Position numbers and translations under genes: made by a program
Source of the DNA: a virus
Virus record (IMG/VR): IMGVR_UViG_3300042197_001179
Span: 1-64,000 of that record
DNA length: 64,000 nt
Direction: 5' to 3' (one strand)
The notes under the pieces: generated by a model
Databases searched by the model: none
What the model was told of the DNA's origin: nothing
Seen by the model: only the letters and a program-made list of their open reading frames with translations
In this document: piece after piece, positions 1-64,000 of the stretch
Numbering within the stretch: position 1 is the stretch's first letter
Layout: every line of letters begins with the position of its first letter

Positions 1-29
1 AAAGCCGCAAGGTTTTTCAGGGTTTTTTA

Positions 30-90
30 TTTTTCCAAAATTGCGTGACAAGTTTTTCCAAAATTGCGTGACAAGTTTTTCCAAAAAATT
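30..90. repeat. 23-bp tandem direct repeat, about 2.5 copies
   Basis: Two perfect 23-bp units (30-52 and 53-75) begin TTTTTCCAAAATTGCG and end TGACAAG. A third, partial unit starts at 76 and decays after CCAAAA. They are head to tail in an AT-rich non-coding stretch at the extreme left of the window. Such iterons are typical of initiator or regulator binding sites, but no specific function can be assigned from sequence. Confidence 0.8.
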
Positions 91-377
91 GATTGTTGCG
101 TCTTGAAGCCTTGGCGTAAACGACCGAGAATTGCGTCTTGAGCACTCAGAAAGATTTGATTAAAAGCAAGCAAGACGCGAATAGGCAAGCTGCGAAGTGC
201 CAAGATTACATGATCAATATACGAGGAATTTGTCGAGGAATTTGACGATTTAGAAATCCACTTATTACAAATTAGTTGATTCTGGATTTCTGACAGAGAA
301 CTGGAATCGTAAGCTGTAAGTATGTAACTGCTTATTTGACAACAAGTTATAATTTTACCACTACTATATTTCTCTTA

Positions 378-415
<38 letters not shown>

Positions 416-486
416 ATAAGAATAGGAAATACCCCTATCTGTCAGTAAGTAGTAAGTCCGGCTGCCTATCCCGCGCCAACAAAAAA

Positions 487-518
487 GCCTACAATGCCCA
501 TTGCCGGGCATTGTAGGC
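487..518 (-). terminator. Rho-independent terminator of the nrdJ operon
   Basis: A perfect 13-bp stem (GCCTACAATGCCC with its complement) encloses a 6-base loop. Read leftward it is followed by a run of six T (481-486 on the complement). It lies about 95 bases past the nrdJ stop codon, so it should end the long leftward transcript. Confidence 0.85.
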
Positions 519-612
519 CATATGGGGCGTCCCGTCACCGTCAAAGGGTATCACCCTCACCCTCACCCGCAACGGCTCTCAATTGATCCTCCAAAATGTC
601 AAACTTTCGGAA

Positions 613-2673
613 TCAAATGGAGCAACTCTGACCCTCACACGCAGAGCCGTAGACATCATCATCTCTAACACCCGCGTAATTGACTTTTCTATACCCCTTC
701 AAGTAGTAATCCCACTTGGCAGGTGTAGCTTCTTGCCGGGGTATGAACGGGATTGTCTCATCAAGAAGCAACGGAGCGAAACTAAGAGCAGCGATTTTGA
801 ATCTATTATCCCAGATCAAGTTTGCAACATCGTCACCAGGATGCAAAGTGACAGTAGCGGAGACGTTATGTGTCAACGTGCCCCTAACAGTACCCGGTTT
901 AACCCAATTGTCGTACACTTCAAACACGATTTCAAGCATCTTGGCAGCTTTAAGAGTCTTAACATACTCGCCATCAGGAGCCTCAACACAGAACACAAGA
1001 CTCAAATCGCCATTTGGTTTGACATCAACCATGTGCGGATTCATCTCTGCAAATTTCCGTGCAGCAGCTTCATGCTTATTCGCAGTAATCCGCCTGAAAT
1101 ACCGCTTAGCATGGTGTGGATGGACACCACTACCAACACAACCTAACAACAGTGACGCTGTTCCAGACGGTTTAACCGTAGTGCACCTAGCTGCTTCTGC
1201 AGTGCCAAACAATCGTGCCCACTTCTGGTTGATCTCTACAACCCGTCGCGCTCCAGCGGTGTAGCTCTCCCGTAATCCGCGATTATCCATGATACCCGTC
1301 ATTGAGACGCCCAACAAGGCATCTCTTTGACAGATTCTGGGATCAATACCATACTTAAAGTCCGTGTAGCAAGCCTGCATAGTGCCAATCAATGCTGCTG
1401 CTTCACAAGCTTTAATATACTCACTAACATCGCCACACTTGGCCATGTTGATCTCAGTCAGATTACAGAATCCAAAGCCTGAAGTTTCGCCATACCGAGC
1501 GTCAAGACCGATTTCAGCACAGGGATTCGTACCATGCCACGGGTCATCAAGGAACACAAAGCCAGGCTCCCCATACCCTTCATTACTGATCTGCAATACA
1601 CGATCAAACACTTCCCTGCTGCCGTCACGACGTAACGCTACCGAGTTATTAGCTAACGCTCGTTGAGTGTTTTTGCCGTGATAATCAAACACAGACGGGT
1701 CTTTAGCGTACATCATCTCAGTATCATCAACCGAGAAAATACTGATCAGTGACGACCTGCGTACACCACCGGACAAGACGCTCTGAGCCAAGAAACAGAT
1801 GATATCGTGGCACTCAATAGGTTTCAGCTTCCTGTTCACACTCAAGATACCACGTATCCGCTCAAGAGCCTCTTTCAATGGGAGATGCCCCGGAGCTTTC
1901 CCACCAGACTTAATCACTGAACCTTCGGGACGTATTGCGGAGTAATCAAACTCCACATATTCCCCACGTGTAGCCGCCATCACCAATGCATCTACAGCCT
2001 CAGCCCAACCCTCAATACTGTCTTTAACCTTGTGATGCCGGACACGACTACCCTTCATCATTGGTGGCAACATTCTCACATGCACCCATTGAACACTGAA
2101 TCCTACGCCGCAACCACACAACAGTAGGTAGAATATCTCAGAGAAAACACGTGGACGATCAACAACCGTGTAGCTACAATTATAGTATCGAGCATCATTG
2201 CCGGTGCCAGCGTACTGCATCGTACGCATCGACGGCAGCACCCTCTTCTCCCGGACAAGATCAAACGCTTCGCGTATCACTCCCTTATACTGAGGCCAAC
2301 GATCCGTGTGCATCTTCTCAACACGTGCCACAGTCTCAGGATAGGTCTCTTTTCTACCGTCCACTGTACGGGCGTACTTGGCAACATGCACATAATCAGC
2401 TACAGCATCAGGATCAGCGTGACGTTCAGTGTTGTGGCTGTAGATAATATACTTTCTAGCCACATCCACATGTCCAGACGTCATTAAAGTGTTCTCAATG
2501 ATTGTCTGAATCTCTCGCGTGGTACGTACTTGTGACGCCGCACGAAGCACGTTGTGGACTACAGGCATGACATCCACGTGTATTCCTGCGGCATCAAAAG
2601 CCAACAGGATAGATGTCTTAATCTTTTGAATGTCAAACTCTTCAAACTTCCCGTTTTTCTTCTGAATTAACAT
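613..2673 (-). CDS. nrdJ: Adenosylcobalamin-dependent (class II) ribonucleotide reductase
   Basis: This protein reduces ribonucleotides to deoxyribonucleotides in the cytoplasm and so feeds phage DNA synthesis. The 686 residues start with an ATP-cone-like regulatory segment (about 1-90) and continue into the ten-stranded barrel. Visible motifs are YNCSY (Cys166), NPCAEI (383-388, with the radical Cys385 and Glu387), FCNLTEIN with Cys403, and a C-terminal redox pair (Cys679, Cys684). No small subunit (NrdB) and no NrdD/NrdG activase is present in the window, which fits the B12-dependent single-chain class. A strong AAGGAGG lies just before the ATG. It is the last gene of the leftward operon and overlaps the preceding small gene by 32 bases. 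The family call is firm; triphosphate versus diphosphate preference is not resolved. Confidence 0.93.
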   Translation of the reverse strand: MLIQKKNGKFEEFDIQKIKTSILLAFDAAGIHVDVMPVVHNVLRAASQVRTTREIQTIIENTLMTSGHVDVARKYIIYSHNTERHADPDAVADYVHVAKYARTVDGRKETYPETVARVEKMHTDRWPQYKGVIREAFDLVREKRVLPSMRTMQYAGTGNDARYYNCSYTVVDRPRVFSEIFYLLLCGCGVGFSVQWVHVRMLPPMMKGSRVRHHKVKDSIEGWAEAVDALVMAATRGEYVEFDYSAIRPEGSVIKSGGKAPGHLPLKEALERIRGILSVNRKLKPIECHDIICFLAQSVLSGGVRRSSLISIFSVDDTEMMYAKDPSVFDYHGKNTQRALANNSVALRRDGSREVFDRVLQISNEGYGEPGFVFLDDPWHGTNPCAEIGLDARYGETSGFGFCNLTEINMAKCGDVSEYIKACEAAALIGTMQACYTDFKYGIDPRICQRDALLGVSMTGIMDNRGLRESYTAGARRVVEINQKWARLFGTAEAARCTTVKPSGTASLLLGCVGSGVHPHHAKRYFRRITANKHEAAARKFAEMNPHMVDVKPNGDLSLVFCVEAPDGEYVKTLKAAKMLEIVFEVYDNWVKPGTVRGTLTHNVSATVTLHPGDDVANLIWDNRFKIAALSFAPLLLDETIPFIPRQEATPAKWDYYLKGYRKVNYAGVRDDDVYGSACEGQSCSI

Positions 2674-2824
2674 TAGCAGCCTCCTTGTTGTAGTGGTTTT
2701 CGGACTCTACGGCAGCTTCAATCTTAACTTTATCCCAGAAATACTTCTGACAAATTTCCCGTATCCGGGCAACCGTCACATAGGGATACCTAACAGCCAA
2801 ATCTACGACAAGATTATTTGACAT
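2642..2824 (-). CDS. Hypothetical 60-residue protein
   Basis: This short acidic protein has a helical N-terminal half (about 5-42) and a charged tail. I do not recognise a family. An AGGA site precedes the ATG. The gene overlaps the end of the ATPase-like gene upstream by 11 bases and the start of nrdJ by 32, so it is translationally coupled to both. The nrdJ ribosome site lies inside it. Confidence 0.6.
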   Translation of the reverse strand: MSNNLVVDLAVRYPYVTVARIREICQKYFWDKVKIEAAVESENHYNKEAANVNSEEKREV

Positions 2825-4022
2825 CTTTATCCTTTCTATACCTGATGAGGAGTTCTGTCATTGCACAATTCTCAACGTAATGCGTTTGGTACTTATGCAT
2901 CAAAACAGCTTTAAGTTTAGTGATATCGACAACAGGCACAGGCAGAAGATACACTCCTTTGTGGTATATGACCTCCTTACCAAGGTACATATAAGCTTTT
3001 GGACACGCAAGATGATTGCCAAAAATGCCCCAAAACTCTCCTAAATCTACCGCATCCATAACATTATAATCTGATCGCCACAACTCGTCGCTTGTTGGAA
3101 CGCCGCACCGTCTAAGATACTCAAACACACCTTTAGGTACGATGACTGGTGTACCATTGTTCGCGTATTTCTCGTTGAATTTAACAGAGTCGGGGAAAGC
3201 AAAACTGTCAAGACCGTACAATTTTATCCAAAGATCTTTCCACAGTTTAGGGTGCTTCGGGTTAAGGTGCCAATCAAAAGAGTACTCAAACGCCTCTCCA
3301 GTATCCATATTCCTGAGCAACCGGACAATAATTTCTTCATCTGTGCAATGATTAATCCTGTCTGCTACGCCAAGTTGCACTTGGTACAGGTCCACACTGC
3401 GGGATTCTGTGAGTTTGATGTTCTCAAGTTGGTAATTGTACAGGCTCGATGGACCAAATTCGGCCACCCAAACACCTTTGTGGTAGATTTGTACGTTACC
3501 ACCTAAGCGATTTTTGGGCATGATGCTTTCTTGCGGTGTATTATTGAGCATTAAGAGCTTCAAAGGTACGTCGCTGTAGGCGTTGAGAAGCTCAAAATCT
3601 GCTTCAATGAACACTCGCGTCGCACCGGGAACACCCTTAATCTTGTCAGTAAGGTCAAAATAGTGTCCACCTGCATCAATAGCGTTACAAAATACCTCAC
3701 GCAGGATTTGCCACTCGGTACCCCAATCATGTTTTCCAAAATCTGGACTTAAGCCAAGACCGTACCACGTTTCCGCAGCGTAGACTCCCGCCGCTTTAGA
3801 CATTTTGAAGTGCATTTCAGCAGGTTCTCCACGTACAGAGAACTCGATTCTGCAATCTCCGCTATAGATGACAATTTCCAGCTTCCTGCGGAGACACAAA
3901 CAGATCGCCTCTTTCAATCCTGTGCCGAATTTGCCGATCTGATCACTGGTTTTAGTGCTGTGTCCGAGTAGTCGAATGCCGTACAAGGGGATTTCACTTG
4001 CATTTTGAATCATTACGTACAT
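2814..4022 (-). CDS. GHKL-type ATPase-like phage protein
   Basis: The 402-residue protein carries a glycine-rich IGKFGTGLKEAI segment (about 29-40). This resembles the G2 ATP-lid motif of GHKL ATPases (HSP90, MutL, MORC). Residues about 106-117 (LREVFCNAIDAGG) resemble the N-box helix that supplies the Mg-binding Glu/Asn. In canonical GHKL proteins the N-box comes before the glycine loop; here it comes after, suggesting a circular permutation. I recall the FGTGLK and REL-x-SN-x-DEGG pattern from a widespread uncharacterised phage family. The rest (about 130-402) shows nothing I recognise. A good AAGGA site precedes the ATG at 4022. ATP binding is inferred and the function is unknown. Confidence 0.65.
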   Translation of the reverse strand: MYVMIQNASEIPLYGIRLLGHSTKTSDQIGKFGTGLKEAICLCLRRKLEIVIYSGDCRIEFSVRGEPAEMHFKMSKAAGVYAAETWYGLGLSPDFGKHDWGTEWQILREVFCNAIDAGGHYFDLTDKIKGVPGATRVFIEADFELLNAYSDVPLKLLMLNNTPQESIMPKNRLGGNVQIYHKGVWVAEFGPSSLYNYQLENIKLTESRSVDLYQVQLGVADRINHCTDEEIIVRLLRNMDTGEAFEYSFDWHLNPKHPKLWKDLWIKLYGLDSFAFPDSVKFNEKYANNGTPVIVPKGVFEYLRRCGVPTSDELWRSDYNVMDAVDLGEFWGIFGNHLACPKAYMYLGKEVIYHKGVYLLPVPVVDITKLKAVLMHKYQTHYVENCAMTELLIRYRKDKDVK

Positions 4023-4335
4023 TAGTTATTTCCTTAATATAGTCAGCGAGGTCTTTGCTGCTGGTGATTTTGCGACGCTTGTACTTGTAACCACAGTTGC
4101 CGTGCTCATTCTCGTAGAAGAACCAGTTGAGTAGCTCAGCGTCAACGCCTAAGATATTGGCACACTCTGTTACAAGATTATCTACAAGATTGTAGATATC
4201 TTGCACCAACCCCGAGTCCACATCGAAGCCGCAGTAACTCCTTTCCAGCTTGGCTTCAATGGCATCGACACGACGGACAGCTTCTGAACACGCGTCAATT
4301 AATTTTTGAATGTTAATAGGTGTAGCTCCTGACAT
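3994..4335 (-). CDS. Hypothetical protein
   Basis: A soluble 113-residue protein with predicted helices and a basic stretch (YKYKRRK) near residue 88. I do not recognise a family. The ATG at 4335 is preferred over a TTG at 4374, although neither has a clear Shine-Dalgarno site. The gene overlaps the glycosyltransferase upstream by 23 bases and the ATPase-like gene downstream by 29, so translation is probably coupled. Confidence 0.6.
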   Translation of the reverse strand: MSGATPINIQKLIDACSEAVRRVDAIEAKLERSYCGFDVDSGLVQDIYNLVDNLVTECANILGVDAELLNWFFYENEHGNCGYKYKRRKITSSKDLADYIKEITNVRNDSKCK

Positions 4336-5038
4336 GTTGGCCGATGTTTTTGTATTTTTCCACGTCGTCACCAATAATCTTTTTCAATTGAGAGTAGTCA
4401 ATATCGCGTCGGTATCTACCTCCTACTAAGGTATGTGTTTTAGTCACGCCAATACGTCCGGGCATACCCTTCATGCCCACATGCCATTTCATGTTTTTAG
4501 CATGTATCATCACGCCGGGATGTTTCCACAGTAGTCCATCAACGTATGGAGTATTCTCTTTGATGGCTTGATTAACACAATCCACAAATGTGGGGTACAT
4601 TGATGGGTCAATCACAGTGCTAGCCAAAGGACTCACCTGTTCATTGGTTTGATGCCATATGCTAGGTTGTGCCAAATAGTAGTACGGTGAGTGGGCCAAT
4701 CCTACAAGAGGAAGATGGAATCCATACATCACATCGAGATAACGGTAATGGTACCAATCATCATCCTCAATCACTGCTAGGCGATTAAAGGTTATGTTAT
4801 GTTCAGCAATATACTCCACAGCAGCTAAAAGATTGTGTGGTAGGGTATGTACCCCTTCAGGCTCAACACGCTTCCGTGAAACAACGGTATCGTGCCAAGG
4901 TATGGGGACAGTACCATCATTCACCAATATCGATTTAACTGTTCCTCTGAAAGTTTGACGTAGAATATAGCGTTGACACAGTTCGCAAGCATATGGGCGG
5001 TCACCTGTCGGAGTGATCAATACGTAGTCATAGTGCAT
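4313..5038 (-). CDS. Glycosyltransferase-like protein (GT-A fold)
   Basis: The 241-residue protein begins like a family 2 nucleotide-sugar transferase: a strand VLITPTGDRP (6-15), then LVNDG (38-42), then an acidic EDDDWY motif (91-96) in the place of the metal-binding DxD. Phages use such enzymes to glucosylate modified DNA bases or to modify surface structures. No hydroxymethylase or other base-modifying enzyme is visible here, so the acceptor is unknown. The gene has a perfect AGGAGG site and lies just downstream of a UUAACG-loop hairpin (5055-5078). Confidence 0.65.
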   Translation of the reverse strand: MHYDYVLITPTGDRPYACELCQRYILRQTFRGTVKSILVNDGTVPIPWHDTVVSRKRVEPEGVHTLPHNLLAAVEYIAEHNITFNRLAVIEDDDWYHYRYLDVMYGFHLPLVGLAHSPYYYLAQPSIWHQTNEQVSPLASTVIDPSMYPTFVDCVNQAIKENTPYVDGLLWKHPGVMIHAKNMKWHVGMKGMPGRIGVTKTHTLVGGRYRRDIDYSQLKKIIGDDVEKYKNIGQHVRSYTY

Positions 5039-5054
5039 ATAGCCTCCTAATACA

Positions 5055-5078
5055 GCACACGTCCGTTAAGACGTGTGC
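5055..5078 (-). other. RNA hairpin with UUAACG loop upstream of a ribosome site
   Basis: A 9-bp perfect stem (GCACACGTC/GACGTGTGC) closes a six-base loop that reads TTAACG on the transcribed strand. No T tract follows. Instead the AGGAGG of the glycosyltransferase gene begins about 6 bases downstream. Hairpins at 14722-14751 and 30156-30185 share the loop and the placement. It may be an RNA processing or stability element, or a weak terminator. Confidence 0.7.
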
Positions 5079-5084
5079 CGTTAC

Positions 5085-5285
5085 TCAGATTTCTTCGAAT
5101 CCGATGCGGTAATCTTCATCAGTCCCGAATCCGGCGGACGCTAACGCGTCAGAGTCGTCCTCGTCAGAGTCGTCCTCGTCCTCGTCCTCGTCAGAGTCCT
5201 CGTCCTCGTCCTCGTCAAAGAAGTCATCATCCTCGAAGTCATCATCATTGAGTTCATCATCAAGATCGTCAATCAAGTCTGACAT
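5085..5285 (-). CDS. Extremely acidic 66-residue protein
   Basis: By my count 38 of 66 residues are Asp or Glu and only one is basic (Arg60). The acidic run covers residues 3-46. It is encoded by repeated GAC/GAG codons, visible as GTCCTC repeats in the given strand. An AAGGA site precedes the ATG at 5285, which starts just after the stop of the nuclease gene. Such composition occurs in DNA-mimic anti-restriction proteins, histone- or DNA-binding-protein decoys and acidic tails. No fold can be claimed. It is probably unstructured. Confidence 0.7.
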   Translation of the reverse strand: MSDLIDDLDDELNDDDFEDDDFFDEDEDEDSDEDEDEDDSDEDDSDALASAGFGTDEDYRIGFEEI

Positions 5286-5287
5286 GG

Positions 5288-6265
5288 TTATTTCCTTGTG
5301 GTGGCTTGGAACCACTTGTCGTTAGGGGACTCGGCACTGAACGCTTTAAACTGGTCATCTAATGTCCTACAACGGGCATCAGATTCTTCCAACGTTAGGT
5401 TGTTGAAGATGTGCCCAATCAAAACTGAGCCATCTTCTTGAATATTTGGCTTAACAATAGTCCACATGTACCTCAGTTTTTCATATAAAGCCTCCTGAAA
5501 AGTTTCCGATATCCTGTACCGGTGTGACGCAACACGTAATCCTTTAGAGCCTTTGACAATCTGCTCGATGCCGCAACAGAATTTTGAGCCAACAGGTTGA
5601 CCAAGCGTCCAACCGTACATGGTCAACTGTGTCGCCCACTCAGAATCCACATCTTCCAGTGTGGTAGCGACATTGATCATCAAACCTTCTACGTTATGTG
5701 GGTGACAATCTTTATGTGATGTGCGCTTTAGGTCGTCACGACAGACAAGATACCCGGGTTTAGGACTTGTCGGACTGACAGAACAATACCCATTCACCTT
5801 CCAGTCTAAGACAACGGGTAGTCCGCTCTTAGTCGTGTAGTATACGTCAGGTTTGCCTAGAAGGGGAACGCCTTCAAGATTCGTGGTGTGTGTGACATTT
5901 TTCTCCACAGTCAGTTCAAACCGTGGGTCACTGCCTGCTTGTGAGAGTTCAACCATTAAGTCTGCCAAAGCACCACAAGAAACATAGTAATCATATACGA
6001 TTTTACCATGTTCTCGTGCCCAATCACGGTTCTGTGGCTCAACTTGCTGTTCAAAGATTGTCTCGAAGTCGAAGCCGTTACCAAGCAATCGCTTAGTCAG
6101 CTCCGTTTTAACGTATGCATCGAACGCAGAACCAATTGACATGGGGCGTGTCTGCGGAATCTTTGGCGGACGTGTCACTGCAAGGTATTTGAGGTAGTAC
6201 TCCTCTCGATCTTTGTAGAATTGCTGTAATGCTGTAGGACTAATGTACTCAATTTTGCGAGGCAT
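5288..6265 (-). CDS. PD-(D/E)XK (RecB/Cas4-like) nuclease
   Basis: The 325-residue protein has the restriction-endonuclease-like core: GKPDVYY (about 137-143) followed by PVVLDWKVN (about 150-158). This gives the Asp...Asp-x-Lys metal site of the RecB/Cas4/exonuclease group. An N-terminal segment SPTALQQFYKDREEYYLKYL is typical of the family. No clear iron-sulphur cysteine cluster is seen. Phage members act in recombination or DNA end processing. The ATG at 6265 (MPRK) is chosen because GAAAGGGTG sits just upstream; a GTG two codons earlier is less likely. Confidence 0.82.
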   Translation of the reverse strand: MPRKIEYISPTALQQFYKDREEYYLKYLAVTRPPKIPQTRPMSIGSAFDAYVKTELTKRLLGNGFDFETIFEQQVEPQNRDWAREHGKIVYDYYVSCGALADLMVELSQAGSDPRFELTVEKNVTHTTNLEGVPLLGKPDVYYTTKSGLPVVLDWKVNGYCSVSPTSPKPGYLVCRDDLKRTSHKDCHPHNVEGLMINVATTLEDVDSEWATQLTMYGWTLGQPVGSKFCCGIEQIVKGSKGLRVASHRYRISETFQEALYEKLRYMWTIVKPNIQEDGSVLIGHIFNNLTLEESDARCRTLDDQFKAFSAESPNDKWFQATTRK

Positions 6266-6275
6266 GAACACCCTT

Positions 6276-6413
6276 TCAAGGGAAAAGTTCCTGAATGATC
6301 TTCCATTTCAATGCGTTTAAGGCTTCTTTAGCTGTTTTCTTATTTTTAACAGCCTCAGCCTCCGCATCATCAAACAATTTGACAAGCTCCAATATTGTTA
6401 GGGTTCTTTTCAT
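6276..6413 (-). CDS. Small hypothetical protein, 45 residues
   Basis: A short helical Lys/Ala/Glu-rich protein starting MKRTLTILEL and ending IIQELFP. Its ATG overlaps the TGA of the zinc-ribbon gene upstream (ATGA), and it fills the otherwise empty gap before the nuclease gene. This placement argues that it is translated by coupling. No independent Shine-Dalgarno site is seen and no family is recognised. Confidence 0.6.
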   Translation of the reverse strand: MKRTLTILELVKLFDDAEAEAVKNKKTAKEALNALKWKIIQELFP

Positions 6414-6592
6414 GTTAGTTCAATTTGCCCCATCATTAAGAGTTCTTCCAAACCATAGACTTCACGTGCACCACACTCATCGCAAACATAATTACGTGCG
6501 TCAGGTTCAACACCATTAGCAACAGCTCCACACGCATCACAACGCCCGCTGTCGCCTTCGTACAATTCTTCTTCACTGCACTTGTGAATCAT
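6410..6592 (-). CDS. Zinc-ribbon protein
   Basis: The 60-residue protein has two CxxC knuckles, CDAC (18-21) and CDEC (37-40), spaced like a small zinc ribbon. Such proteins bind nucleic acids or act as adaptors. The specific role is unknown. Its stop overlaps the start of the 45-residue gene (ATGA) and its start overlaps the membrane-protein gene upstream. Confidence 0.7.
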   Translation of the reverse strand: MIHKCSEEELYEGDSGRCDACGAVANGVEPDARNYVCDECGAREVYGLEELLMMGQIELT

Positions 6593-6827
6593 TTTGGTAC
6601 GCTTTAATAGTTTGTTGGGGTGCTAGAGAGATTTTTAAGTGTGCGTATGCGGAAAACGCGATCAACATGACAGAAAGTACGGTGAAGAACGCTATAAGGA
6701 CGTGGCATATTTCTCTATCCTTACGCACGGAATAGATTAACACTGCGCCTGAAAAAATGGACAGCACACCAAGAAACAAAGGTATGCACGCATTAAGTCG
6801 AGCGATTGCAAGCAGCTCACTCTCCAT
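6573..6827 (-). CDS. Small two-helix membrane protein
   Basis: An 84-residue protein with two hydrophobic spans: LFLGVLSIFSGAVLIYSV (about 17-34) and VLIAFFTVLSVMLIAFSAYA (about 44-63). They are joined by a short charged turn (RKDRE). It probably inserts in the host inner membrane. The ATG at 6827 was chosen because upstream codons overlap the preceding gene deeply. The hairpin topology would suit a holin or a superinfection-exclusion protein, but nothing confirms either. Confidence 0.6.
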   Translation of the reverse strand: MESELLAIARLNACIPLFLGVLSIFSGAVLIYSVRKDREICHVLIAFFTVLSVMLIAFSAYAHLKISLAPQQTIKAYQNDSQVQ

Positions 6828-7374
6828 GTTTTTTCGCAGCCTCGTAAGTGGTGTAGAAAAGTGTTGGACCTTCAGTTCTAGACGGTTGCCACTTACCATT
6901 TTTGTAGATCAGATGGTCTTGTAGGACTTCACCATCCGTATCAACAAAGTACACAGTGTCTTTGAACGGGATGATCCGTCTGAATGAATCTACGTAGGTT
7001 GGCAAGTGCTCCGACAATTCTTTGATGCGATTCAATCCATCAATTACTTTTTTAATTTCTTGAATCGCCTCGGCGTGAGTTTCAAAGAATGTTTGTCGCA
7101 CACAATTCTCAACGTCCGGAACCCACCGCTTGAGAAGGTGGCACCAGCTTAAGTGTGTCTCCACAATTTCAAGCTGCTCAGAGGTTGATTGACAAATCAC
7201 CCAAACAGGGTCTTTTCCCGGAATAATTGTTTTACCGTTGCTGTAAGCTGGCAATTGATCAAGTGCTCGAATATCTTCACCGATGCTGAGCACGACACTT
7301 TTAAGGTATTGTGGTCCCATTTTGTTAGAAGATTCAATTTTAAGACCATTAATAGTTTCATGGAGATTGAACAT
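6817..7374 (-). CDS. LPVY-DTG family protein with two divergent repeats
   Basis: This soluble protein holds two divergent copies of a domain found in three other genes here (9709-10119, 10817-11224, 12667-12999). The first copy has LPAYSNGKTIIPGKDPVWV and the second LPTYVDSFRRIIPFKDTVYFV, each followed by a Trp-rich stretch and an EAA helix near the end. I do not recognise a named family. Start codons at 7374, 7386 (ATG) or 7404 (GTG) are possible; 7374 has the best, though weak, ribosome site. It overlaps the membrane-protein genes on both sides. Confidence 0.65.
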   Translation of the reverse strand: MFNLHETINGLKIESSNKMGPQYLKSVVLSIGEDIRALDQLPAYSNGKTIIPGKDPVWVICQSTSEQLEIVETHLSWCHLLKRWVPDVENCVRQTFFETHAEAIQEIKKVIDGLNRIKELSEHLPTYVDSFRRIIPFKDTVYFVDTDGEVLQDHLIYKNGKWQPSRTEGPTLFYTTYEAAKKHGE

Positions 7375-7558
7375 AAGGGTTCCCATATTTGAAAGATGTT
7401 TCACCTGTACCGGGGTCAGTAACGTACTGCCCTACTTTAGCGTCAAAAGCTTTTTGCCGTTCTAACGCGACACCCATGTGGTAAGTCCAGATTGCGACAC
7501 CGGCAATAAGCGTCACGATAATAAAAAAGATAAAACCTGCTAAAGGTCCATCACTCAT
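7358..7558 (-). CDS. Single-pass membrane protein
   Basis: The 66-residue protein has one strong transmembrane segment (about residues 5-28), then a charged soluble tail ending in a Gly/Pro/Tyr-rich stretch. The ATG at 7558 overlaps the TGA of the gene upstream (ATGA), indicating translational coupling. Function unknown. Confidence 0.6.
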   Translation of the reverse strand: MSDGPLAGFIFFIIVTLIAGVAIWTYHMGVALERQKAFDAKVGQYVTDPGTGETSFKYGNPYVQSP

Positions 7559-7755
7559 GATTGCGTCTCTAACCAAATTGGGGCTGTGACAGATTCATTA
7601 ATCTTTTCTCGTGTACGTGTATCGTACTCATAAAAATTTCCTTCTTCAAACGCGAAGATTCGCATTACCCCATCGGCCAAAGCTTCAAACTCTTCTTGCA
7701 CAGGGGCACGTTGTGTCCACCAGATTCGCCCATCTTCAAAAAGATACATGTGCAT
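7555..7755 (-). CDS. Hypothetical protein, 66 residues
   Basis: A small acidic, aromatic-rich protein beginning MHMYLFEDGRIWW. A perfect GGAGGT lies 8 bases before its ATG at 7755. No family is recognised. It is coupled by an ATGA overlap to the membrane protein downstream. Confidence 0.65.
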   Translation of the reverse strand: MHMYLFEDGRIWWTQRAPVQEEFEALADGVMRIFAFEEGNFYEYDTRTREKINESVTAPIWLETQS

Positions 7756-7903
7756 ATCTTACCTCCGTTGTTGTAGTAGTAGGTATTTCGGTGTAGTAGC
7801 TATACCCGCACACTACTATACGTTCTTGTGAATAATCCTCTAATACTTCAATTTCCGTCACGGAGCTTTTTGTGGTAGTCGTAACCTTTGCACCATTCAG
7901 CAT
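7736..7903 (-). CDS. Possible small protein in the gap before 7755
   Basis: A Thr-rich frame of about 55 residues fills the gap between two well-supported genes. The ATG at 7903 has GAGGAGG about 12 bases upstream; an in-frame ATG also exists at 7924. It overlaps the RMF-like gene by 56 bases and contains the GGAGGT of the next gene. Composition is poor (runs of Thr), so this is a weak call. Confidence 0.35.
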   Translation of the reverse strand: MLNGAKVTTTTKSSVTEIEVLEDYSQERIVVCGYSYYTEIPTTTTTEVRYAHVSF

Positions 7904-8198
7904 GGTTCGTAGTACCCTCCTCATAGGGATTAGCTTTTCCAGTTATGTGCGACTCACGGCCTTCTTCAAACGTATAGCACAAGTCGTCAATATCGGCAGC
8001 AATGGTTCGCCAAGATTCCGCAAGTACACGATTTTTAGCAAGCATGTCTGCTAGATACACTCTTACACGTATTTTGTCAGTGTAGACTGCTGCTGCAAAC
8101 GCGCTTTTAACCATTTCAGCGATAGACTCCTCGCTCAGGTTCTTAAAGGCAGCTTCAAAGAAATCGTAATCAAGATTCAATAAGATTTTGTGTTCCAT
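7848..8198 (-). CDS. Hypothetical protein with RMF/CrpP-like C-terminal motif
   Basis: Residues 1-80 are helical and not recognised. The C-terminus carries NPYEEGTTNHAEWCKGYDYH, an NPY-x2-G-x6-W-x2-GY pattern like that of ribosome modulation factor and CrpP-like proteins. The same pattern opens the gene at 11326-11679. AAGGAGCGACA precedes the ATG at 8198. Ribosome or nucleic-acid binding is only suggested by the motif. Confidence 0.6.
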   Translation of the reverse strand: MEHKILLNLDYDFFEAAFKNLSEESIAEMVKSAFAAAVYTDKIRVRVYLADMLAKNRVLAESWRTIAADIDDLCYTFEEGRESHITGKANPYEEGTTNHAEWCKGYDYHKKLRDGN

Positions 8199-8676
8199 TG
8201 TCGCTCCTTACAAACTTACCATCTACCCATTCACCTTCTTCTACACGGTGATAAGTTCCATTGACACTACAACAAACACGCAAATCTGGGAACATCTCCC
8301 ACAAAGCTGCAACAGTTTGGTGTGCGTCGTTTAATACTTCAAAAACAGTGATGTCTTTTCCTTGGTCCAGATAGTGGGCGTAATCGCAACCAGCTTTGAA
8401 CCACATTGGGGCACCATCTAAACCACCTTCTTTCCCGTAATAGGTGATGCCGCCGTGCCAAGGCAACTCACTCAGCCGCCCTTTCATGTAATCATACCTA
8501 GCGTCATGGCGTGGCGGCAGGTCGAAATGCTGACGCAAATCACCTGGCACTTGTTTTTCATTGATGTAGATGTAGTAGTGCCAAATGAATGAAATCATTC
8601 CTGGAAACCTATTACGCACAACCTCAAGCCTGATACCTCGATGCGTTTCAGAATAAATTTGACGGATTGATTCCAT
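8170..8676 (-). CDS. Conserved phage hypothetical protein
   Basis: A 168-residue soluble protein rich in aromatic residues and His, with a central WHGGITYYGKEGG and FKAGCDYAHY. I recall similar WHGG-ITYY and GCDY-HY sequences in other phage proteins of unknown function. The ATG at 8676 follows AAGGAATC; upstream codons overlap the neighbouring gene. It overlaps the next gene by 29 bases. Confidence 0.65.
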   Translation of the reverse strand: MESIRQIYSETHRGIRLEVVRNRFPGMISFIWHYYIYINEKQVPGDLRQHFDLPPRHDARYDYMKGRLSELPWHGGITYYGKEGGLDGAPMWFKAGCDYAHYLDQGKDITVFEVLNDAHQTVAALWEMFPDLRVCCSVNGTYHRVEEGEWVDGKFVRSDNGTQNLIES

Positions 8677-8686
8677 TTTAGATTCC

Positions 8687-9085
8687 TTATGTCCAGAGAA
8701 ATTTTCTAATCTTGACAAGACGCAGAAGCATATCTTGATCTTCTTTTTCCCACTCATCTTCGAGACGAAAACATTCGTCTCTTATTTTCTCGCTGTTTGG
8801 ATCACGCCAATCACCCCAAATCAACTCAGGACGATTCGGGCGGTGTCTCGTCCACCACCGGTACAGCCTGAATACTTCACGATATAACGGTCGATGATTC
8901 AGTTCATCTACGTCACGAGGAGGGACACGCTTATGCGGGTGTTCTCGCTCAACGAAGTTGACTAGGATCGCAAAGTTCGCGTGAAGCATAAGCTCGTCGT
9001 TTTCGTGATATCCGGGCTTGAGGCCGGTATTGACGACGTGGTACCGATGTCTCGGGTTGAACCTATATTGAAACCACCAAAACAT
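8687..9085 (-). CDS. Conserved phage hypothetical protein
   Basis: A 132-residue protein with LKPGYHENDELMLHANFAIL near the N-terminus, a pattern I recall from many uncharacterised phage proteins. It is rich in Arg, Trp and Glu and predicted soluble. AAGGAG precedes ATG 9085, which shares one base with the TGA of the gene upstream (TGATG). Confidence 0.65.
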   Translation of the reverse strand: MFWWFQYRFNPRHRYHVVNTGLKPGYHENDELMLHANFAILVNFVEREHPHKRVPPRDVDELNHRPLYREVFRLYRWWTRHRPNRPELIWGDWRDPNSEKIRDECFRLEDEWEKEDQDMLLRLVKIRKFLWT

Positions 9086-9210
9086 CACTCACTCTCCTTG
9101 TGTCGGGGTATTGGCTTTCGCGGCGTGAATCTGAGTTGGACAGGCTTCACGCCGAGCAGTACGGCAACCACGCGCTGTCGATGGCTACGGACATTGGTGC
9201 TGCTCATCAT
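9085..9210 (-). CDS. Small basic protein, 41 residues
   Basis: An Arg-rich peptide starting MMSSTNVRSHRQRVV, in the gap between two well-supported genes. GAAAGGG lies 6 bases before its ATG at 9210. Its TGA overlaps the next start (TGATG). The position and ribosome site support translation; function unknown. Confidence 0.55.
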   Translation of the reverse strand: MMSSTNVRSHRQRVVAVLLGVKPVQLRFTPRKPIPRHKESE

Positions 9211-9221
9211 TTTGGACCCTT

Positions 9222-9551
9222 TCACATGTATCTTCCATCGAGCAAGAACCACCCTGCTAATAGCCATGCAAATAAGATTCCCAAGAGGAATACCGACCAG
9301 TACCACGGCAAAGGCTGTGCAGCGTATTCCCACATGTTGTATGATGGAATACGCGTCAGCCTGTAATCCACTTGCCCCTCGCACCGATACCCGTTCGCCT
9401 TAGCTGTCGCCTCCACGTCGACTTGACAGAAACAGCCATCTTCGTGGAACGGCGTGGGCGGCGGCTGGCACGGGATGATGATTGGTAGCACGCTCCGTAG
9501 TTCTGCGACGGTGGCGTACACCTGATTATTGATGAGGATATGACGGCACAT
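9222..9551 (-). CDS. Membrane-anchored small protein
   Basis: The 109-residue protein has a soluble N-terminal domain with four cysteines and a C-terminal transmembrane segment (about 86-106, WYWSVFLLGILFAWLLAGWF). The ATG at 9551 follows AAGGAG and overlaps the stop of the gene upstream (TGATG). It is probably an inner-membrane protein with its N-terminal domain in the cytoplasm or periplasm. No family recognised. Confidence 0.6.
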   Translation of the reverse strand: MCRHILINNQVYATVAELRSVLPIIIPCQPPPTPFHEDGCFCQVDVEATAKANGYRCEGQVDYRLTRIPSYNMWEYAAQPLPWYWSVFLLGILFAWLLAGWFLLDGRYM

Positions 9552-9709
9552 CAGGAGGGCTCCTTCTTGCTGGCTTGCCTTTGTTGATTGTAATACGTCC
9601 AGAGGTATTGCCTGTGCCACTTGGGGACTTTGCGAAGGTCAAACTTCACTTTTCGCACATACTCGATCAGGAGATGTGCGGTTGACTCTTCTTGGTGTTT
9701 CTTGTCCAT
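9551..9709 (-). CDS. Small hypothetical protein, 52 residues
   Basis: A basic helical protein containing VKFDLRKVPKWHRQYLW. Both ends use the one-base TGATG overlap, with the LPVY-DTG gene upstream and the membrane-anchored gene downstream. It exactly fills the space between them, which is strong evidence for a real coupled gene. AAGGAG near its end serves the next gene. Confidence 0.65.
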   Translation of the reverse strand: MDKKHQEESTAHLLIEYVRKVKFDLRKVPKWHRQYLWTYYNQQRQASKKEPS

Positions 9710-10119
9710 CACTCACGCTCTTTCGCATCTGCGGCGGCTTGGGCTGCTTCGCGGCTGGAGTACCATTGTTGGGTCCACTCTCGCAGGTGGGCGCCACCAA
9801 CGGGAGCCCAACATTTGCTATCCCACGCGGCACAGGATTCCGCGACAGCGAAGGACCCATCTCGCCGCACTAGGACGACCCACACCTTGTCAGGCCCCGG
9901 TACAAACGGTCGGCCTGTGTCCGCGTAGACCGGCAGCTTGGCAATAAGCGGCTCCATCAACTCGACATCTTCGAGTAACTTATCACGTAGATCGCAGAGA
10001 TCTTCCACCACTGGAACAATCTGTGATCGCATTTCATTACTTGGCCATTTTACACCTACCAACAAGCAGGATGATGAACCATATTTAACATCGTAATTTC
10101 GAATGATTTCTTCGCTCAT
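9709..10119 (-). CDS. LPVY-DTG family protein
   Basis: This 136-residue protein carries the family core AKLPVYADTGRPFVPGPD (about 61-78), then WVVL, a Trp-rich middle and WYSSREAAQAAADAKERE at the end. The last segment is almost identical to that of 12667-12999. Related proteins are at 10817-11224 and, duplicated, at 6817-7374. The DNA of the last 45 codons also resembles that of the paralogues, pointing to fairly recent duplication. AAGGCG precedes the ATG. Function unknown. Confidence 0.7.
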   Translation of the reverse strand: MSEEIIRNYDVKYGSSSCLLVGVKWPSNEMRSQIVPVVEDLCDLRDKLLEDVELMEPLIAKLPVYADTGRPFVPGPDKVWVVLVRRDGSFAVAESCAAWDSKCWAPVGGAHLREWTQQWYSSREAAQAAADAKERE

Positions 10120-10122
10120 TAC

Positions 10123-10662
10123 TTACGCCTTAATGCGGGCTTCGCGGCGGAATAGATAGGGCTTATGGATTTGAAGCCACTTGACGACCGTTTGTGCCTG
10201 GGGTGGATCGGCTCCCGACATGAGCATCTGGACCAGTGATGCTGCTGCGTCAACGTCAACCGCCTGTGCCTCAACGAGCAGGTTGCGGATGGCCGTAGCG
10301 TCATTCGTCTTGGCAAGTTCCAACTCCAGACTTGCTATTCGATTCCGCAACTGACGAACCGCAGCTGCAAGGGTGGGACATGCGTCGAGAAGCAAACCGA
10401 GGTCAGCCATTGTCAATGCCTCGTTAATCTGTTCGTTGGTTAGGGACACAAGTGGCTTGCCGGTGTCCACTTTAATAACACACCAATCACCACAACGAAC
10501 AGTCTTAACACCCTCTTCAAATTGTGGGTGATTAGCTGGATCAGGGTACGACCACGTGTTCCAGTTGCCCCGCGATTGTTCATACGCTGCAACAACTGCT
10601 TGGGCTGGTGACAACGTATATTCAAGCACTTGGCCTGTAGATAGATTTTCAACTTTTACCAT
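10123..10662 (-). CDS. Hypothetical protein with helical C-terminal half
   Basis: The 179-residue protein starts with a beta-rich segment (MVKVENLSTGQVLEYTLS) and has GNWNTWSYPDP near residue 36. A long helical region follows with a probable coiled coil (about 95-120). I do not recognise a named family. AAGGAGCG precedes the ATG, which overlaps the TAA of the small membrane gene upstream (TAATG). A 19-bp copy of its start survives next to tRNA-Met at 12654-12672. Confidence 0.65.
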   Translation of the reverse strand: MVKVENLSTGQVLEYTLSPAQAVVAAYEQSRGNWNTWSYPDPANHPQFEEGVKTVRCGDWCVIKVDTGKPLVSLTNEQINEALTMADLGLLLDACPTLAAAVRQLRNRIASLELELAKTNDATAIRNLLVEAQAVDVDAAASLVQMLMSGADPPQAQTVVKWLQIHKPYLFRREARIKA

Positions 10663-10820
10663 TACGCACGCTCCTTAATACATTCACACGGTGCATAGGC
10701 GTCTTTTATCGTGTTCATGGTGCATCTACCTAGCAGCATAAAAACGATTATGATAGCGTACACTAACGCCACATCTAAGCAAAAGTCAAAGAACGCTTTC
10801 AGCTGAGATTTTTTAATCAT
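10662..10820 (-). CDS. Small single-pass membrane protein, 52 residues
   Basis: A short protein with one hydrophobic helix (about 17-31, VALVYAIIIVFMLLG) and a Cys-containing tail. AAGGAACA precedes its ATG, which overlaps the TGA of the gene upstream (ATGA). Its TAA overlaps the next ATG (TAATG). The tight fit supports it as a real gene. Confidence 0.65.
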   Translation of the reverse strand: MIKKSQLKAFFDFCLDVALVYAIIIVFMLLGRCTMNTIKDAYAPCECIKERA

Positions 10821-11224
10821 TGTTGTTCCTTAGCAGCTGCTACAGCTTTGGCGGCTTCAAGGGTGGAGTACCAATCTATTATCTTGCCGAAAGAACCCCA
10901 GAAACCTTCTGCTTGCCATAGACAGGCAACTGGCCATGCGTCCCATTTGATTGACCCGCCCTCTTTTTGCACTGGCACAACAGCAAAAGCGGGATCACGG
11001 CCCGGTATGAACGGTTGGCCTGTATCTTCGTAGACTGGCAGCTTGTTGATCATATTTTTTAATACGTCATTTTCACGGCCCAAATGACCCGCTAATTCAG
11101 CGATAGCTGCTACGTCTGATTCTCCATACCCTGCGAGGCGTTCATCATGGTTGAATCGCGCACATCGCAGGTCGCCGGCAGTAAAAACTTCAATGTAACC
11201 AAATTCACTCAGGTAATAATTCAT
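10817..11224 (-). CDS. LPVY-DTG family protein
   Basis: A 135-residue member of the family seen at 9709-10119. It has INKLPVYEDTGQPFIPGRD in the middle, then a Trp-rich region and WYSTLEAAKAVAAAKEQQ at the C-terminus. The N-terminal part is unlike the other members. The ATG at 11224 (MNYYL) follows AAAGGGG and is preferred over an ATG at 11275. It overlaps the next small gene by four bases. Confidence 0.68.
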   Translation of the reverse strand: MNYYLSEFGYIEVFTAGDLRCARFNHDERLAGYGESDVAAIAELAGHLGRENDVLKNMINKLPVYEDTGQPFIPGRDPAFAVVPVQKEGGSIKWDAWPVACLWQAEGFWGSFGKIIDWYSTLEAAKAVAAAKEQQ

Positions 11225-11294
11225 CGTTGCCCCTTTGCATCGGCGGCTCCTGCCGCAGCTTCTTAAACTTGTCATCGTGAACAGTTTTTTTCAC
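11205..11294 (-). CDS. Possible 29-residue basic peptide
   Basis: In the roughly 100-base gap between two genes, a GTG-started frame encodes a Lys-rich peptide (MKKTVHDDKFKKLRQ...). It has GGAG about 13 bases upstream and ends overlapping the next start. A competing 8-codon frame starts one base away. It may be a leader peptide or chance. Low confidence. Confidence 0.25.
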   Translation of the reverse strand: MKKTVHDDKFKKLRQEPPMQRGNDELLPE

Positions 11295-11325
11295 TCATTG
11301 ATTACGCTCCTGCGGTTTCGCTGCT

Positions 11326-11679
11326 TTAATCTTGGTTTCTACGGTCGCCGGGATACCACTCATCGTCATCATAACCGGTTTGTATCTTCGCCAGCTCTTC
11401 CTCCAACTTAGCAATCTTTGCACGCATTTGGCGTAATTCGGTGATTATTGTCTCAATGTCTGAAGCATACACCTCATAACTACACCCCTGCCTGAGGACT
11501 CCTCGTAACGCAGCATCCAACCGGTCACCGTCAACAGGTTTAGGGCCAGGGCCATCGCGTTCAGCGTGTTCATAGCCACGCTTCCATTCATACCAGCGAC
11601 TGTCACCCCTTTTGTACGGGTTCGCACACTTGCCTTTGTAATCGTAAAAGGCGTTCGATCCTTGATCGTAGGCAGACAT
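11326..11679 (-). CDS. RMF/CrpP-like motif protein with coiled coil
   Basis: The N-terminal 40 residues have CANPYKRGDSRWYEWKRGY, an NPY-x2-G-x6-W-x2-GY signature shared with the C-terminus of 7848-8198 and reminiscent of ribosome modulation factor. Residues about 72-100 form a Leu/Glu/Lys coiled coil. TTGGAGCG precedes the ATG. A role in ribosome or topoisomerase binding would follow only if the motif is true homology. Confidence 0.6.
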   Translation of the reverse strand: MSAYDQGSNAFYDYKGKCANPYKRGDSRWYEWKRGYEHAERDGPGPKPVDGDRLDAALRGVLRQGCSYEVYASDIETIITELRQMRAKIAKLEEELAKIQTGYDDDEWYPGDRRNQD

Positions 11680-11695
11680 GTTTGACGCTCCAAGT

Positions 11696-11908
11696 TTAAG
11701 TCTTTTGCACTCGCTTGATTACGAGGTAGTCAGTTAGGGCCTTGTCGTAGGCTGCCTCTCGCTGTTCCACTGGCGGCAACTGCTGCCACGGCTCGACCAC
11801 CTGAATGCTCAAGCCACAGTCTCGCATCAAGCACACGAGATGCCGGTTATAAACACTTGGTTCGAGCGTCATGTGGCCACACTCAGGGCATCGTCGTTTT
11901 ATCACCAC
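11696..11908 (-). CDS. Zinc-ribbon protein
   Basis: The 70-residue protein has CPEC (7-10) and a second Cys pair (Cys26 and Cys31, CLMRDC), the layout of a small zinc ribbon with a helical tail. It starts with GTG, overlapping the end of the MazG-like gene by seven bases. A nucleic-acid or protein adaptor role is likely but unspecific. Confidence 0.65.
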   Translation of the reverse strand: MVIKRRCPECGHMTLEPSVYNRHLVCLMRDCGLSIQVVEPWQQLPPVEQREAAYDKALTDYLVIKRVQKT

Positions 11909-12504
11909 TTTTTACCACCTTTTTCAGCCCGTGCTTCGAGAGTATGATCATGTCGAGTGGCGTTGTAGGCGAGTTTGTCTGTGTAGGCTCGGTCAATATC
12001 ATACTCAAACGTCACGGCATAGTCAGCAATCAATGTTATTAACGTAACAATAAGCACACTAACTTCAGTAGCATTGGCACTACGCCGTTCTGCTTCCATG
12101 ATGTCCGTGACTGCTTTGTGCATATTTAGCAATGTCCTGAACTTGTCAACTTTTTCAAGTGCTTTAATGCCGTAGTTGATGCGAAACAGCTCACACTTGT
12201 TGCGGTGACCCGGCCACACAATCTTCAATGCTGCGTTCAAGTCAAAATTGAACGCTCCAGCATAATCAAACAACCGGATCAGAACGTCAGCGAGTTCAAC
12301 TTCAGTTGCATCGAGGTGAGGGAGTTTATCATCTTTGAATCCTGTAAGCTCAGCGCTGAAAAGCTCAGTAATTTCTGAGTGAATCAAACACAGCAACTCA
12401 CCCTCATTACGGACAATGCGCTTTCCTGCAGCAGTGTACCACCAACGTGTGCTGGCACGATGGCACTCTGCAGCGTAATCGTTCAAAGTTTTGATTTTGC
12501 TCAC
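11902..12504 (-). CDS. MazG-like nucleotide pyrophosphohydrolase
   Basis: The 200-residue protein is all helical. It has HSEITEL (42-48) followed by EVELADVLIRLFDYA (about 68-82), giving the E-x2-E...E-x2-D metal site of all-alpha NTP pyrophosphohydrolases (MazG/dUTPase-like). These hydrolyse nucleoside triphosphates to monophosphates, to clean the dNTP pool or to lower ppGpp. The C-terminal half appears to repeat the fold without clear acidic motifs. It starts with GTG after AAAGGG. The family is likely; the substrate is unknown. Confidence 0.78.
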   Translation of the reverse strand: MSKIKTLNDYAAECHRASTRWWYTAAGKRIVRNEGELLCLIHSEITELFSAELTGFKDDKLPHLDATEVELADVLIRLFDYAGAFNFDLNAALKIVWPGHRNKCELFRINYGIKALEKVDKFRTLLNMHKAVTDIMEAERRSANATEVSVLIVTLITLIADYAVTFEYDIDRAYTDKLAYNATRHDHTLEARAEKGGKKW

Positions 12505-12540
12505 GGTTACGACCCTTTCAGTATTTCACGATACGTGTAA

Positions 12541-12561
12541 AACCTTCTGACGCAGAAGGTT
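12541..12561 (-). terminator. Hairpin downstream of tRNA-Met
   Basis: A 9-bp perfect stem (AACCTTCTG/CAGAAGGTT) with a 3-base loop, read leftward, ends in TTTTA. It lies just after the tRNA and about 35 bases before the MazG-like gene. It may be a weak terminator or mark tRNA 3' processing. Confidence 0.55.
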
Positions 12562-12574
12562 CTTCAAGGGTTAA

Positions 12575-12647
12575 TAGCCCTGGTAGGATTTGAACCTACG
12601 GCCAATCGATTATGAGTCGACTGCTCTAACCGCTGAGCTACAGGGCC
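12575..12647 (-). tRNA. tRNA with CAU anticodon (Met, or Ile if lysidine-modified)
   Basis: A full 73-base cloverleaf: 7-bp acceptor, D-arm GTAGCTCAGCGG, anticodon loop CTCATAA, T-arm with TTCAAAT and discriminator A. CCA is not encoded. The anticodon CAU reads AUG; a lysidine-modified C34 would make it an Ile tRNA for AUA, which sequence alone cannot decide. Confidence 0.9.
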
Positions 12648-12666
12648 AATGGGAGATTTTCAACTT

Positions 12667-12999
12667 TTACCAGTAGTGCCGCTTCTTCGCATCGGCTGCA
12701 GCTTGGGCGGCTTCACGGCTGGAGTACCACACGCCAGTCCATTGCACGCGGTCTAGTTTGGCCGACGGCTCCCACTTATCGTCACGGAACCGAGGTGGAG
12801 ACGAAAAACCCGCGACGCCATCGCAAATGATCCACGCATCATCTCTCCCCGGCACGAACAGCTCGCCAGTGTCCTCATAGACAGGCAGCTTGGCGAGGAT
12901 ATCAACAGCTCGTTCAAGCACGTCTCTGTCCACGTCGACAGGCAAACCCCATTCCTTGGAATAGGCGATCTCATGTTTCAGTGTTTCAACAGTATTCAT
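12667..12999 (-). CDS. LPVY-DTG family protein
   Basis: A 110-residue member of the family, with ILAKLPVYEDTGELFVPGRD (about 35-54), WIIC, and a C-terminal WYSSREAAQAAADAKKR. The 18-residue end matches 9709-10119 nearly exactly. The ATG at 12999 has GGAG about 12 bases upstream. It lies just upstream of tRNA-Met, and the bases after its stop are a fragment of a VKVENL-type gene start. Confidence 0.7.
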   Translation of the reverse strand: MNTVETLKHEIAYSKEWGLPVDVDRDVLERAVDILAKLPVYEDTGELFVPGRDDAWIICDGVAGFSSPPRFRDDKWEPSAKLDRVQWTGVWYSSREAAQAAADAKKRHYW

Positions 13000-13030
13000 G
13001 GCTGCTGCTCCAGATGAAAGTGCAGATGGA

Positions 13031-13255
13031 TTATTTCTTGGCTTCTTCAAACAGGGCTTTAGCTTCCTTAAGATACTCTTCTTTAAGATTGTCTGGAAGA
13101 TCTGCCCACCACGTAATGTTATCAAAATGGTTTATGAAGTCATCACTGATGTCATAAGCCTCATCAAACCCATCGTGAAAGTTAGCCATGTCGTTGTAGT
13201 ACATTCCTGCTGCCGTTGAGTCAATCACTTGAGACTTGAAGTCGTGTTCGCACAT
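13031..13255 (-). CDS. YY-D-x-x-N family protein (paralogue 1)
   Basis: A 74-residue acidic helical protein with AAGMYYNDMANFH near residue 16 and ITWWADLPDNLKEEYLKEAKALFEEAKK at its end (spanning about 47-74). The same layout is found in 13811-14041 and 18630-18860. AAAGGA precedes the ATG at 13255; upstream in-frame ATGs lack a site. Function unknown. Confidence 0.65.
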   Translation of the reverse strand: MCEHDFKSQVIDSTAAGMYYNDMANFHDGFDEAYDISDDFINHFDNITWWADLPDNLKEEYLKEAKALFEEAKK

Positions 13256-13275
13256 TTCATGTTCCTTTGAAAATG

Positions 13276-13476
13276 TCATTCCAGCCACAGTAACTCCGAG
13301 ATGGTACCAAACGAGAAACGAGTACGCACCAAAGTTAAAGCCTTATCTATTTCTCTTTCTTCGCTGGCGTTCTCTGTGAGAGTTCCGAGATTTTCGTCCA
13401 GATAATCCATTTCATCTCGCATCTGTTGATACAACGAATGGATCCGTGCGAGTCTTTCTTTCAGTTCGGGCTTCAT
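13276..13476 (-). CDS. Hypothetical coiled-coil protein
   Basis: A 66-residue, mostly helical charged protein with a probable coiled coil (about 5-45). CGGAGT lies 8 bases before the ATG. It sits two bases after the next upstream gene's stop. No family recognised. Confidence 0.6.
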   Translation of the reverse strand: MKPELKERLARIHSLYQQMRDEMDYLDENLGTLTENASEEREIDKALTLVRTRFSFGTISELLWLE

Positions 13477-13477
13477 T

Positions 13478-13696
13478 TTAAACTCCGGGCGGGGTGTCTT
13501 GTTTCTTGTTAATGTTCAACGTGAGATGCTTAATCACCTTACGCGGACCCCATTGTGTCCACACGACTGATCCAATCGGAATAACATAAGGAAGCATCTT
13601 GTTGTTTTCAAGCACACTGTAACCGTACTCAGTTTGCTCCTTCGCCAATAGTTGGCGATCACGCTTGTTGCTGTGTCGTTTAGCTCTTCGAGCCAT
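13478..13696 (-). CDS. Basic protein, N-terminus apparently frameshifted
   Basis: The 72-residue frame from ATG 13696 has a basic start (MARRAKRHSNKRDRQ) and IPIGSVVWTQWGPRKVI, a beta-rich segment. That ATG has a poor ribosome site. The frame stays open upstream for about 25 codons with protein-like sequence (KNDASCINNRRG). The only good start (AAGGG then ATG at 13767) is in the other frame. A -1 shift at an A6 run (13728-13733, shown as T6) would join them into one product of about 95 residues. The cause may be a programmed shift, a mutation or a sequencing error. Confidence 0.5.
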   Translation of the reverse strand: MARRAKRHSNKRDRQLLAKEQTEYGYSVLENNKMLPYVIPIGSVVWTQWGPRKVIKHLTLNINKKQDTPPGV

Positions 13697-13810
13697 CCCA
13701 CGCCTGTTGTTGATACAACTGGCATCGTTTTTTGACAGATCGATGGGTCTTTTCTGTTGCGGGCCATTGTTTATCCCTTCAGTGCCAACGATATAAAGAT
13801 TACCGGCGAC

Positions 13811-14041
13811 TTACAATCCTGTGGATTTAAGCGCGTCTTCAAGCATGTTCGTGGCAAGCTTTTTATACCTGTCACGTACTTCGGTAGGCGCCTTAGACCA
13901 GCGAACACAGTGGGCGAGAGTTTGTATACCCTGATCATATAGCTCTACTAAGCCACTGGTTTTAACATTGTCCATGTCGCTGTAGTACGCTCCGACGGCC
14001 ATCAGTTTAATCAACGTTTCTTTGTGTTCGGAATTGATCAC
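13811..14041 (-). CDS. YY-D-x-x-N family protein (paralogue 2)
   Basis: A 76-residue protein with MAVGAYYSDMDNVK (about 13-26) and a C-terminal VRWSKAPTEVRDRYKKLA-type segment ending in an alanine-leucine helix. This matches 13031-13255 and 18630-18860 in layout. It starts with GTG at 14041, five bases after AAAGGAT. The leader before the start is nearly the same as that of the next gene upstream. Confidence 0.62.
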   Translation of the reverse strand: MINSEHKETLIKLMAVGAYYSDMDNVKTSGLVELYDQGIQTLAHCVRWSKAPTEVRDRYKKLATNMLEDALKSTGL

Positions 14042-14061
14042 GGTAATCCTTTCAGTAGAGA

Positions 14062-14316
14062 TTAGTGCACATACGCGTTTGTGTACCGTTGAGCTTCTGA
14101 AACGTCCTTTTTGGACATTGTCTGTCGGAGACTTTCCATCTCTTTGTTGTACCATTCAAGTCTATCTTGAGCCTGGTAGATCCATTCTCTGTCACCAACT
14201 CGTGTCGCTGTTGAGACGCCGGCTTCCAAGCTGGCTCGTCCCACTGCGAGATCTACCAAACGAGAGATATTTTTCTCTCTGACATCCATTGAAACGGCGA
14301 GTTTTTCTTCTGACAT
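14062..14316 (-). CDS. Hypothetical helical protein
   Basis: An 84-residue charged protein, predicted helical. It starts MSEEKLAVSMDVREKN; AAAGGATTACC stands before the ATG at 14316. It lies immediately after tRNA-Val; upstream in-frame codons are inside the tRNA and are not coding. No family recognised. Confidence 0.6.
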   Translation of the reverse strand: MSEEKLAVSMDVREKNISRLVDLAVGRASLEAGVSTATRVGDREWIYQAQDRLEWYNKEMESLRQTMSKKDVSEAQRYTNAYVH

Positions 14317-14340
14317 GGTAATCCTTTCAACAGGAGTTAA

Positions 14341-14414
14341 TAGGCGATACAGGGCTCGAACCTGTGACCTTCTCTGTGTAAAAGAGATGCTCTGGCCAAC
14401 TGAGCTAATCGCCC
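14341..14414 (-). tRNA. tRNA-Val (UAC anticodon)
   Basis: A 74-base cloverleaf with acceptor GGGCGAT/ATCGCCT, anticodon stem TCTCT/AGAGA around loop TTTACAC (anticodon UAC), T-loop TTCGAGC and discriminator A. It reads GUA codons. CCA is not encoded. Confidence 0.92.
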
Positions 14415-14419
14415 TGAAT

Positions 14420-14698
14420 TCAAGGGGCCATCTCAGGCACAACGTGATACTTCACAGAATCTTGCCGCGTGTTTAACTCGTGTGCCAAAGATTTTGCAGC
14501 ATCTTCATCTTCAAATGTGGGGAACGTAGTTGGTTTGATTGCGACAATCTGATACATCAGTGGCCGAATCAGAATCTTGCCACTGGTGTAAGTGTCGCCA
14601 CTCTTGACATACGTATCAGGGTACTTTTCAAGCAGTTCCCACTGGTCTTTAGCCATAGACAGAGGCACTTGCTTGGGCAGTGACAACGCTATCCACAT
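14420..14698 (-). CDS. Hypothetical protein, 92 residues
   Basis: A soluble protein with a central Ile/Val-rich stretch. AAGGAG precedes the ATG at 14698. A hairpin with a UUAACG loop lies just upstream of its ribosome site. No family recognised. Confidence 0.6.
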   Translation of the reverse strand: MWIALSLPKQVPLSMAKDQWELLEKYPDTYVKSGDTYTSGKILIRPLMYQIVAIKPTTFPTFEDEDAAKSLAHELNTRQDSVKYHVVPEMAP

Positions 14699-14721
14699 GT
14701 TTCAACTCCTTGAGGGTTAAA

Positions 14722-14751
14722 CCCTAGTAAGATCGTTAAATCTTACTAGGG
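14722..14751 (-). other. RNA hairpin with UUAACG loop upstream of a ribosome site
   Basis: A 12-bp perfect stem (CCCTAGTAAGAT/ATCTTACTAGGG) closes a TTAACG loop in the leftward transcript. There is only TTT after the stem, so it is a poor terminator. The AAGGAG of the next gene starts about 12 bases on. Loop and placement match 5055-5078 and 30156-30185. Confidence 0.72.
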
Positions 14752-14769
14752 CGAAGGATCACAAAACAC

Positions 14770-15093
14770 TCAGTCTTGAATTTTTAACTCGGTGACAATG
14801 ATTTTTTGAAGTTCGTCGTCCCATTCGATTGAGACGACTTTGTTCACGGACAGGTACAAGTCGGGGCGTGTCGCGGAAAGTTCTGTGAAGCTTCCAGTGA
14901 AACCCCAGTAGATTTTGAATCGCCTTTCCTTGAATTTGTTGGTCAACATGTACAAGTCACACAAGATCGAGTCCATGTGCGCCAAATCTCCGCCGTGCTT
15001 ACGGTAGAGATCAAACAACACTTGCCAAGTACGTCTCGCGTACAGTCGTTCACATCTCGCTGAGTTCTTGCAATCAATCCTGATGGTCTTCAT
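14770..15093 (-). CDS. Hypothetical protein, 107 residues
   Basis: A basic N-terminal half with cysteines (KNSARCERLYARRTW) and a beta-rich C-terminal half. The ATG at 15093 overlaps the TGA of the gene upstream (ATGA). No family recognised. Confidence 0.6.
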   Translation of the reverse strand: MKTIRIDCKNSARCERLYARRTWQVLFDLYRKHGGDLAHMDSILCDLYMLTNKFKERRFKIYWGFTGSFTELSATRPDLYLSVNKVVSIEWDDELQKIIVTELKIQD

Positions 15094-15449
15094 TGGAGAG
15101 TCTCTTTTGTAAGATAGGGATTGTAGATCACTTTTCGTTTGTCGAAATTTCTCCAAATTTCTAAGCACGCTAAGTAGTCACACGACATCCACAAGGCACG
15201 TTTCAAGCCTTTAAGACGCATCAACTGCAAGTCCATTTCCAAGTCTTCAAGCGGACGTCGTGCGTCAGCAATGACGTATGTTAAGCCGATGGGCAAGTTT
15301 AACAATACCATCTTAAAAGGCTCAGCACACAACACTAAAATGATTGGCGTGACACTTCTATATGTTCGACGTGTGACGTGCTTCATCCATCTTTTGGAGA
15401 CCAGTGCATCGTCTAGTGTGCACTTTTTAGTTATGATTCGGTCAATCAT
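15090..15449 (-). CDS. Hypothetical protein, 119 residues
   Basis: A mixed alpha/beta protein with a hydrophobic strand (TPIILVLC) in the first third. TTGGAGA precedes the ATG at 15449, which overlaps the TGA of the upstream gene. It is coupled on both sides by ATGA. No family recognised. Confidence 0.6.
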   Translation of the reverse strand: MIDRIITKKCTLDDALVSKRWMKHVTRRTYRSVTPIILVLCAEPFKMVLLNLPIGLTYVIADARRPLEDLEMDLQLMRLKGLKRALWMSCDYLACLEIWRNFDKRKVIYNPYLTKETLQ

Positions 15450-15646
15450 TCTAACATCTCCAAAAACTTTTCTTGGGAACTTATCACTCGCTCAAGATGA
15501 TCTTCTGTGACATGTGGCTTGCCTTTGCGCAGCGCCCCTAAAGCGGCTCGTAGCAAACACAGGTCTGCGTGCAACTTTCCACGTGTCTTGGCTTTAATCC
15601 GATACAATTCATTTTGAAGGTGGTGCAACTCATCTTGAGGATTCAA
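15446..15646 (-). CDS. Hypothetical helical protein, TTG start
   Basis: A 66-residue helical protein with a charged coiled-coil-like profile. It starts with TTG at 15646, four bases after GAGGTG, and is coupled to the next gene. No family recognised. Confidence 0.58.
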   Translation of the reverse strand: MNPQDELHHLQNELYRIKAKTRGKLHADLCLLRAALGALRKGKPHVTEDHLERVISSQEKFLEMLE

Positions 15647-15649
15647 GAA

Positions 15650-15910
15650 TCACCTCGCATTGAAATTGTTGACAAAGCCGTCAATCGCTGCACGCATGTT
15701 CAGATCTCCGAATCCAAAAGACACGCAGGATTGGTACGCGATCTCAGCTTTTGCAATGTGACCAACGATCACCACCGGATCAATTTGATCCTCAGCAAGA
15801 TGCACGAGACCGTGACTTAACTCCCGGTACAATACACTCGCACTTGCGAGCGCGTCTGCTTTAGCCGCATAGTAATCAGCCGTCTCACGCAAAGAATCTT
15901 CATCCAACAT
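15650..15910 (-). CDS. Hypothetical alanine-rich helical protein
   Basis: An 86-residue helical protein. AAAGGATC precedes the ATG at 15910. It is the first gene downstream of the promoter in the 96-bp repeat at 15954-16049, so it may be among the strongest expressed genes of the left arm. No family recognised. Confidence 0.62.
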   Translation of the reverse strand: MLDEDSLRETADYYAAKADALASASVLYRELSHGLVHLAEDQIDPVVIVGHIAKAEIAYQSCVSFGFGDLNMRAAIDGFVNNFNAR

Positions 15911-15953
15911 TTGTGATCCTTTCAAAAGGTGTGCAATAATCTTTTTGACGTTA

Positions 15954-16049
15954 AAAAAGATTTGATTACTTAGCCCGCTGAGCTAGTCTATCTTAACACG
16001 CCGGAAACGGGTTGTCAACCCCCATCTTAAAAAGATTTGATTATTGACT
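15954..16049 (-). repeat. Perfect 96-bp direct repeat, copy 1
   Basis: These 96 bases recur without change at 20553-20648, 4.6 kb away. The unit carries AAAAAGATTTGATTA near both ends, a sigma70-type promoter, and TAGCTCAGCGG, which resembles a tRNA D-arm. In this copy the right edge includes the last six bases of tRNA-Gln (16044-16049). Confidence 0.93.
15990..16018 (-). promoter_or_regulatory. Sigma70-type promoter in repeat copy 1
   Basis: Read leftward: TTGACA, a 17-base spacer, then TAAGAT preceded by TGT. The -35 is a full consensus match and the spacing is optimal. It should drive 15650-15910 and the genes below it, probably using host RNA polymerase. Confidence 0.78.
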
Positions 16050-16114
16050 TACTAGGATTCGAACCTAGACCTACAGAATCAAAGTCTGTTGTGCTACCAC
16101 TACACCATAAGTCA
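16044..16114 (-). tRNA. tRNA-Gln (UUG anticodon)
   Basis: A 71-base cloverleaf with acceptor TGACTTA/TAAGTCA, anticodon stem ACAGA/TCTGT around loop CTTTGAT (anticodon UUG), T-loop TTCGAAT and discriminator A. It reads CAA. Its 3' end forms the edge of the 96-bp repeat. CCA is not encoded. Confidence 0.92.
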
Positions 16115-16120
16115 TACACC

Positions 16121-17170
16121 TTACATGCGGGGACGCAAGTAACGCGCTTCAGATGGAATACCGTCTTTAGTGAAGCCTCGGTAGGTGAATGTCACCACAC
16201 TTCCACGCGGGAAGATTGGTGAATCCACAAAAGGCGGACACTCTTGTTCAGGGTGATCCCAAGCCCATTGCTGGTCACTCAAGACGCGTTCAGCTTCTGT
16301 GAAGCCACTCAACTCCAGTCTTTTACCGTTGTAGTCAAGAATCAACGCTCCCAAGAGTCCGCGAAGCTTTGATCCTTTATCAGTTTCGCGACCTGTCACG
16401 TAGCCTACGACAACACCTTCAGCGTCCTCAATATGTTTAACTTTCAACATTGTGTGGACGCGTCCAGCTTGCCAATAGCTGTTGGGGTCTCGAATAATGC
16501 AACCTTCACCACCTGTCGCAGTGATAACTTTCAAAGATTGTGCAAGCTCTTGAATGGCCGCGTCTTCATTTTCTGGCAGTTTGATTTGTTCAACCGGCAC
16601 TATGACAGTATTTGAGAATTCGCGAAGCTCTTCACAGACTTCACTGCAACGTCTGTATGTATTCGGATTTTTGATAAGCATACGAACTTGCGTGTAATCA
16701 ACGTACCGCCCAAACAGTGTCCCACTTTTGAAAGCTTCCTTGTATGGGGGACTGTCGAACACGTGGTATCGCACAAACGACCACCGTTCATCTGGCTCAA
16801 TGCGTTTGACACAGGATATCAAATCCTGTCGATAATCAGCATTATACAGTTCCCCATCAAGAGGAACCGGGGGCAGTTGATCCAGCCACCAATCTGGCGC
16901 ATGTAGAACATTGCCGTACCTGGTCCACAGGCCGGTGGCAATGGGTTCTTCTTTGTATCTTGCGTCTTTGACAGTGTTTGCCCAAGGAACATCTTTTTTA
17001 GGCAAACCACGAGAGATGCCCCCGTCCCACAATGCACGAATACCGTCCAGCTTTTCAGACAACAACCAACCAGCGATCTTCACTGTTGGTTTGTAACTGT
17101 GAGCAAGTTGTAAAAATTCACGTTTCAACGGATGCCCTTTGCAGAAGAGTGCTAGGTGATTCTCCGACAT
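16121..17170 (-). CDS. ATP-dependent DNA ligase
   Basis: This enzyme seals nicks in phage DNA during replication and repair. The 349-residue chain has the nucleotidyltransferase motifs in order: SEKLDGIR with the adenylated Lys40 (motif I), PLDGELY at 103-109 (motif III), GGEGCIIRDP about 220-229 (motif IV) and LKVKH about 242-246 (motif V). An OB-fold C-terminus follows and ends in GIPSEARYLRPRM. Size and motifs fit the small phage and viral ligases. It overlaps the dCMP deaminase gene by 53 bases, and tRNA-Gln follows directly. Confidence 0.93.
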   Translation of the reverse strand: MSENHLALFCKGHPLKREFLQLAHSYKPTVKIAGWLLSEKLDGIRALWDGGISRGLPKKDVPWANTVKDARYKEEPIATGLWTRYGNVLHAPDWWLDQLPPVPLDGELYNADYRQDLISCVKRIEPDERWSFVRYHVFDSPPYKEAFKSGTLFGRYVDYTQVRMLIKNPNTYRRCSEVCEELREFSNTVIVPVEQIKLPENEDAAIQELAQSLKVITATGGEGCIIRDPNSYWQAGRVHTMLKVKHIEDAEGVVVGYVTGRETDKGSKLRGLLGALILDYNGKRLELSGFTEAERVLSDQQWAWDHPEQECPPFVDSPIFPRGSVVTFTYRGFTKDGIPSEARYLRPRM

Positions 17171-17579
17171 ACTTTATCAGCGCAATGTTTGCTTTGGTAT
17201 TGTCTAAGATTTTTTTGGCGTGTGGAAAGTTCCTCTCTTTCAAAAAGATTATCCTACGAATTTTCACGTGTGAACTGTTGATTAGTAATCCAAGACAATT
17301 TTCACATGGTGGAATGCTGAGGTAGATTGTGGCATCATTACTATATAGTCCACAATTCAGCAATGCATTGGCCTCTGCGTGAACCATGTACGGGTACTTA
17401 TCAGGTTTTTTATTAGGCAACCCATCGGTGTCCCGTGGAAAACCATTGTACCCTGTGCCAAGTATCAGTTTCGTTTTTGTGTCAACAATCACACAACCTA
17501 CTTTAGTTTCAGCGTCTATTGATCGTTGAGCAATCAACTGGACCAAAGCTAGAAACCACTGGTCCCAATCTGGGCGCAT
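17118..17579 (-). CDS. Deoxycytidylate (dCMP) deaminase
   Basis: The enzyme converts dCMP to dUMP to supply thymidylate synthesis. The 153-residue protein has the zinc site HAEANAL (His67, Glu69) and PPCENC (Cys92, Cys95). The GTGYNGFPRDTDGL loop is typical of dCMP deaminases. No thymidylate synthase is seen in the window, so the product presumably enters the host pathway. It overlaps the gene upstream by 31 bases. Confidence 0.9.
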   Translation of the reverse strand: MRPDWDQWFLALVQLIAQRSIDAETKVGCVIVDTKTKLILGTGYNGFPRDTDGLPNKKPDKYPYMVHAEANALLNCGLYSNDATIYLSIPPCENCLGLLINSSHVKIRRIIFLKERNFPHAKKILDNTKANIALIKYVGESPSTLLQRASVET

Positions 17580-17839
17580 TTTCGCTCCGGTATTTTTTTG
17601 AAGAGTTCATCCATCGACACATTACACGCGTCTGCAATGCATCGCATAGCGGTAAAAGCCTCGTAGTCATGCCAAGACACTAAGCAGTTGACAGCTTCTG
17701 CGGCGGTGATTTTGTACTTTTTACCCTTACAATGCCACCCGCGAAGCCTATCTAATCCTACACAAGTTGGCGTAGTTTTCACTACGCCAACATAGTCAGC
17801 CACATCATCGTACCAAACTAGCATAGCCAAGATTATCAT
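17549..17839 (-). CDS. Hypothetical protein, 96 residues
   Basis: A soluble protein with several Trp and Cys residues and a helical C-terminal half. AAGGAG lies 10 bases before the ATG at 17839. It ends with TAG inside the deaminase gene, which shows that TAG is an ordinary stop in this phage. No family recognised. Confidence 0.58.
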   Translation of the reverse strand: MIILAMLVWYDDVADYVGVVKTTPTCVGLDRLRGWHCKGKKYKITAAEAVNCLVSWHDYEAFTAMRCIADACNVSMDELFKKIPERKCAQIGTSGF

Positions 17840-17845
17840 GAACAA

Positions 17846-18157
17846 TTACTCCTTGATTTGAAGAGCGGCCTTAGCTTCATCGTCCCAATGACTCACAGAT
17901 TCTTCGCACGCCATCGCGTAGTCTACAGAGTCCGGAAAATCTGGAGTGAATTGGCAAACCACGGTGTAGTAGTGACCAAATTCGTGAGGAAACGCCATGA
18001 CCATAAGCAACGAACCCATAGGCTCAGGGCCATACTCACGTCGCAATTGATCAATAAACACGGAACATTCTTTCTCTGCGCGAGGTATGTAATCAGCTGA
18101 ACCTACCTGCGCACAAGGTTCGTCGTTAGGTGCAGGTCCAATAACGTGGTAATACAT
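17846..18157 (-). CDS. Hypothetical protein, 103 residues
   Basis: An alpha/beta soluble protein starting MYYHVIGPAPNDE, with FPHEFGHYYTVV in the middle. The first part could suit a DUF4406-like nucleoside-hydrolase fold but the match is too weak to claim. A poor ribosome site precedes the ATG. Confidence 0.58.
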   Translation of the reverse strand: MYYHVIGPAPNDEPCAQVGSADYIPRAEKECSVFIDQLRREYGPEPMGSLLMVMAFPHEFGHYYTVVCQFTPDFPDSVDYAMACEESVSHWDDEAKAALQIKE

Positions 18158-18158
18158 T

Positions 18159-18410
18159 TTAACTCACTTGTAAAAGTGTGATGAGTTGATTCTTGTAATG
18201 CAACTCAAGCTCAGTGAGTGCGCTGGCATCAGATTCAAGATACCGCTTTTTGCAGGAGAGAATATCGTCAAAAAGATTCTCTAAAGCTGCTTCTGGCGTA
18301 GGGCCTGAACCTTCTAAGAAATCACACCCAATGAGGCTTACCGTGTGAAACAACATTTGTGGGCGGTGGAAAACAATATTTTGGTCACGGTGGACCACTG
18401 TTTTTAGCAC
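18159..18410 (-). CDS. Hypothetical protein, GTG start
   Basis: An 83-residue protein, beta-rich in the first half and helical in the second. The GTG at 18410 follows AAGGAG; an upstream in-frame TTG overlaps that site and is unlikely. No family recognised. Confidence 0.58.
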   Translation of the reverse strand: MLKTVVHRDQNIVFHRPQMLFHTVSLIGCDFLEGSGPTPEAALENLFDDILSCKKRYLESDASALTELELHYKNQLITLLQVS

Positions 18411-18411
18411 T

Positions 18412-18633
18412 TTAGTCTCCTTCAACGTGGACCCACTTCAGCTCCAATCCTTTTTGCAAGAGCAAAACGTCCATTGAACCACTCATTCCGTTGGTGGCAG
18501 TGTAGGTGAATGCGTCTTTTTGCCCTTGCCTGTACCATGCACGAGCTTGACGCATTCCGATTGCTACACCTATGGCTAAACCGATCGCAAACAGAAGCAA
18601 CAAGAACGCTAGATTAGGTTTTTGATTTTTCAC
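18412..18633 (-). CDS. Single-pass membrane protein
   Basis: A 73-residue protein with an N-terminal transmembrane segment (about 8-27, rich in Leu, Ile and Ala) and a soluble C-terminal domain. It starts with GTG overlapping the TGA of the gene upstream (GTGA). It is likely anchored in the inner membrane. Function unknown. Confidence 0.6.
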   Translation of the reverse strand: MKNQKPNLAFLLLLFAIGLAIGVAIGMRQARAWYRQGQKDAFTYTATNGMSGSMDVLLLQKGLELKWVHVEGD

Positions 18634-18860
18634 TTTGCCTGCTCCAACAATGCCTGAGCCTCATCCCGGTAGAGTTTTACAATCTCTGCGGGAAGATCGG
18701 ACCACGGTGATCGATTTTGCAGGTGATGGATCAGTACGTCGGACTCGAACACGTCACCCTTGCAGTGGAAATTTTCTACGTCATCGTAATAAATTCCAAC
18801 CGCAGCAGCCGCGACGAGTAATTCACCTGCCATTTCTGCATCAGTCATGTTTTTGTTCAT
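18630..18860 (-). CDS. YY-D-x-x-N family protein (paralogue 3)
   Basis: A 76-residue helical protein with AVGIYYDDVENFHCKG (about 20-35) and SPWSDLPAEIVKLYRDEAQA (about 51-70) before a final LLEQAK. It shares this layout with 13031-13255 and 13811-14041. AAGGATG precedes the ATG at 18860. It overlaps the upstream gene by 20 bases. Confidence 0.65.
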   Translation of the reverse strand: MNKNMTDAEMAGELLVAAAAVGIYYDDVENFHCKGDVFESDVLIHHLQNRSPWSDLPAEIVKLYRDEAQALLEQAK

Positions 18861-19038
18861 GGCGAATCATCCTTACATGGTTTTTGAAACATTTTGAACA
18901 GCGAGGTTGAAGAACGCCGTGCTTAGACTCTACAAATGCAACGTCCGGGCACCGAGGAGTATGAATCGTTTTTCTAGGCCCTACGCACATTGTGACACTT
19001 TTGGGCGTGTTGGGTCTTATGAAGTAGTTTAAGCCCAT
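18841..19038 (-). CDS. Small Cys/His protein, possible zinc binder
   Basis: The 65-residue basic protein has Cys30, then a CSKC pair near 47-50 and His/Cys residues at the end (HVRMIRHEQKH). Metal binding is plausible but the ligand set is unclear. AAAGGTG precedes the ATG. Confidence 0.55.
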   Translation of the reverse strand: MGLNYFIRPNTPKSVTMCVGPRKTIHTPRCPDVAFVESKHGVLQPRCSKCFKNHVRMIRHEQKHD

Positions 19039-19048
19039 AATTCACCTT

Positions 19049-19429
19049 TTAGACGTTGTGCTTTTCGTGGACCTCACGTGCATTCGTGAAGATGCAGACG
19101 AAGGTGGAACTGAACATTTTTTCAATGTCCTCTGCGTTTAAGGGGATTGCAGAGTTTGCGTACTGATTGGCTAGGCGATCACAAGCTTCCCGGAGATCAC
19201 TTTCGCCGAACTTGAATTTTGCACCAAGCTGACGCACAATCTCCAAAGCCTGTTCATCCCACTGTTCAGCCTCTTCGCAAGCATAGAAAGCCTTTTTGAA
19301 TCTTTCCATGATCTTGCCCGGCAGATGATTCACAGGGTAACAACAAAGCCAAACCATGTTGGCTAGACGCCTGTTTGTTGTGTTGATGAGCCATTCAAGA
19401 AAGTGATAATGAAGTTCGTCTTTGTCCAC
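19049..19429 (-). CDS. Hypothetical helical protein
   Basis: A 126-residue helical protein with Trp and Cys residues and a final charged tail. It starts with GTG at 19429 after AAGGAT. It follows tRNA-Leu directly; codons further upstream lie within the tRNA. No family recognised. Confidence 0.6.
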   Translation of the reverse strand: MDKDELHYHFLEWLINTTNRRLANMVWLCCYPVNHLPGKIMERFKKAFYACEEAEQWDEQALEIVRQLGAKFKFGESDLREACDRLANQYANSAIPLNAEDIEKMFSSTFVCIFTNAREVHEKHNV

Positions 19430-19455
19430 GTTTAAATCCTTAAGAAATGAAAAAG

Positions 19456-19540
19456 ATGGGCTCGGCGGGAATCGAACCCGCACGCTCTTTCGAGCAGTGG
19501 ATTTTAAGTCCACAGCGTCTGCCTATTCCGCCACGAGCCC
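19456..19540 (-). tRNA. tRNA-Leu (UAA anticodon)
   Basis: An 85-base tRNA with acceptor GGGCTCG/CGAGCCC, anticodon stem GTGGA/TCCAC around loop CTTAAAA (anticodon UAA), a long variable arm (TGCTCGAAAGAGCG) typical of class II tRNAs, T-loop TTCGATT and discriminator A. It reads UUA. Confidence 0.93.
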
Positions 19541-19548
19541 ATCTGTGA

Positions 19549-19908
19549 TTAGATGCGTGCACAATGCAGAGCGTTGCCGTTCTGCGAAGTTCCCATCATC
19601 TTGATGCCCGAGATCATCGGAGGCGTCGTAGTCTGACCGCTGACAAACGCCTCAATCTTAATGACGAGTTCGTAACGATCTTGACCGATGAAGAAGCACT
19701 TCATCCCCTTATTCTCACTGAACACCCACCGCTTGTTGATGTACGCAATCCGTACAAACGGGTGAAATTTGTCGTTGTTGAAGTGCCACTGAACCGGGGT
19801 ATCTCCGTACACGCTCTTGGGGAACGGGGGGAGAGGCTCACGCTCTTTGCTGTCCGGCGTGTTTTTCGTGTGGCAACCGGTTCCGGGTCCGTTGTTAACA
19901 ATGCCCAT
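19549..19908 (-). CDS. Hypothetical protein, 119 residues
   Basis: A beta-rich soluble protein starting MGIVNNGPGTGCHTKN, rich in Pro and aromatics. AAAGGTTG precedes the ATG at 19908, and it overlaps the sigma-factor gene by 14 bases. No family recognised. Confidence 0.6.
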   Translation of the reverse strand: MGIVNNGPGTGCHTKNTPDSKEREPLPPFPKSVYGDTPVQWHFNNDKFHPFVRIAYINKRWVFSENKGMKCFFIGQDRYELVIKIEAFVSGQTTTPPMISGIKMMGTSQNGNALHCARI

Positions 19909-20524
19909 ACAAATCAACCTTTCTTGGAGATGGCAGCAATCCCTTGCGGGAAGCAATTAGGTACTTGATTTTCAGATCTTCCAATGTTCGATGAACACTA
20001 GAAGTACCGCACTTCAATTCACAAGCTACTTCACTTAAAGTGTAGCCTGCCATACGTAACGCCAGAATCTTTTGTTCTTTAGGCGTTGTGTCCAGTATTG
20101 TGTAGCAATCAGCAAATGAGAGTTCAATAGATTCACAACATGGTTTGGTTCCTTTCAAAAAAGTTTCGTCTTGACTCAACACTTGAACAGGGGTCTCACT
20201 GTTCTCCAACATGACTTTATACACATGTCTTGGTACTGGGATCAATGTGTCTGTTTCAATGTGCCGCCTGATGTGCCCACGTACAGTCACTTTGACATAC
20301 TTATCGTATTCAGAGTGTGTAAGATGGCCGTCACACAGTTTGCGTACACAATGAAACAAACCCGCCATAGCTACACACTGCAAGTCGTGCCGCTTGCGTG
20401 GGTATCGTTTAGCGTAGTAATTAGCAATCTTCTTCGCAGCTTCGCTGTAATGCTCAAAAATCTTTTTAGGTGCATCCGTGTCACCTTTGATCGCTGAATC
20501 AATTAAGAGCCCAATTTCATCCAT
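19895..20524 (-). CDS. Small RNA polymerase sigma factor
   Basis: This 209-residue protein looks like a sigma70-family factor reduced to regions 2 and 4. Region 2 is about 20-110: KKIFEHYSEAAKKIANYYAK, a HDLQCVAMAGLFHCVRKL core-binding helix, and VRGHIRRHIETD for -10 recognition. Region 4 is about 145-190: a TPKEQKILALRMAGYTLSEV helix-turn-helix. It would redirect host core polymerase to phage promoters. The three GGAAT-N16-CGTA elements in this window are candidate targets (inference). It starts at 20524 after AAAAGGA, just below the promoter in repeat copy 2, so host polymerase likely makes it first. Confidence 0.8.
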   Translation of the reverse strand: MDEIGLLIDSAIKGDTDAPKKIFEHYSEAAKKIANYYAKRYPRKRHDLQCVAMAGLFHCVRKLCDGHLTHSEYDKYVKVTVRGHIRRHIETDTLIPVPRHVYKVMLENSETPVQVLSQDETFLKGTKPCCESIELSFADCYTILDTTPKEQKILALRMAGYTLSEVACELKCGTSSVHRTLEDLKIKYLIASRKGLLPSPRKVDLYGHC

Positions 20525-20552
20525 GCTGAGGATTCCTTTTACTGATTGCGTC

Positions 20553-20648
20553 AAAAAGATTTGATTACTTAGCCCGCTGAGCTAGTCTATCTTAACACGC
20601 CGGAAACGGGTTGTCAACCCCCATCTTAAAAAGATTTGATTATTGACT
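20553..20648 (-). repeat. Perfect 96-bp direct repeat, copy 2
   Basis: Identical to 15954-16049. Here its right edge touches the stop codon of the peptidase-like gene, and its left edge ends 28 bases before the sigma-factor start codon. The six bases that belong to tRNA-Gln in copy 1 are kept although no tRNA is present here. This suggests that copy 1 is the source. Confidence 0.93.
20589..20617 (-). promoter_or_regulatory. Sigma70-type promoter in repeat copy 2
   Basis: TTGACA, 17 bases, then TAAGAT, read leftward, about 70 bases upstream of the sigma-factor gene. It is identical to the promoter in copy 1. Confidence 0.78.
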
Positions 20649-21109
20649 CACAAGTTGACCAGCACCCAAGCCTCTAAGATTCGGTAATCTGTTTCTCCCG
20701 GTTTGCAGATGAAGCCGTTAGGGTCGTAGATTCTTGAACCTGACCACGCACAAGCGTGTCCCATAGAACCAACGTGGCCAACCAGTATTGCAGGTCGGTC
20801 ACGTATTAGGTTAAAGAATCGGTCAACACTTAACGCATCTGACCAAATACATATAGGGGTGTGTTCATAATCAGGAGCGATTTTAGGATAGGCTTCTACC
20901 AGCATCAAGCCCTTGTTCCGGCGGATAAAGCAATCTAAAATCTCCTGCATGTGGAAACTTCTCTTTCGTTTGCTTCCAATTAAATCTGGCCACCAAACTT
21001 GTTCACCATCATGGCCAATTTCTTCTAATATTGTTTCAGGTGCTACGTCCAACACCATAGCAGCTGAATGGATTAAACACGTGTCTTTAGCCATTTTTAA
21101 CAGTTTCAT
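20648..21109 (-). CDS. Papain-fold (C39-like) cysteine peptidase-like protein
   Basis: The 153-residue protein starts with DTCLIHSAAMVLDV (about 8-21), placing a cysteine at the head of a helix. Its C-terminal part has GHACAWSG and YDPNG (about 117-131). The order Cys, His, Asp/Asn is that of C39-like and transglutaminase-like papain folds. Activity, for example cleaving a peptide or acting as an inactive binder, is inferred. GGAG lies 8 bases before the ATG. It overlaps the NYN gene by 23 bases. Confidence 0.6.
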   Translation of the reverse strand: MKLLKMAKDTCLIHSAAMVLDVAPETILEEIGHDGEQVWWPDLIGSKRKRSFHMQEILDCFIRRNKGLMLVEAYPKIAPDYEHTPICIWSDALSVDRFFNLIRDRPAILVGHVGSMGHACAWSGSRIYDPNGFICKPGETDYRILEAWVLVNL

Positions 21110-21590
21110 TACGTGTCTCCAAAAGTGATGCAGGGATTTCTATGCACACGTCCGCACACGCTTTTAAGTCTGAGCTTATTCGGCAACCAAAAATAACAAC
21201 TGTTTTATTGTGGCGTTTGACCCACTCTACAAGAGGAGCCAAGTCACCATCAGCTGTACCCAAAACAACTACGTCCAAATCGTCCAAAAGATCAACAATA
21301 TCTACAACCATCCCTACATCCCAATCCGCTTTATGAAAAATTTCACCTGTATCAGTGCGAATCTTTTTAGGCGTTTTGAACTTTGGTACATAACCTAATT
21401 TTTTCAATTTAATTATGAACGGTTTTGCTTCATTATTAACATGGGCTCCATAAGCGATTGCGTGAACTGTTTTTCCAAGCGTCTGCAAAAATTCTAGATA
21501 CTTTCCGTAATCTAATTTTCGATTTTTATACTTCTTTTGCAGACAATAGTACAAGTTACAAACATCTACAAAAATGCCCACAGTTTTCAA
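21087..21590 (-). CDS. NYN (LabA/DUF88-like) ribonuclease domain protein
   Basis: The 167-residue protein is a single PIN-like NYN domain. IFVDVCNLY stands at the N-terminus (first Asp), KADWDVGMVVDIV about 87-99 (second acidic pair) and VVLGTADGDLAPLV about 108-121 (third). These proteins are metal-dependent RNases. The TTG at 21590 is taken as the start because it follows AGGAG and overlaps the stop of the gene upstream (TTGA). Phage NYN proteins may act on host or phage RNA. Confidence 0.82.
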   Translation of the reverse strand: MKTVGIFVDVCNLYYCLQKKYKNRKLDYGKYLEFLQTLGKTVHAIAYGAHVNNEAKPFIIKLKKLGYVPKFKTPKKIRTDTGEIFHKADWDVGMVVDIVDLLDDLDVVVLGTADGDLAPLVEWVKRHNKTVVIFGCRISSDLKACADVCIEIPASLLETRNETVKNG

Positions 21591-21937
21591 TTTTTCATTA
21601 CTCCTAAGTATTGATACCAATTAGGAGGTTTGAACAGCTTATTATACTCAAACTCTGTGTCATCAGTCAATATCCAAACACCGGAACCATTAGCCACAAA
21701 CTGAGGAAAATCTTCCAATTGTGCCGCAGTGAATTTAGAGCCACGCATGTTTGGAAGTTTGATTTCAATCCAGCGTTGCCCATATTTTCTGTGACACGCA
21801 AACAAATCTGGGAATCCATCTTGATACGCATTTCCGTGCGTAACTTTAACGAACCAACCTTGTGATTGCAAGTACGCTTTTACACGATCCCTAATTTTAT
21901 CTTCGGGACGACCTTCTTTAATTTTTAGAGGCTTCAA
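21587..21937 (-). CDS. VRR-NUC nuclease
   Basis: The 116-residue protein has the compact PD-(D/E)XK site of VRR-NUC enzymes: GFPDLFAC (Asp44) and RWIEIKLPN (Glu58, Lys60). FTAAQ follows in the conserved position. Such stand-alone phage VRR-NUC proteins are thought to cut branched or replicating DNA, like Holliday junction resolvases. It starts with TTG after AAAGGTACAAC. Confidence 0.85.
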   Translation of the reverse strand: MKPLKIKEGRPEDKIRDRVKAYLQSQGWFVKVTHGNAYQDGFPDLFACHRKYGQRWIEIKLPNMRGSKFTAAQLEDFPQFVANGSGVWILTDDTEFEYNKLFKPPNWYQYLGVMKN

Positions 21938-22181
21938 GTTGTACCTTTGCCAATGTAAGTAATCTTAATGCAGTGTCCAATTGCACTAAAGATTTATCTC
22001 TTTCCACTGACTTGAGTTGCAATATAGCTGAGGTAATACAGTAATCAGGGCTATGCAACTCTGCCACAAAACTGTATACAGACCCTTCTTCACGAGGATC
22101 AAATGCTAGGCTTCTGAGAGTTCTCAGTATTTGCTGCCTGCTTGGAACGGATCGCTTCAAAGGTTTGTTGGATTTCTTCAC
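21918..22181 (-). CDS. Hypothetical helical protein
   Basis: An 87-residue helical protein with a basic N-terminus. It starts with GTG after AAAGGAATC and overlaps the gene upstream by 83 bases, an unusually deep overlap. The actual start may be further inside. No family recognised. Confidence 0.5.
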   Translation of the reverse strand: MKKSNKPLKRSVPSRQQILRTLRSLAFDPREEGSVYSFVAELHSPDYCITSAILQLKSVERDKSLVQLDTALRLLTLAKVQLEASKN

Positions 22182-22308
22182 GAGTGATGATTCCTTTGTC
22201 TAAAAGTAGCTGAACAACCGCAGTTGTCTCTTGCTGAATCTTCGTGAAAAGATTCAAATTGTCACTGATCTTTTTCAAAGTAGCAATTAGTTGCTCACTG
22301 TTTTTCAT
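22099..22308 (-). CDS. Small coiled-coil protein
   Basis: A 69-residue helical protein with two heptad-like segments. AAAGGG precedes the ATG at 22308. No family recognised. Confidence 0.58.
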   Translation of the reverse strand: MKNSEQLIATLKKISDNLNLFTKIQQETTAVVQLLLDKGIITREEIQQTFEAIRSKQAANTENSQKPSI

Positions 22309-22636
22309 AGTTGCCCTTTTTCAAAATTTTCGGACAACCTTTAGCTGCCCTGCGGAAGCTTTTGCACGCCTCAGTCAACATAATCATTTCACGCAAATCA
22401 TCAGTGCCCATCATCTTGTACCTATACCACACGGAAACAGGTAGAAGTTTCCAAATCTTTTTGACCGCTCCATACTCTTGCTTATAGAAATCTGTCAACC
22501 AATCAAATGCCACTTTCACATCTTCATGTGAAACATCACTCATTAACAATTCAAACTCAACTTTAGCAAACTCACAAACAGGCTGCATCTCAACCAGCAT
22601 CTTAATCATTTTTTTCAGCAGTTCTTCCGTGTTCAC
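22295..22636 (-). CDS. Hypothetical helical protein, GTG start
   Basis: A 113-residue helical protein rich in Lys, Met and Trp. It starts with GTG after AAGGAATTC, inside the end of the gene upstream (35-base overlap). No family recognised. Confidence 0.58.
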   Translation of the reverse strand: MNTEELLKKMIKMLVEMQPVCEFAKVEFELLMSDVSHEDVKVAFDWLTDFYKQEYGAVKKIWKLLPVSVWYRYKMMGTDDLREMIMLTEACKSFRRAAKGCPKILKKGNYEKQ

Positions 22637-22943
22637 GTTGAATTCCTTGTATCAGCTCTCGCTTTGTTAGGCGAGAATAGTTTTTAATACCCAACTGACG
22701 CCCAATCGATTTCAAACTTGCAGACGACATTTCTCCCAAATCTTTTTGCCGATGTCGTTGCTGCCAAATCACTACTTGCTCTCGGCGACCAGCGTTAATG
22801 TGTTCAATAACAACTTTCTTTTCACTAACGCTAGCACTCTCCCAAATTTGTAAAAAATCTGATTTGCAAATCAAACTTTCAATACTACGTAGTCGTAGTA
22901 TCTTTTGATGCATCTCCGTTTGAAGGTCTTTCAATGTCAGCAT
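22602..22943 (-). CDS. SAP/Rho-N-like DNA-binding protein
   Basis: A 113-residue helical protein. Residues about 73-103 (SLKSIGRQLGIKNYSRLTKR and on) fit the LExM-x2-xELKxIAKxLGIKGYSKLxKxELI pattern of SAP and Rho N-terminal helix-extended-helix domains, which bind nucleic acid. The first 70 residues are helical with a basic Gln-rich stretch. AAGGAGCG precedes the ATG. It lies among DNA replication genes. Confidence 0.6.
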   Translation of the reverse strand: MLTLKDLQTEMHQKILRLRSIESLICKSDFLQIWESASVSEKKVVIEHINAGRREQVVIWQQRHRQKDLGEMSSASLKSIGRQLGIKNYSRLTKRELIQGIQREHGRTAEKND

Positions 22944-23109
22944 TTAACGCGCTCCTTAAATACAGTTCCACGTAAGCAGCGTGCAACTGCATTGTCAGTA
23001 GGAGTTGATTGTAAAACGTAAGCTCTTGCGGGCTTAATGATCTGTGAAGACTTTTCACAGTCAAAGATTGCGCCACTTTAACCATTTCTACCATTAAGCT
23101 GTCATTCAT
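22885..23109 (-). CDS. Hypothetical protein, 74 residues
   Basis: A helical protein directly after the DNA polymerase stop (TAA then ATG). No separate ribosome site is seen, so it is probably coupled to polymerase translation. It overlaps the next gene by 59 bases and stops with TAG. No family recognised. Confidence 0.5.
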   Translation of the reverse strand: MNDSLMVEMVKVAQSLTVKSLHRSLSPQELTFYNQLLLTMQLHAAYVELYLRSALNADIERPSNGDASKDTTTT

Positions 23110-25515
23110 TTATTTGGCCCATGATTTTTGATTTTTACCCCAAACCATTTTTATCAAAGGAACTTTTTCACGAATCACGTCAAGGTACGTTTTGACAACA
23201 CCTTCAATTTCTCCCACAATTTCTGGGATGCTTGCAACTTTAATTTCATCGTGAGCATTCAACGGTCGAACAATCCATTTGTTTATACCTGTCGGCTGTA
23301 ACTCCCAAATTTTGCGTTGCAAACCTTTAGTTATTGTTGCACCAGAAGATTGAATTACGTGATTCGCAGCAGCACGCATGTTGGCAGCTTGCAGTGCGAA
23401 TGCGGCTGCAAATAAAGCAGATCGCAAAGCTCCACAAGCAGTTTGAACACGATCTCGCCTAACAACTTTAATCTTAATTTCCGTCCATTCTTTAGGCGGA
23501 TCTTCAGCCAGTTGAAACAGTGTTTTACAAATTTGATTTTCCAAAGTGAAATATCTTTTGAAACCTGTCAAAGATTCAATATAAGGTGCAGGGTCAGACC
23601 ACTCTACTTTAGAACCTATTCCATTAGGTTGCTTCATAGAACAAAACAAGTCAAAAATTTTCTTTCGCTCTTTAGCCCAAACTACATACTTGTCGCACCA
23701 TTCACGGTAAGCTTGATTCGCAATTTCTTCTGGAACACCGATTCTGGTAGATATGGTGTAACCTTCACCACCATAAGCCATTGCAAAAACGCAACGCTTA
23801 GACTTTTCATACAAATCCTTACCACCACTCAATCCAGAAGTAGCTAAAATTTCAGAGTAAGTTTTAGGTTTGAACAAAAACTCACCCAACAAACCGTGAA
23901 TCTTTTTACCAGCTTGCAACTCTGCACGCAGCCGTGGGTCGCCGTAAGCAGCATCCATTAACGTAATTTCGTACCCGTCAAAGTCGCCGCCAGACAATTC
24001 TTCACCCTCATCTGCAAGAGTGAAAATTGAACGCATTTCATTTGTACGGTCAATGCCTTGAGGATTAAGACCATCTGCACCAGACATTCGAGAGCTGAGT
24101 GCTCCAATAACTTTGAACGATGCGTGAAATCTTTTTGCTTGAAGAAGCTTATCACACACTTCAATTCTCTTTTTCGCCTTACGTGCGTTTAGAATTACGT
24201 TAGCACGTTCAGCGGCCGGATGCAGTTTTTCAGTGTGTACCACACCCTCATCACACTCTTTGCAACTTAATCCTTCACACTTTGGACAAATCTCATCAAC
24301 ACGCCATTTAGCAATAGACTCTAGAATAATTCCTTTTGTGGAATTTTTCATAGCTAACAATTCTAAAGGCGTCATAACTTGTTGCAAATACTTTTTGCAC
24401 ATGTTAGGAGATTGAAAATTGAAGGGAACATTTAAGATGTCTCTCTGAGCAGCTTCCTTAATCCTTTGCACTTTATCCAAGTCAATAGAAAAACCTCGCC
24501 AACGTACAGCACCTACCATGCAAGCAAGCTCAGAATCATCATCACCAGTAGCAAGCATAGGAACTTTTTCAAAGCCTCTGAAATCATTTTCAATGCTGAA
24601 AGCAAATTTCTTAGATTCTTCGTCAGAGTGACCTTGAGCTTTAGCACTAAAAAATCCTAGTAGCAGCTTTAAGTAACGAATATCGTCACTCGCATACTCA
24701 CGAGCTTTAGTGTTGAATGCCCAATGATTTATTTGAACATTGATTTTACCGTAATCCGGCCAAGCACCATTCCACTTGCCGGGACGTCCTACGGCTGTTG
24801 CAAAAGGCGCCCAACCAAGTTCCTGTTTATCTTTCCTTGTTGGAAAAGATTTTCTAGGCGGCTCAACCTCTGCAAACAATTTAACACTATCTGGCTGCAA
24901 ACCTAACGCATCTTTCGCCAAAGCTTTTAACGCACTGGATGGCGAGAACTTTAGAACGACATCTTGAAAGTCTGGAATAATTTCATCAGAATCGTCTTTA
25001 ATGTCGTAGACACGCCAACGTACACTTGGATTTTCTTGCCTCTCAAAATACACGTCTTTGAGAGGGATTCTCTTATCCAATTCTTTAGCTAAAGGTTTCG
25101 CTAAAGCAGTTGGTACACGCTTAATACGGACATCTCCACGATCCATTGTAGCTTGATACGGACCTTTCCTAGCGTGCAACATTAAATCTAATGCTGACAC
25201 CGGCTTCAAGCAAGGACCAAATCTTCCAGACTCTTCTAACACAGCAATATCGTCAATACGTTCATTAGGGCAAATGGACTTATCTTCAACTTGTGACAGT
25301 GTGGTATACAATTTGCAAATGTGAAACCAGTCGAAAGTCAAATTGAATCCACAAACACCGCCAGGGTGATTAACAATCTTTTCAATAATTTTCAAAGTTG
25401 AAATTATTGGTTCTCGCCACACTTCATGTAAGTGAATAGGTCCGTCATCAATAGAGTATTGAAGCAAGACAACTGGTCCATAGAATCCACATGTCTCAGT
25501 ATCAATAAAAATCAT
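23110..25515 (-). CDS. Family A DNA polymerase with 3'-5' exonuclease
   Basis: This is the phage replicative polymerase. The N-terminal DEDD exonuclease has FIDTET (3-8), FNLTFDWFHI (57-66) and YASDDIRYL (274-282). The polymerase motifs are A, DFDGYEI (511-517, in place of DYSQIEL); B, KRCVFAMAYGG (573-583); and C, HDE (755-757). An unusual CPKC...CKEC pair (410-421) between the exonuclease and the palm looks like a zinc knuckle inserted in the thumb region. The length (801) suits phage Pol I-like enzymes lacking the 5' nuclease. GAGG precedes the ATG. Confidence 0.93.
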   Translation of the reverse strand: MIFIDTETCGFYGPVVLLQYSIDDGPIHLHEVWREPIISTLKIIEKIVNHPGGVCGFNLTFDWFHICKLYTTLSQVEDKSICPNERIDDIAVLEESGRFGPCLKPVSALDLMLHARKGPYQATMDRGDVRIKRVPTALAKPLAKELDKRIPLKDVYFERQENPSVRWRVYDIKDDSDEIIPDFQDVVLKFSPSSALKALAKDALGLQPDSVKLFAEVEPPRKSFPTRKDKQELGWAPFATAVGRPGKWNGAWPDYGKINVQINHWAFNTKAREYASDDIRYLKLLLGFFSAKAQGHSDEESKKFAFSIENDFRGFEKVPMLATGDDDSELACMVGAVRWRGFSIDLDKVQRIKEAAQRDILNVPFNFQSPNMCKKYLQQVMTPLELLAMKNSTKGIILESIAKWRVDEICPKCEGLSCKECDEGVVHTEKLHPAAERANVILNARKAKKRIEVCDKLLQAKRFHASFKVIGALSSRMSGADGLNPQGIDRTNEMRSIFTLADEGEELSGGDFDGYEITLMDAAYGDPRLRAELQAGKKIHGLLGEFLFKPKTYSEILATSGLSGGKDLYEKSKRCVFAMAYGGEGYTISTRIGVPEEIANQAYREWCDKYVVWAKERKKIFDLFCSMKQPNGIGSKVEWSDPAPYIESLTGFKRYFTLENQICKTLFQLAEDPPKEWTEIKIKVVRRDRVQTACGALRSALFAAAFALQAANMRAAANHVIQSSGATITKGLQRKIWELQPTGINKWIVRPLNAHDEIKVASIPEIVGEIEGVVKTYLDVIREKVPLIKMVWGKNQKSWAK

Positions 25516-25517
25516 AT

Positions 25518-26360
25518 TTAAGCCTCAGGGTTATAGTGAGGGTATTCCAAACCTAATTTGCTGCAATGCTGAAATAAGCACCGTTTAAATTCGGTATCAC
25601 TAATCTCTCCCAATGACCAAGCTAATGCACGGCGTGTTAAACTCGATTGCTCGTTACCTAAAGCCAATCGAATGTGCTCCATCATCTCAAAAACTTCAAG
25701 TTTTTCTTTTCGCTTGATGTTTTCCACAACCGGCTTAGTTTTAACTTTGGCAGTTTTACCACGAAGTTTAGCATCTTTCATGCGTTTAACTTCATCGTAA
25801 CACTTGTCTTTGCCACTGAATCGATAGATTGTGTATAACTCACGGATTTGTGTACTAGTAATGAACCCTGCCTCAACTTCAGATTGTACAAGTTCAGGTA
25901 GTTGCAAAAGCATGTAACGAATCTGCACCCATCCGCGTGACACGTTCAACTCTTTTGCACAAGACATTTCAGTTAAGCCTAAATTAAACAATTGGCTAAT
26001 AGCCCTAGCTTCTTGCATTACATTCAGTTCACGGCGTTGAAGATTTTCAGAAAGATTCAGAATACGTGCTTGCGACTCTGTGAGAGGACGAGTCTCAACA
26101 ATAGCTTCAATCGTGTCACGCTTCAACACGATATGAGCTTTGAATCGCCTATAACCTGCAAGAAGCAAATACTTTTTACCCGGATTGGCTAATTGCTTTT
26201 CAGTAGGCAGATTGCAAATTGTTACAGGCTGAACCAGCCCACGCTGCTCAATGTCGCGTGCAAGTTCAGCAACATCCGTATAAGGAATTGCTCCACGACA
26301 ATTGAATTCATCATCCGCTAAAATTTCAGCCATCGGAATTTGACGGTACTCTCTAGACAT
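25518..26360 (-). CDS. ParB/Sulfiredoxin-like protein with helix-turn-helix
   Basis: The 280-residue protein has a ParB N-terminal domain: GLVQPVTICNLP (about 40-51), LLLAGYRRFKAH (about 65-76) and ILNLSENLQRRELNVMQEA (about 99-117, the box with ENLQR). A helix-turn-helix follows at about 125-150 (MSCAKELNVSRGWVQIR). It probably binds DNA and may use CTP as a switch. No ParA partner is visible, so it may regulate transcription or replication rather than partition. A second, divergent ParB-like gene is at 30941. Confidence 0.82.
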   Translation of the reverse strand: MSREYRQIPMAEILADDEFNCRGAIPYTDVAELARDIEQRGLVQPVTICNLPTEKQLANPGKKYLLLAGYRRFKAHIVLKRDTIEAIVETRPLTESQARILNLSENLQRRELNVMQEARAISQLFNLGLTEMSCAKELNVSRGWVQIRYMLLQLPELVQSEVEAGFITSTQIRELYTIYRFSGKDKCYDEVKRMKDAKLRGKTAKVKTKPVVENIKRKEKLEVFEMMEHIRLALGNEQSSLTRRALAWSLGEISDTEFKRCLFQHCSKLGLEYPHYNPEA

Positions 26361-26370
26361 TTTGAGCCTT

Positions 26371-27078
26371 TCAAACTGTGATTAATGGTACACCAGTTTC
26401 AGTTGACATTTTTTCACAGTAGTATCTGGAAATATCTACTGTTATACAGCGACGATTAAGTCGTCTACACACCCTCAGTGTTGTACCAGTGCCACCAAAG
26501 GGGTCGACGACAAGATCATTTTCTTTTGTAGAAAATAAGATTATTCGCTCAATCAATTTTTCAGGGTGTTGTGTAGGATGCCACTGCCTTCGCTCTGGAA
26601 AATTTCCGCAAACTCTAGAAAATTCCCACACATCATCAGGTACTCTACCATCAGGATTTGCTCGTGGATCACCACAATTAAGCCTAGCTGACGGCACTAA
26701 ACAATTTCTAGGGTAAAAGACTGCATCTTTAGCACTGTACCGCAAGATTGGCCGGTAACCAGATCCAAAATCATTTGCGTTGTTTTGACCAAACGTGTAA
26801 CGCCAAAGAATCAATTTCCAATCAAAATTCACTGGGCGTTTGGCAAGTGTTATTGGCAAATAATCTCTGAAGTGGCTTAACCAAACGATTGGAGACTTTT
26901 GCGTGAACAGTGCTATCCAACGAGCGAGAAGTTGTGCATATTCAAATTTATCAATATTATCCGCGTAACCTTGATAATTCAAATTTAGATTATCTGGTGG
27001 ATCAGCGAATATGCAGGCCACTGGTTCATCAATCTTTTCCAAAACTCTTAAGCAATTGCCGTGAATTATTTTATCCAT
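26371..27078 (-). CDS. DNA N4/N6 methyltransferase (beta class)
   Basis: The 235-residue protein has the methyltransferase motifs in beta-class order: catalytic FADPPDN first (24-30) and the AdoMet site DPFGGTGTT near the C-terminus (about 192-200). HPTQHPEKLI lies between them. The catalytic box reads DPPD instead of DPPY. I recall DPPDN in some related bacterial and phage proteins, so it may be a natural subfamily. It likely methylates A or C to block host restriction. Its ATG overlaps a TAA that ends the amber-interrupted frame upstream. Confidence 0.82.
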   Translation of the reverse strand: MDKIIHGNCLRVLEKIDEPVACIFADPPDNLNLNYQGYADNIDKFEYAQLLARWIALFTQKSPIVWLSHFRDYLPITLAKRPVNFDWKLILWRYTFGQNNANDFGSGYRPILRYSAKDAVFYPRNCLVPSARLNCGDPRANPDGRVPDDVWEFSRVCGNFPERRQWHPTQHPEKLIERIILFSTKENDLVVDPFGGTGTTLRVCRRLNRRCITVDISRYYCEKMSTETGVPLITV

Positions 27079-27149
27079 TATTCACTCAACAAATCTAAAA
27101 GAGTTAGTTTGGTTGGTAAGTTGCCCCATTGAGCCGCCATTGCATTAGC

Positions 27150-27710
27150 CTAACCTTGATACGTTCTAGCACGTAACATTGTACGGTACGGACTAGGTCC
27201 CAAGTCGTTGTGCCCGGCGTCTGTTTGATTATCCCACCTAGGCAGTCCATTGGCCCACCTAGGCGGCACGTATTTAGTAGGACGCAAATGCGGCAAATTT
27301 TTAAGCCAGAGACAAGTACGCTTACTAGCATTATGCCCGTACTCGTATGGCTGTATTATTTGATCACATGGCCGTATATTTGTACCGATGCGTCCTACAG
27401 GATTTTCAATACAAATACGGAGTATCGGGGCGTCCATTAACAGTCTGACAAAATCTAATGCCAACTCACTTTTAATACGTCTTTCTTGGCTGTAGTTATT
27501 GTGGTGTAATCCAGAAGAACACAGGAACGTGCAATCTGGATGGGCTATCATCAAATCCCAACCCATGTTCAAATGATTTCTAACATCATCTTGAATATGT
27601 GGGCCAGGTTTTTCTGTTGGAGCCAGATCACAGGAAATTGCGTCATGCCCTTTTGCAATGAAAGCATCTCGAATAATACCACTTCGCTCACATGCCACCA
27701 GTACTTTCAT
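27150..27710 (-). CDS. Phage cytosine methyltransferase-like protein, C-terminus cut by TAG
   Basis: The 186-residue protein belongs to a phage family of Rossmann-fold, C5-methyltransferase-like proteins: KVLVACERSGIIRDAF (2-17), GPHIQDDV, MIAHPDC (54-60, in place of the PC catalytic box) and IENPVG (about 101-106). Homologues, as I recall them, end in RTYPGIA-x-AMA-x-QWG. Here RTYQG is followed by an in-frame TAG, and the same frame continues as ANAMAAQWG for 22 more codons. It ends in a TAATG overlap with the next gene. The stop may be read through, or it may be a recent truncation. Real methylation activity is uncertain. Confidence 0.75.
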   Translation of the reverse strand: MKVLVACERSGIIRDAFIAKGHDAISCDLAPTEKPGPHIQDDVRNHLNMGWDLMIAHPDCTFLCSSGLHHNNYSQERRIKSELALDFVRLLMDAPILRICIENPVGRIGTNIRPCDQIIQPYEYGHNASKRTCLWLKNLPHLRPTKYVPPRWANGLPRWDNQTDAGHNDLGPSPYRTMLRARTYQG

Positions 27711-29623
27711 CCATTAATCTCCAATTCTTGCAGAGTCAACTTCTGAAGTTGTTTCTTCTGCTTAAGATTTTCTAACACTAACTTATCAACAGGTAACATG
27801 ATTATGTCTTTAATCATGCAACCTCTGTTCTCATCCATGCCTAAACGGTGAATACGATCTTCCGCCTGCATACGAGCTTCACCGTCGAAGCTGTTAGAGT
27901 AGAACAGTGCAGTAGGTGAGGCGTGCAAAGTCAAGGCCATACCACCGGCTTGAGGATGACCCACAAAACAAACTTTAGGATATTGACTGAACAAAGTATC
28001 GTAGTTTGGATTTGACCTGTCCATACACGATAACAAAATGTCCGAATCAACATCTTCACCTGTAGCTGACCAACCTTTGTATCCACGACCATCAACCCGC
28101 AACACTGCCCAACCTTGTTGTTGAGCCATTTGAACCAAACGATCAATGGTGCCAGTGAATCCACCCCAAACCACATAGCGTCCAATATCTTCATGTGCGT
28201 CCAACTCATCAATGAACACCACATCTTTTGGTGAGCCTGCTTCAACAACACTTCGATTGTAGAGTCTTCGCTTACCAGCACCAAAACACTCTAAACAATC
28301 CGCAACTTCATCTTTATACTCAACAGGTGCGGTGTTAGGACCGTGCAAATCAATTTCATTTACAGGCACTTTAACTGTTACTTTGCCTGTGTGAGCACAG
28401 ATTGGGCAATCTTCAAAACCAGTAACAGTTTCCTCATACTGGAAGCCGTCGCTCAACTCACGAATGTTGGTCAAGGCTTGGATTGCTCTGGTGGCCTGCT
28501 CTTTAATCAATTTAGCAGCCCGCATAATTTCAGGCGTTGGCGTAACTTTAATCTCTTCGTAATGTTTTTCAGGCAAGTCTAAACAATCTTTTTTCAACTT
28601 AACTAACACTAAACCTTTCATACGCTTATTGAGGTAAGCTACCTCATTAACACTCTTTTCAAAAGTATGGTAATTCGGTTGCTCCATATTGATTGAAAGA
28701 TGGTGAGGATGGTGCTTAAATTGCCCACACTTTTTGCACTTGTTTTCGTCATCTAACCAAGTCACTATATGAGGATAAACACCGCCAGTTATTGACTGGC
28801 GTTGCTCAATCACGCAAAGGCGTGCCTTAAATTTCGCTTTAGTGCCCTCTTTAAGGAATCCTGGACACGCTACCTCACACTGGTTCCACCAATCGTCAGG
28901 TGCTTTAGGGGCAGGAGTACCAGACATGAGTAAGATATACCCATCACGGCCATGCTCTTCACGTACAGAATTAGCCAAATGAAGGGCAGCTTGAGATCGT
29001 TGAGCCGTAGGATTCTTAAGTTTTGAACACTCATCAAAAATCACCATTTTAGGAGCAACATCTCCGTCACGCCAATTCTTAATGATTTTGACAAGTCCCT
29101 CATACGTCAACATCATTCCGGGAATCACACTCGAAGTCCACTTAAACAGCTCACGTGTAACAGCTTTCACGCCAGCGCGTGGACCTACATACCAAACTTC
29201 ATCACTGGTCAACTTAGCATTTTCCATAACTTCAATCGCAGCTAAAGATTTTCCCGTACCCATCTCACCTGCGATTACGCACTGCTGCGCAGCCAAAACA
29301 AAACGCACCATTTCTACTTGGTGGTTCAGCAGTGGTCGCTTAGTTTTAATCTCGGGCCAAGGCTTATCATAGTATTTGTAAGGGTCTGCACCCATCAAAT
29401 ACTGCAACTGGAATTGATTACGTGCGGAATTTTCAATTGACCACATTTTGAGCGGCGTAGTGTCGTAACCGTGCCACTTAGCACCTTCCATGCTTTTAAT
29501 TTCTTCGAGCAGCTTAGCATTGTAAGCAAACTCAAGAAAGATTCGCTTACCTTTGTAGTGCAACGTAACTGGAATCTTGTAATTTCCCGCAATCATTTTG
29601 ACTTTTTCAGATGTGTCAAACAT
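27707..29623 (-). CDS. SNF2-type DEAD-like DNA helicase
   Basis: A 638-residue superfamily 2 ATPase. Walker A GEMGTGKS is at 119-126 and motif II DECS at 197-200. The second RecA domain ends with the arginine-finger motif QAEDRIHRLG near residue 590. Two Cys/His clusters, KCKKCGQFKHH and CPIC...CLEC, probably bind zinc within an insertion (about 310-450). Phage members remodel DNA at forks or in recombination (UvsW- or HARP-like roles). It overlaps the methyltransferase-like gene by four bases. Confidence 0.88.
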   Translation of the reverse strand: MFDTSEKVKMIAGNYKIPVTLHYKGKRIFLEFAYNAKLLEEIKSMEGAKWHGYDTTPLKMWSIENSARNQFQLQYLMGADPYKYYDKPWPEIKTKRPLLNHQVEMVRFVLAAQQCVIAGEMGTGKSLAAIEVMENAKLTSDEVWYVGPRAGVKAVTRELFKWTSSVIPGMMLTYEGLVKIIKNWRDGDVAPKMVIFDECSKLKNPTAQRSQAALHLANSVREEHGRDGYILLMSGTPAPKAPDDWWNQCEVACPGFLKEGTKAKFKARLCVIEQRQSITGGVYPHIVTWLDDENKCKKCGQFKHHPHHLSINMEQPNYHTFEKSVNEVAYLNKRMKGLVLVKLKKDCLDLPEKHYEEIKVTPTPEIMRAAKLIKEQATRAIQALTNIRELSDGFQYEETVTGFEDCPICAHTGKVTVKVPVNEIDLHGPNTAPVEYKDEVADCLECFGAGKRRLYNRSVVEAGSPKDVVFIDELDAHEDIGRYVVWGGFTGTIDRLVQMAQQQGWAVLRVDGRGYKGWSATGEDVDSDILLSCMDRSNPNYDTLFSQYPKVCFVGHPQAGGMALTLHASPTALFYSNSFDGEARMQAEDRIHRLGMDENRGCMIKDIIMLPVDKLVLENLKQKKQLQKLTLQELEING

Positions 29624-30135
29624 TAACGTCGTCCTTTTAATATGAAGGTTTCGTCGGGTAAGTACACACGCTCGTAATTGATGAACAACTCAATCAAACG
29701 ACTGCCAGAGAAAACATCGTATGCTTTATTACACATAATCCGAACTTCTACAGACACTCCATTTGTGGAACCTCGTAACAGTGTACGTTTCCAAGATTCA
29801 AGAGTACCTGAAACTATTAACAGGCACTTATTTTTGACCGCGTGCATTACAGTGTGGAGTTCAGTCATTTTAATCCACTCTAAATACACGTACTCAGGAA
29901 CAACGCCAATGAAACTCATAGACATTTGTTGCAAGATTAGTGAATCTTGCCTCAAAGCTTCTAGAGGCTTGTTATCAAATGACAAGCAAGCTAAATACGC
30001 TGCAGGATCATTTTGATCAATATTTGAACTTGACAAACACCGTGTAGGCGTGTCACCTGTAACACTTTTAGCAACCATTTCAAACGTAGGCCAATGTACG
30101 TTTGTGATTGCTAAGGGTTGGAAGACTAAGTCCAT
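29623..30135 (-). CDS. Hypothetical protein in the replication operon
   Basis: A 170-residue alpha/beta protein. VKNKCLLIVSGTLESWKRTL suggests a nuclease- or Thy1-like strand-helix, but I cannot assign a family. TAGGAG precedes the ATG at 30135. It lies just below a terminator-like hairpin and above the helicase, whose start it overlaps by one base. Confidence 0.6.
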   Translation of the reverse strand: MDLVFQPLAITNVHWPTFEMVAKSVTGDTPTRCLSSSNIDQNDPAAYLACLSFDNKPLEALRQDSLILQQMSMSFIGVVPEYVYLEWIKMTELHTVMHAVKNKCLLIVSGTLESWKRTLLRGSTNGVSVEVRIMCNKAYDVFSGSRLIELFINYERVYLPDETFILKGRR

Positions 30136-30155
30136 TTTATGTCTCCTAAATAAAA

Positions 30156-30185
30156 CCATGTGAGGTGCGTTAACACCTCACATGG
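30156..30185 (-). terminator. Terminator-like hairpin with UUAACG loop
   Basis: A 12-bp perfect stem (CCATGTGAGGTG/CACCTCACATGG) with loop TTAACG, read leftward, followed by TTTTATTT. It lies between the 30208-30912 gene and the next ribosome site (TAGGAG, 8 bases on). It may cause partial termination and boost the ratio of the upstream genes. It shares its loop with 5055-5078 and 14722-14751. Confidence 0.75.
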
Positions 30186-30207
30186 CGAAATTGGAATGAC
30201 TCAGCAA

Positions 30208-30912
30208 TCAGCGATCGCGATCAGATGCATTGGTCACAGTCTCAATCTCCGAAGCCGGAGGATTGTTGAACTCCGTCACAACCCTCATGAGGAGATCAGG
30301 AGAAGTGGGCACATTGCTCAGCTCTCCATTGTACGGCTTAATCAACGGGGCGTACCAAGAGTACCGAGCCGTTTCAATCAGGTGCGACGTCAGGGTCGCA
30401 GCCTTACCGATTCGGGCCTTCAGATTGGGCGATTCACGACGTGAGGACTTCGTACCCATGAAGAACGTCGCAAAAGCTTTTTGTCCAGGAATCCAAAGCA
30501 GGTATTCCGTGCCATACATGCAACCAGAATCCTTCACTTCGGACTTGGCTTCAATACGGGCGAATTCGCCAGTAGAGTTACCAAACTCATCCACTTGAGG
30601 ATCATAAACAGCAATCACTTGATCGCCGCTAATGTCCAGAGCTTTAGGACGCCAAGCCAGAACACCAACGTCCACAGACTTCCCAAGATCAACGTAGTTT
30701 TCACCTTCAACCATCGCATAACAATTGATTGGGAATTCCCCTGCTTTGCACTTTTTAGCAGAAGAAGTCATAAGCTGAACACGGGGAAGATACTTTCCAC
30801 CTTTGGTTGTAGCCTTAAAGACTTCATCACTATACTTGGAAGCAGGCAGTGACACGCCGGGAATCGTGAGTTCGCCATCGAAAACAGAAACAAAGATTCG
30901 GTTCATAGTCAT
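30208..30912 (-). CDS. Conserved phage protein, possible DNA-binding replication factor
   Basis: The 234-residue protein starts MTMNRIFVSVFDGELTIPG. Its central region has VDVGVLAWRPKALDISGDQV, DSGCMYG, FATFFMGTKSSRRESPNLKA and HLIETARYSWYAP (about 180-195). I recall this set from uncharacterised phage proteins next to replication genes. The predominance of beta structure, the position beside the helicase and the ParB-like gene, and its separate terminator (abundant product) would suit a single-strand binding or helicase-loading role, but this is inference. AGGA precedes the ATG. Confidence 0.65.
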   Translation of the reverse strand: MTMNRIFVSVFDGELTIPGVSLPASKYSDEVFKATTKGGKYLPRVQLMTSSAKKCKAGEFPINCYAMVEGENYVDLGKSVDVGVLAWRPKALDISGDQVIAVYDPQVDEFGNSTGEFARIEAKSEVKDSGCMYGTEYLLWIPGQKAFATFFMGTKSSRRESPNLKARIGKAATLTSHLIETARYSWYAPLIKPYNGELSNVPTSPDLLMRVVTEFNNPPASEIETVTNASDRDR

Positions 30913-30940
30913 AAAAGCGTCGTTTCCTGTGAGAGGTTGA

Positions 30941-31945
30941 TTACTTGACTTCAGCGGCTTCAGCGGCCTTTTTCTGAGCTTCTTCGCTACGCTTACGAGC
31001 CTTTTCAGCTTCGCGCTGCTTCTTGAGTTCAGCAGCTTCCTGCTTACGCTGCTCGTCCTTAGCTTTCTGAGCTTCGACAGAAAGAGGATCAAGATGCAGA
31101 GTCCAAAGAAGGGCAAGCTGGAACGCTTCCTTGGGAGTCGTGATTCCAGTCTTACCAATCAGCATGGTAGCAACTTCACCAGAATCAGCGGCATCCTTGA
31201 TGTCACGCATCTTCTGAAGATACGCAACAGGCTGGAATTCAGCGGGAGCAGCATCGCCACCCTTACGCTTAGCTTCAGCGATTTCCTTGGCACGCTTGTT
31301 GACCTGCGGGACGAATTCCTCAGGCGTCAGCGTCATCGCACGCTCCACCCAATCATTCTGCTCTTCGATAGGCAGCTTAGCCAGAGCATACGCATTGGAC
31401 AGAGGAATCTTTCCTTCGTTGATCAGTTCACCGATGACAGGATTCTCAATCTTGTTCAGACCGAGACGATCCTTGATCCAGCCTTCCGACTTGCCGAGCT
31501 TCTTGGCCAGTTCGACTTCGGTCATCAGAGGATTCATCGCAAGGATTCGACGAAGCTGCTGGCTGTATTCCTTCGGCTTGGTCTCGACCTTGTGAATGTT
31601 GGCCATAATCTGAGCTTCGAGAACCTGAGCATCGTTCAAGGAAACGATGTCCACGTTGATCTCAGTCAGACCGGCATCCTTGGAAGCGTTGAATCGGTGC
31701 AGACCGTCAACAAGCTCAAAATACTCTTCGCCGGTTTCACGATCCTTCTGCGGGCGAACCGTGATGGCGCCAAGGAATCCCTTTTCCCGAATCGAAGAAA
31801 CGAGGCCAAGATACTCCTCGCTTTGTCGATTCACGTTACGCAGTGCAACAGGATTCTCACGAATCTTCGTAAGAGCCAGAACAGTGAGTTGTCCGAAAAC
31901 CGTAATCATACGATTACTGGTTTTCCCGGTACTAGCGTGCATCAT
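30941..31945 (-). CDS. ParB-like DNA-binding protein with charged tail
   Basis: A 334-residue protein with a ParB N-domain (GFLGAITVRPQ, ELVDGLHRFNASKDAG, IMANIHKVETKPKEYSQQL), a helix-turn-helix at about 155-175 (TEVELAKKLGKSEGWIKDR) and a long Lys/Glu/Ala coiled tail (about 280-334). It is the first gene of the leftward operon, next to the divergent regulatory region, so it may bind those palindromes and act as operon regulator. Its GC content is visibly higher than its neighbours', suggesting high expression or separate origin. TGGGAGC precedes ATG 31945. Confidence 0.8.
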   Translation of the reverse strand: MMHASTGKTSNRMITVFGQLTVLALTKIRENPVALRNVNRQSEEYLGLVSSIREKGFLGAITVRPQKDRETGEEYFELVDGLHRFNASKDAGLTEINVDIVSLNDAQVLEAQIMANIHKVETKPKEYSQQLRRILAMNPLMTEVELAKKLGKSEGWIKDRLGLNKIENPVIGELINEGKIPLSNAYALAKLPIEEQNDWVERAMTLTPEEFVPQVNKRAKEIAEAKRKGGDAAPAEFQPVAYLQKMRDIKDAADSGEVATMLIGKTGITTPKEAFQLALLWTLHLDPLSVEAQKAKDEQRKQEAAELKKQREAEKARKRSEEAQKKAAEAAEVK

Positions 31946-31986
31946 AGTGATGCTCCCATAAAAGAACAGGAATCTTTTTCCACGCA

Positions 31987-32002
31987 ATCAAATCTATTTG
32001 AT
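31987..32002. promoter_or_regulatory. Operator-like palindrome ATCAAAT-CT-ATTTGAT
   Basis: A perfect 7-bp inverted repeat with a 2-base centre, 42 bases before the ParB-like gene. The half-site resembles the GATTTGATT motif in other non-coding segments, including the mirror palindrome at 32297-32316. Confidence 0.6.
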
Positions 32003-32040
32003 CTGATTGTTTGCGTAGGGCAATGTATCGACATCGCCGT

Positions 32041-32106
32041 ATACCCTTACGTCGAAAAGCGGTTATTATTCCATCGACGTAAAATGTTGCAATACATATA
32101 CTTACG
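32041..32106 (-). promoter_or_regulatory. Leftward promoter arm with GGAAT-N16-CGTA core
   Basis: Read leftward the arm runs CGTAAG, TTGCAACATTTTACG, ATGGAATAATAA, then GACGTAAGGGTAT. GGAAT (32068-32072) and CGTA (32048-32051) are 16 bases apart. TTGCAA with AATAAT also makes a weak sigma70-like pair. It points at the ParB-like gene and hence the whole left operon. Confidence 0.7.
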
Positions 32107-32144
32107 CTTTCCACTACACTAATTGCAGTATACTATATTTATTG

Positions 32145-32166
32145 TTCATTCATTCATTCATTCATT
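32145..32166. repeat. TTCA tetranucleotide repeat
   Basis: Five and a half head-to-tail TTCA units lie in the centre of the inverted repeat between the divergent promoters. They may act as a flexible spacer, bind a protein or simply reflect slippage. Confidence 0.8.
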
Positions 32167-32206
32167 TTCATAGGGGGTTAATAGATACTTGTTTAGTTAG
32201 TAAAAC

Positions 32207-32274
32207 GTAAGTTACGGTATTGCAACATTTTACGCTTAAATGGAATAATAAACCAGTCTAGACGTAAGGGTATA
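32207..32274 (+). promoter_or_regulatory. Rightward promoter arm with GGAAT-N16-CGTA core
   Basis: The mirror of 32041-32106: CGTAAG, TATTGCAACATTTTACG, ATGGAATAATAA, GACGTAAGGGTAT. GGAAT is at 32242-32246 and CGTA at 32263-32266, again 16 bases apart. It points at primase-helicase. Confidence 0.7.
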
Positions 32275-32296
32275 TGGTATGGTCTAATTAAAAAAC

Positions 32297-32316
32297 GATT
32301 TGATTCTAATCAAATC
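32297..32316. promoter_or_regulatory. Operator-like palindrome GATTTGATT-CT-AATCAAATC
   Basis: A perfect 9-bp inverted repeat with a 2-base centre, 26 bases before the primase start codon and downstream of the promoter arm. Repression at this spot would block the rightward operon. The ParB-like proteins are candidate binders (inference). Confidence 0.65.
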
Positions 32317-32342
32317 ACTCAAAATCCTTTTGGAGCAATCTT

Positions 32343-35039
32343 ATGAGTGTAACGCGGTCGGAAGCTATCAAAAACTTCTTACGTGAAAAGGCCAGAAGTG
32401 ATTTAGCTGCACTGTATTCAATTGACATGGAAGTTCAAGTCAACGTCGCACAAGATGGCGGTGATCGTGTTGAAGGTGATTATAAAGGAAAGATGTGGCA
32501 AGGTTGGACTGATGGTGTCACAACCTGGAAACCTTTTAGAATCCCGTACAAAGCTAACAGCTCACCTGAATACACTGACGTAAAAATGTCTTTTGATTTA
32601 GCCACGCACGCTGAAGGAATTGGCATGACAGGTTGGGATTGGAAAAATCTTTGCTCCCGTTGGGTAGCATTTGATTTTGATGCAATCCTTGGTCACTCGG
32701 ATAAACACCGCTCAACTTTGACCAGCGAAGAATTAGAAAAAATTCAAAGTGTTGCTACTGAAATTGATTGGATAACTGTACGCAAATCCACTTCTGGGAG
32801 AGGATTGCATTTATATGTTTTTCTTGATCCTGTAGTACCTACTGAAAATCATACTGAACACGCGGCACTTGCACGTGCGATACTTGGTACACTGTCCGCT
32901 ATCACAGGGTTTAACTTTGATTCTAAAGTTGATAACTGTGGTGGAAACATGTGGGTATGGCATCGCAAAATGGTTGGTACAGATGGTCTTACACTGATTA
33001 AACAAGGTACTAAACTTGCTAACGTGCCTGCAGGATGGCGGGATCATGTTGCAGTTGTAACCAACAAACGCCGTAAAACTCTGCCACAGAATATTGGTGA
33101 GACATCTACTGGTAAAACGATTGATGAGTTAGCGGGGCAACAACCTAAAATCACTTTGGATGATGAGCACAAGCGATTAATCAACTTCTTAAAAGATTCT
33201 AACAGCTTTTGGTGGTGGGATCAAGATCATCACATGCTCGTTACGCACACAAAGATTCTGGAATCGGCCCATGAAAGCCTGTGCTTAAAAGGATTCTTCA
33301 AAACTAACTCTAGAGGCTCAAATACAAACGAGCAAAACTGTTTTGCATTCCCCTTACGTCACGGCGTGTGGTCTGTACGTAGATATACACCGGGCGTACA
33401 AGAACACGAATCTTGGTCTCAAGATGGTTCAGGTTGGACTCGGTCCTACCTAAATAAAGAGCCTGATCTTAACTCAGCGGCACGAGCCTTCAATGGATTA
33501 GAAGATCCGTCTGGCGGTTTTGTTTTCCGTGAAACTGAAGTAGCTGTAAAAGCTCTTCAAACTATGGGGATAATTGCAAATGTTGATACTGCTTATTTGG
33601 GTCGTGAAGCGATTGTTAAAACTCACAAAGATGGTCGTGTAGTATTGTCAGTTGAAAAGAAGGAAACTGACACAGCAGAATCAATGAAAGGTTGGTTGCC
33701 TAAAAAGGGTAAGTGGGTTAAACTTTTTCAAATGCCGATCACTGATCCACTTGAACCTGAAGTAGGCAACTATGATGATATTGTTCGACACTTGATTACT
33801 CATCAACATGAGGATCACGGTTGGGTAATCAAGTCTGATGAAGTTTGGCAAGATGAACCTTTGACCCATGTTAGGGTAGCGTTAGGGTCTATGGGTTTGG
33901 ATGGCAAAGAAATTACCGCGGTACTAGGTAATGCAATTCTAAAATCTTGGAAACTTGTTAATAAGCCATTCCAGCCGGAGTATCCAGGTGATCGTGAATG
34001 GAACCGTGGTGCGGCTCAATTCAAATTTGTACCTACGTTAGATGATGATTTGCAGTACCCTACATGGTTAAAAATTTTACACCATTGCGGCAAGGGTTTG
34101 GATCGTGCAGTTAAAAATCATCCTTGGTGCAGGGCTAACAACATTTTAACTGGTGCAGATTACTTAAAATGTTGGGTAGCGTCACTTTTCAAAGAACCAT
34201 TAGAACCTCTACCATATCTTTTCTTTTATTCCGTAGAACAAAACACCGGCAAATCAATTTTCCACGAAGCTTTGTCACTACTCGTCACAAGCGGATACAA
34301 GCGTGCAGATGCAGCTATTACATCTACAGGCAGTTTTAATGCGGAATTAGAGGGCGCTTTAATTTGTGTGATTGAAGAAACTGACTTAAATAAAGATAAA
34401 ACAGCCTACAACCGCATTAAAGATTGGGTGACAAGCAAAGACATTTTGATCCACAGAAAAGGTGAAACACCTTACCATTCACCTAATACAACACATTGGA
34501 TACAGTGTGCGAATGACCACATGGCTGTACCTATGTTTGCAGGTGATACGCGTATAACAGTTTGCCACGTAGAGCCACTTGATCCGCTGGAAATGATTCC
34601 TAAGAAAAAGTTGTTGCCCATGTTGGAAAAAGAGGCTCCACACTTTTTAGCAGCTGTGTTACGATTAGAGATTCCTGAATCTCCTGATCGATTAAATATC
34701 CCTGTAGTTGCAACACAAGACAAAGAACTTATTCAGAAGATTAACCAAAATGCTCTTGAGCGATTCTTGGAAGAAGTTTGCGAACCTGTATCTGGTCAAA
34801 TGGTTAAATTTAGTGAGTTTTACGATAGATTCATTGCGTGGATTGATAACAATGAAGCGCAGTATTGGAGTAAGATTCGCGTAGGCCGTGAGCTTCCGCC
34901 CCAATATCCTAAAGCCCGAATACCTTTAGACGGTCAATTTTGGGTTGGTAATATTTGGTGGAAAAATCAGCCTGCACCATCTTCTAAACCAAAATTAATC
35001 ATTAGTGAGAAAGGGATGTTAGTCCATGACAACTCTTAG
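32343..35039 (+). CDS. Primase-helicase (AEP primase plus SF3 helicase)
   Basis: This is the phage's primer-making and unwinding enzyme. The first third is an archaeo-eukaryotic primase-like domain: WVAFDFDA with the DxD metal pair (Asp111, Asp113), STSGRGLHLYVF with His157, and VDNCGGNMWVW (about 197-206). The last third is a D5/SF3-type helicase: Walker A VEQNTGKS (631-638), Walker B ALICVIEETD (672-681) and sensor IQCAND (about 719-724). The linker (240-600) is not recognised. It ends with TAG and overlaps the next gene by 14 bases. GGAG lies 8 bases before the ATG. Confidence 0.88.
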   Translation: MSVTRSEAIKNFLREKARSDLAALYSIDMEVQVNVAQDGGDRVEGDYKGKMWQGWTDGVTTWKPFRIPYKANSSPEYTDVKMSFDLATHAEGIGMTGWDWKNLCSRWVAFDFDAILGHSDKHRSTLTSEELEKIQSVATEIDWITVRKSTSGRGLHLYVFLDPVVPTENHTEHAALARAILGTLSAITGFNFDSKVDNCGGNMWVWHRKMVGTDGLTLIKQGTKLANVPAGWRDHVAVVTNKRRKTLPQNIGETSTGKTIDELAGQQPKITLDDEHKRLINFLKDSNSFWWWDQDHHMLVTHTKILESAHESLCLKGFFKTNSRGSNTNEQNCFAFPLRHGVWSVRRYTPGVQEHESWSQDGSGWTRSYLNKEPDLNSAARAFNGLEDPSGGFVFRETEVAVKALQTMGIIANVDTAYLGREAIVKTHKDGRVVLSVEKKETDTAESMKGWLPKKGKWVKLFQMPITDPLEPEVGNYDDIVRHLITHQHEDHGWVIKSDEVWQDEPLTHVRVALGSMGLDGKEITAVLGNAILKSWKLVNKPFQPEYPGDREWNRGAAQFKFVPTLDDDLQYPTWLKILHHCGKGLDRAVKNHPWCRANNILTGADYLKCWVASLFKEPLEPLPYLFFYSVEQNTGKSIFHEALSLLVTSGYKRADAAITSTGSFNAELEGALICVIEETDLNKDKTAYNRIKDWVTSKDILIHRKGETPYHSPNTTHWIQCANDHMAVPMFAGDTRITVCHVEPLDPLEMIPKKKLLPMLEKEAPHFLAAVLRLEIPESPDRLNIPVVATQDKELIQKINQNALERFLEEVCEPVSGQMVKFSEFYDRFIAWIDNNEAQYWSKIRVGRELPPQYPKARIPLDGQFWVGNIWWKNQPAPSSKPKLIISEKGMLVHDNS

Positions 35040-35229
35040 AGAACTCATTAACAGATTAACGCCGGAGCAACGTGAGTATTTGGACGTTGCTTTTGAAGAT
35101 GTTTTCGCACGTTACGTAATGGTTAATGACTATTATGTTGGCGTGCATTTGATACCTACTCCAGAATTGATTGAATCTGAACGAGTGGGTTTCTGGTCAT
35201 GTGGAAAATTAAAGAAAGGCACACAGTGA
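35026..35229 (+). CDS. Hypothetical protein, 67 residues
   Basis: A small acidic protein starting MTTLRELINRLTPEQREYLD, predicted helical at the front. It overlaps the primase end and, through GTGA, the kinase start. No family recognised. Confidence 0.58.
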   Translation: MTTLRELINRLTPEQREYLDVAFEDVFARYVMVNDYYVGVHLIPTPELIESERVGFWSCGKLKKGTQ

Positions 35230-35783
35230 CAACCTTAGCATTCATAATGGGTCCTACGTGTACTGGTAAAAGTACACTCATTTCTTACATTGCAAATAAT
35301 CATCCAGACGTAGGTGTTGTGTCTGTAGGAAAGATTCTTCGAGCAAAGTACCGTGCTTCATATTTCAAAGGATCAGGTTGTCCACAAGAGACTGCAGAAG
35401 AAGCCTGGAATTTGTGTGAAGAGAATGTTGAAAAATTCTTAACAGATGATAAAAAGTTGATCTTAATTGATGGTCAACCGCGTGAAGTGGATCAAGTGGA
35501 CAAGATTCTTCATGCTTGGGGCGATCTCTGCTTGCGATTCATTCTATTGGACGCTGGTACAGACGTTCGCGCTGCCCGAGCCGCGTTACGTTATCGGCCT
35601 GAACAGGTCGAGGAAATTGAGTTGACTAAAAATCGTTTGTATGCAGATGTTTTAAGTAATTTCAAAGTTGTAGCACACTTATTGAAACATTCTAGAAAAG
35701 TCGAAGTAGTTTGCAGTGACGCTTTGCCTGAAACGTACTGTGATAAAGTTTTACATTCCCTTGTAACTGGAGAACAGTTATGA
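35226..35783 (+). CDS. Adenylate-kinase-like P-loop nucleotide kinase
   Basis: The 185-residue protein has Walker A GPTCTGKST (9-17), VGKILRAK in the position of the adenylate kinase substrate segment, LILIDGQPREVDQ as Walker B/NMP-binding strand, and basic lid residues (RAALRYRP). It probably phosphorylates a nucleoside monophosphate for dNTP supply. It starts with GTG after GAAAGG and overlaps the stop of the previous gene. Confidence 0.78.
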   Translation: MTTLAFIMGPTCTGKSTLISYIANNHPDVGVVSVGKILRAKYRASYFKGSGCPQETAEEAWNLCEENVEKFLTDDKKLILIDGQPREVDQVDKILHAWGDLCLRFILLDAGTDVRAARAALRYRPEQVEEIELTKNRLYADVLSNFKVVAHLLKHSRKVEVVCSDALPETYCDKVLHSLVTGEQL

Positions 35784-36667
35784 CAGATTTGTTAAGTATG
35801 TTGGATGATTTAGATGATTCATCTGACAAAATAAGTGCTGACACAATCGTAAAAGCTCCTTTCGGTTGGCCTGGAGGTAAGTCACGTTCAATTAAACACA
35901 TCATACCTCTTCTACCGTACAAAGACGTTTGGTGCGATCATTTTGGCGGTTCGGGTACAGTGACACTGGCTAGGCGGCCTTGCAAATTAGAAATTTATAA
36001 TGATCGATTTTCAGGGCTAACTGACTTGTATAGATGTATTCAAGACCCTGTGAAACTTCAATTGCTTGTTGATCGTCTTGAACACACAATCCACTCTAAA
36101 GAAACTTTTTTAGACGCTAAATCTACTTGGAAAAACTTCACTGATCCCGTTGAACGTGCGGCCAAATTCTACGAAATGGTTGTGTACTCTTTCGGAAAAT
36201 TAGGTAGGAATTGGGGTAGAGCAAGAGTTCCTACTGGACGCGTATCTGGCATCTTGCGTGATGCGTTACCAAACTTTTACAATATCCACGAAAGATTTAA
36301 GTATGTTCAAATTGAAAATGTTGACTTCAGAAAATGTATGAAAGATTATGATAGTGATGTCACTGTCCACTATTGTGATCCTGATTACGTTGACACGAGT
36401 GCGGGAGTCTATGCTCACGGTATGTCTGTCGACGATCACAAAGATTTATTGAGACTTATTTTTGAAATGAAAGGATTTGTAGCTGTGTCAGGTTTGGCTA
36501 ATCCATTATACGATGGATTCAAATGGGATGATCGTCGAACATGGAATTCGTACTGCTCCATAAAAAGCATTAACAGTTCGGAAAACAATAACAAAGGAGA
36601 TATTGCTCTTGTGGATGAAGGTAGAGGTCACCAAGAAGAAGTTTTATGGATTAAGGACTTCCGATGA
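35780..36667 (+). CDS. Dam-type (D12 class) DNA adenine methylase
   Basis: The 295-residue protein has the alpha-class order: FGWPGGKS (28-35), AdoMet site DHFGGSGT (53-60) and the catalytic box CDPDY (199-203), where DPDY replaces DPPY. It likely methylates adenine in phage DNA, giving protection from restriction or marking replication. The acidic N-terminal 22 residues are extra. It overlaps genes on both sides by four bases. Confidence 0.85.
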   Translation: MTDLLSMLDDLDDSSDKISADTIVKAPFGWPGGKSRSIKHIIPLLPYKDVWCDHFGGSGTVTLARRPCKLEIYNDRFSGLTDLYRCIQDPVKLQLLVDRLEHTIHSKETFLDAKSTWKNFTDPVERAAKFYEMVVYSFGKLGRNWGRARVPTGRVSGILRDALPNFYNIHERFKYVQIENVDFRKCMKDYDSDVTVHYCDPDYVDTSAGVYAHGMSVDDHKDLLRLIFEMKGFVAVSGLANPLYDGFKWDDRRTWNSYCSIKSINSSENNNKGDIALVDEGRGHQEEVLWIKDFR

Positions 36668-36852
36668 ATAAGCTCCATAAAGATATTGAACGGTTGGAAA
36701 AATTGGTTCCCACTGCAAAATCCTTTCCAAAAGGAATCTACTACTGGCAAGCTGCAATGTCGACTGTTATTGAAGTAGATGAAAAGCGTGCTGAACGTCT
36801 TGAACGATTAGGTGAATCTGTCTGGCTGAAAGGACTCGCCAATGGCTCTTAA
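36664..36852 (+). CDS. Hypothetical protein, 62 residues
   Basis: A helical, charged protein coupled by ATGA to the methylase and overlapping the exonuclease start by 11 bases. No family recognised. Confidence 0.58.
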   Translation: MNKLHKDIERLEKLVPTAKSFPKGIYYWQAAMSTVIEVDEKRAERLERLGESVWLKGLANGS

Positions 36853-37480
36853 TTCATTGCAACATTGGAATGGTTGTCAAATGTGCGTTATTGACACTGA
36901 GACAACTGGTTTAGACCCACAATTTCATGAACTGGTACAAATCTGCATTTTGCCACTTGATTCTAATATGAATGTTAGGACCGATGTAATACCTTTTTAC
37001 ATTAATCTTAAGCCAGATCACCCTGAAAGGTTTGATCCGGGAGCCGGTATTGTCAATAAAATGGACTTGGCCAGTATCATCAAAACTGGCATGGACCGTG
37101 AAAAAGCTAAAGACTTGCTTGAGGAGTGGGTGGTTAAGTTAGGGCTGCCTTTGAATGCGAGAGGTTACAATCGTTGCAAAATCATTCCAGCCGGGCATAA
37201 CTACATTCAATTTGACTTACCATTCATTTTAAGATGGCTAACTAAACCTGTCTACGATGAAATTTTCCACTACCATCCACGTGATACTATGGTGATTGCT
37301 GCGTATCTAAATGATCGTGCGGCATACCACGCTGAACGCGTACCATTTTCAAAAATCAGTTTAGATTGGGTCTGTAATCAATATGGCATTGAAAATCGCA
37401 AGGCACACGATGCCATGTCTGACTGTATTGCAACCGCAGCAGCTTTGAAAAAACTTCTTGAACGTGGATTGATTGGTTAA
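36842..37480 (+). CDS. DnaQ-like 3'-5' exonuclease (DEDDh)
   Basis: The 212-residue protein has the exonuclease motifs in order: VIDTETTGLD (Asp18, Glu20), GHNYIQFDLPF (Asp125) and KAHDAMSDC (His189, Asp194). It is a single-domain DEDDh exonuclease, which in phages trims or proofreads DNA or RNA. It is the last gene of the rightward operon, with a strong terminator ten bases after its stop. Confidence 0.88.
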   Translation: MALNSLQHWNGCQMCVIDTETTGLDPQFHELVQICILPLDSNMNVRTDVIPFYINLKPDHPERFDPGAGIVNKMDLASIIKTGMDREKAKDLLEEWVVKLGLPLNARGYNRCKIIPAGHNYIQFDLPFILRWLTKPVYDEIFHYHPRDTMVIAAYLNDRAAYHAERVPFSKISLDWVCNQYGIENRKAHDAMSDCIATAAALKKLLERGLIG

Positions 37481-37489
37481 ACAAAAAAA

Positions 37490-37513
37490 CCCTCGCCCTT
37501 AAGTGGGCGAGGG
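37490..37513. terminator. Bidirectional terminator between converging operons
   Basis: A perfect 9-bp GC-rich stem (CCCTCGCCC/GGGCGAGGG) with a 6-base loop is flanked by A7 on the left and T8 on the right. It works for both strands, ending the rightward replication operon and the leftward late operon. Confidence 0.95.
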
Positions 37514-37519
37514 TTTTTT

Positions 37520-37810
37520 TTATTTGAAAGTTTTTCGATTTTTTAACAGTTCAACAGCTTTTGAACTGTCACTATCGCAAGTTAAACACAGTCGCCTATT
37601 AGTTACTTTGTTATTGACGCTGCACACTAAAACCGTGTTGTAGGAACATCCTGAACATTTTTTAGTAGCACGATTAGAACAATCCTTTAATATCGCTATT
37701 GCTACTCTAGGATTCGTTGGGTGCGGTTCGTAGCCAAGCGGAATGGGTGGCGACTCACCGCGATCTGCGCACATTAAAATGCCTTCACCGGTGTCACGCC
37801 AACGATTCAT
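37520..37810 (-). CDS. Hypothetical Cys-rich protein, possible zinc binder
   Basis: The 96-residue protein has KKCSGCS (about 50-56), VCS near 62 and LCLTC (about 74-78), which would suit one zinc site. It is the last gene of the late operon and overlaps the lipoprotein gene by four bases (ATGA). No family recognised. Confidence 0.6.
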   Translation of the reverse strand: MNRWRDTGEGILMCADRGESPPIPLGYEPHPTNPRVAIAILKDCSNRATKKCSGCSYNTVLVCSVNNKVTNRRLCLTCDSDSSKAVELLKNRKTFK

Positions 37811-38538
37811 CGCAAATTCTCCATTACCTGAACCTCGTCAACAAGTGCTTTAGTTGCAGGAGATTGAATATGATTTAAGGCTTGTTTGTTTGCTTCGGAT
37901 AAAGTTTCACGTGGGGCTATCTGCGAAACTGAGCAAACTAATTCAATCACAGCTGCACGGTATCGCCAAAGCAAATATGTCGCATAACCAAAAACTGCCA
38001 CAGCTAAAACGATGCCAAAAGTGGTGAAGAGCCACATCCAGTCTCGGAAAACCTTACCTGCTATAGTGCTAGATATTCCTGAGACAAGAATGATTAACGG
38101 TACAGTGTACTGTTTAGTAATCAGAAAAATCAACACACTGGCAGGCACACACAAAGCACCTAAAACAATCATCAACGTGTAGATTTTAGACTCAAGCGTA
38201 CTGTGAACGTTTTTAAGTTTTTCAATCTCAGAATTTTTAGACTTTAAGAGCGTGTCATAATTCTGTTTAACAGCAACTAATTCATTTGTAGCTTCGTTTA
38301 TAGCTGCGGTTAACGCAATGTTTTTATCTTGCAAAGTTTTAATATCTTCCCATTGCGTTAAATTCGGTGCAACTTTCACACCAGAGTCTGCTACCTTTTT
38401 AGTAGTCTCAGAATTCTCTCGAATAGACTCCGTAGAGTGAGTGATTGTTGCTTTTGATTCTGCGACATCGTAATTAACAGCCGGACTCTTGCAGGCCGTT
38501 AAAAAGAATGCCGTGAAAAAGATGATCAAGTGTCGCAT
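37807..38538 (-). CDS. Lipoprotein with C-terminal membrane segments, spanin candidate
   Basis: The 243-residue protein starts with a signal peptide and lipobox (FFLTACKS, lipidated Cys16). A periplasmic helical coiled-coil region (about 30-115) follows, then three hydrophobic spans (about 119-140, 147-163, 170-192) and a soluble tail. An outer-membrane lipid anchor joined through a periplasmic coiled coil to an inner-membrane anchor is the layout of a unimolecular spanin, although known ones are shorter and have one membrane helix. Its location at the end of the late operon suits a lysis gene. The function is inferred. Confidence 0.6.
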   Translation of the reverse strand: MRHLIIFFTAFFLTACKSPAVNYDVAESKATITHSTESIRENSETTKKVADSGVKVAPNLTQWEDIKTLQDKNIALTAAINEATNELVAVKQNYDTLLKSKNSEIEKLKNVHSTLESKIYTLMIVLGALCVPASVLIFLITKQYTVPLIILVSGISSTIAGKVFRDWMWLFTTFGIVLAVAVFGYATYLLWRYRAAVIELVCSVSQIAPRETLSEANKQALNHIQSPATKALVDEVQVMENLR

Positions 38539-38945
38539 TAGATTTCAGTCCTTTCTGCGTTTTTTATAGCTCTTTGCACTATCTTGACAGCCAACCACTC
38601 GAAGAATGGCAGACTACGTTTTTCAGCCTCCTCTTGAAGCCAACCTACAATAGTTTCAACATTAGCTTTGCACCATTCAACACCTTTAAGGTCCATTTGT
38701 TTGGCACGTGCATTACATGAACAATTTCCTGTAGCAGTGATTCCTACACGTTTCAACAGTTTTTTAAGTTCTGTGCCAGGCTTTCCTTTCTTTGTGAATT
38801 TTTTACCGAATGGACACTCAAACTCTTGTGAAGGCAGTTTATAGTATTGCTGCAGTTTGATGCGAGTATGTATACCAGAATCAATGTCGCGACAAACTTC
38901 ACAAAAGTTTCCACTTTTACACACGTGAGAATCTTTTAGCTGCAT
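38538..38945 (-). CDS. Conserved phage Cys-rich protein
   Basis: A 135-residue basic protein with CKSGNFCEVC (9-18), ECPFGKKF, a GTELKKLLKRVGI segment, GNCSCNARAKQMD and EWC. I recall the last block from phage proteins near tail genes. The Cys pairs may bind zinc. It overlaps the Cys-rich structural gene by ten bases. Function unknown. Confidence 0.58.
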   Translation of the reverse strand: MQLKDSHVCKSGNFCEVCRDIDSGIHTRIKLQQYYKLPSQEFECPFGKKFTKKGKPGTELKKLLKRVGITATGNCSCNARAKQMDLKGVEWCKANVETIVGWLQEEAEKRSLPFFEWLAVKIVQRAIKNAERTEI

Positions 38946-41725
38946 GGGGATATCCTCACTGTAGCGTTACTTGTGAACCATCCACTAGGCATATCCACAG
39001 TTCTAGTACACTTGTTGCTGCAACAAGTTGAACCGCCGTTGTACACAATGTTAAGTGTGGCAGTTGTTATACCTCGTTCAGACGCCACTATTGCAGACAT
39101 TTCTCCGCAACAGTTGCTAGCGCCATTAAGCACCAGTGTGCAGGCATTTGAAGTGATTGTTAATTTGTCTGGCGGTTCAAAAGTATAGGTTAGTCCACCT
39201 TGAACAGTTGAAAGTGTGGGATATGTAAAATTGACTGTTCCAGTAATTGGCATCTCAAGACAAGATTGACAATTTTCACAGCTTGAACAGAGTGTAACAG
39301 GGGATTGCTTACAAACTGTACCGCACAAACAACAGTCATTATTAACTAATTGGTGTGTCAACTGAGTGTATTGTGTGAAAGATTCTTCTGAACCTTCAAA
39401 CTCCAATGTTGCATAGACGTTGTTAATGTTTGTACAATCTTCAGTACCGTTGAATGTGGCAGTTAAATAGACAGTTTCCACACCATCCGTCCAAATGATT
39501 ACGCACACCCAACCATCCTCACCGTAAGTTACATTGACTGTGCGGGTGCCACCATTTAACGACTCAGACTTAGACCAAAATCCGTCGCTTATAACAGGGA
39601 TATCGCTGCACGTACCACCATTCACGTTCTGAACCAAGTCAATACGCCCACAATCTAACACAGTTTTATTTATTGTTGCATACACACTTGTGACAAAATT
39701 ACCGTCATCATAAATAGATTCATAAAACTCGTACGCGGTATCACAACAATAATCTCCGTACAATGAAGTGTAACTTGTTCGCGTATGTGTAACAGTCCCA
39801 TCTGTCCAAGTTATTGTGAAGTATGCAAAATACTCATCAGTGTAATATGTTACTACACGAGTTTCTGTTATTTCTGTACTGACGACTGTAACAGTTTCAA
39901 GTGACCAAGTGTTTGGCCCTGTTTTCTGTAAAACAGCCGTACCTGAATTACTTACGTTGTTGACTGAGCCAGTGTATCCTACATCAATATCTGCCCAACT
40001 TACACTTATGTCACTAGAAACAATATCACAGTTAATCTGGAATTGATCCCAAATCAGTGTCAGTGTTGACGCTGAATTAAAACATTTGTCAGCTACTTTT
40101 TTACATTCTGCATTATCTACAAAACCAAAATCAATTAAAGTCCAAGTTATTGCAAAGGTATCGCCATTTTGAAACGCCTCACCAAACGATACGGAAGTGC
40201 CAAATCGCGCATAAACATCTGACATAGACCATCCCACACTGTATTGTGTGCTATGTATGGTTAAATTGATTACTGAATCAGTGTCTGTACGAGAATAAAC
40301 TACACCAGATTCTACTGGTGGACTAGTGTTATTTGCATCACAATATGTGCTCGCCCAAGTGGTTTCATCATTAACATTGTACGCTAAAGATGTCCATTCA
40401 TGCCTGGTGGCGGTGCCAATGGACTTGTTCCAACTTGGGTCGCAAGAGTCTCTGACAAGTGTATGCGAGCCGTTCACGTTCCAAGCACCTTCACGCTTAA
40501 ATGCGAGGCTAGCACTGTTGTAACACGTACCAATTTCAGGTGTTTCAAAACCTGCCACAGTAACTGTATACGTTTCAGGCGTGCAAGGTGCAGTTTCACA
40601 AACTGGGCACTCTGATTTATCAACTTCTTCACAAACGCAAATAGCTGGATCGTAACAAGGTGTAGCACCGTCACAATCTAATTCACGTGTGTCCGGGTGA
40701 CAAGATGGTATTGACGTTGTTTGAACGCATTCTCCAGTGCATTGGCAACATTTAATTTCACCTATCGTCAAGGCGACTGTTATAGGCTCTTCTTCAAAAT
40801 AACAAGTCGGCGTGTTTAGAGTTATTCTACCATTAGTGACATTATCTCCACAGCAATTATCCATATCAAATTGCACTTGATACTGCCATTTTTCATTGGT
40901 AATAACTCCACCACCGCCCAAAGGTCCTGCATCATAACTTAAAAAGTATTCTTCACCTGCTTCATCAATAGCACTTAAAGAATCTTCGTTCCAAGAAAAA
41001 ACCAACGTCTTAGCTGATACAAGATTACTAAGTTTGTCAAAATAGTCACACACGTTTAAGCCGTTTTCATTACAAGAGGCGGATTCAACAGGATTATTCT
41101 GCACTGCAAAACCTTCAGAATTGCAGCAAGTATTTCCTTGAACACTAACTGTTAATGTTCCAGTACCAGTATCTTGAACGGGGGAACCTTCCTCTGGTAC
41201 GGTAGATAAATCAATAGTGGCTTCCGCTGATCCTCCACAATCTGCTGCACTCTCCCAACTTGCAGTATAGCGATATTTTAAGCTGTTTATAGTAGTTTCA
41301 ACTTCTACAGTCCAAACAGCACCGTTGTAAGATACGTAGATTAAGAGTTCTTGATTACCGACAAATTGTATTGTGCTGTATTTAATTAAATTGTCCTGCC
41401 AAATATCTTCACTGTAACAAATGGCACTACCACCATTAATCACGGCTGCGGCAGTATTATTGACCAATGTGATAGATGGCCACGTTATTGTGATACTGGA
41501 CAAGTGGCTGAAACCGGGTTTAACACAATCTGAAAAATCTTCATAGCAAGAGGCGATGTCTATAGTTCCTAGTGTTATTGTGAATACAGTATTTTCACCG
41601 TAGCAACAATTTCCAGATCTTAAGCAAGCGGCAATATCTGCGCAGCACACCCCACAAAGATCAAAAATACCTTCAGGATTCAATAAAAAGAGTCCTTCAC
41701 TATTTAGTCTGTATTCACCACTCAT
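38936..41725 (-). CDS. Large Cys-rich beta protein, putative tail-associated/adhesin
   Basis: The 929-residue protein is beta-rich (many Thr, Ser and aromatic strands) and has about 56 cysteines by my count, many as CC pairs (residues about 27, 40, 205, 290, 325, 665, 840, 890). A dense knot-like segment (about 325-390) has some 13 Cys in 65 residues. It lies between the tail hub and the lysis-like genes, where receptor-binding or tail-fibre genes usually sit. A secreted or virion-surface role with disulfides is inferred. It overlaps the hub gene by four bases; AGGT precedes the ATG at 41725. Confidence 0.6.
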   Translation of the reverse strand: MSGEYRLNSEGLFLLNPEGIFDLCGVCCADIAACLRSGNCCYGENTVFTITLGTIDIASCYEDFSDCVKPGFSHLSSITITWPSITLVNNTAAAVINGGSAICYSEDIWQDNLIKYSTIQFVGNQELLIYVSYNGAVWTVEVETTINSLKYRYTASWESAADCGGSAEATIDLSTVPEEGSPVQDTGTGTLTVSVQGNTCCNSEGFAVQNNPVESASCNENGLNVCDYFDKLSNLVSAKTLVFSWNEDSLSAIDEAGEEYFLSYDAGPLGGGGVITNEKWQYQVQFDMDNCCGDNVTNGRITLNTPTCYFEEEPITVALTIGEIKCCQCTGECVQTTSIPSCHPDTRELDCDGATPCYDPAICVCEEVDKSECPVCETAPCTPETYTVTVAGFETPEIGTCYNSASLAFKREGAWNVNGSHTLVRDSCDPSWNKSIGTATRHEWTSLAYNVNDETTWASTYCDANNTSPPVESGVVYSRTDTDSVINLTIHSTQYSVGWSMSDVYARFGTSVSFGEAFQNGDTFAITWTLIDFGFVDNAECKKVADKCFNSASTLTLIWDQFQINCDIVSSDISVSWADIDVGYTGSVNNVSNSGTAVLQKTGPNTWSLETVTVVSTEITETRVVTYYTDEYFAYFTITWTDGTVTHTRTSYTSLYGDYCCDTAYEFYESIYDDGNFVTSVYATINKTVLDCGRIDLVQNVNGGTCSDIPVISDGFWSKSESLNGGTRTVNVTYGEDGWVCVIIWTDGVETVYLTATFNGTEDCTNINNVYATLEFEGSEESFTQYTQLTHQLVNNDCCLCGTVCKQSPVTLCSSCENCQSCLEMPITGTVNFTYPTLSTVQGGLTYTFEPPDKLTITSNACTLVLNGASNCCGEMSAIVASERGITTATLNIVYNGGSTCCSNKCTRTVDMPSGWFTSNATVRISPCS

Positions 41726-44700
41726 GGGCAACCTACCGTATTAAGAGGTTCAAAAGCCTGTAACAGTACAAGTTCATTAGCGTATGATATGTACGCTAAT
41801 CCATATGTTGCAGCTGCAGTAGAGCCTACACTGCGTCCAGCAACGGGGGATTTGTTTATGCCTAAAACAAAATCATCTGAGAGACGTTTTACAGTATAGA
41901 CATAACTTGAAGCTGCACTACCTGTTCCGGCAGTTCCACTAGTCATAACCAATTTAACAGCAAAAACTGTTTCAAGTTGAGGTGGCCTGAACCAAAGATA
42001 TTGGTGCTCACCATTAGCATTGCGAATAGGTACTAAAACAGCTGGAACACGGTGCACTACACCATCATCAAACTTGACACCAAAGAATTCTGTAGCAGGT
42101 AACATGCCGCCTTTTGGATTGGTGGTAGCCTCGTAAGGCGTCGTGTTTAATCCAGTAGAATCCTCAAGACAGGGTCCACCAAAGAATGTCCATTGATTCT
42201 CAATAATATGGTACTTAGCTTCAACCCAAGCTCCATCAGGTGTAAAACTGGCGAAAGCAACTATAGAATCCACATCTCTACCACTATTTGACACCACAAC
42301 AGTATCAGAATCAATTGGCGCACCTTCAATAATGTCTCCAACATTTATGCGTGCGTTTGAATTTGTTGGGAAAATGTTGACAGGGGGACTACCCTCAATA
42401 GGTTTTCCGTTTTCGTCGACGCCATCAATAGGATTACCTATAAAAGCGTCAGGCTTATCTGGATTTAATTGGGTTACTTTGAAGTTTTTTCTGAGGTGTG
42501 GACGTATTGACTCTAAAGCTGCAAGAGCTTTTTCTGGATTCAAAAATAAACTAGTATCGGGCGCATCAGGCTCAGGAGTAGCCCATATTTCTTTTGATTC
42601 AGTTTCTACAGCTTCTGCGGGATTGTGAGGAATCACATCCAAAAAATCATCTGACCAAGCATTGGAATCTTTAGTTACATGTCCGGCTGTAATAGGAAGC
42701 CAAAGCGTGACCGTACATTCACCACTTGTCAAATCATGTGAAACGCTTTCCACTACACCTTTTACAATAGTCCACAAAATCTCACCTAAATTTATTTGAA
42801 CAACATCGAAAACTTCTAAACTGAAAGCGTCATGGAAGCCTTTTACAGTGATGCGTTTCCAAACATTGGCATACCTATACCCCCAAAAATCAATTGTCTT
42901 TTTAACAAGAGACTCGTGATTATAGATGTATATATCACGACTTTGATCAATCAGACCATACAAATCCACATTGTGTTTATAGTGGTACTTGTAAGAATCA
43001 TTTTTATCCCATTCACCATGTAAGTAGTCTTGACGCCAGTCGCAAGTTGTTTGAGTATAAAGGTCTTGTTGCTCAGTAAGGGTAAGTTCTAAACTATCTG
43101 CTTCAACATTAGCCGTGGTAAAAGAAAATGTTGAAGATTTTTCTTTAGATAAATAGCGAATTTTCACTTCTTCTGAATCAAAAATTAATCCACACCTACC
43201 TTGCCACGCTATCTCAGATGCAAGTGTTAAAGAATCTTTTTGCTGTAGAAGAGCCCAATTAGCAGGATATTTAGTTACTAAAGATGCCACTTCACCAAAT
43301 GATTCTTCATCAATATTTAAATCAGTATAAGTTTGAAGTATCCATTTAATTTGATCAGACAAATTTTCACTTAACGTAGATGTTAGAGTTACATAAATTT
43401 CTTCCGAATAACCTAAAGATTTCAAAGGTTCTGTGAATTCAATAGTAGTTAATTGATTTAGTGGATACTCTGCATTTGTAGGTTCAGCTAAATTAACTTT
43501 ATAATGTCGCTTATTTATAAGTTTCTTGTAACCTTCTGTATCATTTTCACGGCGTCCATAAACTGCGTGAACTTTTACGGATGGCATTTGATTAACAATA
43601 AACTTGTCTTTAATGTCGCCTTCCCACAGATAAACAGGTTCCCCTGCTTGAGCATTCCAAAATAAGTTTTGCAACAGTTGTAATTGTTTTAACTTAGACT
43701 TTAATAAAAAGTACGGGTCTTTAGCTTTTTGCTTATTCTTTTTAGCTCGCTGTTTAAGAACTTCTTTAATTTCATTAATTATTTCGTGTGTATTGGTAAC
43801 TAATCCACCAAATGGGAGCCCTCTAACAGCACTGATTTTATCTGAAGCGTCGATGCGTTTATACTGAAAATCTCCAACAGATTCGTACAAACGTGCCATA
43901 TTGTCAAACCAAACTTTTCTACCTTCCTGACGTACACACACCATAACTCGACAAGCTGAAACATCTGAACCAATAATGTCGCCTTGTTTGAAATGGCAGG
44001 TATGTTGAAAAATGTGTAAGTCATCTTTTAACCACGCCACACGCACATTGTGTTCATCTGGATCACCTATTACTCGCGGCCCAAATTTTACATCTACATA
44101 TTTAGCGCAATTAGCCTCTGTAACTTTGAATTCACCGATATCACTATTGTAGATGCCTGCATCCGGGTCGCTCTTACTAGGTATGATACCCTTAAAAACT
44201 GCCCCCTGAATAATGATTTTTATTTCCTTGTCTCTAGGAAAATTTGAAGAGTCTTCCAAATAAATTGTAGAATTTTTTCGCACGTCGGAATAAACATTAA
44301 CAAAGTTTATCCCTGTGCCTTGCTTGATTTCCTCTTCTTTGATAATGCTTTCAATCTGAGCCTCATCATCAGGCTCTAAATCAATGTACCCGTCACCTGT
44401 TTTTAAATCTTTATACAACTCACGGTCAACTCTACTAGGGTCAACAAATTTAACAGAACTTCTCAAAGTTGTTGTGGGGGCACGTACCACTAAAACACCT
44501 GGAACATGCGTGCACTTCCCAAACACAATTGGCCAAACTTTATCTAAAGAAAAATCTGGAATATCTGTATATTCGCCACGCTTAACAGCGTAACCGACAT
44601 CCCCGTTTTTAATTTTAGTCTCTACTTGAACGTCTAAAATCCTGTCTCCATCACGCCATACAAACGGACCAGTCACTTTCCCCTTGTAGATTTGTGTGGC

Positions 44701-45066
44701 TTGTGAGTAAGTCGCTTTTTGTTCAGTCGTTAACGCTTCCCACTCAGAGTCTGTGAATAATCCATCATAAAAAATAGATATGCGGCAAACAGAATCTTCT
44801 AAATTGCCGTTATCAAAAGCAGCTTTCATTTCTCCGTCGGAATCATCCAAAGAAATGTTTATAGCGGAAACTGAGCCAGAGTTGTCGCTGCGTAATGATG
44901 ATCCTAATGCAGAAATGTTAAGTATGCGACCCTTAATACCTCCAAAATTTTTAGTCGCATATGTAGCTCTACCAAAACCGATCCAATCAAAAATAGCGAA
45001 TACAATAGGCTCTATACCATCTTTTCGCTCTGTAGCTAAAATAGCGTTGGGTAAAAGTGTTTTCAA
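41722..45066 (-). CDS. Tail hub/tip protein (J- or gp27-like)
   Basis: At 1114 residues, second only to the tape measure in size, and located after the small tail genes, this has the place of the lambda J/tail hub gene. The N-terminal 200 residues are beta-rich (FAIFDWIGFGRATYATKNFG). The central part (about 640-830) has segments such as TTCDWRQDYLHGEW and FDVVQINLGEILWTIVKGVV, typical of hub domains. The C-terminal 250 residues are a separate beta domain. Its role would be the tail-tip scaffold facing the host. The assignment rests on position and general look. Confidence 0.68.
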   Translation of the reverse strand: MKTLLPNAILATERKDGIEPIVFAIFDWIGFGRATYATKNFGGIKGRILNISALGSSLRSDNSGSVSAINISLDDSDGEMKAAFDNGNLEDSVCRISIFYDGLFTDSEWEALTTEQKATYSQATQIYKGKVTGPFVWRDGDRILDVQVETKIKNGDVGYAVKRGEYTDIPDFSLDKVWPIVFGKCTHVPGVLVVRAPTTTLRSSVKFVDPSRVDRELYKDLKTGDGYIDLEPDDEAQIESIIKEEEIKQGTGINFVNVYSDVRKNSTIYLEDSSNFPRDKEIKIIIQGAVFKGIIPSKSDPDAGIYNSDIGEFKVTEANCAKYVDVKFGPRVIGDPDEHNVRVAWLKDDLHIFQHTCHFKQGDIIGSDVSACRVMVCVRQEGRKVWFDNMARLYESVGDFQYKRIDASDKISAVRGLPFGGLVTNTHEIINEIKEVLKQRAKKNKQKAKDPYFLLKSKLKQLQLLQNLFWNAQAGEPVYLWEGDIKDKFIVNQMPSVKVHAVYGRRENDTEGYKKLINKRHYKVNLAEPTNAEYPLNQLTTIEFTEPLKSLGYSEEIYVTLTSTLSENLSDQIKWILQTYTDLNIDEESFGEVASLVTKYPANWALLQQKDSLTLASEIAWQGRCGLIFDSEEVKIRYLSKEKSSTFSFTTANVEADSLELTLTEQQDLYTQTTCDWRQDYLHGEWDKNDSYKYHYKHNVDLYGLIDQSRDIYIYNHESLVKKTIDFWGYRYANVWKRITVKGFHDAFSLEVFDVVQINLGEILWTIVKGVVESVSHDLTSGECTVTLWLPITAGHVTKDSNAWSDDFLDVIPHNPAEAVETESKEIWATPEPDAPDTSLFLNPEKALAALESIRPHLRKNFKVTQLNPDKPDAFIGNPIDGVDENGKPIEGSPPVNIFPTNSNARINVGDIIEGAPIDSDTVVVSNSGRDVDSIVAFASFTPDGAWVEAKYHIIENQWTFFGGPCLEDSTGLNTTPYEATTNPKGGMLPATEFFGVKFDDGVVHRVPAVLVPIRNANGEHQYLWFRPPQLETVFAVKLVMTSGTAGTGSAASSYVYTVKRLSDDFVLGINKSPVAGRSVGSTAAATYGLAYISYANELVLLQAFEPLNTVGCP

Positions 45067-45425
45067 GATTCACCTCTTTTAACACCTTCAAAAACGAAGG
45101 TGAAAGTATCCAAATAGTGAGATTGTTCTAGAATAGATGTGACGTCACTTAACAGGATCACATCCCATTGAACACCAAACTCATCAACATAAATAAATTT
45201 CTTTCCTGCAAAAGTTTCGTCCAATCTTTTGAATAATCTAAACTTATCAATCTTGTTAAATAATTTAATGGGTACAGATATCGTATACTTTGCAGGAGTG
45301 TTGCGAATCCCCCACAAGAATCCGTCCATAGATTTTCTAAATCGTGTATTTAAGTTAAGAATCAATTGATGTGGGTCTGCGTGCTTAAAAATTAACGCCT
45401 GCCCATCACGTTGGATAGTTATCAT
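45063..45425 (-). CDS. Minor tail protein
   Basis: A 120-residue alpha/beta protein (MITIQRDGQALIFKHADPHQ) overlapping its neighbours by four and 20 bases, between tape measure and hub. The position matches the lambda M/L/K group; no motif names it. The structural role is inferred from synteny. Confidence 0.58.
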   Translation of the reverse strand: MITIQRDGQALIFKHADPHQLILNLNTRFRKSMDGFLWGIRNTPAKYTISVPIKLFNKIDKFRLFKRLDETFAGKKFIYVDEFGVQWDVILLSDVTSILEQSHYLDTFTFVFEGVKRGES

Positions 45426-45795
45426 TGTCTACCCCTTCAAAAGTGAATTTTATTGTATACATGGAACAAGGGCGACGCCTTAATTCTTCAACATCTATTG
45501 AAGGGGTTGTAACTTTTCCTGTCCAACTTTGCAACAAATCAGACTCGCCGCAAGACTTAATAGTTCTAGTGAATGTAACTTCTTTTGCAGCGTTATCTAT
45601 TAAAAACGTAACAAACTCGTCCCGTTGAGTAGGTGACAGTCTTTCTAAAATCCATTCGTAAGTATATTTTTTAGGTAAGTAAGGATTTTTAACTTGTAAG
45701 GTTTGACTACTTTGGGTTGAGCGTGTGCGCACATTGTGCAAAATACTGCACGTGACACCGACACCTGTTAAAGTGTCTAAGTTGTAAGTGGCCAT
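45406..45795 (-). CDS. Minor tail protein
   Basis: A 129-residue beta-rich protein with LERLSPTQRDEFVTFLIDN and CSMYTIKFTFEG near its end. It is part of the small-gene set between tape measure and hub. No family can be named. Confidence 0.58.
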   Translation of the reverse strand: MATYNLDTLTGVGVTCSILHNVRTRSTQSSQTLQVKNPYLPKKYTYEWILERLSPTQRDEFVTFLIDNAAKEVTFTRTIKSCGESDLLQSWTGKVTTPSIDVEELRRRPCSMYTIKFTFEGVDNDNYPT

Positions 45796-46085
45796 TAAAA
45801 AGTCTCCACAGTGTCGGTAGTATCCGCTCCTACTAATACGCCACTTCTTAAAGAGATTGATAGAGCATCTGACTTGAGTGAAATTACATCATTTTGCACG
45901 ATATTGTATTGAACTTGAACATTGTAATCGTCTTGCAAGGTTAAAGTGTGTAAAACAAAAAGTCCACAAGATTCTGTGAACTGTTGATCAATAGTTATCA
46001 GTTGCGTTAATTTTATAACTGTAGTGGCCAATGTGTCTGGTTGAAACCCCAAACTTTGCTCAACAGTTTCATTAAAAACAGTCAT
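45795..46085 (-). CDS. Minor tail protein
   Basis: A 96-residue beta-rich acidic protein. GGAGCGG precedes the ATG at 46085. It overlaps the gene upstream by four bases. The structural role is inferred from position. Confidence 0.55.
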   Translation of the reverse strand: MTVFNETVEQSLGFQPDTLATTVIKLTQLITIDQQFTESCGLFVLHTLTLQDDYNVQVQYNIVQNDVISLKSDALSISLRSGVLVGADTTDTVETF

Positions 46086-46567
46086 GCTAATGCCGCTCCT
46101 AAAATGTACGTAATATTGATTGTGTCGCCATCGGCAACATTACGTACAGCTGAAAACGCTGCGGTAGACCACAGTGTTACAGACCCACTTGTAGAACCTT
46201 TCACATTACTGCTTGCTATGAAGAATCCTTTTATAGCGGCTGTAGCACTCATAGTGAATGAGCGGGCAGTTGCATTGGCTATGCTTTGACTTGAAGCGGC
46301 ATCAGGACTCCACTCCGGTCGCGTCGACTCGTCGTATTGGGTGTTTTCAATCCACCCTGCGTGACTGGCGTGGGTATCTGCTGCTGCTAAAGCTGTGTAG
46401 CTAGCATTATCAATCAAGCCAATATACCAATTGGCTATTTGTGTAGCGTTATCAAACATGACATTCAACAATTTGTCCAATCCAGCATTGGTGATGCCGT
46501 TTTTGACCTCAAAACTATCTACGATTGCACCATTGCGAACAATATCTACATGAAAGAGCCCTTGCAT
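46082..46567 (-). CDS. Phage structural (tail) protein
   Basis: A 161-residue protein beginning MQGLFHVDIVRNGAIVDSFE, followed by VKNGITNAGLDKLLNVMF, a start I recall from phage tail-associated proteins. The rest is Ala/Ser/Thr-rich beta sequence. AGGAG precedes the ATG, just after the tape measure stop. Confidence 0.6.
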   Translation of the reverse strand: MQGLFHVDIVRNGAIVDSFEVKNGITNAGLDKLLNVMFDNATQIANWYIGLIDNASYTALAAADTHASHAGWIENTQYDESTRPEWSPDAASSQSIANATARSFTMSATAAIKGFFIASSNVKGSTSGSVTLWSTAAFSAVRNVADGDTINITYILGAALA

Positions 46568-46569
46568 TT

Positions 46570-49500
46570 TTACACTCCTGTTAACGGTTTAAGTCTGCCT
46601 GCACGTATTTCACGGTGCAACATATTTCCAAGTTGAGTAGCATCGACTTGAGCATTGCCACTAGATTGTAAGGTAATATGAATACCTCCAACGTCGACAC
46701 TGCCACCTGACGATAAATATTGCGGTTTGAAGCTGTTCATGTGTACAAGTTGCGTCCTGAATCTTTGAGCAGCTGCAGCGTTAACAACAAACTCACCCGG
46801 CGTAAGCATTGCCGGTACGGTATCTGTGCCACGTGGCACAAAACCGCCAGCAGCAAATCCTTTAGCAGGGGGTAAGGCGTTTTGGCGGCGAAGTTCTTCA
46901 GTTTGGGCTTCAACAGCTTTGTTAAGAAGATTAATTGCAGTGGATAAGGATTCTGAGCTACTTTTCAATGTCTCAGTGTAAGTTTTTACGCCACCAGTAT
47001 CTGCGCCAGTAGTTTCAGCAAACTTTTTGCTAAGTTCCTCCAACTGCTTAGCAGCTTGATCCCTAAGATTTATCAGATCTTTGAAACCTCCCTTAGACTC
47101 AATCTCTTTCAAAGCGTCTCTTAAGCCTGTAAGAGAGTCTGCCAACTGCTGTTCTTCTGGACCGTCAATCTTGGCTCGGGCTAAAAGATTATTTATCGCC
47201 TCAATTAAAGCAGCGCTGTCTTGAGGATTTTTCAAGGCTTCATTGAATTGGTTATTCACCGATGCAGCTTGTCCGAGCTGTTGCATACGTGCAAATACAT
47301 CCTTTTCATCTGCATCTAATAACAATCTAGAGAACAGGCTGTCTTGATTGGCTAACACGTTAGCGTTGCGGGGATTTATTGAACCTTCAGACTGTAAGCG
47401 AAAATCTTCTATTGTTTTGTTAACAGCGTCTATCTCAGCACTGTAAGTTTTAACCGCACGTTCTTGAGTTTCAATCTCAGTTTTAGCTAAAGCTATACGT
47501 TGAGCAGTCTCTTTTTCAACCGCTTCTAAACGAAGCGTGTTAATGCGATTAACAAAAACTTCTTCACTGGCATGGAGTTGAAGTCTTGTTTCAGCGGCCG
47601 CGTCTTTGAATCCAAGTTTTTCTTGCAAAGCGGCTAATTCAGTTAAAACTACTTTTTGTTTTTCAAATTCTTTAGTGGCAACATCTTCTGTTTCAGCCTT
47701 AGCAATAGTGTCTACATCAAACTTACCAGCCTTCTTAGTTAAAGATTCAAATTTAGCTTCAACCGCAATACGTTCCAGATTAGCTTTTTGTTCAGCAATA
47801 GCTTCTTCAAGTTTAATCTGTTTAATCTTTTCAAGTTCTTCCCTCTCTTGTTTCCTGAGGGCTACAAGCTCTTTAGCTAATTGATTTGTGTCTAAGTTTA
47901 ACCCATTTTCTTCAGCGATTGCAGCGAGTATGCTCTTACGCCGATCAAAAAGCTGCTGAACCTCATCCCGAATAGCTTTGTAGCCATCTAAATCCCCCGT
48001 CGCTGCAAGACCACTTGCATCTACTCGAAGTTTGTTGATTCTGTCAACAATAGCATTAACTTGCTCTTCAGGTGCAAGATTTTCAAGCCCTAAATCAAAA
48101 AGGTCCGCATCTGTGTCTTTAGCATTTTTACCAATCAATTTATCAATATTTTCAAAAAGTTTTAAGTAATCATTTAAAGATGTTTTAGATGCTTCTATAG
48201 TAGATTTAAAACTGGCCAACGCCGCTGATTGACTTTCTTTAACACGTTCAATAATATCGGCATAAATTTCTGATACTTTAGAACTTTCACTATTAAGTAT
48301 TTTTAATCTTTCAGCGGTGGCTTTAATATACTCAGCAGTTTGCAATGTAATGCCCGCTTTAATCTTATTGCTGTAATTTTCTAAGTTCTTTTCCAATTCT
48401 TTGATCGCACGTTGTTGAGCTTTAACGTAGTTGTCTAAATCCGCTTTCATCTTCTCTTCAAAAGCTACTCTAGAAGCATTTGCCAATTCAACCAGTTTAA
48501 CGATTAAAAGAGTCGCGCCAACAGTGAGGGCTATAAAAGGATTTTTAAGTGCTGCAACAGTTAATCTTCCAACAACTAGCGTAAGAGCTGCTACAGCAGG
48601 TATTAAGAGAGCAGTAATAACTTTAGCAGTATTCTTGAAAACTTCTATCAAACCATCAAAACCACCGGACATATCATAGATCGTTTTTAAGAATGACCCG
48701 GCTAAATCTTCGATAAAAACATTACGGATTTCATTTGCAGCCTTACGGAACTGGAATCCAATATTTTCGGTAGTTAATTTGACGGCTCGATCATAGCTGA
48801 CCATAGGGTCTTTAAGTTTTTCTAATGTGCTACGATAGACTTCCGCATTATCGCCCGTCACACCTAATAAACCTGACAGACCGCGTATGGCGTCAACAAA
48901 CTCCGCCATTTCTGTAGAGCTGCCTTTTGTCCTAGATTCAATTTGCTTTAACAGCCCAGGGAATCCGTATAAACTAATTGCGGCTTCACCACTGGTAACA
49001 CCTAACTCTTTGAAAAGTTTAGACATTTCTTCAGTCGGTTTCAGTACCTTAATCAAAACACCGCGAATCTGAGTAGCTGCTTCAGAGTAAGTGTAACCTT
49101 GAATGGTCAACGTAGCAATCATTGAATTAAGTTCAGCAGTCGTTAAACCGGCTTCTTTAGCTAGAATGATTATGCTACCTAAGGAGTTGGCCATATCAGA
49201 CGCTGACACTCGACCTAAGTCGATTGTTCGGAACAACTCAGCAGCAATATCCGTAGCCTCTGAAACGTCCTTACGGTAAGCGTTCATGACAGATTCAATT
49301 AAGTTGGCGGCATCAGACGATGAGGAACCGGTGGCCAATGCAAATTCATTGACCACTCGGCCAAATTCTGCATACGCTGCCGAAGTTTCAATAACTTGAT
49401 TAGACAGTGTATTGTAAGCAGACTTAGTTTGTTCAACAATGTCAACACCAAAAGAATCTGACAATTCTCGTATGGTAGCATTCCAAGCTTTATAAGATTC

Positions 49501-51132
49501 TAAAGGTGGGGAAAGTGTTAAAACTTGTCCTAAAGCCTCTTGGAGTTTTAACGCTTCTCGCGTCATTGTTTGCATTTGATTAGTTACAGTGGATAAAGCT
49601 TGATGAAGTATTTGAATTGAAAAAATCTTGACTAAGCTGCTAAATGTAATACCTACATTTAGAACTTTTTTATTTGATTTTTCAGCCGCTTCACCTAATT
49701 TAACAAAATCTTCACGTACTTGCGAGCCTAACTTAGCTTGTGCATTAGCTACTTGAACCAACTTTGCTTGCAGACCCGCTCTTACTCCGTCGTAATCATT
49801 AACGATGCCGTGGCTGACATCTTTCCAGATTTTAGCTACGAGTGCTGCAGTAAGATTGTTTGCTTTTACAAACTCACGCAACGCTTTATTAGCTGCGTGA
49901 AGATTAAGGAATTCATCGCGTGTAGCCGTATCTCTACGTTGAGGCGTAATGTCAGCATCAACTACGGCCGTAGCTTCAAGAGCTTCACGATTTCTGCTAG
50001 CTTCAATAGCGGCTTTTTGTGCAGCTTTATTGCGTTTAGCAAGCTCAGCCTCAAAATCTTTTGTACGTTTAGCTTCAGCTTTAGCTTCACGCTCACGCAA
50101 CTTTTCATCTTCGGCAGCACGTTTAGCGGCATCTTTTCTAGCAGCGTTACCTAAAGATTGTTGAGCATTGTGAAGATTAACTAAATGTTTCTGAACACCT
50201 GCTTCAACACCTTCATAATCTCGAATAATACCCTTAGTAACATCATCCCATATTTGGGACACTTTTTGACTGCTGATATCATTGTCTTTAACAAATTCCC
50301 TAACTTTGCGATTTGCATCAAAAAGATCGAAAAGTTCATCAGGAGTAGCGGCTTTGAGACCTGATGCAGGTATGCTTTGATCTGTAATTGCGGTTGATCT
50401 AGACGCTTCAGCTTCACGCCGTAAGCTATCTATAGCATCCCGCTCAATCTTTTCACGTTTAGCGTACTCTTGTTTATACTGTTCAGTTAGTTTTTGTTCT
50501 TTAGCCAGTAGTTCAGTACCAATTGCATCACGAGTGTTTTTGTATTTTATAAGGGCATCTTGCACTTCCCTGTAAGCCCCTGTGTATATTTTCAATGTAC
50601 CAGAAGCCACATCTCGCCACACGGCTAAAACTTGTGAGCCTGTCAGTCCGTGTGCTCGACCAATTTCAATGATTCTGGCAATTTGATTCTTAACAGCAGC
50701 GGACTCTTTTTCAGTTGCAGCACTAAAGTCCACGCCAGATTGTAGCTCACGCTTAATTTTAGTGGCAGCGCGAGCGTTTTTAGTTTTAAGTGCTTGAGCA
50801 TCTATAGCTTCTTGCAACTCTCGCTCAGCTTTAGCAGCAGCTTTAGCCTGTTTGGCTTGTTCTTTAACTAAGTTATTGTGTTCTTTAACTTGAATGTTGG
50901 CTAATGCTAAGGCACCCTCAACATCTTTTATAGTGAAAACAACTTCTTGGTTTGCAGATGTTACTGCTTTAATCTTAGCAGCTAAAAGCTCACCAGATTC
51001 CCCGAGAGTGACATTTTTTTCTACAACTTTTAGCTGCGTCCGGCTAAGTTTTTCCCAACCATCAACAAGATCAGCAATAGCTTCAAGTAGATTGCTAGGA
51101 TCGCCATTAAAATAGACTGTATCTTCTGCCAT
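46570..51132 (-). CDS. Tail tape measure protein
   Basis: At 1520 residues it is the largest gene. It is helical and Ala/Glu/Lys-rich with long coiled coils (about 110-360, 900-1400), a hydrophobic patch (about 830-880, including LLIPAVAALTLVVGRLTVAA) and a TP901-type core (MIATLTIQGYTYSEAATQIR). These are the marks of tape measure proteins, which set tail length and pass into the host envelope at infection. By the usual 0.15 nm per residue the tail would be about 230 nm. The N-terminal third shows three internal repeats of an R-E-F-V-K-x-N-x-L/I-S...V-x-x-I-W-D-D-V type. Its ATG overlaps a TAA (TAATG). Confidence 0.9.
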   Translation of the reverse strand: MAEDTVYFNGDPSNLLEAIADLVDGWEKLSRTQLKVVEKNVTLGESGELLAAKIKAVTSANQEVVFTIKDVEGALALANIQVKEHNNLVKEQAKQAKAAAKAERELQEAIDAQALKTKNARAATKIKRELQSGVDFSAATEKESAAVKNQIARIIEIGRAHGLTGSQVLAVWRDVASGTLKIYTGAYREVQDALIKYKNTRDAIGTELLAKEQKLTEQYKQEYAKREKIERDAIDSLRREAEASRSTAITDQSIPASGLKAATPDELFDLFDANRKVREFVKDNDISSQKVSQIWDDVTKGIIRDYEGVEAGVQKHLVNLHNAQQSLGNAARKDAAKRAAEDEKLREREAKAEAKRTKDFEAELAKRNKAAQKAAIEASRNREALEATAVVDADITPQRRDTATRDEFLNLHAANKALREFVKANNLTAALVAKIWKDVSHGIVNDYDGVRAGLQAKLVQVANAQAKLGSQVREDFVKLGEAAEKSNKKVLNVGITFSSLVKIFSIQILHQALSTVTNQMQTMTREALKLQEALGQVLTLSPPLESYKAWNATIRELSDSFGVDIVEQTKSAYNTLSNQVIETSAAYAEFGRVVNEFALATGSSSSDAANLIESVMNAYRKDVSEATDIAAELFRTIDLGRVSASDMANSLGSIIILAKEAGLTTAELNSMIATLTIQGYTYSEAATQIRGVLIKVLKPTEEMSKLFKELGVTSGEAAISLYGFPGLLKQIESRTKGSSTEMAEFVDAIRGLSGLLGVTGDNAEVYRSTLEKLKDPMVSYDRAVKLTTENIGFQFRKAANEIRNVFIEDLAGSFLKTIYDMSGGFDGLIEVFKNTAKVITALLIPAVAALTLVVGRLTVAALKNPFIALTVGATLLIVKLVELANASRVAFEEKMKADLDNYVKAQQRAIKELEKNLENYSNKIKAGITLQTAEYIKATAERLKILNSESSKVSEIYADIIERVKESQSAALASFKSTIEASKTSLNDYLKLFENIDKLIGKNAKDTDADLFDLGLENLAPEEQVNAIVDRINKLRVDASGLAATGDLDGYKAIRDEVQQLFDRRKSILAAIAEENGLNLDTNQLAKELVALRKQEREELEKIKQIKLEEAIAEQKANLERIAVEAKFESLTKKAGKFDVDTIAKAETEDVATKEFEKQKVVLTELAALQEKLGFKDAAAETRLQLHASEEVFVNRINTLRLEAVEKETAQRIALAKTEIETQERAVKTYSAEIDAVNKTIEDFRLQSEGSINPRNANVLANQDSLFSRLLLDADEKDVFARMQQLGQAASVNNQFNEALKNPQDSAALIEAINNLLARAKIDGPEEQQLADSLTGLRDALKEIESKGGFKDLINLRDQAAKQLEELSKKFAETTGADTGGVKTYTETLKSSSESLSTAINLLNKAVEAQTEELRRQNALPPAKGFAAGGFVPRGTDTVPAMLTPGEFVVNAAAAQRFRTQLVHMNSFKPQYLSSGGSVDVGGIHITLQSSGNAQVDATQLGNMLHREIRAGRLKPLTGV

Positions 51133-51698
51133 TACTTAACCTCTCCTGTTGTGAGGTACTTTAACAATTCTTTCCCATCCAAAACTTCTCGTTTATGGCT
51201 GTTCCAATGATCTAGGAACGCTTCTCTACCCGCTTCTAAACTTTGCCACACTGGAGGACTGGGCACATTGCCTAAACCTTGCTCATTCAAGAAATGTTGC
51301 AATACAACTATCTTAAATTGAAATACTAGAAACGGGTGATCAACTGTGCCAAATTCAAACACATACGCATCCTTACCTAAGCGCTCGCCCAGGGCTTTCG
51401 ACCTGAACGGCGCGTTGTTGTTTGCAAAATCACCGTAAGCTTTAGTGTGTCCTTTTCGGATTCTTTTGCTAGGTGAGATGGCATTCAACGTAGTTTTGAA
51501 TTTAACTTTAGCTGCTAATGGATAGAGTGAAGCTATTGACATTCCAGTGTCAACAACAATGTTATGTGCAGTGGCTTCTAAAAAAGCTAAAAGTGAATCT
51601 TTCCAAAGTTCAACTATTTTTCGATAAAAAATTTCTTTTGCGATCTTTTTAGACCTACGTGTTCCGAATGAGCGAGAAGATTTTATGGTAACTTTCAT
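51132..51698 (-). CDS. Tail protein between chaperone and tape measure
   Basis: A 188-residue basic protein with VVDTGMSIASLYPLA, resembling the VDTGRLRASI element of HK97 gp10-like proteins that act at the head-tail or tail-tip joint. Its ATG overlaps the stop of the frameshifted chaperone (ATGA). It is a probable tail assembly factor. Confidence 0.58.
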   Translation of the reverse strand: MKVTIKSSRSFGTRRSKKIAKEIFYRKIVELWKDSLLAFLEATAHNIVVDTGMSIASLYPLAAKVKFKTTLNAISPSKRIRKGHTKAYGDFANNNAPFRSKALGERLGKDAYVFEFGTVDHPFLVFQFKIVVLQHFLNEQGLGNVPSPPVWQSLEAGREAFLDHWNSHKREVLDGKELLKYLTTGEVK

Positions 51699-52374
51699 CT
51701 TGCCACCGCCTTTAGCATGTTTTCAAGCTTTTTATGCTCGTACTCAGCTATTTCGTAATCTCTAATTTGATTATACGCAATGAGTTGAGCCTTAACCCAT
51801 ACACTGCAGTCATCCCATTTAGAGGCTACGTCCGGTGGCAATATACCAAATCTTTCACACGCTTTCCAAATAGCGTAAGTCTCTGTACGGAACTCAGGCA
51901 GGGTTACGCGACGTTGGCCGCTGCCAGAGTAGCTAAAAAATCATTTGTAGCTCGCTCAATAGCTTCTTCATTCAAACCATTGATTCGAACAATTTGATCA
52001 ATTAAATGACGAATCTCGCCGGGAGTGAGTGCTTCACTGAGTTCAGTTTGGTAATTTCCCCAAGTAGTAGGGTCAGAATCTTTAACAGTTTCCCACTCTA
52101 AATCAGGTGTAGCTGATAAAGATTGCAATGTCATCCAATGCATTTTAGCTTCAGCCCACTTTTGCACCGAGTCTTTATAGTCTTTGTCGGTCACATCCAA
52201 CTGTTGAATGCCGCCGGGCAAAGTCTTGATGGGTGGTGTTGGCGAGGGAAAAAGCTTAGCAAAGACGTCAAAATTGATGACAGCTTTAACCTTGAATCGA
52301 AGTGCCTCATTTTCGTTACGAGGAAAAACGACCCACTTTTCAGGAACACCAAACTTACGACCAGAAATCTTCAT
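51695..52374 (-). CDS. Tail assembly chaperone GT-type fusion by -1 frameshift
   Basis: The 156-residue frame (G-type) starts at 52374 and would stop at 51904. At the slippery T TTT TTA (51934-51940) a -1 shift lets ribosomes continue through a second open frame to the TGA at 51695. The fusion has 147 plus 79 residues, 226 in all. The second frame has no start codon of its own near the junction, has clear coding character (TETYAIWKACERFGILPPDV) and ends overlapping the next ATG. Lambda G/GT does the same: both products help tail tube assembly around the tape measure. Gene order (tail tube, G/GT, tape measure) matches. Confidence 0.88.
51904..52374 (-). CDS. Tail assembly chaperone, unshifted product (G-type)
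   Basis: The zero-frame product has 156 residues: a beta-rich N-terminus (VPEKWVVFPRNENEALRFKV) and a helical C-terminus with TPGEIRHLIDQIVRINGLNE. It ends nine codons after the slippery site. It is expected to be the major form, with the fusion made at lower level. No Pfam-level family is obvious; the role follows from position and frameshift. Confidence 0.8.
   Translation of the reverse strand: MKISGRKFGVPEKWVVFPRNENEALRFKVKAVINFDVFAKLFPSPTPPIKTLPGGIQQLDVTDKDYKDSVQKWAEAKMHWMTLQSLSATPDLEWETVKDSDPTTWGNYQTELSEALTPGEIRHLIDQIVRINGLNEEAIERATNDFLATLAAANVA
51934..51940 (-). promoter_or_regulatory. Programmed -1 frameshift heptamer T TTT TTA
   Basis: On the coding strand the zero-frame codons are GAT TTT TTA GCT. 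The heptamer is the same as that of HIV-1 gag-pol and allows both tRNAs to re-pair in the -1 frame. The downstream stretch is GC-richer than its surroundings and may form a stimulatory structure, which I did not fold. Confidence 0.85.
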
Positions 52375-52402
52375 AACACTATACCCTTTCCTGAACTAGA
52401 AC

Positions 52403-52882
52403 TTAGGAATAGGCTTCCACAGTGGCAGCCTTAATGTTGCACTTGCCGGTGAAGGAGAACGTACCAGCTCGCATATCAAAATCTACTTGCTCCCAACGGA
52501 AGTCAGCCAACGTGATTTTGGCTCCGCCGCCAGCACAGTTGGGGTCGTAAGTGACGACAATGTCGCACGCGTAAGGGCGACAAGCGTCCGTGTCGCTGGA
52601 GACGTAAGAGTCAAGACCCTTAATGATTGGGACAGGTGAAGTGCTGCCGGTGATAGATTCCCACACAGCATCAAGACGCACGTCGACAGGTGCTTCATCA
52701 CCTTCACGCACTTCACTTAAAGCGCCACCATCTAAGGTGTACTCGATATTGCGACGTTCGGTCCAAGTCAAGTTACCTTCACCTAACTTAACAACCACCT
52801 TGGTGTTGGCGCCGTCAATCAACTCAATAGTAGCAAACTTAAGGTCCAACTGAGCAAAAACACTGATGAAAACGCGAGTCAT
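52403..52882 (-). CDS. Major tail tube protein (probable)
   Basis: The 159-residue beta-rich protein lies just upstream of the chaperone and downstream of the connector genes, the normal site of the tail tube gene. Strong codon bias and higher GC than its neighbours suggest an abundant product, and its end (GTFSFTGKCNIKAATVEAYS) suits a tube fold. The assignment is from context. Confidence 0.68.
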   Translation of the reverse strand: MTRVFISVFAQLDLKFATIELIDGANTKVVVKLGEGNLTWTERRNIEYTLDGGALSEVREGDEAPVDVRLDAVWESITGSTSPVPIIKGLDSYVSSDTDACRPYACDIVVTYDPNCAGGGAKITLADFRWEQVDFDMRAGTFSFTGKCNIKAATVEAYS

Positions 52883-53337
52883 GTGTAGCTCCCTGAGCTA
52901 GAGGTTAGATCGATCTCGTACACGGTTTCTACTGTTGCTTGAAGAGCGTGTATTGCAGGAGAATGTTGACCGTAGTGTGTAACATTAATCTCTGAAACAC
53001 GTCGTAAGCAACCTATTGATGAGCCATCATCAACAACAGTATCCCCATATTTGAAAATTTCGATTGTGGAATTTAAGATTTCTAATAAAATCCCTATTTG
53101 TTTTTGTAATTTGTATAGGTCCTCTCCAACATATTCTTGCACTAAGAAGTTGACCTCAATAGTAGCTTCCCAAAAATTATTTTGGGTATTTGCAAAATGA
53201 GGCCCGTTAATACGGAGTTCAACATAGTTGATTACGGTATCTTCTCTAGGTTGACCCTCCACAAAGAACTGGGAAAGTGTATTTGACACGTGCTTACAAA
53301 TCGAGCTTTGAATCCATTTAGGCCAGTTCTTATTCAT
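52879..53337 (-). CDS. Tail terminator / tail completion protein (probable)
   Basis: A 152-residue alpha/beta protein, coupled by four-base overlaps to its neighbours, between the stopper-like gene and the tail tube. In lambda-like order this is the place of the tail terminator (gpU-like). No motif confirms it. Confidence 0.58.
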   Translation of the reverse strand: MNKNWPKWIQSSICKHVSNTLSQFFVEGQPREDTVINYVELRINGPHFANTQNNFWEATIEVNFLVQEYVGEDLYKLQKQIGILLEILNSTIEIFKYGDTVVDDGSSIGCLRRVSEINVTHYGQHSPAIHALQATVETVYEIDLTSSSGSYT

Positions 53338-53729
53338 TCACTAGCTTTCAAAGTTAAAAGGTACGCAGATTGATCTTCCGTTTGATCAATGGACTTAATT
53401 ACGTACCGAACATCCTTACAAATGACAGCCCAACTTATTTTAGGTGGGCCAAATTTTATTAAGTCTCGTGCGTCTAGAATCAAAAGCTTAGTAGTGGTGT
53501 GAATCAAACCTCCATAATTAAAATTAGCTTTTATATTGGATTCTTCAAAAATGTTTCTTCCTTGAGTTAAAACGCCGCGTATTTTTAAGGTATCACTATC
53601 TTTAACAACTTGACCTGTTTGAAAATCTGTAACAGTGTTATACGGCTTGACTAAAGTGACTGTCACACCGTACAATCTTTTTAATTTATACACAATGCTA
53701 TCTATGAATTTAAGATTATTCCTGTACAT
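53334..53729 (-). CDS. Head-tail connector / stopper (probable)
   Basis: A 131-residue beta-rich protein (KLKRLYGVTVTLVKPYNTVT, then VICKDVRYVIKSIDQTED) whose strands and position suit a neck or stopper protein. It overlaps the coiled-coil membrane gene by 14 bases. Structural role inferred. Confidence 0.58.
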   Translation of the reverse strand: MYRNNLKFIDSIVYKLKRLYGVTVTLVKPYNTVTDFQTGQVVKDSDTLKIRGVLTQGRNIFEESNIKANFNYGGLIHTTTKLLILDARDLIKFGPPKISWAVICKDVRYVIKSIDQTEDQSAYLLTLKASE

Positions 53730-54108
53730 GGTAAGTTTCCGTTGGCAGTGTAGAGTGTGCTTTATTATTAACCACTAAAACTAACAACGCACCTAACACG
53801 GTTGTCAAAATGGCTCCAACCATACCATACACAATCAATTTAACAGGTTTGAATTCTTCACTGGTAACACAATTTGTTAAAGTTTTTGACTGTACTTCTT
53901 GCGTACTTTTTATTAGTGCTAATTGGGCAACAATGCCTAATCCATCTTGAGGCATTAAAACATCTGTTAAACGCTCCACACTTTCAGTTAAATGCCTGAC
54001 CGCAGTTTTAGTTTCCTCCAACTCTTTTCGGAGATTGTGGAAATCTTCTTCACGTTGCGTGTGAAGGCTTCTCAATGCATCTGCAATTATTTCTTGGAGT
54101 CGTGACAT
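53716..54108 (-). CDS. Coiled-coil protein with C-terminal membrane helix (XhlA-like)
   Basis: The 130-residue protein has an N-terminal coiled coil (about 1-52), a soluble middle and one transmembrane helix (about 93-114, VYGMVGAILTTVLGALLVLVV), then a short tail. The layout resembles XhlA/hemolysin-like proteins that work with holins, though a role in virion assembly cannot be excluded because of its place between capsid and connector genes. AGGAAAGG precedes the ATG. Confidence 0.6.
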   Translation of the reverse strand: MSRLQEIIADALRSLHTQREEDFHNLRKELEETKTAVRHLTESVERLTDVLMPQDGLGIVAQLALIKSTQEVQSKTLTNCVTSEEFKPVKLIVYGMVGAILTTVLGALLVLVVNNKAHSTLPTETYHVQE

Positions 54109-54137
54109 TGACGCCTTTCCTGATTAAGGGTAAAACC

Positions 54138-54163
54138 GCTTGAGAGACTTTCGTCTCTCAAGC
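54138..54163 (-). terminator. Hairpin after the major capsid gene
   Basis: A 10-bp perfect stem (GCTTGAGAGA/TCTCTCAAGC) with loop CGAAAG in the leftward transcript, followed by GGTTTTA. It lies 18 bases after the capsid stop. A partial terminator here would raise capsid mRNA over the genes downstream. Confidence 0.72.
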
Positions 54164-54181
54164 AGTGAATCAGGAAAGGGT

Positions 54182-55573
54182 TTAGCCAGCGACGATAACA
54201 CCGAGATTAGTGTCAAGAGTCTTGACACCTGCCAGCAAGTCCACCGTGACACGGTGGCCCTGAGCCTGGCCATCGTAAGTGATTACGACGCGGAGACCGA
54301 TGCCGTTTTCATCGACAATCGCCGAACGAGCGCCAGTGCCGTCAGCAGGACGCGCGAGGGGACGAGTGACGAGTGCAATGGCATTTCGGTGACCCATGAA
54401 GCCGTAGTCACCAGCCGGACCTAAGCCTAACACCGCATCATCCGCAAGAGCAGCGTCGAGAGGACGATTCAGCGTAAGGGCCGTGGCGGAGGGGCTGCTG
54501 ATTCCGGTAACAGCGCCGTAGTTCTTCACGGCCGCAGCAGTCGTACCGTAGCTGACAAGCTGACCAATCTGCGGAGAGACGGTAACGCCGTCAATCACGA
54601 GATTCTTGGCATAGCCAGCAGCGTAACCTGCCGCAAGATTGACCTTAGCGGGCTTGATAACGGTGACAACAGCGTTGTCCACCACAGCATACGTCAGACC
54701 GGTGGCCAGTACAACAGCAGTGGTGTTACCAGCAGTTTCAGTTGTGCTAGTGATTAAGCGAGGAAGATTATCACCAGCGATCGTCAGCCACGAACCAGCG
54801 GTTAAGGCTCCAGTGAAACCGTCAACCGTGATTGAGGTAGTGCCAGCAGCGTAGCCAGAGGCGTTGTTAACAGCACCAGTAACAACGGCACCGGACGCAG
54901 CTTCAATCAAGCGGAAATTCTGCGACATGTAATTGTCGACATTCAGAACTCGACCAATTTCAGCGAGGCGCATGGCTTCACCGCCGTCACCACGCTTGTC
55001 CGCTTGAATGAAATCGTCAATACCAAGCAGCTTACCCTTCATAGAAGGGGACCAGATGGCGTAACGACCCATTTGAGGACACAGCTGCGTGTCCAGCTTA
55101 CCCACAGCGTCAATAATGGTCTGACGAGTAGGAGCAGTGCCGAGCTTACCAACAATGTTACCGAGGAACTCGTAACGCTGACCTGCGAGAGATTCATCAA
55201 TCGCCTGAGCAATACCCTGCATAGCAGGCGCAAGGTACGCATCTCGGAGCGAGATCATACCACGAGACTCTTCACCATCCTTGATTACGAAGGTGACGTG
55301 GTAGTGCATGTTAAGCTGGACAGGCACATTTTCAGCTGAAGCAGCCTGCTCAGTCACATTGTCGGTATCAGTTTTACGCACACCGACGAACTTAGCGGGA
55401 CGTCGAGTGTTGACCGTATCACCGAAAGACGCGACAGATGCACTGAAATCACGGTGCACTTGCTGAGCTACAACAAGATTTTCATTGAGGACCATTAACG
55501 ATTCAGCTGCCCAAATCTCGGGAACAAAAGCGTCCAGAGAATTGGCAAAAACGGTGTACCAAGTGCGTTGCAT
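54182..55573 (-). CDS. Major capsid protein (P22 coat-like)
   Basis: The 463-residue protein has the coat signature SLDAFVPEIWAAESLMVLNE, then VVAQQVHRDFSASVASFGDT and RPAKFVGVRKTD near the N-terminus. Long helices, an inserted beta domain (about 230-390, many Ala/Thr/Gly/Val) and a final GHRVTVDLLAGVKTLDTNLG complete it. This is the P22/gp5-type HK97 fold. The gene is GC-richer and strongly codon-biased. The ATG at 55573 follows AAAGGA. A hairpin just after the stop supports separate, high expression. Confidence 0.9.
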   Translation of the reverse strand: MQRTWYTVFANSLDAFVPEIWAAESLMVLNENLVVAQQVHRDFSASVASFGDTVNTRRPAKFVGVRKTDTDNVTEQAASAENVPVQLNMHYHVTFVIKDGEESRGMISLRDAYLAPAMQGIAQAIDESLAGQRYEFLGNIVGKLGTAPTRQTIIDAVGKLDTQLCPQMGRYAIWSPSMKGKLLGIDDFIQADKRGDGGEAMRLAEIGRVLNVDNYMSQNFRLIEAASGAVVTGAVNNASGYAAGTTSITVDGFTGALTAGSWLTIAGDNLPRLITSTTETAGNTTAVVLATGLTYAVVDNAVVTVIKPAKVNLAAGYAAGYAKNLVIDGVTVSPQIGQLVSYGTTAAAVKNYGAVTGISSPSATALTLNRPLDAALADDAVLGLGPAGDYGFMGHRNAIALVTRPLARPADGTGARSAIVDENGIGLRVVITYDGQAQGHRVTVDLLAGVKTLDTNLGVIVAG

Positions 55574-55589
55574 TTGTAGTGTTCCTTTC

Positions 55590-56375
55590 TTAGGAGAGTT
55601 TGATCTTGCCTTCACGACGGAGACGCATGTACTCCGACATATCACGTTGAGCAATACTTACGGCGTCCATCTTACCATTTAAGCCAGAACGATTAGTGCC
55701 TCCAACGCCACCCCTACTATCAATCTTAAAAAGATTCTGGTACTTTTCCATTTCCTTCATACGCTTCACAGCTTCAGCCGGAGAAAGTTCCAGTTCAGTA
55801 GGTTTGCCTTTGGAGTCAAAATCGGAAAATTTAACAATCGGCTTGTATTGTCCCGTTGGACGCCCATCATCAAGAACCTCTACAAGACGAGTGTTGGGCT
55901 GCAAAATAGCGGTGATTTGTTCACTAGAGAACGCTTGCTGATCATTCGCCGCATCGGCAATAGCCCGAAGAATAGTCGAAGTCTCGTGACGAGTTTTCCA
56001 AGAGTCGCGCTCTTTCGACAGTGTGTCAAGTTCTTCTTTGTGCTTGCGTTGAGCTTTCTCCAAATCCTTTTTAGCCAGTTCCTCTTTAGTCAATAAACTG
56101 CGACTCATCTCTTGGAGGCGCGCATCTAACTCATCACGTTCCTGTTGAGTGAGTTGTGAGCGAGCCTTAAGAGCCTCAACCTCAGCTAACGTATTTTGAA
56201 TAGCGGATTGATGCTTTTTGCGATCCTCCGCTAACATTGCGTTAAGCTGTTCTTGAGTGTAAGTTTTGGTGGGCTTATCTTGCGGAGGTGTAGGAGGCGT
56301 AGGAGGATTTTGAGGATTGCCGTCAGCGTCATCAAAGACAGTGTACCAGACACGATTCATTAAAAAACGATTCAT
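55590..56375 (-). CDS. Capsid scaffolding protein
   Basis: The 261-residue protein has a Pro-rich N-terminus (about 20-36), a long charged coiled coil (about 40-135) and a globular C-terminus ending SEYMRLRREGKIKL. This layout, directly before the capsid gene, marks the scaffold that shapes the procapsid. Its start (RVWYTVF) echoes the start of the capsid protein (RTWYTVF). TTGGAGC precedes the ATG at 56375; a second in-frame ATG at 56360 has no site. Confidence 0.85.
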   Translation of the reverse strand: MNRFLMNRVWYTVFDDADGNPQNPPTPPTPPQDKPTKTYTQEQLNAMLAEDRKKHQSAIQNTLAEVEALKARSQLTQQERDELDARLQEMSRSLLTKEELAKKDLEKAQRKHKEELDTLSKERDSWKTRHETSTILRAIADAANDQQAFSSEQITAILQPNTRLVEVLDDGRPTGQYKPIVKFSDFDSKGKPTELELSPAEAVKRMKEMEKYQNLFKIDSRGGVGGTNRSGLNGKMDAVSIAQRDMSEYMRLRREGKIKLS

Positions 56376-56391
56376 AATCAGTTAGCTCCAA

Positions 56392-56853
56392 TCAAGAGAT
56401 TCTGCTTAACCTCACACCGTGTGGGTCGCGCAGGTACGGCCTTAAATATCTCCAAGCAACACTGCTTGGCACACCGGCCATTATATGTTCTACATCACCG
56501 TGCTTGTAAGTGGCTTTAACATTTCCGTAGGTTTGAGATTCCATTCTAAGGGCTTCCATTTCTCGTTCAGGATCAACACCACTTAATAAAGATAGGGCTA
56601 TTTCACAGCACGCAATTTTTACATCATTAGGTATTTCAGTTTCAGGGTAACGTGGGAATTGATTATTCTGCTCTGGATCTGTTTTACTGCCTTGGAAATT
56701 TAATCTATTGATAATGTTTGTTGCCATTTTAAGTGATTTGGTTTTATCACTTAACTCAGAATCATCCCAAACAATTGTCTCAAGTCTAGTACTGAAGTAC
56801 TCTTCAGCTTCATCCACATCTAAATAAGGAGTAATTTCAAGCACTAGCTTCAC
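56392..56853 (-). CDS. Head-tail adaptor
   Basis: The 153-residue helical protein has YLDVDEAEEYFSTRL, then KMATNIINRLNFQGSKTDP and IPNDVKIACCEIALSLLSG. This is the pattern of phage head-completion (gp6/DnaT-like) adaptors that bind under the portal. It lies between portal and scaffold and overlaps the portal by 17 bases. Family fit is good. Confidence 0.78.
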   Translation of the reverse strand: MKLVLEITPYLDVDEAEEYFSTRLETIVWDDSELSDKTKSLKMATNIINRLNFQGSKTDPEQNNQFPRYPETEIPNDVKIACCEIALSLLSGVDPEREMEALRMESQTYGNVKATYKHGDVEHIMAGVPSSVAWRYLRPYLRDPHGVRLSRIS

Positions 56854-58582
56854 CTCTTACTTTCTTTTCTGCTTCAGCAGAATTATCAGCGGATTGAGAA
56901 ATGGTCTTTTCTTTTTTAGCTGAATCTGCGGAAGAATCTAAATCAGCCACACCTCTGGCAGCTGCTGAGCTTTGCGCCAAAGCAATCCTAGCAGCACGCT
57001 CCGCATGATCTTTCTTAGCTTGCTCAACTTCACCTTTAGGATATCCGCGAAGTAAGCTGGCCGTTTCAGTACCTACAAACCCTGCTTCGTGATCACTTCT
57101 CAAAGTATTGGGGTCAACATCAATTAAAACAGCCTCTTCCAGCTCTTTGTGAATTTGTTTAATTGTAGCATAATCAACTTTATTAGCGATTAAAGTGTCT
57201 ACAATACGTTTAGCCATTTCTATTTGAAAAGTTTTAGAGGGCAATGTAGGTAACACTTCACGCAGTGCCTTAGATTTTTCTAATCTTTGTTCATCTGTTA
57301 CTAATGAATAATTATTGGGGTATGCTATTGTGATTGGTTCAGAATAATTTTCGTATTCTGCCCAAATTTCAGCAATTCTACGCTCACAATGTTCTAACTC
57401 TAATCCAATATTAGACAATCCTTCTTCTTTGCCTTGCTGGTCTTTTTCTTTGCTTATAGCTGAGGCGTTTCTGGATGTTATGTTAGTCAGTGTTAGACCT
57501 ATAAGTTGTCGCATTTCTTGCTTAAGAACTTCTTGCTTCTCCATCGAAACCCTTAATGGGTCTGGTGACGGATTAATGAACGCAGGACGTTCTAAGCCTC
57601 TTGCGTACTTACGACCGTGAGTCACACCAATATCCAGATTATTTGTTTTTGCTTTGTTAGCCTGCGATGAATTACCTTCAGGGGAACTTTCAGCATCTAA
57701 AGAAAGTGGATTATCATCCACAGCCGACCTTAAAAATTGTGAAATTTCAGCTGAAGGATTGTACTGTTCTGTGTAGAATGGGAAATTGCTTTTTTGGGCA
57801 TAGTTCATATCAGAAGACGCCAATTGCAGTGAAGCAATTTGATAATCTGCTACGTCCTCTAATAAAGACTGCCCAATATCCGCCAAAACAAAAGGTATTC
57901 TACGCAAAGTGAGTATGTTCGCGCGTTCAAGTAGTTCAACACCATCAGCATCAAAGAATTGTACGCTCACACCATCAGGCACTAAGCGGTAGAGCCTGTA
58001 CTCATGTTTTGTGTCTGTTACAAGATTAGTCTCTTCATCGACTACATCTACAGTATCACGCAACAGGAGCGTTGTGAAGTTGCCGAATCTGTCTTGCTGC
58101 CAACTTCTAATATCTTCCGCTTTATAGATGTACAAGTACGGTCGAATCTTTTTAGAGTCGGCCTTAGTCATTTTAGGATCAACTGGATCGTTATCAACAT
58201 AGATGCCAACACGTTCAAGAGTAATTAACTCAGGCAAAACACGTTGACCTATGAAACTATTCATCGTGTTGCCATGATAATCTACCCCACCTAACTCACC
58301 ACGACAAGCACGTTGATAAGATTCAGGACCATTGATTCTTGTGATGTCTGTCATTCGCTGATAAATTGCATTTTTAATGTCTAAAATAGCTGCTTTAGCG
58401 TGCGCAGGACTGTAACTTATGTTTTTACGCAGTGCGAAATCAATATCATCTTCACGCGAACTGAACTTTTCCAAGTACTTGACAACAAAATCAGCCCCAC
58501 TTATAAACACATCACGGAATTTCACCCATTGGTGAATTCTTGAAGTGTAGTAAGGGTGTTGTGTTGATGCTATATTTATCAT
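56837..58582 (-). CDS. Portal protein
   Basis: The 581-residue protein follows the terminase, has WVKFRDVFISGADFV near its start, SFIGQRVLPELITLERVGI at about 113-131, and a helical C-terminal half (MRQLIGLTLTNITSRNASA). Its tail (about 510-581) is rich in Ala, Ser, Glu and Lys. It should form the 12-fold DNA gate of the capsid. Size and gene order support the call. AAGGAATC precedes the ATG, which overlaps the terminase stop. Confidence 0.87.
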   Translation of the reverse strand: MINIASTQHPYYTSRIHQWVKFRDVFISGADFVVKYLEKFSSREDDIDFALRKNISYSPAHAKAAILDIKNAIYQRMTDITRINGPESYQRACRGELGGVDYHGNTMNSFIGQRVLPELITLERVGIYVDNDPVDPKMTKADSKKIRPYLYIYKAEDIRSWQQDRFGNFTTLLLRDTVDVVDEETNLVTDTKHEYRLYRLVPDGVSVQFFDADGVELLERANILTLRRIPFVLADIGQSLLEDVADYQIASLQLASSDMNYAQKSNFPFYTEQYNPSAEISQFLRSAVDDNPLSLDAESSPEGNSSQANKAKTNNLDIGVTHGRKYARGLERPAFINPSPDPLRVSMEKQEVLKQEMRQLIGLTLTNITSRNASAISKEKDQQGKEEGLSNIGLELEHCERRIAEIWAEYENYSEPITIAYPNNYSLVTDEQRLEKSKALREVLPTLPSKTFQIEMAKRIVDTLIANKVDYATIKQIHKELEEAVLIDVDPNTLRSDHEAGFVGTETASLLRGYPKGEVEQAKKDHAERAARIALAQSSAAARGVADLDSSADSAKKEKTISQSADNSAEAEKKVRGEASA

Positions 58583-60243
58583 ACAGATTCCTTAATCGAT
58601 TGGTTAGAGGCTAAGCCTGCAGCTAAAAGCAGTGCTAACTCTGAGTATGTCCTAGCGTGAGCAAAGTGATCTTCTTCATTACCCGTAACATATGCACCTA
58701 TGGCGTTGCCTTCTTTATCTTTGCGGTAGATTCTTACAGGAGCTTTCACGTGCGACTTGTACTCTAATGACAAGTCTATTGGGAGAAGAATCTTTTTTCT
58801 GTGAAACCTAGATAAAGACACATCCATCCAAGATGTGCGATCAACAGTCATAGTATGCAAATCTTCTTCGTGAATATTTATCTGTTTGCCAGATACGTTA
58901 TTACCGTAGAAGCATAATTTAACATGTCCCCAAAATCGTTGAGCAAATTCTAAAGCTTTTCGTCGCTCAGGATTAGCGTCAATAACCACATAGTTAATCA
59001 TATACTTTTTGATTAATGTATCAAGCTCTTCAAAATGTGCCACTTTTCCTTCAAATAACACTTTGCAAATTGCAGAAGTGTTTAAATCTATTGATGGAGT
59101 AGTTGGATCCATGAACCATTGGTCTATTTCAAAATGTAGCCACTTACCGACGTCAACGCCCATTGTTATTAAGGCGTTCATAGGCGAACTAGGTTGCTTT
59201 TTATAGATTTGCCGTTTTTGACAGTCTAAAATTATGGCGTCTGTAATACGCGAACCTTCAGGTTCATGCGTCAGCCCTAATTTAGAGTTGTAAAACTCTT
59301 GCTCATCCCCAGGATTCGTTTGCCCTCGCAAGTAGCTGATTGCTAAATCAGCGGGTTTTACAGTCATTGAATAAAGCTGATTAACATGGAAGCCGCGTAT
59401 TGTACGATCACTATGCGTAGCCACCCACTTAGATGTGTGTTCTGTCAACCAATCTTTTTTAGTTTCGTGCTCTAATCTGTGCTTACATTCTTTGCATTTT
59501 AAGTAACTATCGTATACAGAGGGCTCAATAGGGGATTCGGCAGTAATCACTAAACACTCTGGAAAAGTCAACTCTGTGTAACGACTGCAACAAGGGCACT
59601 TGAAAAAATAATGATCTTGAGAACTTTGTCGGAACCAGATATTGATACCTTGATTATCTACTGTAGGTGTGGATAGTAAAAAGATTTGCTTTTCTACTTG
59701 TCCACTAGTTCGCTCGAAAGCAAGTTTCAGATTGTCCTGATTCATTTCATCTACTTCGTCTGCAACTATCATAGCTACTGGCAAAGATTTAAGCTGTGAC
59801 CGGCTACGACTGCCGCGGATAAATAGATTTGCAGTACCAGAACGTTTGTGTCCAATGTTTTTCACATCTGAGAAAAGATTTTGTAGATGCGGAGACATTT
59901 CTAAAGCAGGGTCAAATCGGGAGGTTGAAAAGTCTGATGCGTCAGGTGTTGACGCTGGCAAAATATACAATACTGACTTACCATGTACGTCAATATTGTA
60001 AAAGACTTTATTCAACGCTGTCTCAGTAAAAGCTAACTGAGCACCTTTTTGACCAACCATCATTTCAGCTTCACAATCATGCATCTCTCTAGCCCAAGGA
60101 TGGTGCTGAAATGACCATTTTCCTGGGAAAGGTTGACCCATGACGCGGTAAGATTCTGCCCATTTTGAACAAGTAGTGATTGCGTGACGCTGCAAGCCTG
60201 TTGCAATTCTATCACGCATCAATTGCAACAAGGCAGCACTCAC
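58579..60243 (-). CDS. Terminase large subunit (GpA-like)
   Basis: The motor pumps DNA into the procapsid and cuts it. The 554-residue protein has a P-loop variant VGQKGAQLAFTET (63-75), Walker B MIVADEVDEM (158-167), a zinc site CPCC...CKEC (216-219, 250-253) and nuclease acids in MGVDVGKW (Asp364) and VVIDANPE (Asp422). These mark the lambda GpA family, whose members often make cohesive ends. It starts with GTG overlapping the TGA of the gene upstream (GTGA). Confidence 0.92.
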   Translation of the reverse strand: MSAALLQLMRDRIATGLQRHAITTCSKWAESYRVMGQPFPGKWSFQHHPWAREMHDCEAEMMVGQKGAQLAFTETALNKVFYNIDVHGKSVLYILPASTPDASDFSTSRFDPALEMSPHLQNLFSDVKNIGHKRSGTANLFIRGSRSRSQLKSLPVAMIVADEVDEMNQDNLKLAFERTSGQVEKQIFLLSTPTVDNQGINIWFRQSSQDHYFFKCPCCSRYTELTFPECLVITAESPIEPSVYDSYLKCKECKHRLEHETKKDWLTEHTSKWVATHSDRTIRGFHVNQLYSMTVKPADLAISYLRGQTNPGDEQEFYNSKLGLTHEPEGSRITDAIILDCQKRQIYKKQPSSPMNALITMGVDVGKWLHFEIDQWFMDPTTPSIDLNTSAICKVLFEGKVAHFEELDTLIKKYMINYVVIDANPERRKALEFAQRFWGHVKLCFYGNNVSGKQINIHEEDLHTMTVDRTSWMDVSLSRFHRKKILLPIDLSLEYKSHVKAPVRIYRKDKEGNAIGAYVTGNEEDHFAHARTYSELALLLAAGLASNQSIKESV

Positions 60244-61679
60244 GGTGACCCCTTAATTGAAGGTAATTCAAACGAGTTCTCATCCGGTACAGTGAAAGTT
60301 ACCCAATCACCGTTACCTCTACGCACTGAATAAGTGTCACCACGTACTAAATTAGTGAATTGTGCTAAACCAAATTCATCACTTTTTACAGTACGTACAG
60401 TGGCGTCGAACGCGTAGTTTGTAGGTTGTGACGTTTTCAACATCTTTAAGTCAACACGAACATTTGCAGCTACGTTGCCAGCTTCATCGAAACAGAAAAG
60501 ATAACCAGTAGAATAATCAAGACTCATGCTAGGCGATATGTTTATGGCTGTTAGCTCTATTGTGAAAGTTTCAGTAGTTGTAACTAAGATTGTTTCAGGT
60601 GTGTGCATGTAATTTGATTTAGTGGCACTTACAGTGTAAGCACCTGCGTCTAATGCAAACACGGCTTCACCATTGGAATCTGTTTCTTGCGTCATTCCAT
60701 CGACACGTACAGTTACACCTGCTAACGTCGGGGACGTTGTGATTGTGACCACATACGCACCGATTCCAGAATCGACATCTGACACTTTAACGTGTGCGTG
60801 TACGTTATTGTTTGTGAATGTAAGCTGATCAGTCTTGGCTTTGACAGCTGACAAATTAGCGAAACCGCCCAACAGTGTGGCTTGCAAGGCAAGACCGTTT
60901 TGAATCGCGGTGATGGCTCCGGCGTCGAATGCAGAGGCTTGGATTGCTCCGTCAGCGAATCCGCCCACAAAAACCTCTGGATTAACGGGGAGACTATGCT
61001 GCGTCGGGTCATACGACCCCGCCGGTCCTTCGTCATAGAGAGGAGCATTGATCCATGTAGCTTCCAGTGCTTCACCCGCCCCATACGTGAGGTCGAAGTC
61101 TGAGCGAAGAATGGCATGGAAACCAGTCCGCGTGATTCCCGTAAGTGACGTTATGGAGGATTGGATGCTTCCAAAGGAGCTACCGAGCGAAGTGGTAATC
61201 TGTGCTACAGCACTCTCGTCCAGTGTGTAGACCAGTAACACGCCGTTAATCAAGCCACCCGTCGTGTCAATCGGTCCACCGTTGACAATCTGAGGTACGT
61301 TTGTGCTGGTGATGGCCGAAGTAATCTGAGCGGTCGTCGGGACAGCGTTGCTCAGATTCGTTAATCCCAGGTTCGTCACAGCATAAGGGTCGAAGGCGAC
61401 CACTTGCACCAGAAGATCGACCGGCTCCGCACCAGCGTAGGTAATGTTGATTGCCGCAAAGCCCAGAGTGTTGAGGTCCGTGCTAAGCGGGGTCCAGATG
61501 TACCATCCGTTACCGAGTTCGGCGATTGTCGGAGATGTAAGTGTGTTAAAAGATGCGCCGTTCTCGGAGAGCTTGATTGTGATGCTCCCGACCGTCGCTC
61601 CGGTGACAGGAGAGGTCTTGTCACTGGATGACACAAGCAGAAAAGGCATAGGACGGGTGTCGGCGGATTTATACAGCAT
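60240..61679 (-). CDS. Putative virion surface protein with Ig/CNA-like domains
   Basis: The 479-residue protein is Thr/Ser/Ala-rich. The N-terminal part (about 1-100) is a beta domain (PFLLVSSSDKTSPVTGATVG). The middle has FDAGAITAIQNGLALQATLL, an amphipathic helical linker seen in some phage structural proteins. Then come two carboxypeptidase-regulatory-like beta domains (about 300-375 and 390-470, AGVTVRVDGMTQETDSNGEA type). It may decorate the head or tail. GGAGCG precedes the ATG at 61679. Its location upstream of the terminase is unusual for a tail protein. Confidence 0.58.
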   Translation of the reverse strand: MLYKSADTRPMPFLLVSSSDKTSPVTGATVGSITIKLSENGASFNTLTSPTIAELGNGWYIWTPLSTDLNTLGFAAINITYAGAEPVDLLVQVVAFDPYAVTNLGLTNLSNAVPTTAQITSAITSTNVPQIVNGGPIDTTGGLINGVLLVYTLDESAVAQITTSLGSSFGSIQSSITSLTGITRTGFHAILRSDFDLTYGAGEALEATWINAPLYDEGPAGSYDPTQHSLPVNPEVFVGGFADGAIQASAFDAGAITAIQNGLALQATLLGGFANLSAVKAKTDQLTFTNNNVHAHVKVSDVDSGIGAYVVTITTSPTLAGVTVRVDGMTQETDSNGEAVFALDAGAYTVSATKSNYMHTPETILVTTTETFTIELTAINISPSMSLDYSTGYLFCFDEAGNVAANVRVDLKMLKTSQPTNYAFDATVRTVKSDEFGLAQFTNLVRGDTYSVRRGNGDWVTFTVPDENSFELPSIKGSP

Positions 61680-62505
61680 GGATGACGCTCCTTCCGGCAC
61701 GGAATTGATTCATCTTTCTGGGGAAAAGATTCGTTCTACGGGTTGCAGCAGCGAGACTCATGAGGCTTCGTCGTGGACGCATGAAGCAGAAGGGGTCGTC
61801 CAGCAGATAGCTGACATCCTCATCCGTCAACATACGCTGCCAGAGAGCCGCACCTTGCATGATTACGTTGGTATGGGATGCGTCGCGTCGTCCACAAAAC
61901 GTGATGGTGTTCAAGAATCCAGCAGGAGCCAGCGTGCTTGAGAGTGCGGCAATGCCACCAGAACCGGTCCTGAAAGCGTTGGCTCCGTCGAAATGCCACA
62001 TACGGGTTGAAGCAGCAGCAGGATCGACAGAACAAACAGAGATGATTCCGTTGCCACGAGCCACACCGCCGCCAAGTTGGCCGTAGAACGACCCTCCGAC
62101 GAACACAGAATCGACACTTGTACCCCACTCAACCACATCACCGGAACCGAAGAATAGACCAAGCACCCTCTCGGTATTTGCGGAAGTTGGCGTGGTCTGT
62201 CCCACCCACATCACGGAGAACGGAAGAGTTGATGTCAGCACCCGCAATCCGTTGACACCAAGCCTGCCAGACGCAGTGGACTGTATTCCTCTCCCCCACA
62301 AACCCACGCGAGAGACAACGCTCGCAGCGGGATAACCTTTGTCGGTGTGTCGCTGTCCTGTGACGATATTCCGAGCGAACATCTTGGAGCCAGTGGAGGC
62401 GGATGGTGCGGGGTGGTCCTCAAGCGGATAGAACGCTTTCAGTCCATCCGCAAGGTGGTGTCCGTGTTGAACAACGCACGAGGATGGTTTAGCGGGGTAT
62501 TGCAT
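61669..62505 (-). CDS. LamG/concanavalin-like structural protein
   Basis: A 278-residue beta protein with HHLADGLKAFYPLED near its start and GAALWQRMLTDEDVSYLLDD at about 220-239, before PFCFMRPRR. That end (alpha-helix, x-DPF-x-xFRP) is typical of LamG-like jelly-roll domains in phage and bacterial surface proteins. Glycan binding on the virion is a reasonable guess. It overlaps the next gene by 11 bases. Confidence 0.65.
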   Translation of the reverse strand: MQYPAKPSSCVVQHGHHLADGLKAFYPLEDHPAPSASTGSKMFARNIVTGQRHTDKGYPAASVVSRVGLWGRGIQSTASGRLGVNGLRVLTSTLPFSVMWVGQTTPTSANTERVLGLFFGSGDVVEWGTSVDSVFVGGSFYGQLGGGVARGNGIISVCSVDPAAASTRMWHFDGANAFRTGSGGIAALSSTLAPAGFLNTITFCGRRDASHTNVIMQGAALWQRMLTDEDVSYLLDDPFCFMRPRRSLMSLAAATRRTNLFPRKMNQFRAGRSVIHAV

Positions 62506-62507
62506 AA

Positions 62508-62876
62508 TTAACCTACACTAGAAGATTCGTGGAAGATTGCCTCGACGGTGACGTCCTGTGCCGTATTCCCGGTGTACACGCTCCTAATATACATAACATG
62601 CTCTGGAATCACAATGTTAAACGGGTACGGCTGATTGGCTGTGACACCAGCGGTTTGCTCAGCTAGCGTGAACCAGTTGCTGCCGTCGATAGATGCGTCG
62701 ATACGTGCGGTGCAGCCGATGGTCGGTCCTGTGCCTCCGTTGGTAATCTTTGACTGGACCAGTCCACCGAACGTAGTGCGGAGGTCGAGTATGGCAGATG
62801 TTGTTGATGCAGGTGACACACCGTTGGTAGCCGACACTTGAAGGGTACGCCCTGTTTTGTTTGGGTTAGTTGGCAA
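62508..62876 (-). CDS. Small beta-rich structural protein
   Basis: A 122-residue protein with ARIDASIDGSNWFTLAEQTA (about 58-77), a beta-sandwich pattern common in phage and virion accessory proteins. It lies in the first genes of the late operon. Possible decoration protein; function not proven. Confidence 0.58.
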   Translation of the reverse strand: MPTNPNKTGRTLQVSATNGVSPASTTSAILDLRTTFGGLVQSKITNGGTGPTIGCTARIDASIDGSNWFTLAEQTAGVTANQPYPFNIVIPEHVMYIRSVYTGNTAQDVTVEAIFHESSSVG

Positions 62877-63264
62877 TGGGAACCTCCGTCTTCCATGTCA
62901 TGCCGTCGGTGCAGTTGAGGTAGCACTGTTCGGTGGCATCGACCGTTACGCCATCCACCTTTTTGTAGTACCTAACCTCAGTCTGCACAGGAGCCGGTTG
63001 GTCTGGGACATCTTCCATACCTAGAGTGTTGATCTCCGCGACTTCCTCCGGCGTGAAGACTCCGTTTGTTTGCAAGGCGGTGAGTGTCGCTTGCGTCTTC
63101 GGGTGACGAAGCTCAACACCGTTGCCGCGAAGCTGGATCAGGACTTCTTTCATCAACACATCTGTTTCCGCTAAAGCATTAAGCTTAGCGAGTATTGACG
63201 CCCCTGACGGGAGCGTTGTCAAAGCCAATGTGGTGACGAAGTAGTGATTAATCGGTTGAAGCAT
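62866..63264 (-). CDS. Hypothetical protein, 132 residues
   Basis: An alpha/beta protein with a helical middle (ILAKLNALAETDVLMKEVLI) and a C-terminal beta segment with two Cys. TGGAG precedes the ATG at 63264. It overlaps both neighbours. It may be a minor structural protein; no family recognised. Confidence 0.58.
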   Translation of the reverse strand: MLQPINHYFVTTLALTTLPSGASILAKLNALAETDVLMKEVLIQLRGNGVELRHPKTQATLTALQTNGVFTPEEVAEINTLGMEDVPDQPAPVQTEVRYYKKVDGVTVDATEQCYLNCTDGMTWKTEVPIAN

Positions 63265-63808
63265 CGTTATTCTCCAGTAATCTAGTGTCAGACAACTCAC
63301 CCAAGATTCTGTCAGCGATGAGACTGACCAAAGCCTCATCTTCAACAGTTTCAGTGATGATTGTAATAATCGCATTCGCAAAATTCAGGAGTTGCTGTTT
63401 ATCAAGCAGCATTCCCATGTTAAACTCTAACTTGTGACAGGACTTGACCACTGTGTCAATCTTCATCACAAGATCAGAAATCGGACCAGACATGAGCAAT
63501 AAATCTGTAGCGTCCTTACACATGTTAAGACGCTCTTCAAGCATGATTCTTAGAATACCGACTTCTTCACGTAGAGACTTGACACCGGTAGAATTGGCTT
63601 TTTCTAAGACTTTAGCGTGCCATTGTGTTAATCGGTAATTCTGCAAACTTTGCCTTCGCTGTGCAGCCTGTTGTTGCGAGCCTCCGTGTGCTACGCAGTA
63701 GATAGTGTTCTCCATAGCAGCAGAAGGACATTGTCCATTGCGAGTGATTCCTTGGCAACGATTTGGGGCATCGTCTGCCACACGCTTTGCATTAGGTAAT
63801 TCTTGCAT
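63248..63808 (-). CDS. Putative terminase small subunit
   Basis: The 186-residue protein is first in the late operon. It has a small Cys/His cluster RCQGITRNGQCPSAAMENTI, then YCVAHGG (about 17-43), a motif I have seen in phage proteins near terminases. A helical remainder has coiled coils (about 50-180). Position before the structural genes, size and helical nature suit a small terminase that recognises packaging DNA, though other genes separate it from the large subunit. AAGGG precedes ATG 63808. Confidence 0.5.
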   Translation of the reverse strand: MQELPNAKRVADDAPNRCQGITRNGQCPSAAMENTIYCVAHGGSQQQAAQRRQSLQNYRLTQWHAKVLEKANSTGVKSLREEVGILRIMLEERLNMCKDATDLLLMSGPISDLVMKIDTVVKSCHKLEFNMGMLLDKQQLLNFANAIITIITETVEDEALVSLIADRILGELSDTRLLENNDASTD

Positions 63809-64000
63809 TTTTATAGGCCCTTGATTCCGAAATCCTGACAATTCTACGCTACACTAGCGCAGTCTCTATACAACCATACGTCAGAAAAAATTTTTTATTC
63901 CGGTGTGATTTTAATTCATTGTCTGGATCTTGGAATCGCACCTTGCGTCTTTAACCCACCCTGCAAACAAAATTTAACTTTGTGGCGCAGGGTAGAGGGC
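63809..64000 (-). promoter_or_regulatory. Late-operon leader with GGAAT-N16-CGTA element
   Basis: Read leftward, GGAAT (63897-63901) and CGTA (63877-63880) are 16 bases apart within GGAATAAA-N11-GACGTATGG. This matches the two arms at 32.1 kb. It stands about 70 bases before the first late start codon. It is the best candidate for the late promoter. Nothing else is evident to the end of the window apart from AT-rich DNA. Confidence 0.65.

Follow-up and report, generated by a model that had tools for sequence, protein, structure and literature searches.

A three-copy promoter-like element and a phage-encoded sigma factor in an uncultured siphovirus-like phage and its relatives

Each of the three main gene blocks of the uncultured siphovirus-like phage IMGVR_UViG_3300042197_001179 is headed by one copy of a bipartite element, GGAATAAW-N11-GACGTAWGG. 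These three elements are very probably promoters. Their most likely reader is a sigma factor encoded by the phage itself, and we infer that this protein recognizes them. The scheme that we favor as the probable one has phage-sigma promoters for both the replication and the late blocks, with the sigma first made by the host polymerase. The analysis covered a 64,000-nt stretch (the window) of the 67,869-nt record, and relatives of the phage in IMG/VR.

Genome plan and the three-copy element

No close cultured relatives of this phage were found (megablast; capsid 25-33% and terminase about 25% identity), and its primase aligns with those of cultured phages over a short stretch only, at identity <30%. 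Leftward from 32 kb run genes for a ParB-like protein, a helicase, a second ParB-like protein, DNA polymerase, the sigma factor, DNA ligase, and ribonucleotide reductase. The rightward block from 32 kb encodes primase, an adenine methylase, and an RNase T-like exonuclease, and a further leftward block from 63.8 kb encodes terminase, portal, capsid, tail tape measure, and tail genes. The leftward early block also contains four tRNA genes, for Met, Val, Gln, and Leu, dispersed over 12574-19541. L030, the 63000-67869 segment that closes the record on the right, has a GC-rich GGCGGC/GCGGCG low-complexity repeat with an alanine-rich ORF at its own positions 1076-1430.

The full motif has exactly three perfect copies in the window (Table 1). 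Scans of the window and the full record thus bear out the original prediction of a three-copy element with GGAAT and CGTA a fixed 16 nt apart, and correct the coordinate that it gave for copy 1 (32072, not 32068). The boxes of copy 1, for example, read as -35 GGAAT, N16, and -10 CGTA. When up to three mismatches are allowed, one further site appears in the window, at 4450 (-) with three mismatches; shuffled windows average 0.52 matches at this level, and none of 100 reaches four. At up to two mismatches the record contains no motif beyond the three copies, and a reversed control gives none. Stripped to GGAAT-N16-CGTA, the pattern occurs four times in the record, namely the three copies and a match at 66558 (-) in which the remainder of the long motif is missing. 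At other spacings from 8 to 29 the two boxes never occur together more than three times. A one-mismatch search with the stripped pattern, which had been proposed as a check, did not single out the three sites (15 matches versus 10.1 expected, with no enrichment); only the long motif is therefore meaningful, and the case rests on that motif and its placing. The end of CGTA lies 89, 77, and 69 nt from the likely ATGs (31959, 32343, and 63808, respectively), which agrees with the predicted position ahead of the first genes of operons.

Table 1. Coordinates of the sigma factor, the predicted promoters, and associated features
Feature	Position	Strand	Basis or remark
Element copy 1 (GGAATAATAACCGCTTTTCGACGTAAGG), predicted phage-sigma promoter, leftward ParB/replication operon	32045..32072	-	Exact motif; mirror of copy 2
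Element copy 2 (GGAATAATAAACCAGTCTAGACGTAAGG), predicted phage-sigma promoter, rightward primase operon	32242..32269	+	Exact motif; mirror of copy 1
Element copy 3 (GGAATAAAAAATTTTTTCTGACGTATGG), predicted late promoter, packaging/structural operon	63874..63901	-	Exact motif; orthologous-site copies in relatives
Upstream block CGTAAGT-N-GTATTGCAACATTTTACG of copy 1, second inverted-repeat arm	32078..32110	-	Absent from late copy
Upstream block of copy 2, mirror of 32078..32110 block	32202..32234	+	Mirror alignment
ParB-like DNA-binding protein, first leftward gene	30941..31987	-	Likely start ATG 31959; family match
Primase/helicase-like protein (DUF5906), first rightward gene	32343..35039	+	Family match
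First late gene, 186 aa from ATG 63808	63248..63808	-	Kept upstream of packaging genes in relatives
Phage-encoded sigma factor with two predicted domains, 209 aa	19895..20524	-	Profile matches, orthologs, predicted structure
102-nt cassette before sigma gene, AATCAAATC - TTGACA-N17-TAAGAT - AATCAAATC	20553..20654	-	Predicted host sigma70 promoter, operator half-sites flanking
Second cassette copy (98%), after tRNA-Gln, before small ORF starting near 15910	15954..16055	-	Repeat alignment
GATTTGATT, plus-strand copies	153, 15959, 16034, 20558, 20633, 32297	+	Exact 9-mer
GATTTGATT, minus-strand copies	31986, 32308	-	Exact 9-mer
Palindrome GATTTGATTCTAATCAAATC, primase leader, candidate operator	32297..32316		Contains GATTTGATT copies
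CAATCAAATCTATTTGATCTGATTG, ParB leader, candidate operator	31985..32009		One exact GATTTGATT at 31986 (-)

Copies 1 and 2 point outward between the ParB-like gene and the primase gene, and form the core of a mirror-image duplication of ~75 bp (38 nt at 82% plus 33 nt at 85%); they are therefore not independent. Copy 3 has the core alone in common with them. The upstream block of copy 1 holds TTGCAA, a weak sigma70 -35 candidate.

Conservation in relatives

Primase searches recovered 26 and then 80 IMG/VR loci, and we compared 67 non-redundant intergenic regions, that of the window among them. The divergent order of ParB, intergenic region, and primase is kept in relatives, and the gene that opens their late block is orthologous to the 186-residue one here. 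The positions of copies 1 and 2 are also matched: of the 67 regions between ParB and primase, 61 contain a mirror pair that exceeds shuffles, and its sequence differs from phage to phage. The excess over shuffles is clear for mirror pairs in 51 regions and for direct pairs in 19. In G031 the intergenic region is uneven.

In the 21 phages with a late region, copies at the late site were sought as a 34-nt stretch that recurs in each of the two origin arms and upstream of the late block, using as controls 20 swaps of late regions per phage. A third copy in the transcribing orientation scored above every swapped control in 11 of the 21 (about 1 expected), including this phage, whose own triple scored 21 versus 20 for its best control and a null mean of 15.8, a margin of one base. 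The antisense version of the test gave three cases, two of which pass the null by one base; the third, G005, has a genuine divergent fourth copy. At the sensitivity used, no third copy was detected in the other 10 of the 21. In nearly all cases the late copy lies on the transcribing strand within about 130 nt of the late gene start. This recurrence across relatives makes chance an unlikely source of the element.

Although the sequences change, their layout recurs. Registers with at least three copies are GGAAT-N16-CGTAAGG in the window, TTACC-N16-CGTAATA (G026), TTAAA-N16-CGTAAAG (G041), TGAAC-N17-CGTATATTAC (G031), and GCAAC-N17-CTATAATA (G062); G005 has four copies of GTAAC-N16-GTAKGAT, and mirror pairs give TGAAT-N16-CGTA (G010) and GGAAC-N17-CGTA (G016). 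In an unbiased test, we took each of the 256 tetramers in turn and scored the number of phages in which a pentamer 15-17 nt upstream of the tetramer is common to both arms. CGTA ranked first, with 12 phages versus a mean of 0.28 and a maximum of 2 in mispaired-arm controls. The tetramer on its own is not enriched (60 of 67 origin regions versus 59.6 in shuffles), only its paired form. Across the 23 CGTA-anchored pairs, arm-to-arm identity has one peak spanning -21 to -16 and another spanning 0 to +9, with lower values between them. Two conserved blocks around a variable middle give the profile that a sigma-family promoter has.

ECF-type promoters have two boxes 16-17 nt apart, a GGAAC/AAC-like -35 and a CGTA/CGTC-like -10, and GGAAT-N16-CGTA fits this description; the TTACC and TTAAA variants deviate from the ECF -35 consensus. 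The spacing had been likened to that of ECF promoters from this phage alone, and the relatives with GGAAC-N17, TGAAC-N17, and TGAAT-N16 extend the resemblance. The earlier reading as promoters of an alternative sigma likewise gains strength from the relatives, whose elements share the three locations, the transcribing orientation, and a block spacing of 16-17 nt.

Copies 1 and 2 might instead be host sigma70 promoters, with TTGCAA as the -35 and AATAAT, preceded by TGG, as the -10. GGAAT would then belong to the -10, and GACGTAAGG would be a downstream or regulatory element; in a version of this reading, sigma70 would use the sites early and the phage sigma would use them later. Suitable boxes do occur at copy 1 (TTGCAA-N16-AATAAT, minus strand) and copy 2 (TTGCAA-N18-AATAAT, plus strand), with TG before both -10s, and G006 has TTGCAA-N16-CATAAT at both origin arms and at the late site. 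However, the spacing of these boxes varies by 2, whereas that from GGAAT to CGTA is constant in all three copies. Sigma70-like matches in the origin region are near chance (3 found, 1.7 expected), and in G026, G031, and G041 the conserved blocks sit at the GGAAT/CGTA registers with no TTGACA-like box upstream. Copy 3 has neither TTGCAA nor TG, and its -10 would be AATAAA. The sigma70 reading thus cannot explain copy 3, and we regard it as unlikely overall; an overlapping early promoter is possible at copies 1 and 2.

Binding sites of a ParB-like protein or a replication initiator (iterons or operators), rather than promoters, are an improbable alternative. Two of the copies adjoin the ParB-like gene in a probable origin, to which mirror symmetry is well suited, and DnaA boxes occur in the intergenic regions of three relatives. 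But the core is not palindromic, and a conserved ParB leaves the phage-specific sequences unexplained. The orientation of the late copy and its distance from the late start also speak against binding sites, as does the variable middle between the two conserved blocks.

The DnaA-box repeats (TTGTGGATAA) lie between ParB and primase in L006, L007, and L008 and point to a replication origin; the ParB/primase intergenic region is a plausible one. In the origin pairs of several relatives, an imperfect palindrome of about 28-30 bp, CGTAAGT...ACTTACG, abuts the -35 box upstream and is related to the upstream blocks of copies 1 and 2 (32078-32110 and 32202-32234). By strict matching it is present in 9 of 67 origin regions versus 0.5 expected (e.g., L004, L105, L124, and L149), and it is absent from late promoters.

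The phage sigma factor

The 209-aa sigma factor of the original prediction is real: profiles match both region 2 and region 4, and this homology places the protein in the sigma70 family. Its predicted layout comprises sigma2 (residues ~1-92), a disordered linker (~93-136), and sigma4 (~137-193). Orthologs were identified in G001, G003, G005, G006, G008, G021, G022, and G026, and a profile search of contigs found them in 29 of 45 further contigs, including most long ones. Compared with PDB, a profile of eight orthologs matched a sporulation sigma (1l0o; 2.3e-13) and SigA (1.6e-11) over both regions, and the sigma matches phrog_351 at 5.5e-13. The AlphaFold model is helical at 1-92 and 137-193 (pLDDT 63-89), with the linker at 93-136 below 50 and a pTM of 0.46. 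Sigma factors are the best Foldseek matches to this model, none below E 0.001.

The ECF class is not proven. Pfam Sigma70_ECF scores 30.1 bits against a cut-off of 21.1, over residues 140-182 only. NCBIfam sigma70-ECF is matched by seven of the eight members of the ortholog set and gives the 209-aa protein 37.0, below its cut-off of 42.9; SigBFG and SigH match too. With SigF/SigB/SigH-type matches as good as ECF-type ones, the assignment is not secure. No anti-sigma partner was found.

The sigma diverges fast (median identity 20%, versus 53% for primase). Its divergence does not track that of the promoters (Mantel r = -0.02, p = 0.57; partial r = -0.05, p = 0.74), which is weak evidence either way because sigma identity is near saturation and the automatic choice of cores is noisy. 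That another phage factor, such as an unrecognized phage RNA polymerase or an activator of the host polymerase, reads the elements is very unlikely: several phage proteins lack an assigned function and the co-divergence test gave the sigma no support, but the large window proteins scanned include no match to a polymerase family (T7-like single-subunit enzymes among those sought), the distance between the two boxes is one typical of sigma70-family promoters, and the sigma is conserved across the clade.

First synthesis of the sigma and a candidate operator

How the phage sigma might first be made is suggested by the cassette upstream of its gene (Table 1). With a threshold of at least 10 of 12 matches, sigma70-like promoters lie near 8 of 30 sigma orthologs, versus 4% of random windows. 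Three relatives have such a promoter where the sigma gene group begins: TTGACA-N17-GATAAT (G005), TTGACT-N17-TATACT (G026), and TTGACC-N17-TATACT (G031). The occurrence of such promoters in this phage and several relatives supports the proposed cascade from host sigma to phage sigma.

In the scheme that we favor, host RNA polymerase would make the sigma first, from the adjacent TTGACA-N17-TAAGAT, and the phage holoenzyme would then turn on the replication and late genes. The three elements would act as strong phage-sigma promoters, with a -35 of GGAAT(AAW), 16 nt, and a -10 of CGTA(W)GG, and transcription would be expected to start about 6-9 nt past CGTA. Of the origin-region pair, one would transcribe the replication operon to the left and the other the primase operon to the right; copy 3 would serve the 26-kb late operon. 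Transcripts reading through from copy 1 would reach the sigma gene, which has the same orientation and is located 11 kb further downstream, and would thereby feed back on sigma synthesis. Dozens of related phages share the layout, each with its own promoter sequence.

A 9-mer, GATTTGATT, may add a further layer. Seven of its eight copies in the record fall in the leaders at the origin or in one of the two cassettes. Of the 67 origin regions compared among relatives, 37 contain it (0.7 expected); none of 21 late regions does. In G001, G005, G006, G008, G026, and G031 nearly all copies are at the origin or the head of the sigma gene group. Because it occurs in both orientations it is most likely a DNA operator, and likely that of a conserved phage regulator; the conserved ParB-like protein is a candidate and may be the binder. 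More tentatively, the three-promoter plan could be clade-wide and re-invented in each lineage with its fast-evolving sigma, the invariant GATTTGATT serving as a conserved timing switch. If so, GATTTGATT would couple the promoters at the origin to the one from which the host polymerase transcribes the sigma gene.

Comparison with known systems and significance

Bacterial ECF sigmas (sigmaE/RpoE, SigW) have two domains and use a GGAAC-like -35 and a CGT-like -10 about 16-17 nt apart. The phage protein resembles them in its predicted two-domain build, and its predicted promoters do so in box types, most directly in G016 with GGAAC-N17-CGTA. It differs in the anti-sigma partner, which was not found here, and in its equally good SigF/SigB/SigH-type matches.

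Among phages, the parallel that has been characterized best is the sigma of Salmonella phage 7-11, SaPh711_gp47, which has experimentally verified promoters, GTAAtg-N16-aCTA, of which there are eight, at late genes only (PMC8948821). This sigma shares 15% identity with that of phiEco32, and both sigma and promoter sequences differ strongly between these related phages (PMC8948821). The likeness lies in a phage sigma acting with host core on few-copy bipartite promoters of 16-nt spacing before late genes, which is predicted here. The phages belong to unrelated groups, however, and in ours there are three promoters, covering replication as well as late genes, with a -10 of CGTA rather than CTA. 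The phiEco32 sigma, gp36, is a small ECF-type protein with promoters before middle and late genes (PMC8948821, PMC4331800). Its promoter is a single element, tAATGTAtA, with no -35 (PMC8948821, PMC4331800), and comparison of intergenic regions was the route by which few-copy phage sigma promoters were found (PMC4331800). Our phage shares with phiEco32 a small sigma, promoters ahead of more than one gene class, and that route to them, but region 4 is recognizable in the sigma here and not in gp36. Alignment of the ortholog profile with 7-11 gp47 and phiEco32 gp36 by hhalign, each as a single sequence, detected no homology (probability <1%). Thus the system would work like that of 7-11, but we do not file it as a member of the phiEco32/7-11 type.

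To our knowledge, few phage sigma factors have known promoters. With dozens of naturally occurring sigma/promoter sets, located at constant places in the genome, the clade would offer material for studying how sigma factors change their specificity, and a source of candidate orthogonal promoters. Through the conserved candidate operator, the temporal switch of these phages would become open to direct tests.

Follow-up and report, generated by a model that had tools for sequence, protein, structure and literature searches.

A divergent tail assembly chaperone pair, probably expressed by −1 frameshifting at U UUU UUA, in an uncultured tailed phage

Two overlapping reading frames upstream of the tape measure gene of this virus most probably (roughly 95%) encode a divergent tail assembly chaperone pair of the G/GT type, in which comparison of sequences points to a −1 slip as the source of the longer product. 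The DNA analysed (the window, 64,000 nucleotides) is part of a virus record of 67,869 bases and also carries a GpA-type terminase and a P22-like coat protein. The frameshift itself is of a known kind, well known in tailed phages, and the protein family is divergent and previously unnamed; the less ordinary part lies in relatives with unusual slip sites rather than in the frameshift. This reading would give a function to a protein family lacking annotation in the libraries searched and would amend the annotated genes of uncultured phages and of the cultured Slashvirus phages.

Organization of the G/T locus and its proposed expression

The features of the locus, in the coordinates of the window, are as follows.

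51904..52374, minus strand: putative G-type tail assembly chaperone, zero frame, 156 aa (open reading frame and translation; conserved in viral contigs)
51934..51940, minus strand: slippery heptamer T TTT TTA, zero-frame codons GAT TTT TTA GCT (sequence)
51904..51933, minus strand: dual-coding zero-frame tail past the slip site, ATLAAANVA and stop
51695..51934, minus strand: T-type domain, −1 frame, 79 aa and TGA (open frame, conserved motif)
52403..52882, minus strand: probable tail tube protein, 159 aa (role by position)
51132..51698, minus strand: 188-aa gene between T and the tape measure gene, its start overlapping the T stop (ATGA)
46570..51132, minus strand: tape measure protein, 1520 aa (PhageMin_Tail, E 9e-22; tape-measure PHROGs, E 2e-24)

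The heptamer at 51940–51934 lies in phase and close to the zero-frame stop, and its first T is the exact point at which the −1 frame opens. The preceding −1 codon is TGA, so that the frame can be entered only at or after the heptamer; from 51940 it remains open to the TGA at 51697–51695, which overlaps the ATG at 51698–51696 as ATGA. Translation across the junction yields a G-T fusion of 226 residues and a stop, of which 147 derive from the zero frame and 79 from the −1 frame. The initial annotation, which had placed the zero-frame gene at 52374–51904, the heptamer at 51940–51934 in the phase GAT TTT TTA, and the end of the second frame at a TGA at 51695 sharing ATGA with the next start, was exact to the base. 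Its remark that the second frame has no nearby start also held, no ATG, GTG or TTG lying ahead of the conserved RT..YAIW core in the −1 frame of the window. The heptamer by itself is weak evidence, because three further in-phase copies of TTTTTTA occur in open reading frames of the window. The 188-aa gene, conserved in place in part of the relatives and inferred to be tail-completion-like, contains TTTTTTA twice apart from the slip site, and the copy at codon 37 is in slip phase.

In the proposed scheme, most ribosomes would read 52374–51904 to produce the 156-aa G, and a minority would slip back one base at U UUU UUA (51940–51934), through simultaneous or P-site slippage, and continue to 51695 to produce the 226-aa G-T. 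The identity of the slipping tRNA would decide whether residue 147 of the fusion is Leu or Phe, and the T-type domain would be made only as part of this fusion. If lambda is a guide, the tape measure protein may be coated by G in large and by G-T in small numbers, with the T part recruiting tail tube subunits. The frameshift rate would probably be low, because U UUU UUA is far less slippery in E. coli than A AAA AAG and because lambda requires a G:GT ratio of ~30:1 (PMC5009743).

A stimulatory RNA structure downstream, raised in the initial annotation, did not emerge from synonymous-shuffle folding, alifold or region-wise codon resampling: no stem or helix is common to the TTTTTTA loci, and the fold of the window is not unusual against synonymous controls. 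On average the TTTTTTA loci fold ~1 sd better than codon-preserving controls (z ~ −1, 90–120 nt), and, given this gain without a common helix, idiosyncratic structures may help in some lineages. An SD-like GAGGAGG upstream is present in only 5 of 22 loci and absent from the window, and an Rfam search returned nothing.

Conservation of the pair among viral relatives

Searches of IMG/VR with the G domain gave 22 non-redundant sequences including the window (tblastn matches at 37–48% identity), and a T-domain search retained 80 of 191 relatives. Two more were added from genome contigs, which gave no match when searched with the G query. After removal of duplicates, 74 non-redundant loci were comparable, and all 74 conserve the G and T domains with an identical frame offset between them. 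As slip site, 51 of these loci have TTTTTTA, 14 have TTTTCTA, three have TTTTATA, and one each has TTTTTTC, TTTTTTG and TTTTCCA; the remaining three comprise two with A AAT TTC one codon upstream (L076 and L097) and one with CGG CTT TTA. From the codon usage of the family, the heptamer would be expected by chance at ~0.02 per locus (TTT given Phe, 0.46; TTA given Leu, 0.16; third-base T, 0.29), against the exact TTTTTTA observed in 51 of 74. The residue ahead of the site varies among the 51 canonical loci (R, S, D, A, G or V), but its codon always ends in T.

Selection acts on both frames. The T domain carries the motif RT..YAIWRACERFG..P...WD....A.LIAY.QIR..EE common to the relatives, with F2, R18, E29, P35 and R60 invariant (P0002 numbering) and a mean pairwise identity of 44% in a set of 21 loci. 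Substitutions are commonest at third positions of the −1 frame, and dN/dS in this frame is 0.16–0.24 for the pairs with measurable dS, dS being saturated in most pairs. Relatives differ in the length of the zero-frame tail past the site (6 to 45 aa), whereas the −1 frame remains conserved. These comparisons support the second frame as a real, conserved coding region under protein-level selection, in line with the initial annotation, which had judged it to look coding. The AF2 model of the T domain reaches a pLDDT of 85, and a fold search for this domain returned nothing.

Wherever the sequence includes the flanks, relatives preserve the order head-closure-like gene, 152-aa gene, tube-like gene, G, T, small gene and tape measure, the small gene between T and the tape measure often being divergent. 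The G/T pair lies between tube-like and tape-measure genes in the window and in 20+ relatives, and in every family locus whose sequence includes this flank the tube-like protein is encoded immediately upstream of G (32–57% identity). The earlier assignment of the order tube, G, T and tape measure is thus kept in the relatives, with the tube label given by position; the 159-aa protein found no family match in Pfam or PHROG. Frames, slip site, selection and synteny therefore agree with the G/GT-type pair first proposed, and from them we infer the −1 frameshift and the chaperone role. The phage is probably a siphovirus, because no sheath gene was noticed. Two relatives lie in MAG contigs called Anaerolinea and Patescibacteria, possibly through binning artefacts.

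Replaced slip sites and alternative explanations

Loss of the heptamer and of the open second frame in close relatives, which the initial annotation had set against its own proposal, was looked for in the relatives. The second frame is kept except in one deletion contig; the heptamer is replaced in some lineages, and the frame relation stays. The deletion is seen in L007 (1838–1850), which, compared with L008 (3892–4160), lacks ~270 bases comprising the G tail and the whole T domain and joins G in frame to the next gene, whether as a natural or an assembly deletion. L006 (near 2338) and L008 (near 3868) carry CGG CTT TTA without a canonical heptamer, and their T domain is still in the −1 frame.

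Most non-canonical sites fall in one clade of 21 loci (support 97/90), which also holds two TTTTTTA loci. In 15 loci of this clade an invariant GGTTTTTC(T/C)A takes the place of the heptamer, and the −1 domain is retained and continues unchanged in register; these GGTTTTTCTA loci are L081, L092, L093 (CCA), L095, L096, L103–L105, L107, L108, L112–L115 and L040. GTT TTT is present in 15 of 15, a G before GTT in 15 of 15 and CTA in 14 of 15, the CTA being kept even in GC-rich loci where it makes up 2–4% of Leu codons. Apart from A AAT TTC (two loci) and TTTTTTG itself (one locus), no other in-phase XXXYYYZ occurs in the overlap of the listed non-canonical loci. Tentatively, and at somewhat less than even odds, the viruses with G GUU UUU C(U/C)A (15 loci) and U UUU AUA (three loci) may frameshift in one of two ways, with peptidyl-tRNA-Phe slipping on U UUU ahead of a slow codon in the A site or with tRNA-Val re-pairing imperfectly on GGU; in some members of the family, a virus-encoded tRNA for the A-site codon could tune the rate. 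Going by the names, GGTTTTT and GGCTTTT would be similar to the 'twofive' and 'twoonefour' motifs that PRFect lists in SEA-PHAGES data (PMC10885494). The family offers a natural series of slip sites on the same protein joint (UUUUUUA, UUUUUUC, UUUUUUG, GGUUUUUCUA, UUUUAUA and AAAUUUC), with which the importance of each part of a bacterial −1 slip site can be probed.

As a side observation, the window encodes at 19455–19541 (minus strand) a tRNA-Leu(UAA), whose anticodon matches the A-site codon UUA of the heptamer; the same tRNA is encoded in three other contigs with a UUA site (those of L015, L043 and L046), and the AUA-site contig of L119 encodes tRNA-Ile(UAU). This match may be ordinary codon adaptation, because several other contigs lack a tRNA of this kind and UUA ranks first among the Leu codons of the window (28%).

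The same comparisons bear on other origins of the second frame. Independent initiation of T as a gene in its own right, with the heptamer present by coincidence, gains some support from Slashvirus, where the annotation gives T a separate RBS and a TTG start, so that separate initiation may exist in relatives. It is nonetheless highly improbable for the family: 61 of 74 loci, the window included, have no ATG, GTG or TTG ahead of the conserved core in the −1 frame, the remaining 13 share no conserved start, and the F-L columns of the 51 canonical loci use TTT and TTA exclusively, other conserved Phe and Leu columns having mixed codons. The reading of the −1 frame as the remnant of a broken gene, or as a sequencing error splitting one ORF, could appeal to the metagenomic assembly and to the fact that G and T could in principle form one ORF, but the same frame relation recurs in 74 non-redundant loci from many data sets and no in-frame fused version was seen among them; comparison of the loci already refutes this reading, and its probability is close to nil.

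The six Ts conserved in most loci would also suit slippage of the polymerase, rather than of the ribosome, as the source of a fusion mRNA. A run of T6 is, however, short for slippage by bacterial RNA polymerase, and the GGTTTTTCTA clade has only T5. L076 and L097 have no long T run and carry the canonical A AAT TTC instead. Slippage by the polymerase would moreover require neither the exact tRNA phase nor the A-site codon, and both are conserved. Transcriptional slippage is thus very unlikely, and the −1 ribosomal slip stays the preferred reading.

Relation to known tail assembly chaperones and slip sites

The AF2 model of G (pLDDT 90.5) has B. subtilis YqbN (3klu) as its best PDB match in Foldseek, a weak one (E 0.12, probability 0.84, TM 0.39/0.48). 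YqbN is a member of the XkdN-like TAC family, from which the best Pfam and PHROG matches of G also come. The C-terminal part of G matches PF08890 (TAC_5) at 15.3 bits, below the curated cut-off of 27; this is the only such match in the whole record, and 1 of 22 family members matches. The XkdN/YqbN-like family thus supplies both the top solved structure and the best family match of G, but the score is below the cut-off, the Foldseek E-value is only 0.12 and no sheath gene was noticed here. None of these scores is strong by itself, and together they weakly suggest kinship.

No match to the lambda G or T families was found in Pfam or PHROG, so the earlier statement that the products have no evident kinship with lambda G/T stands at the level of sequence. 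The lambda slip heptamer is G GGA AAG, and the locus described here differs from lambda gpG/gpGT in having U UUU UUA and an extra gene between T and the tape measure, as well as in showing no detectable sequence kinship. The slip site is identical to that of HIV gag-pol (U UUU UUA), but here no downstream stimulatory structure was detected and the ribosomes are bacterial.

The closest cultured relatives found are the equivalents of genes 48/49 in the Slashvirus phages Slash, Staley, Stahl and Stills, a link clearer than that to XkdN/YqbN. Among viral proteins, the structure that matches the G model best is that of U5Q195, a 152-aa protein of Bacillus phage Staley (E 2.3e-4), and global alignment of G of the window with Staley_49 gives z 6.1. 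Staley_53, also of 152 aa and near the tape measure, was considered as U5Q195 and rejected, its alignment z being −1.2 against 6.1 for Staley_49. Profile comparison of G with Slash_48 is weak (probability 4), and tblastn of the G, T and tube proteins against cultured phages found nothing at the initial limits. When these were relaxed, the T domain of L003 reached Slashvirus at E 0.6, a link that by this value could be chance but that the independent structure match in the neighbouring gene supports; the Slashvirus gene right after the G homologue matches the T profile at E 1.4e-5 in a single comparison.

All four Slashvirus genomes carry A AAA AAC in phase, close to where the first gene ends, and the −1 frame is open into the second. 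The pairs are located as follows.

L122, 3510–4159: Slashvirus G/T pair with in-phase A AAA AAC
L124, 1507–2156: Slashvirus G/T pair with in-phase A AAA AAC
L125, 1510–2159: Slashvirus G/T pair with in-phase A AAA AAC
L126, 1510–2159: Slashvirus G/T pair with in-phase A AAA AAC

As in the window, the G homologue has a T homologue immediately behind it, in the −1 frame, but Slashvirus uses another heptamer, possibly has a separate TTG start with an RBS for T, and places three genes between T and the tape measure. In these Bacillus megaterium phages both genes of the pair are called hypothetical and the frameshift is not annotated; in the Stills record, other genes (49/50) are marked as the frameshifted tape measure chaperone.
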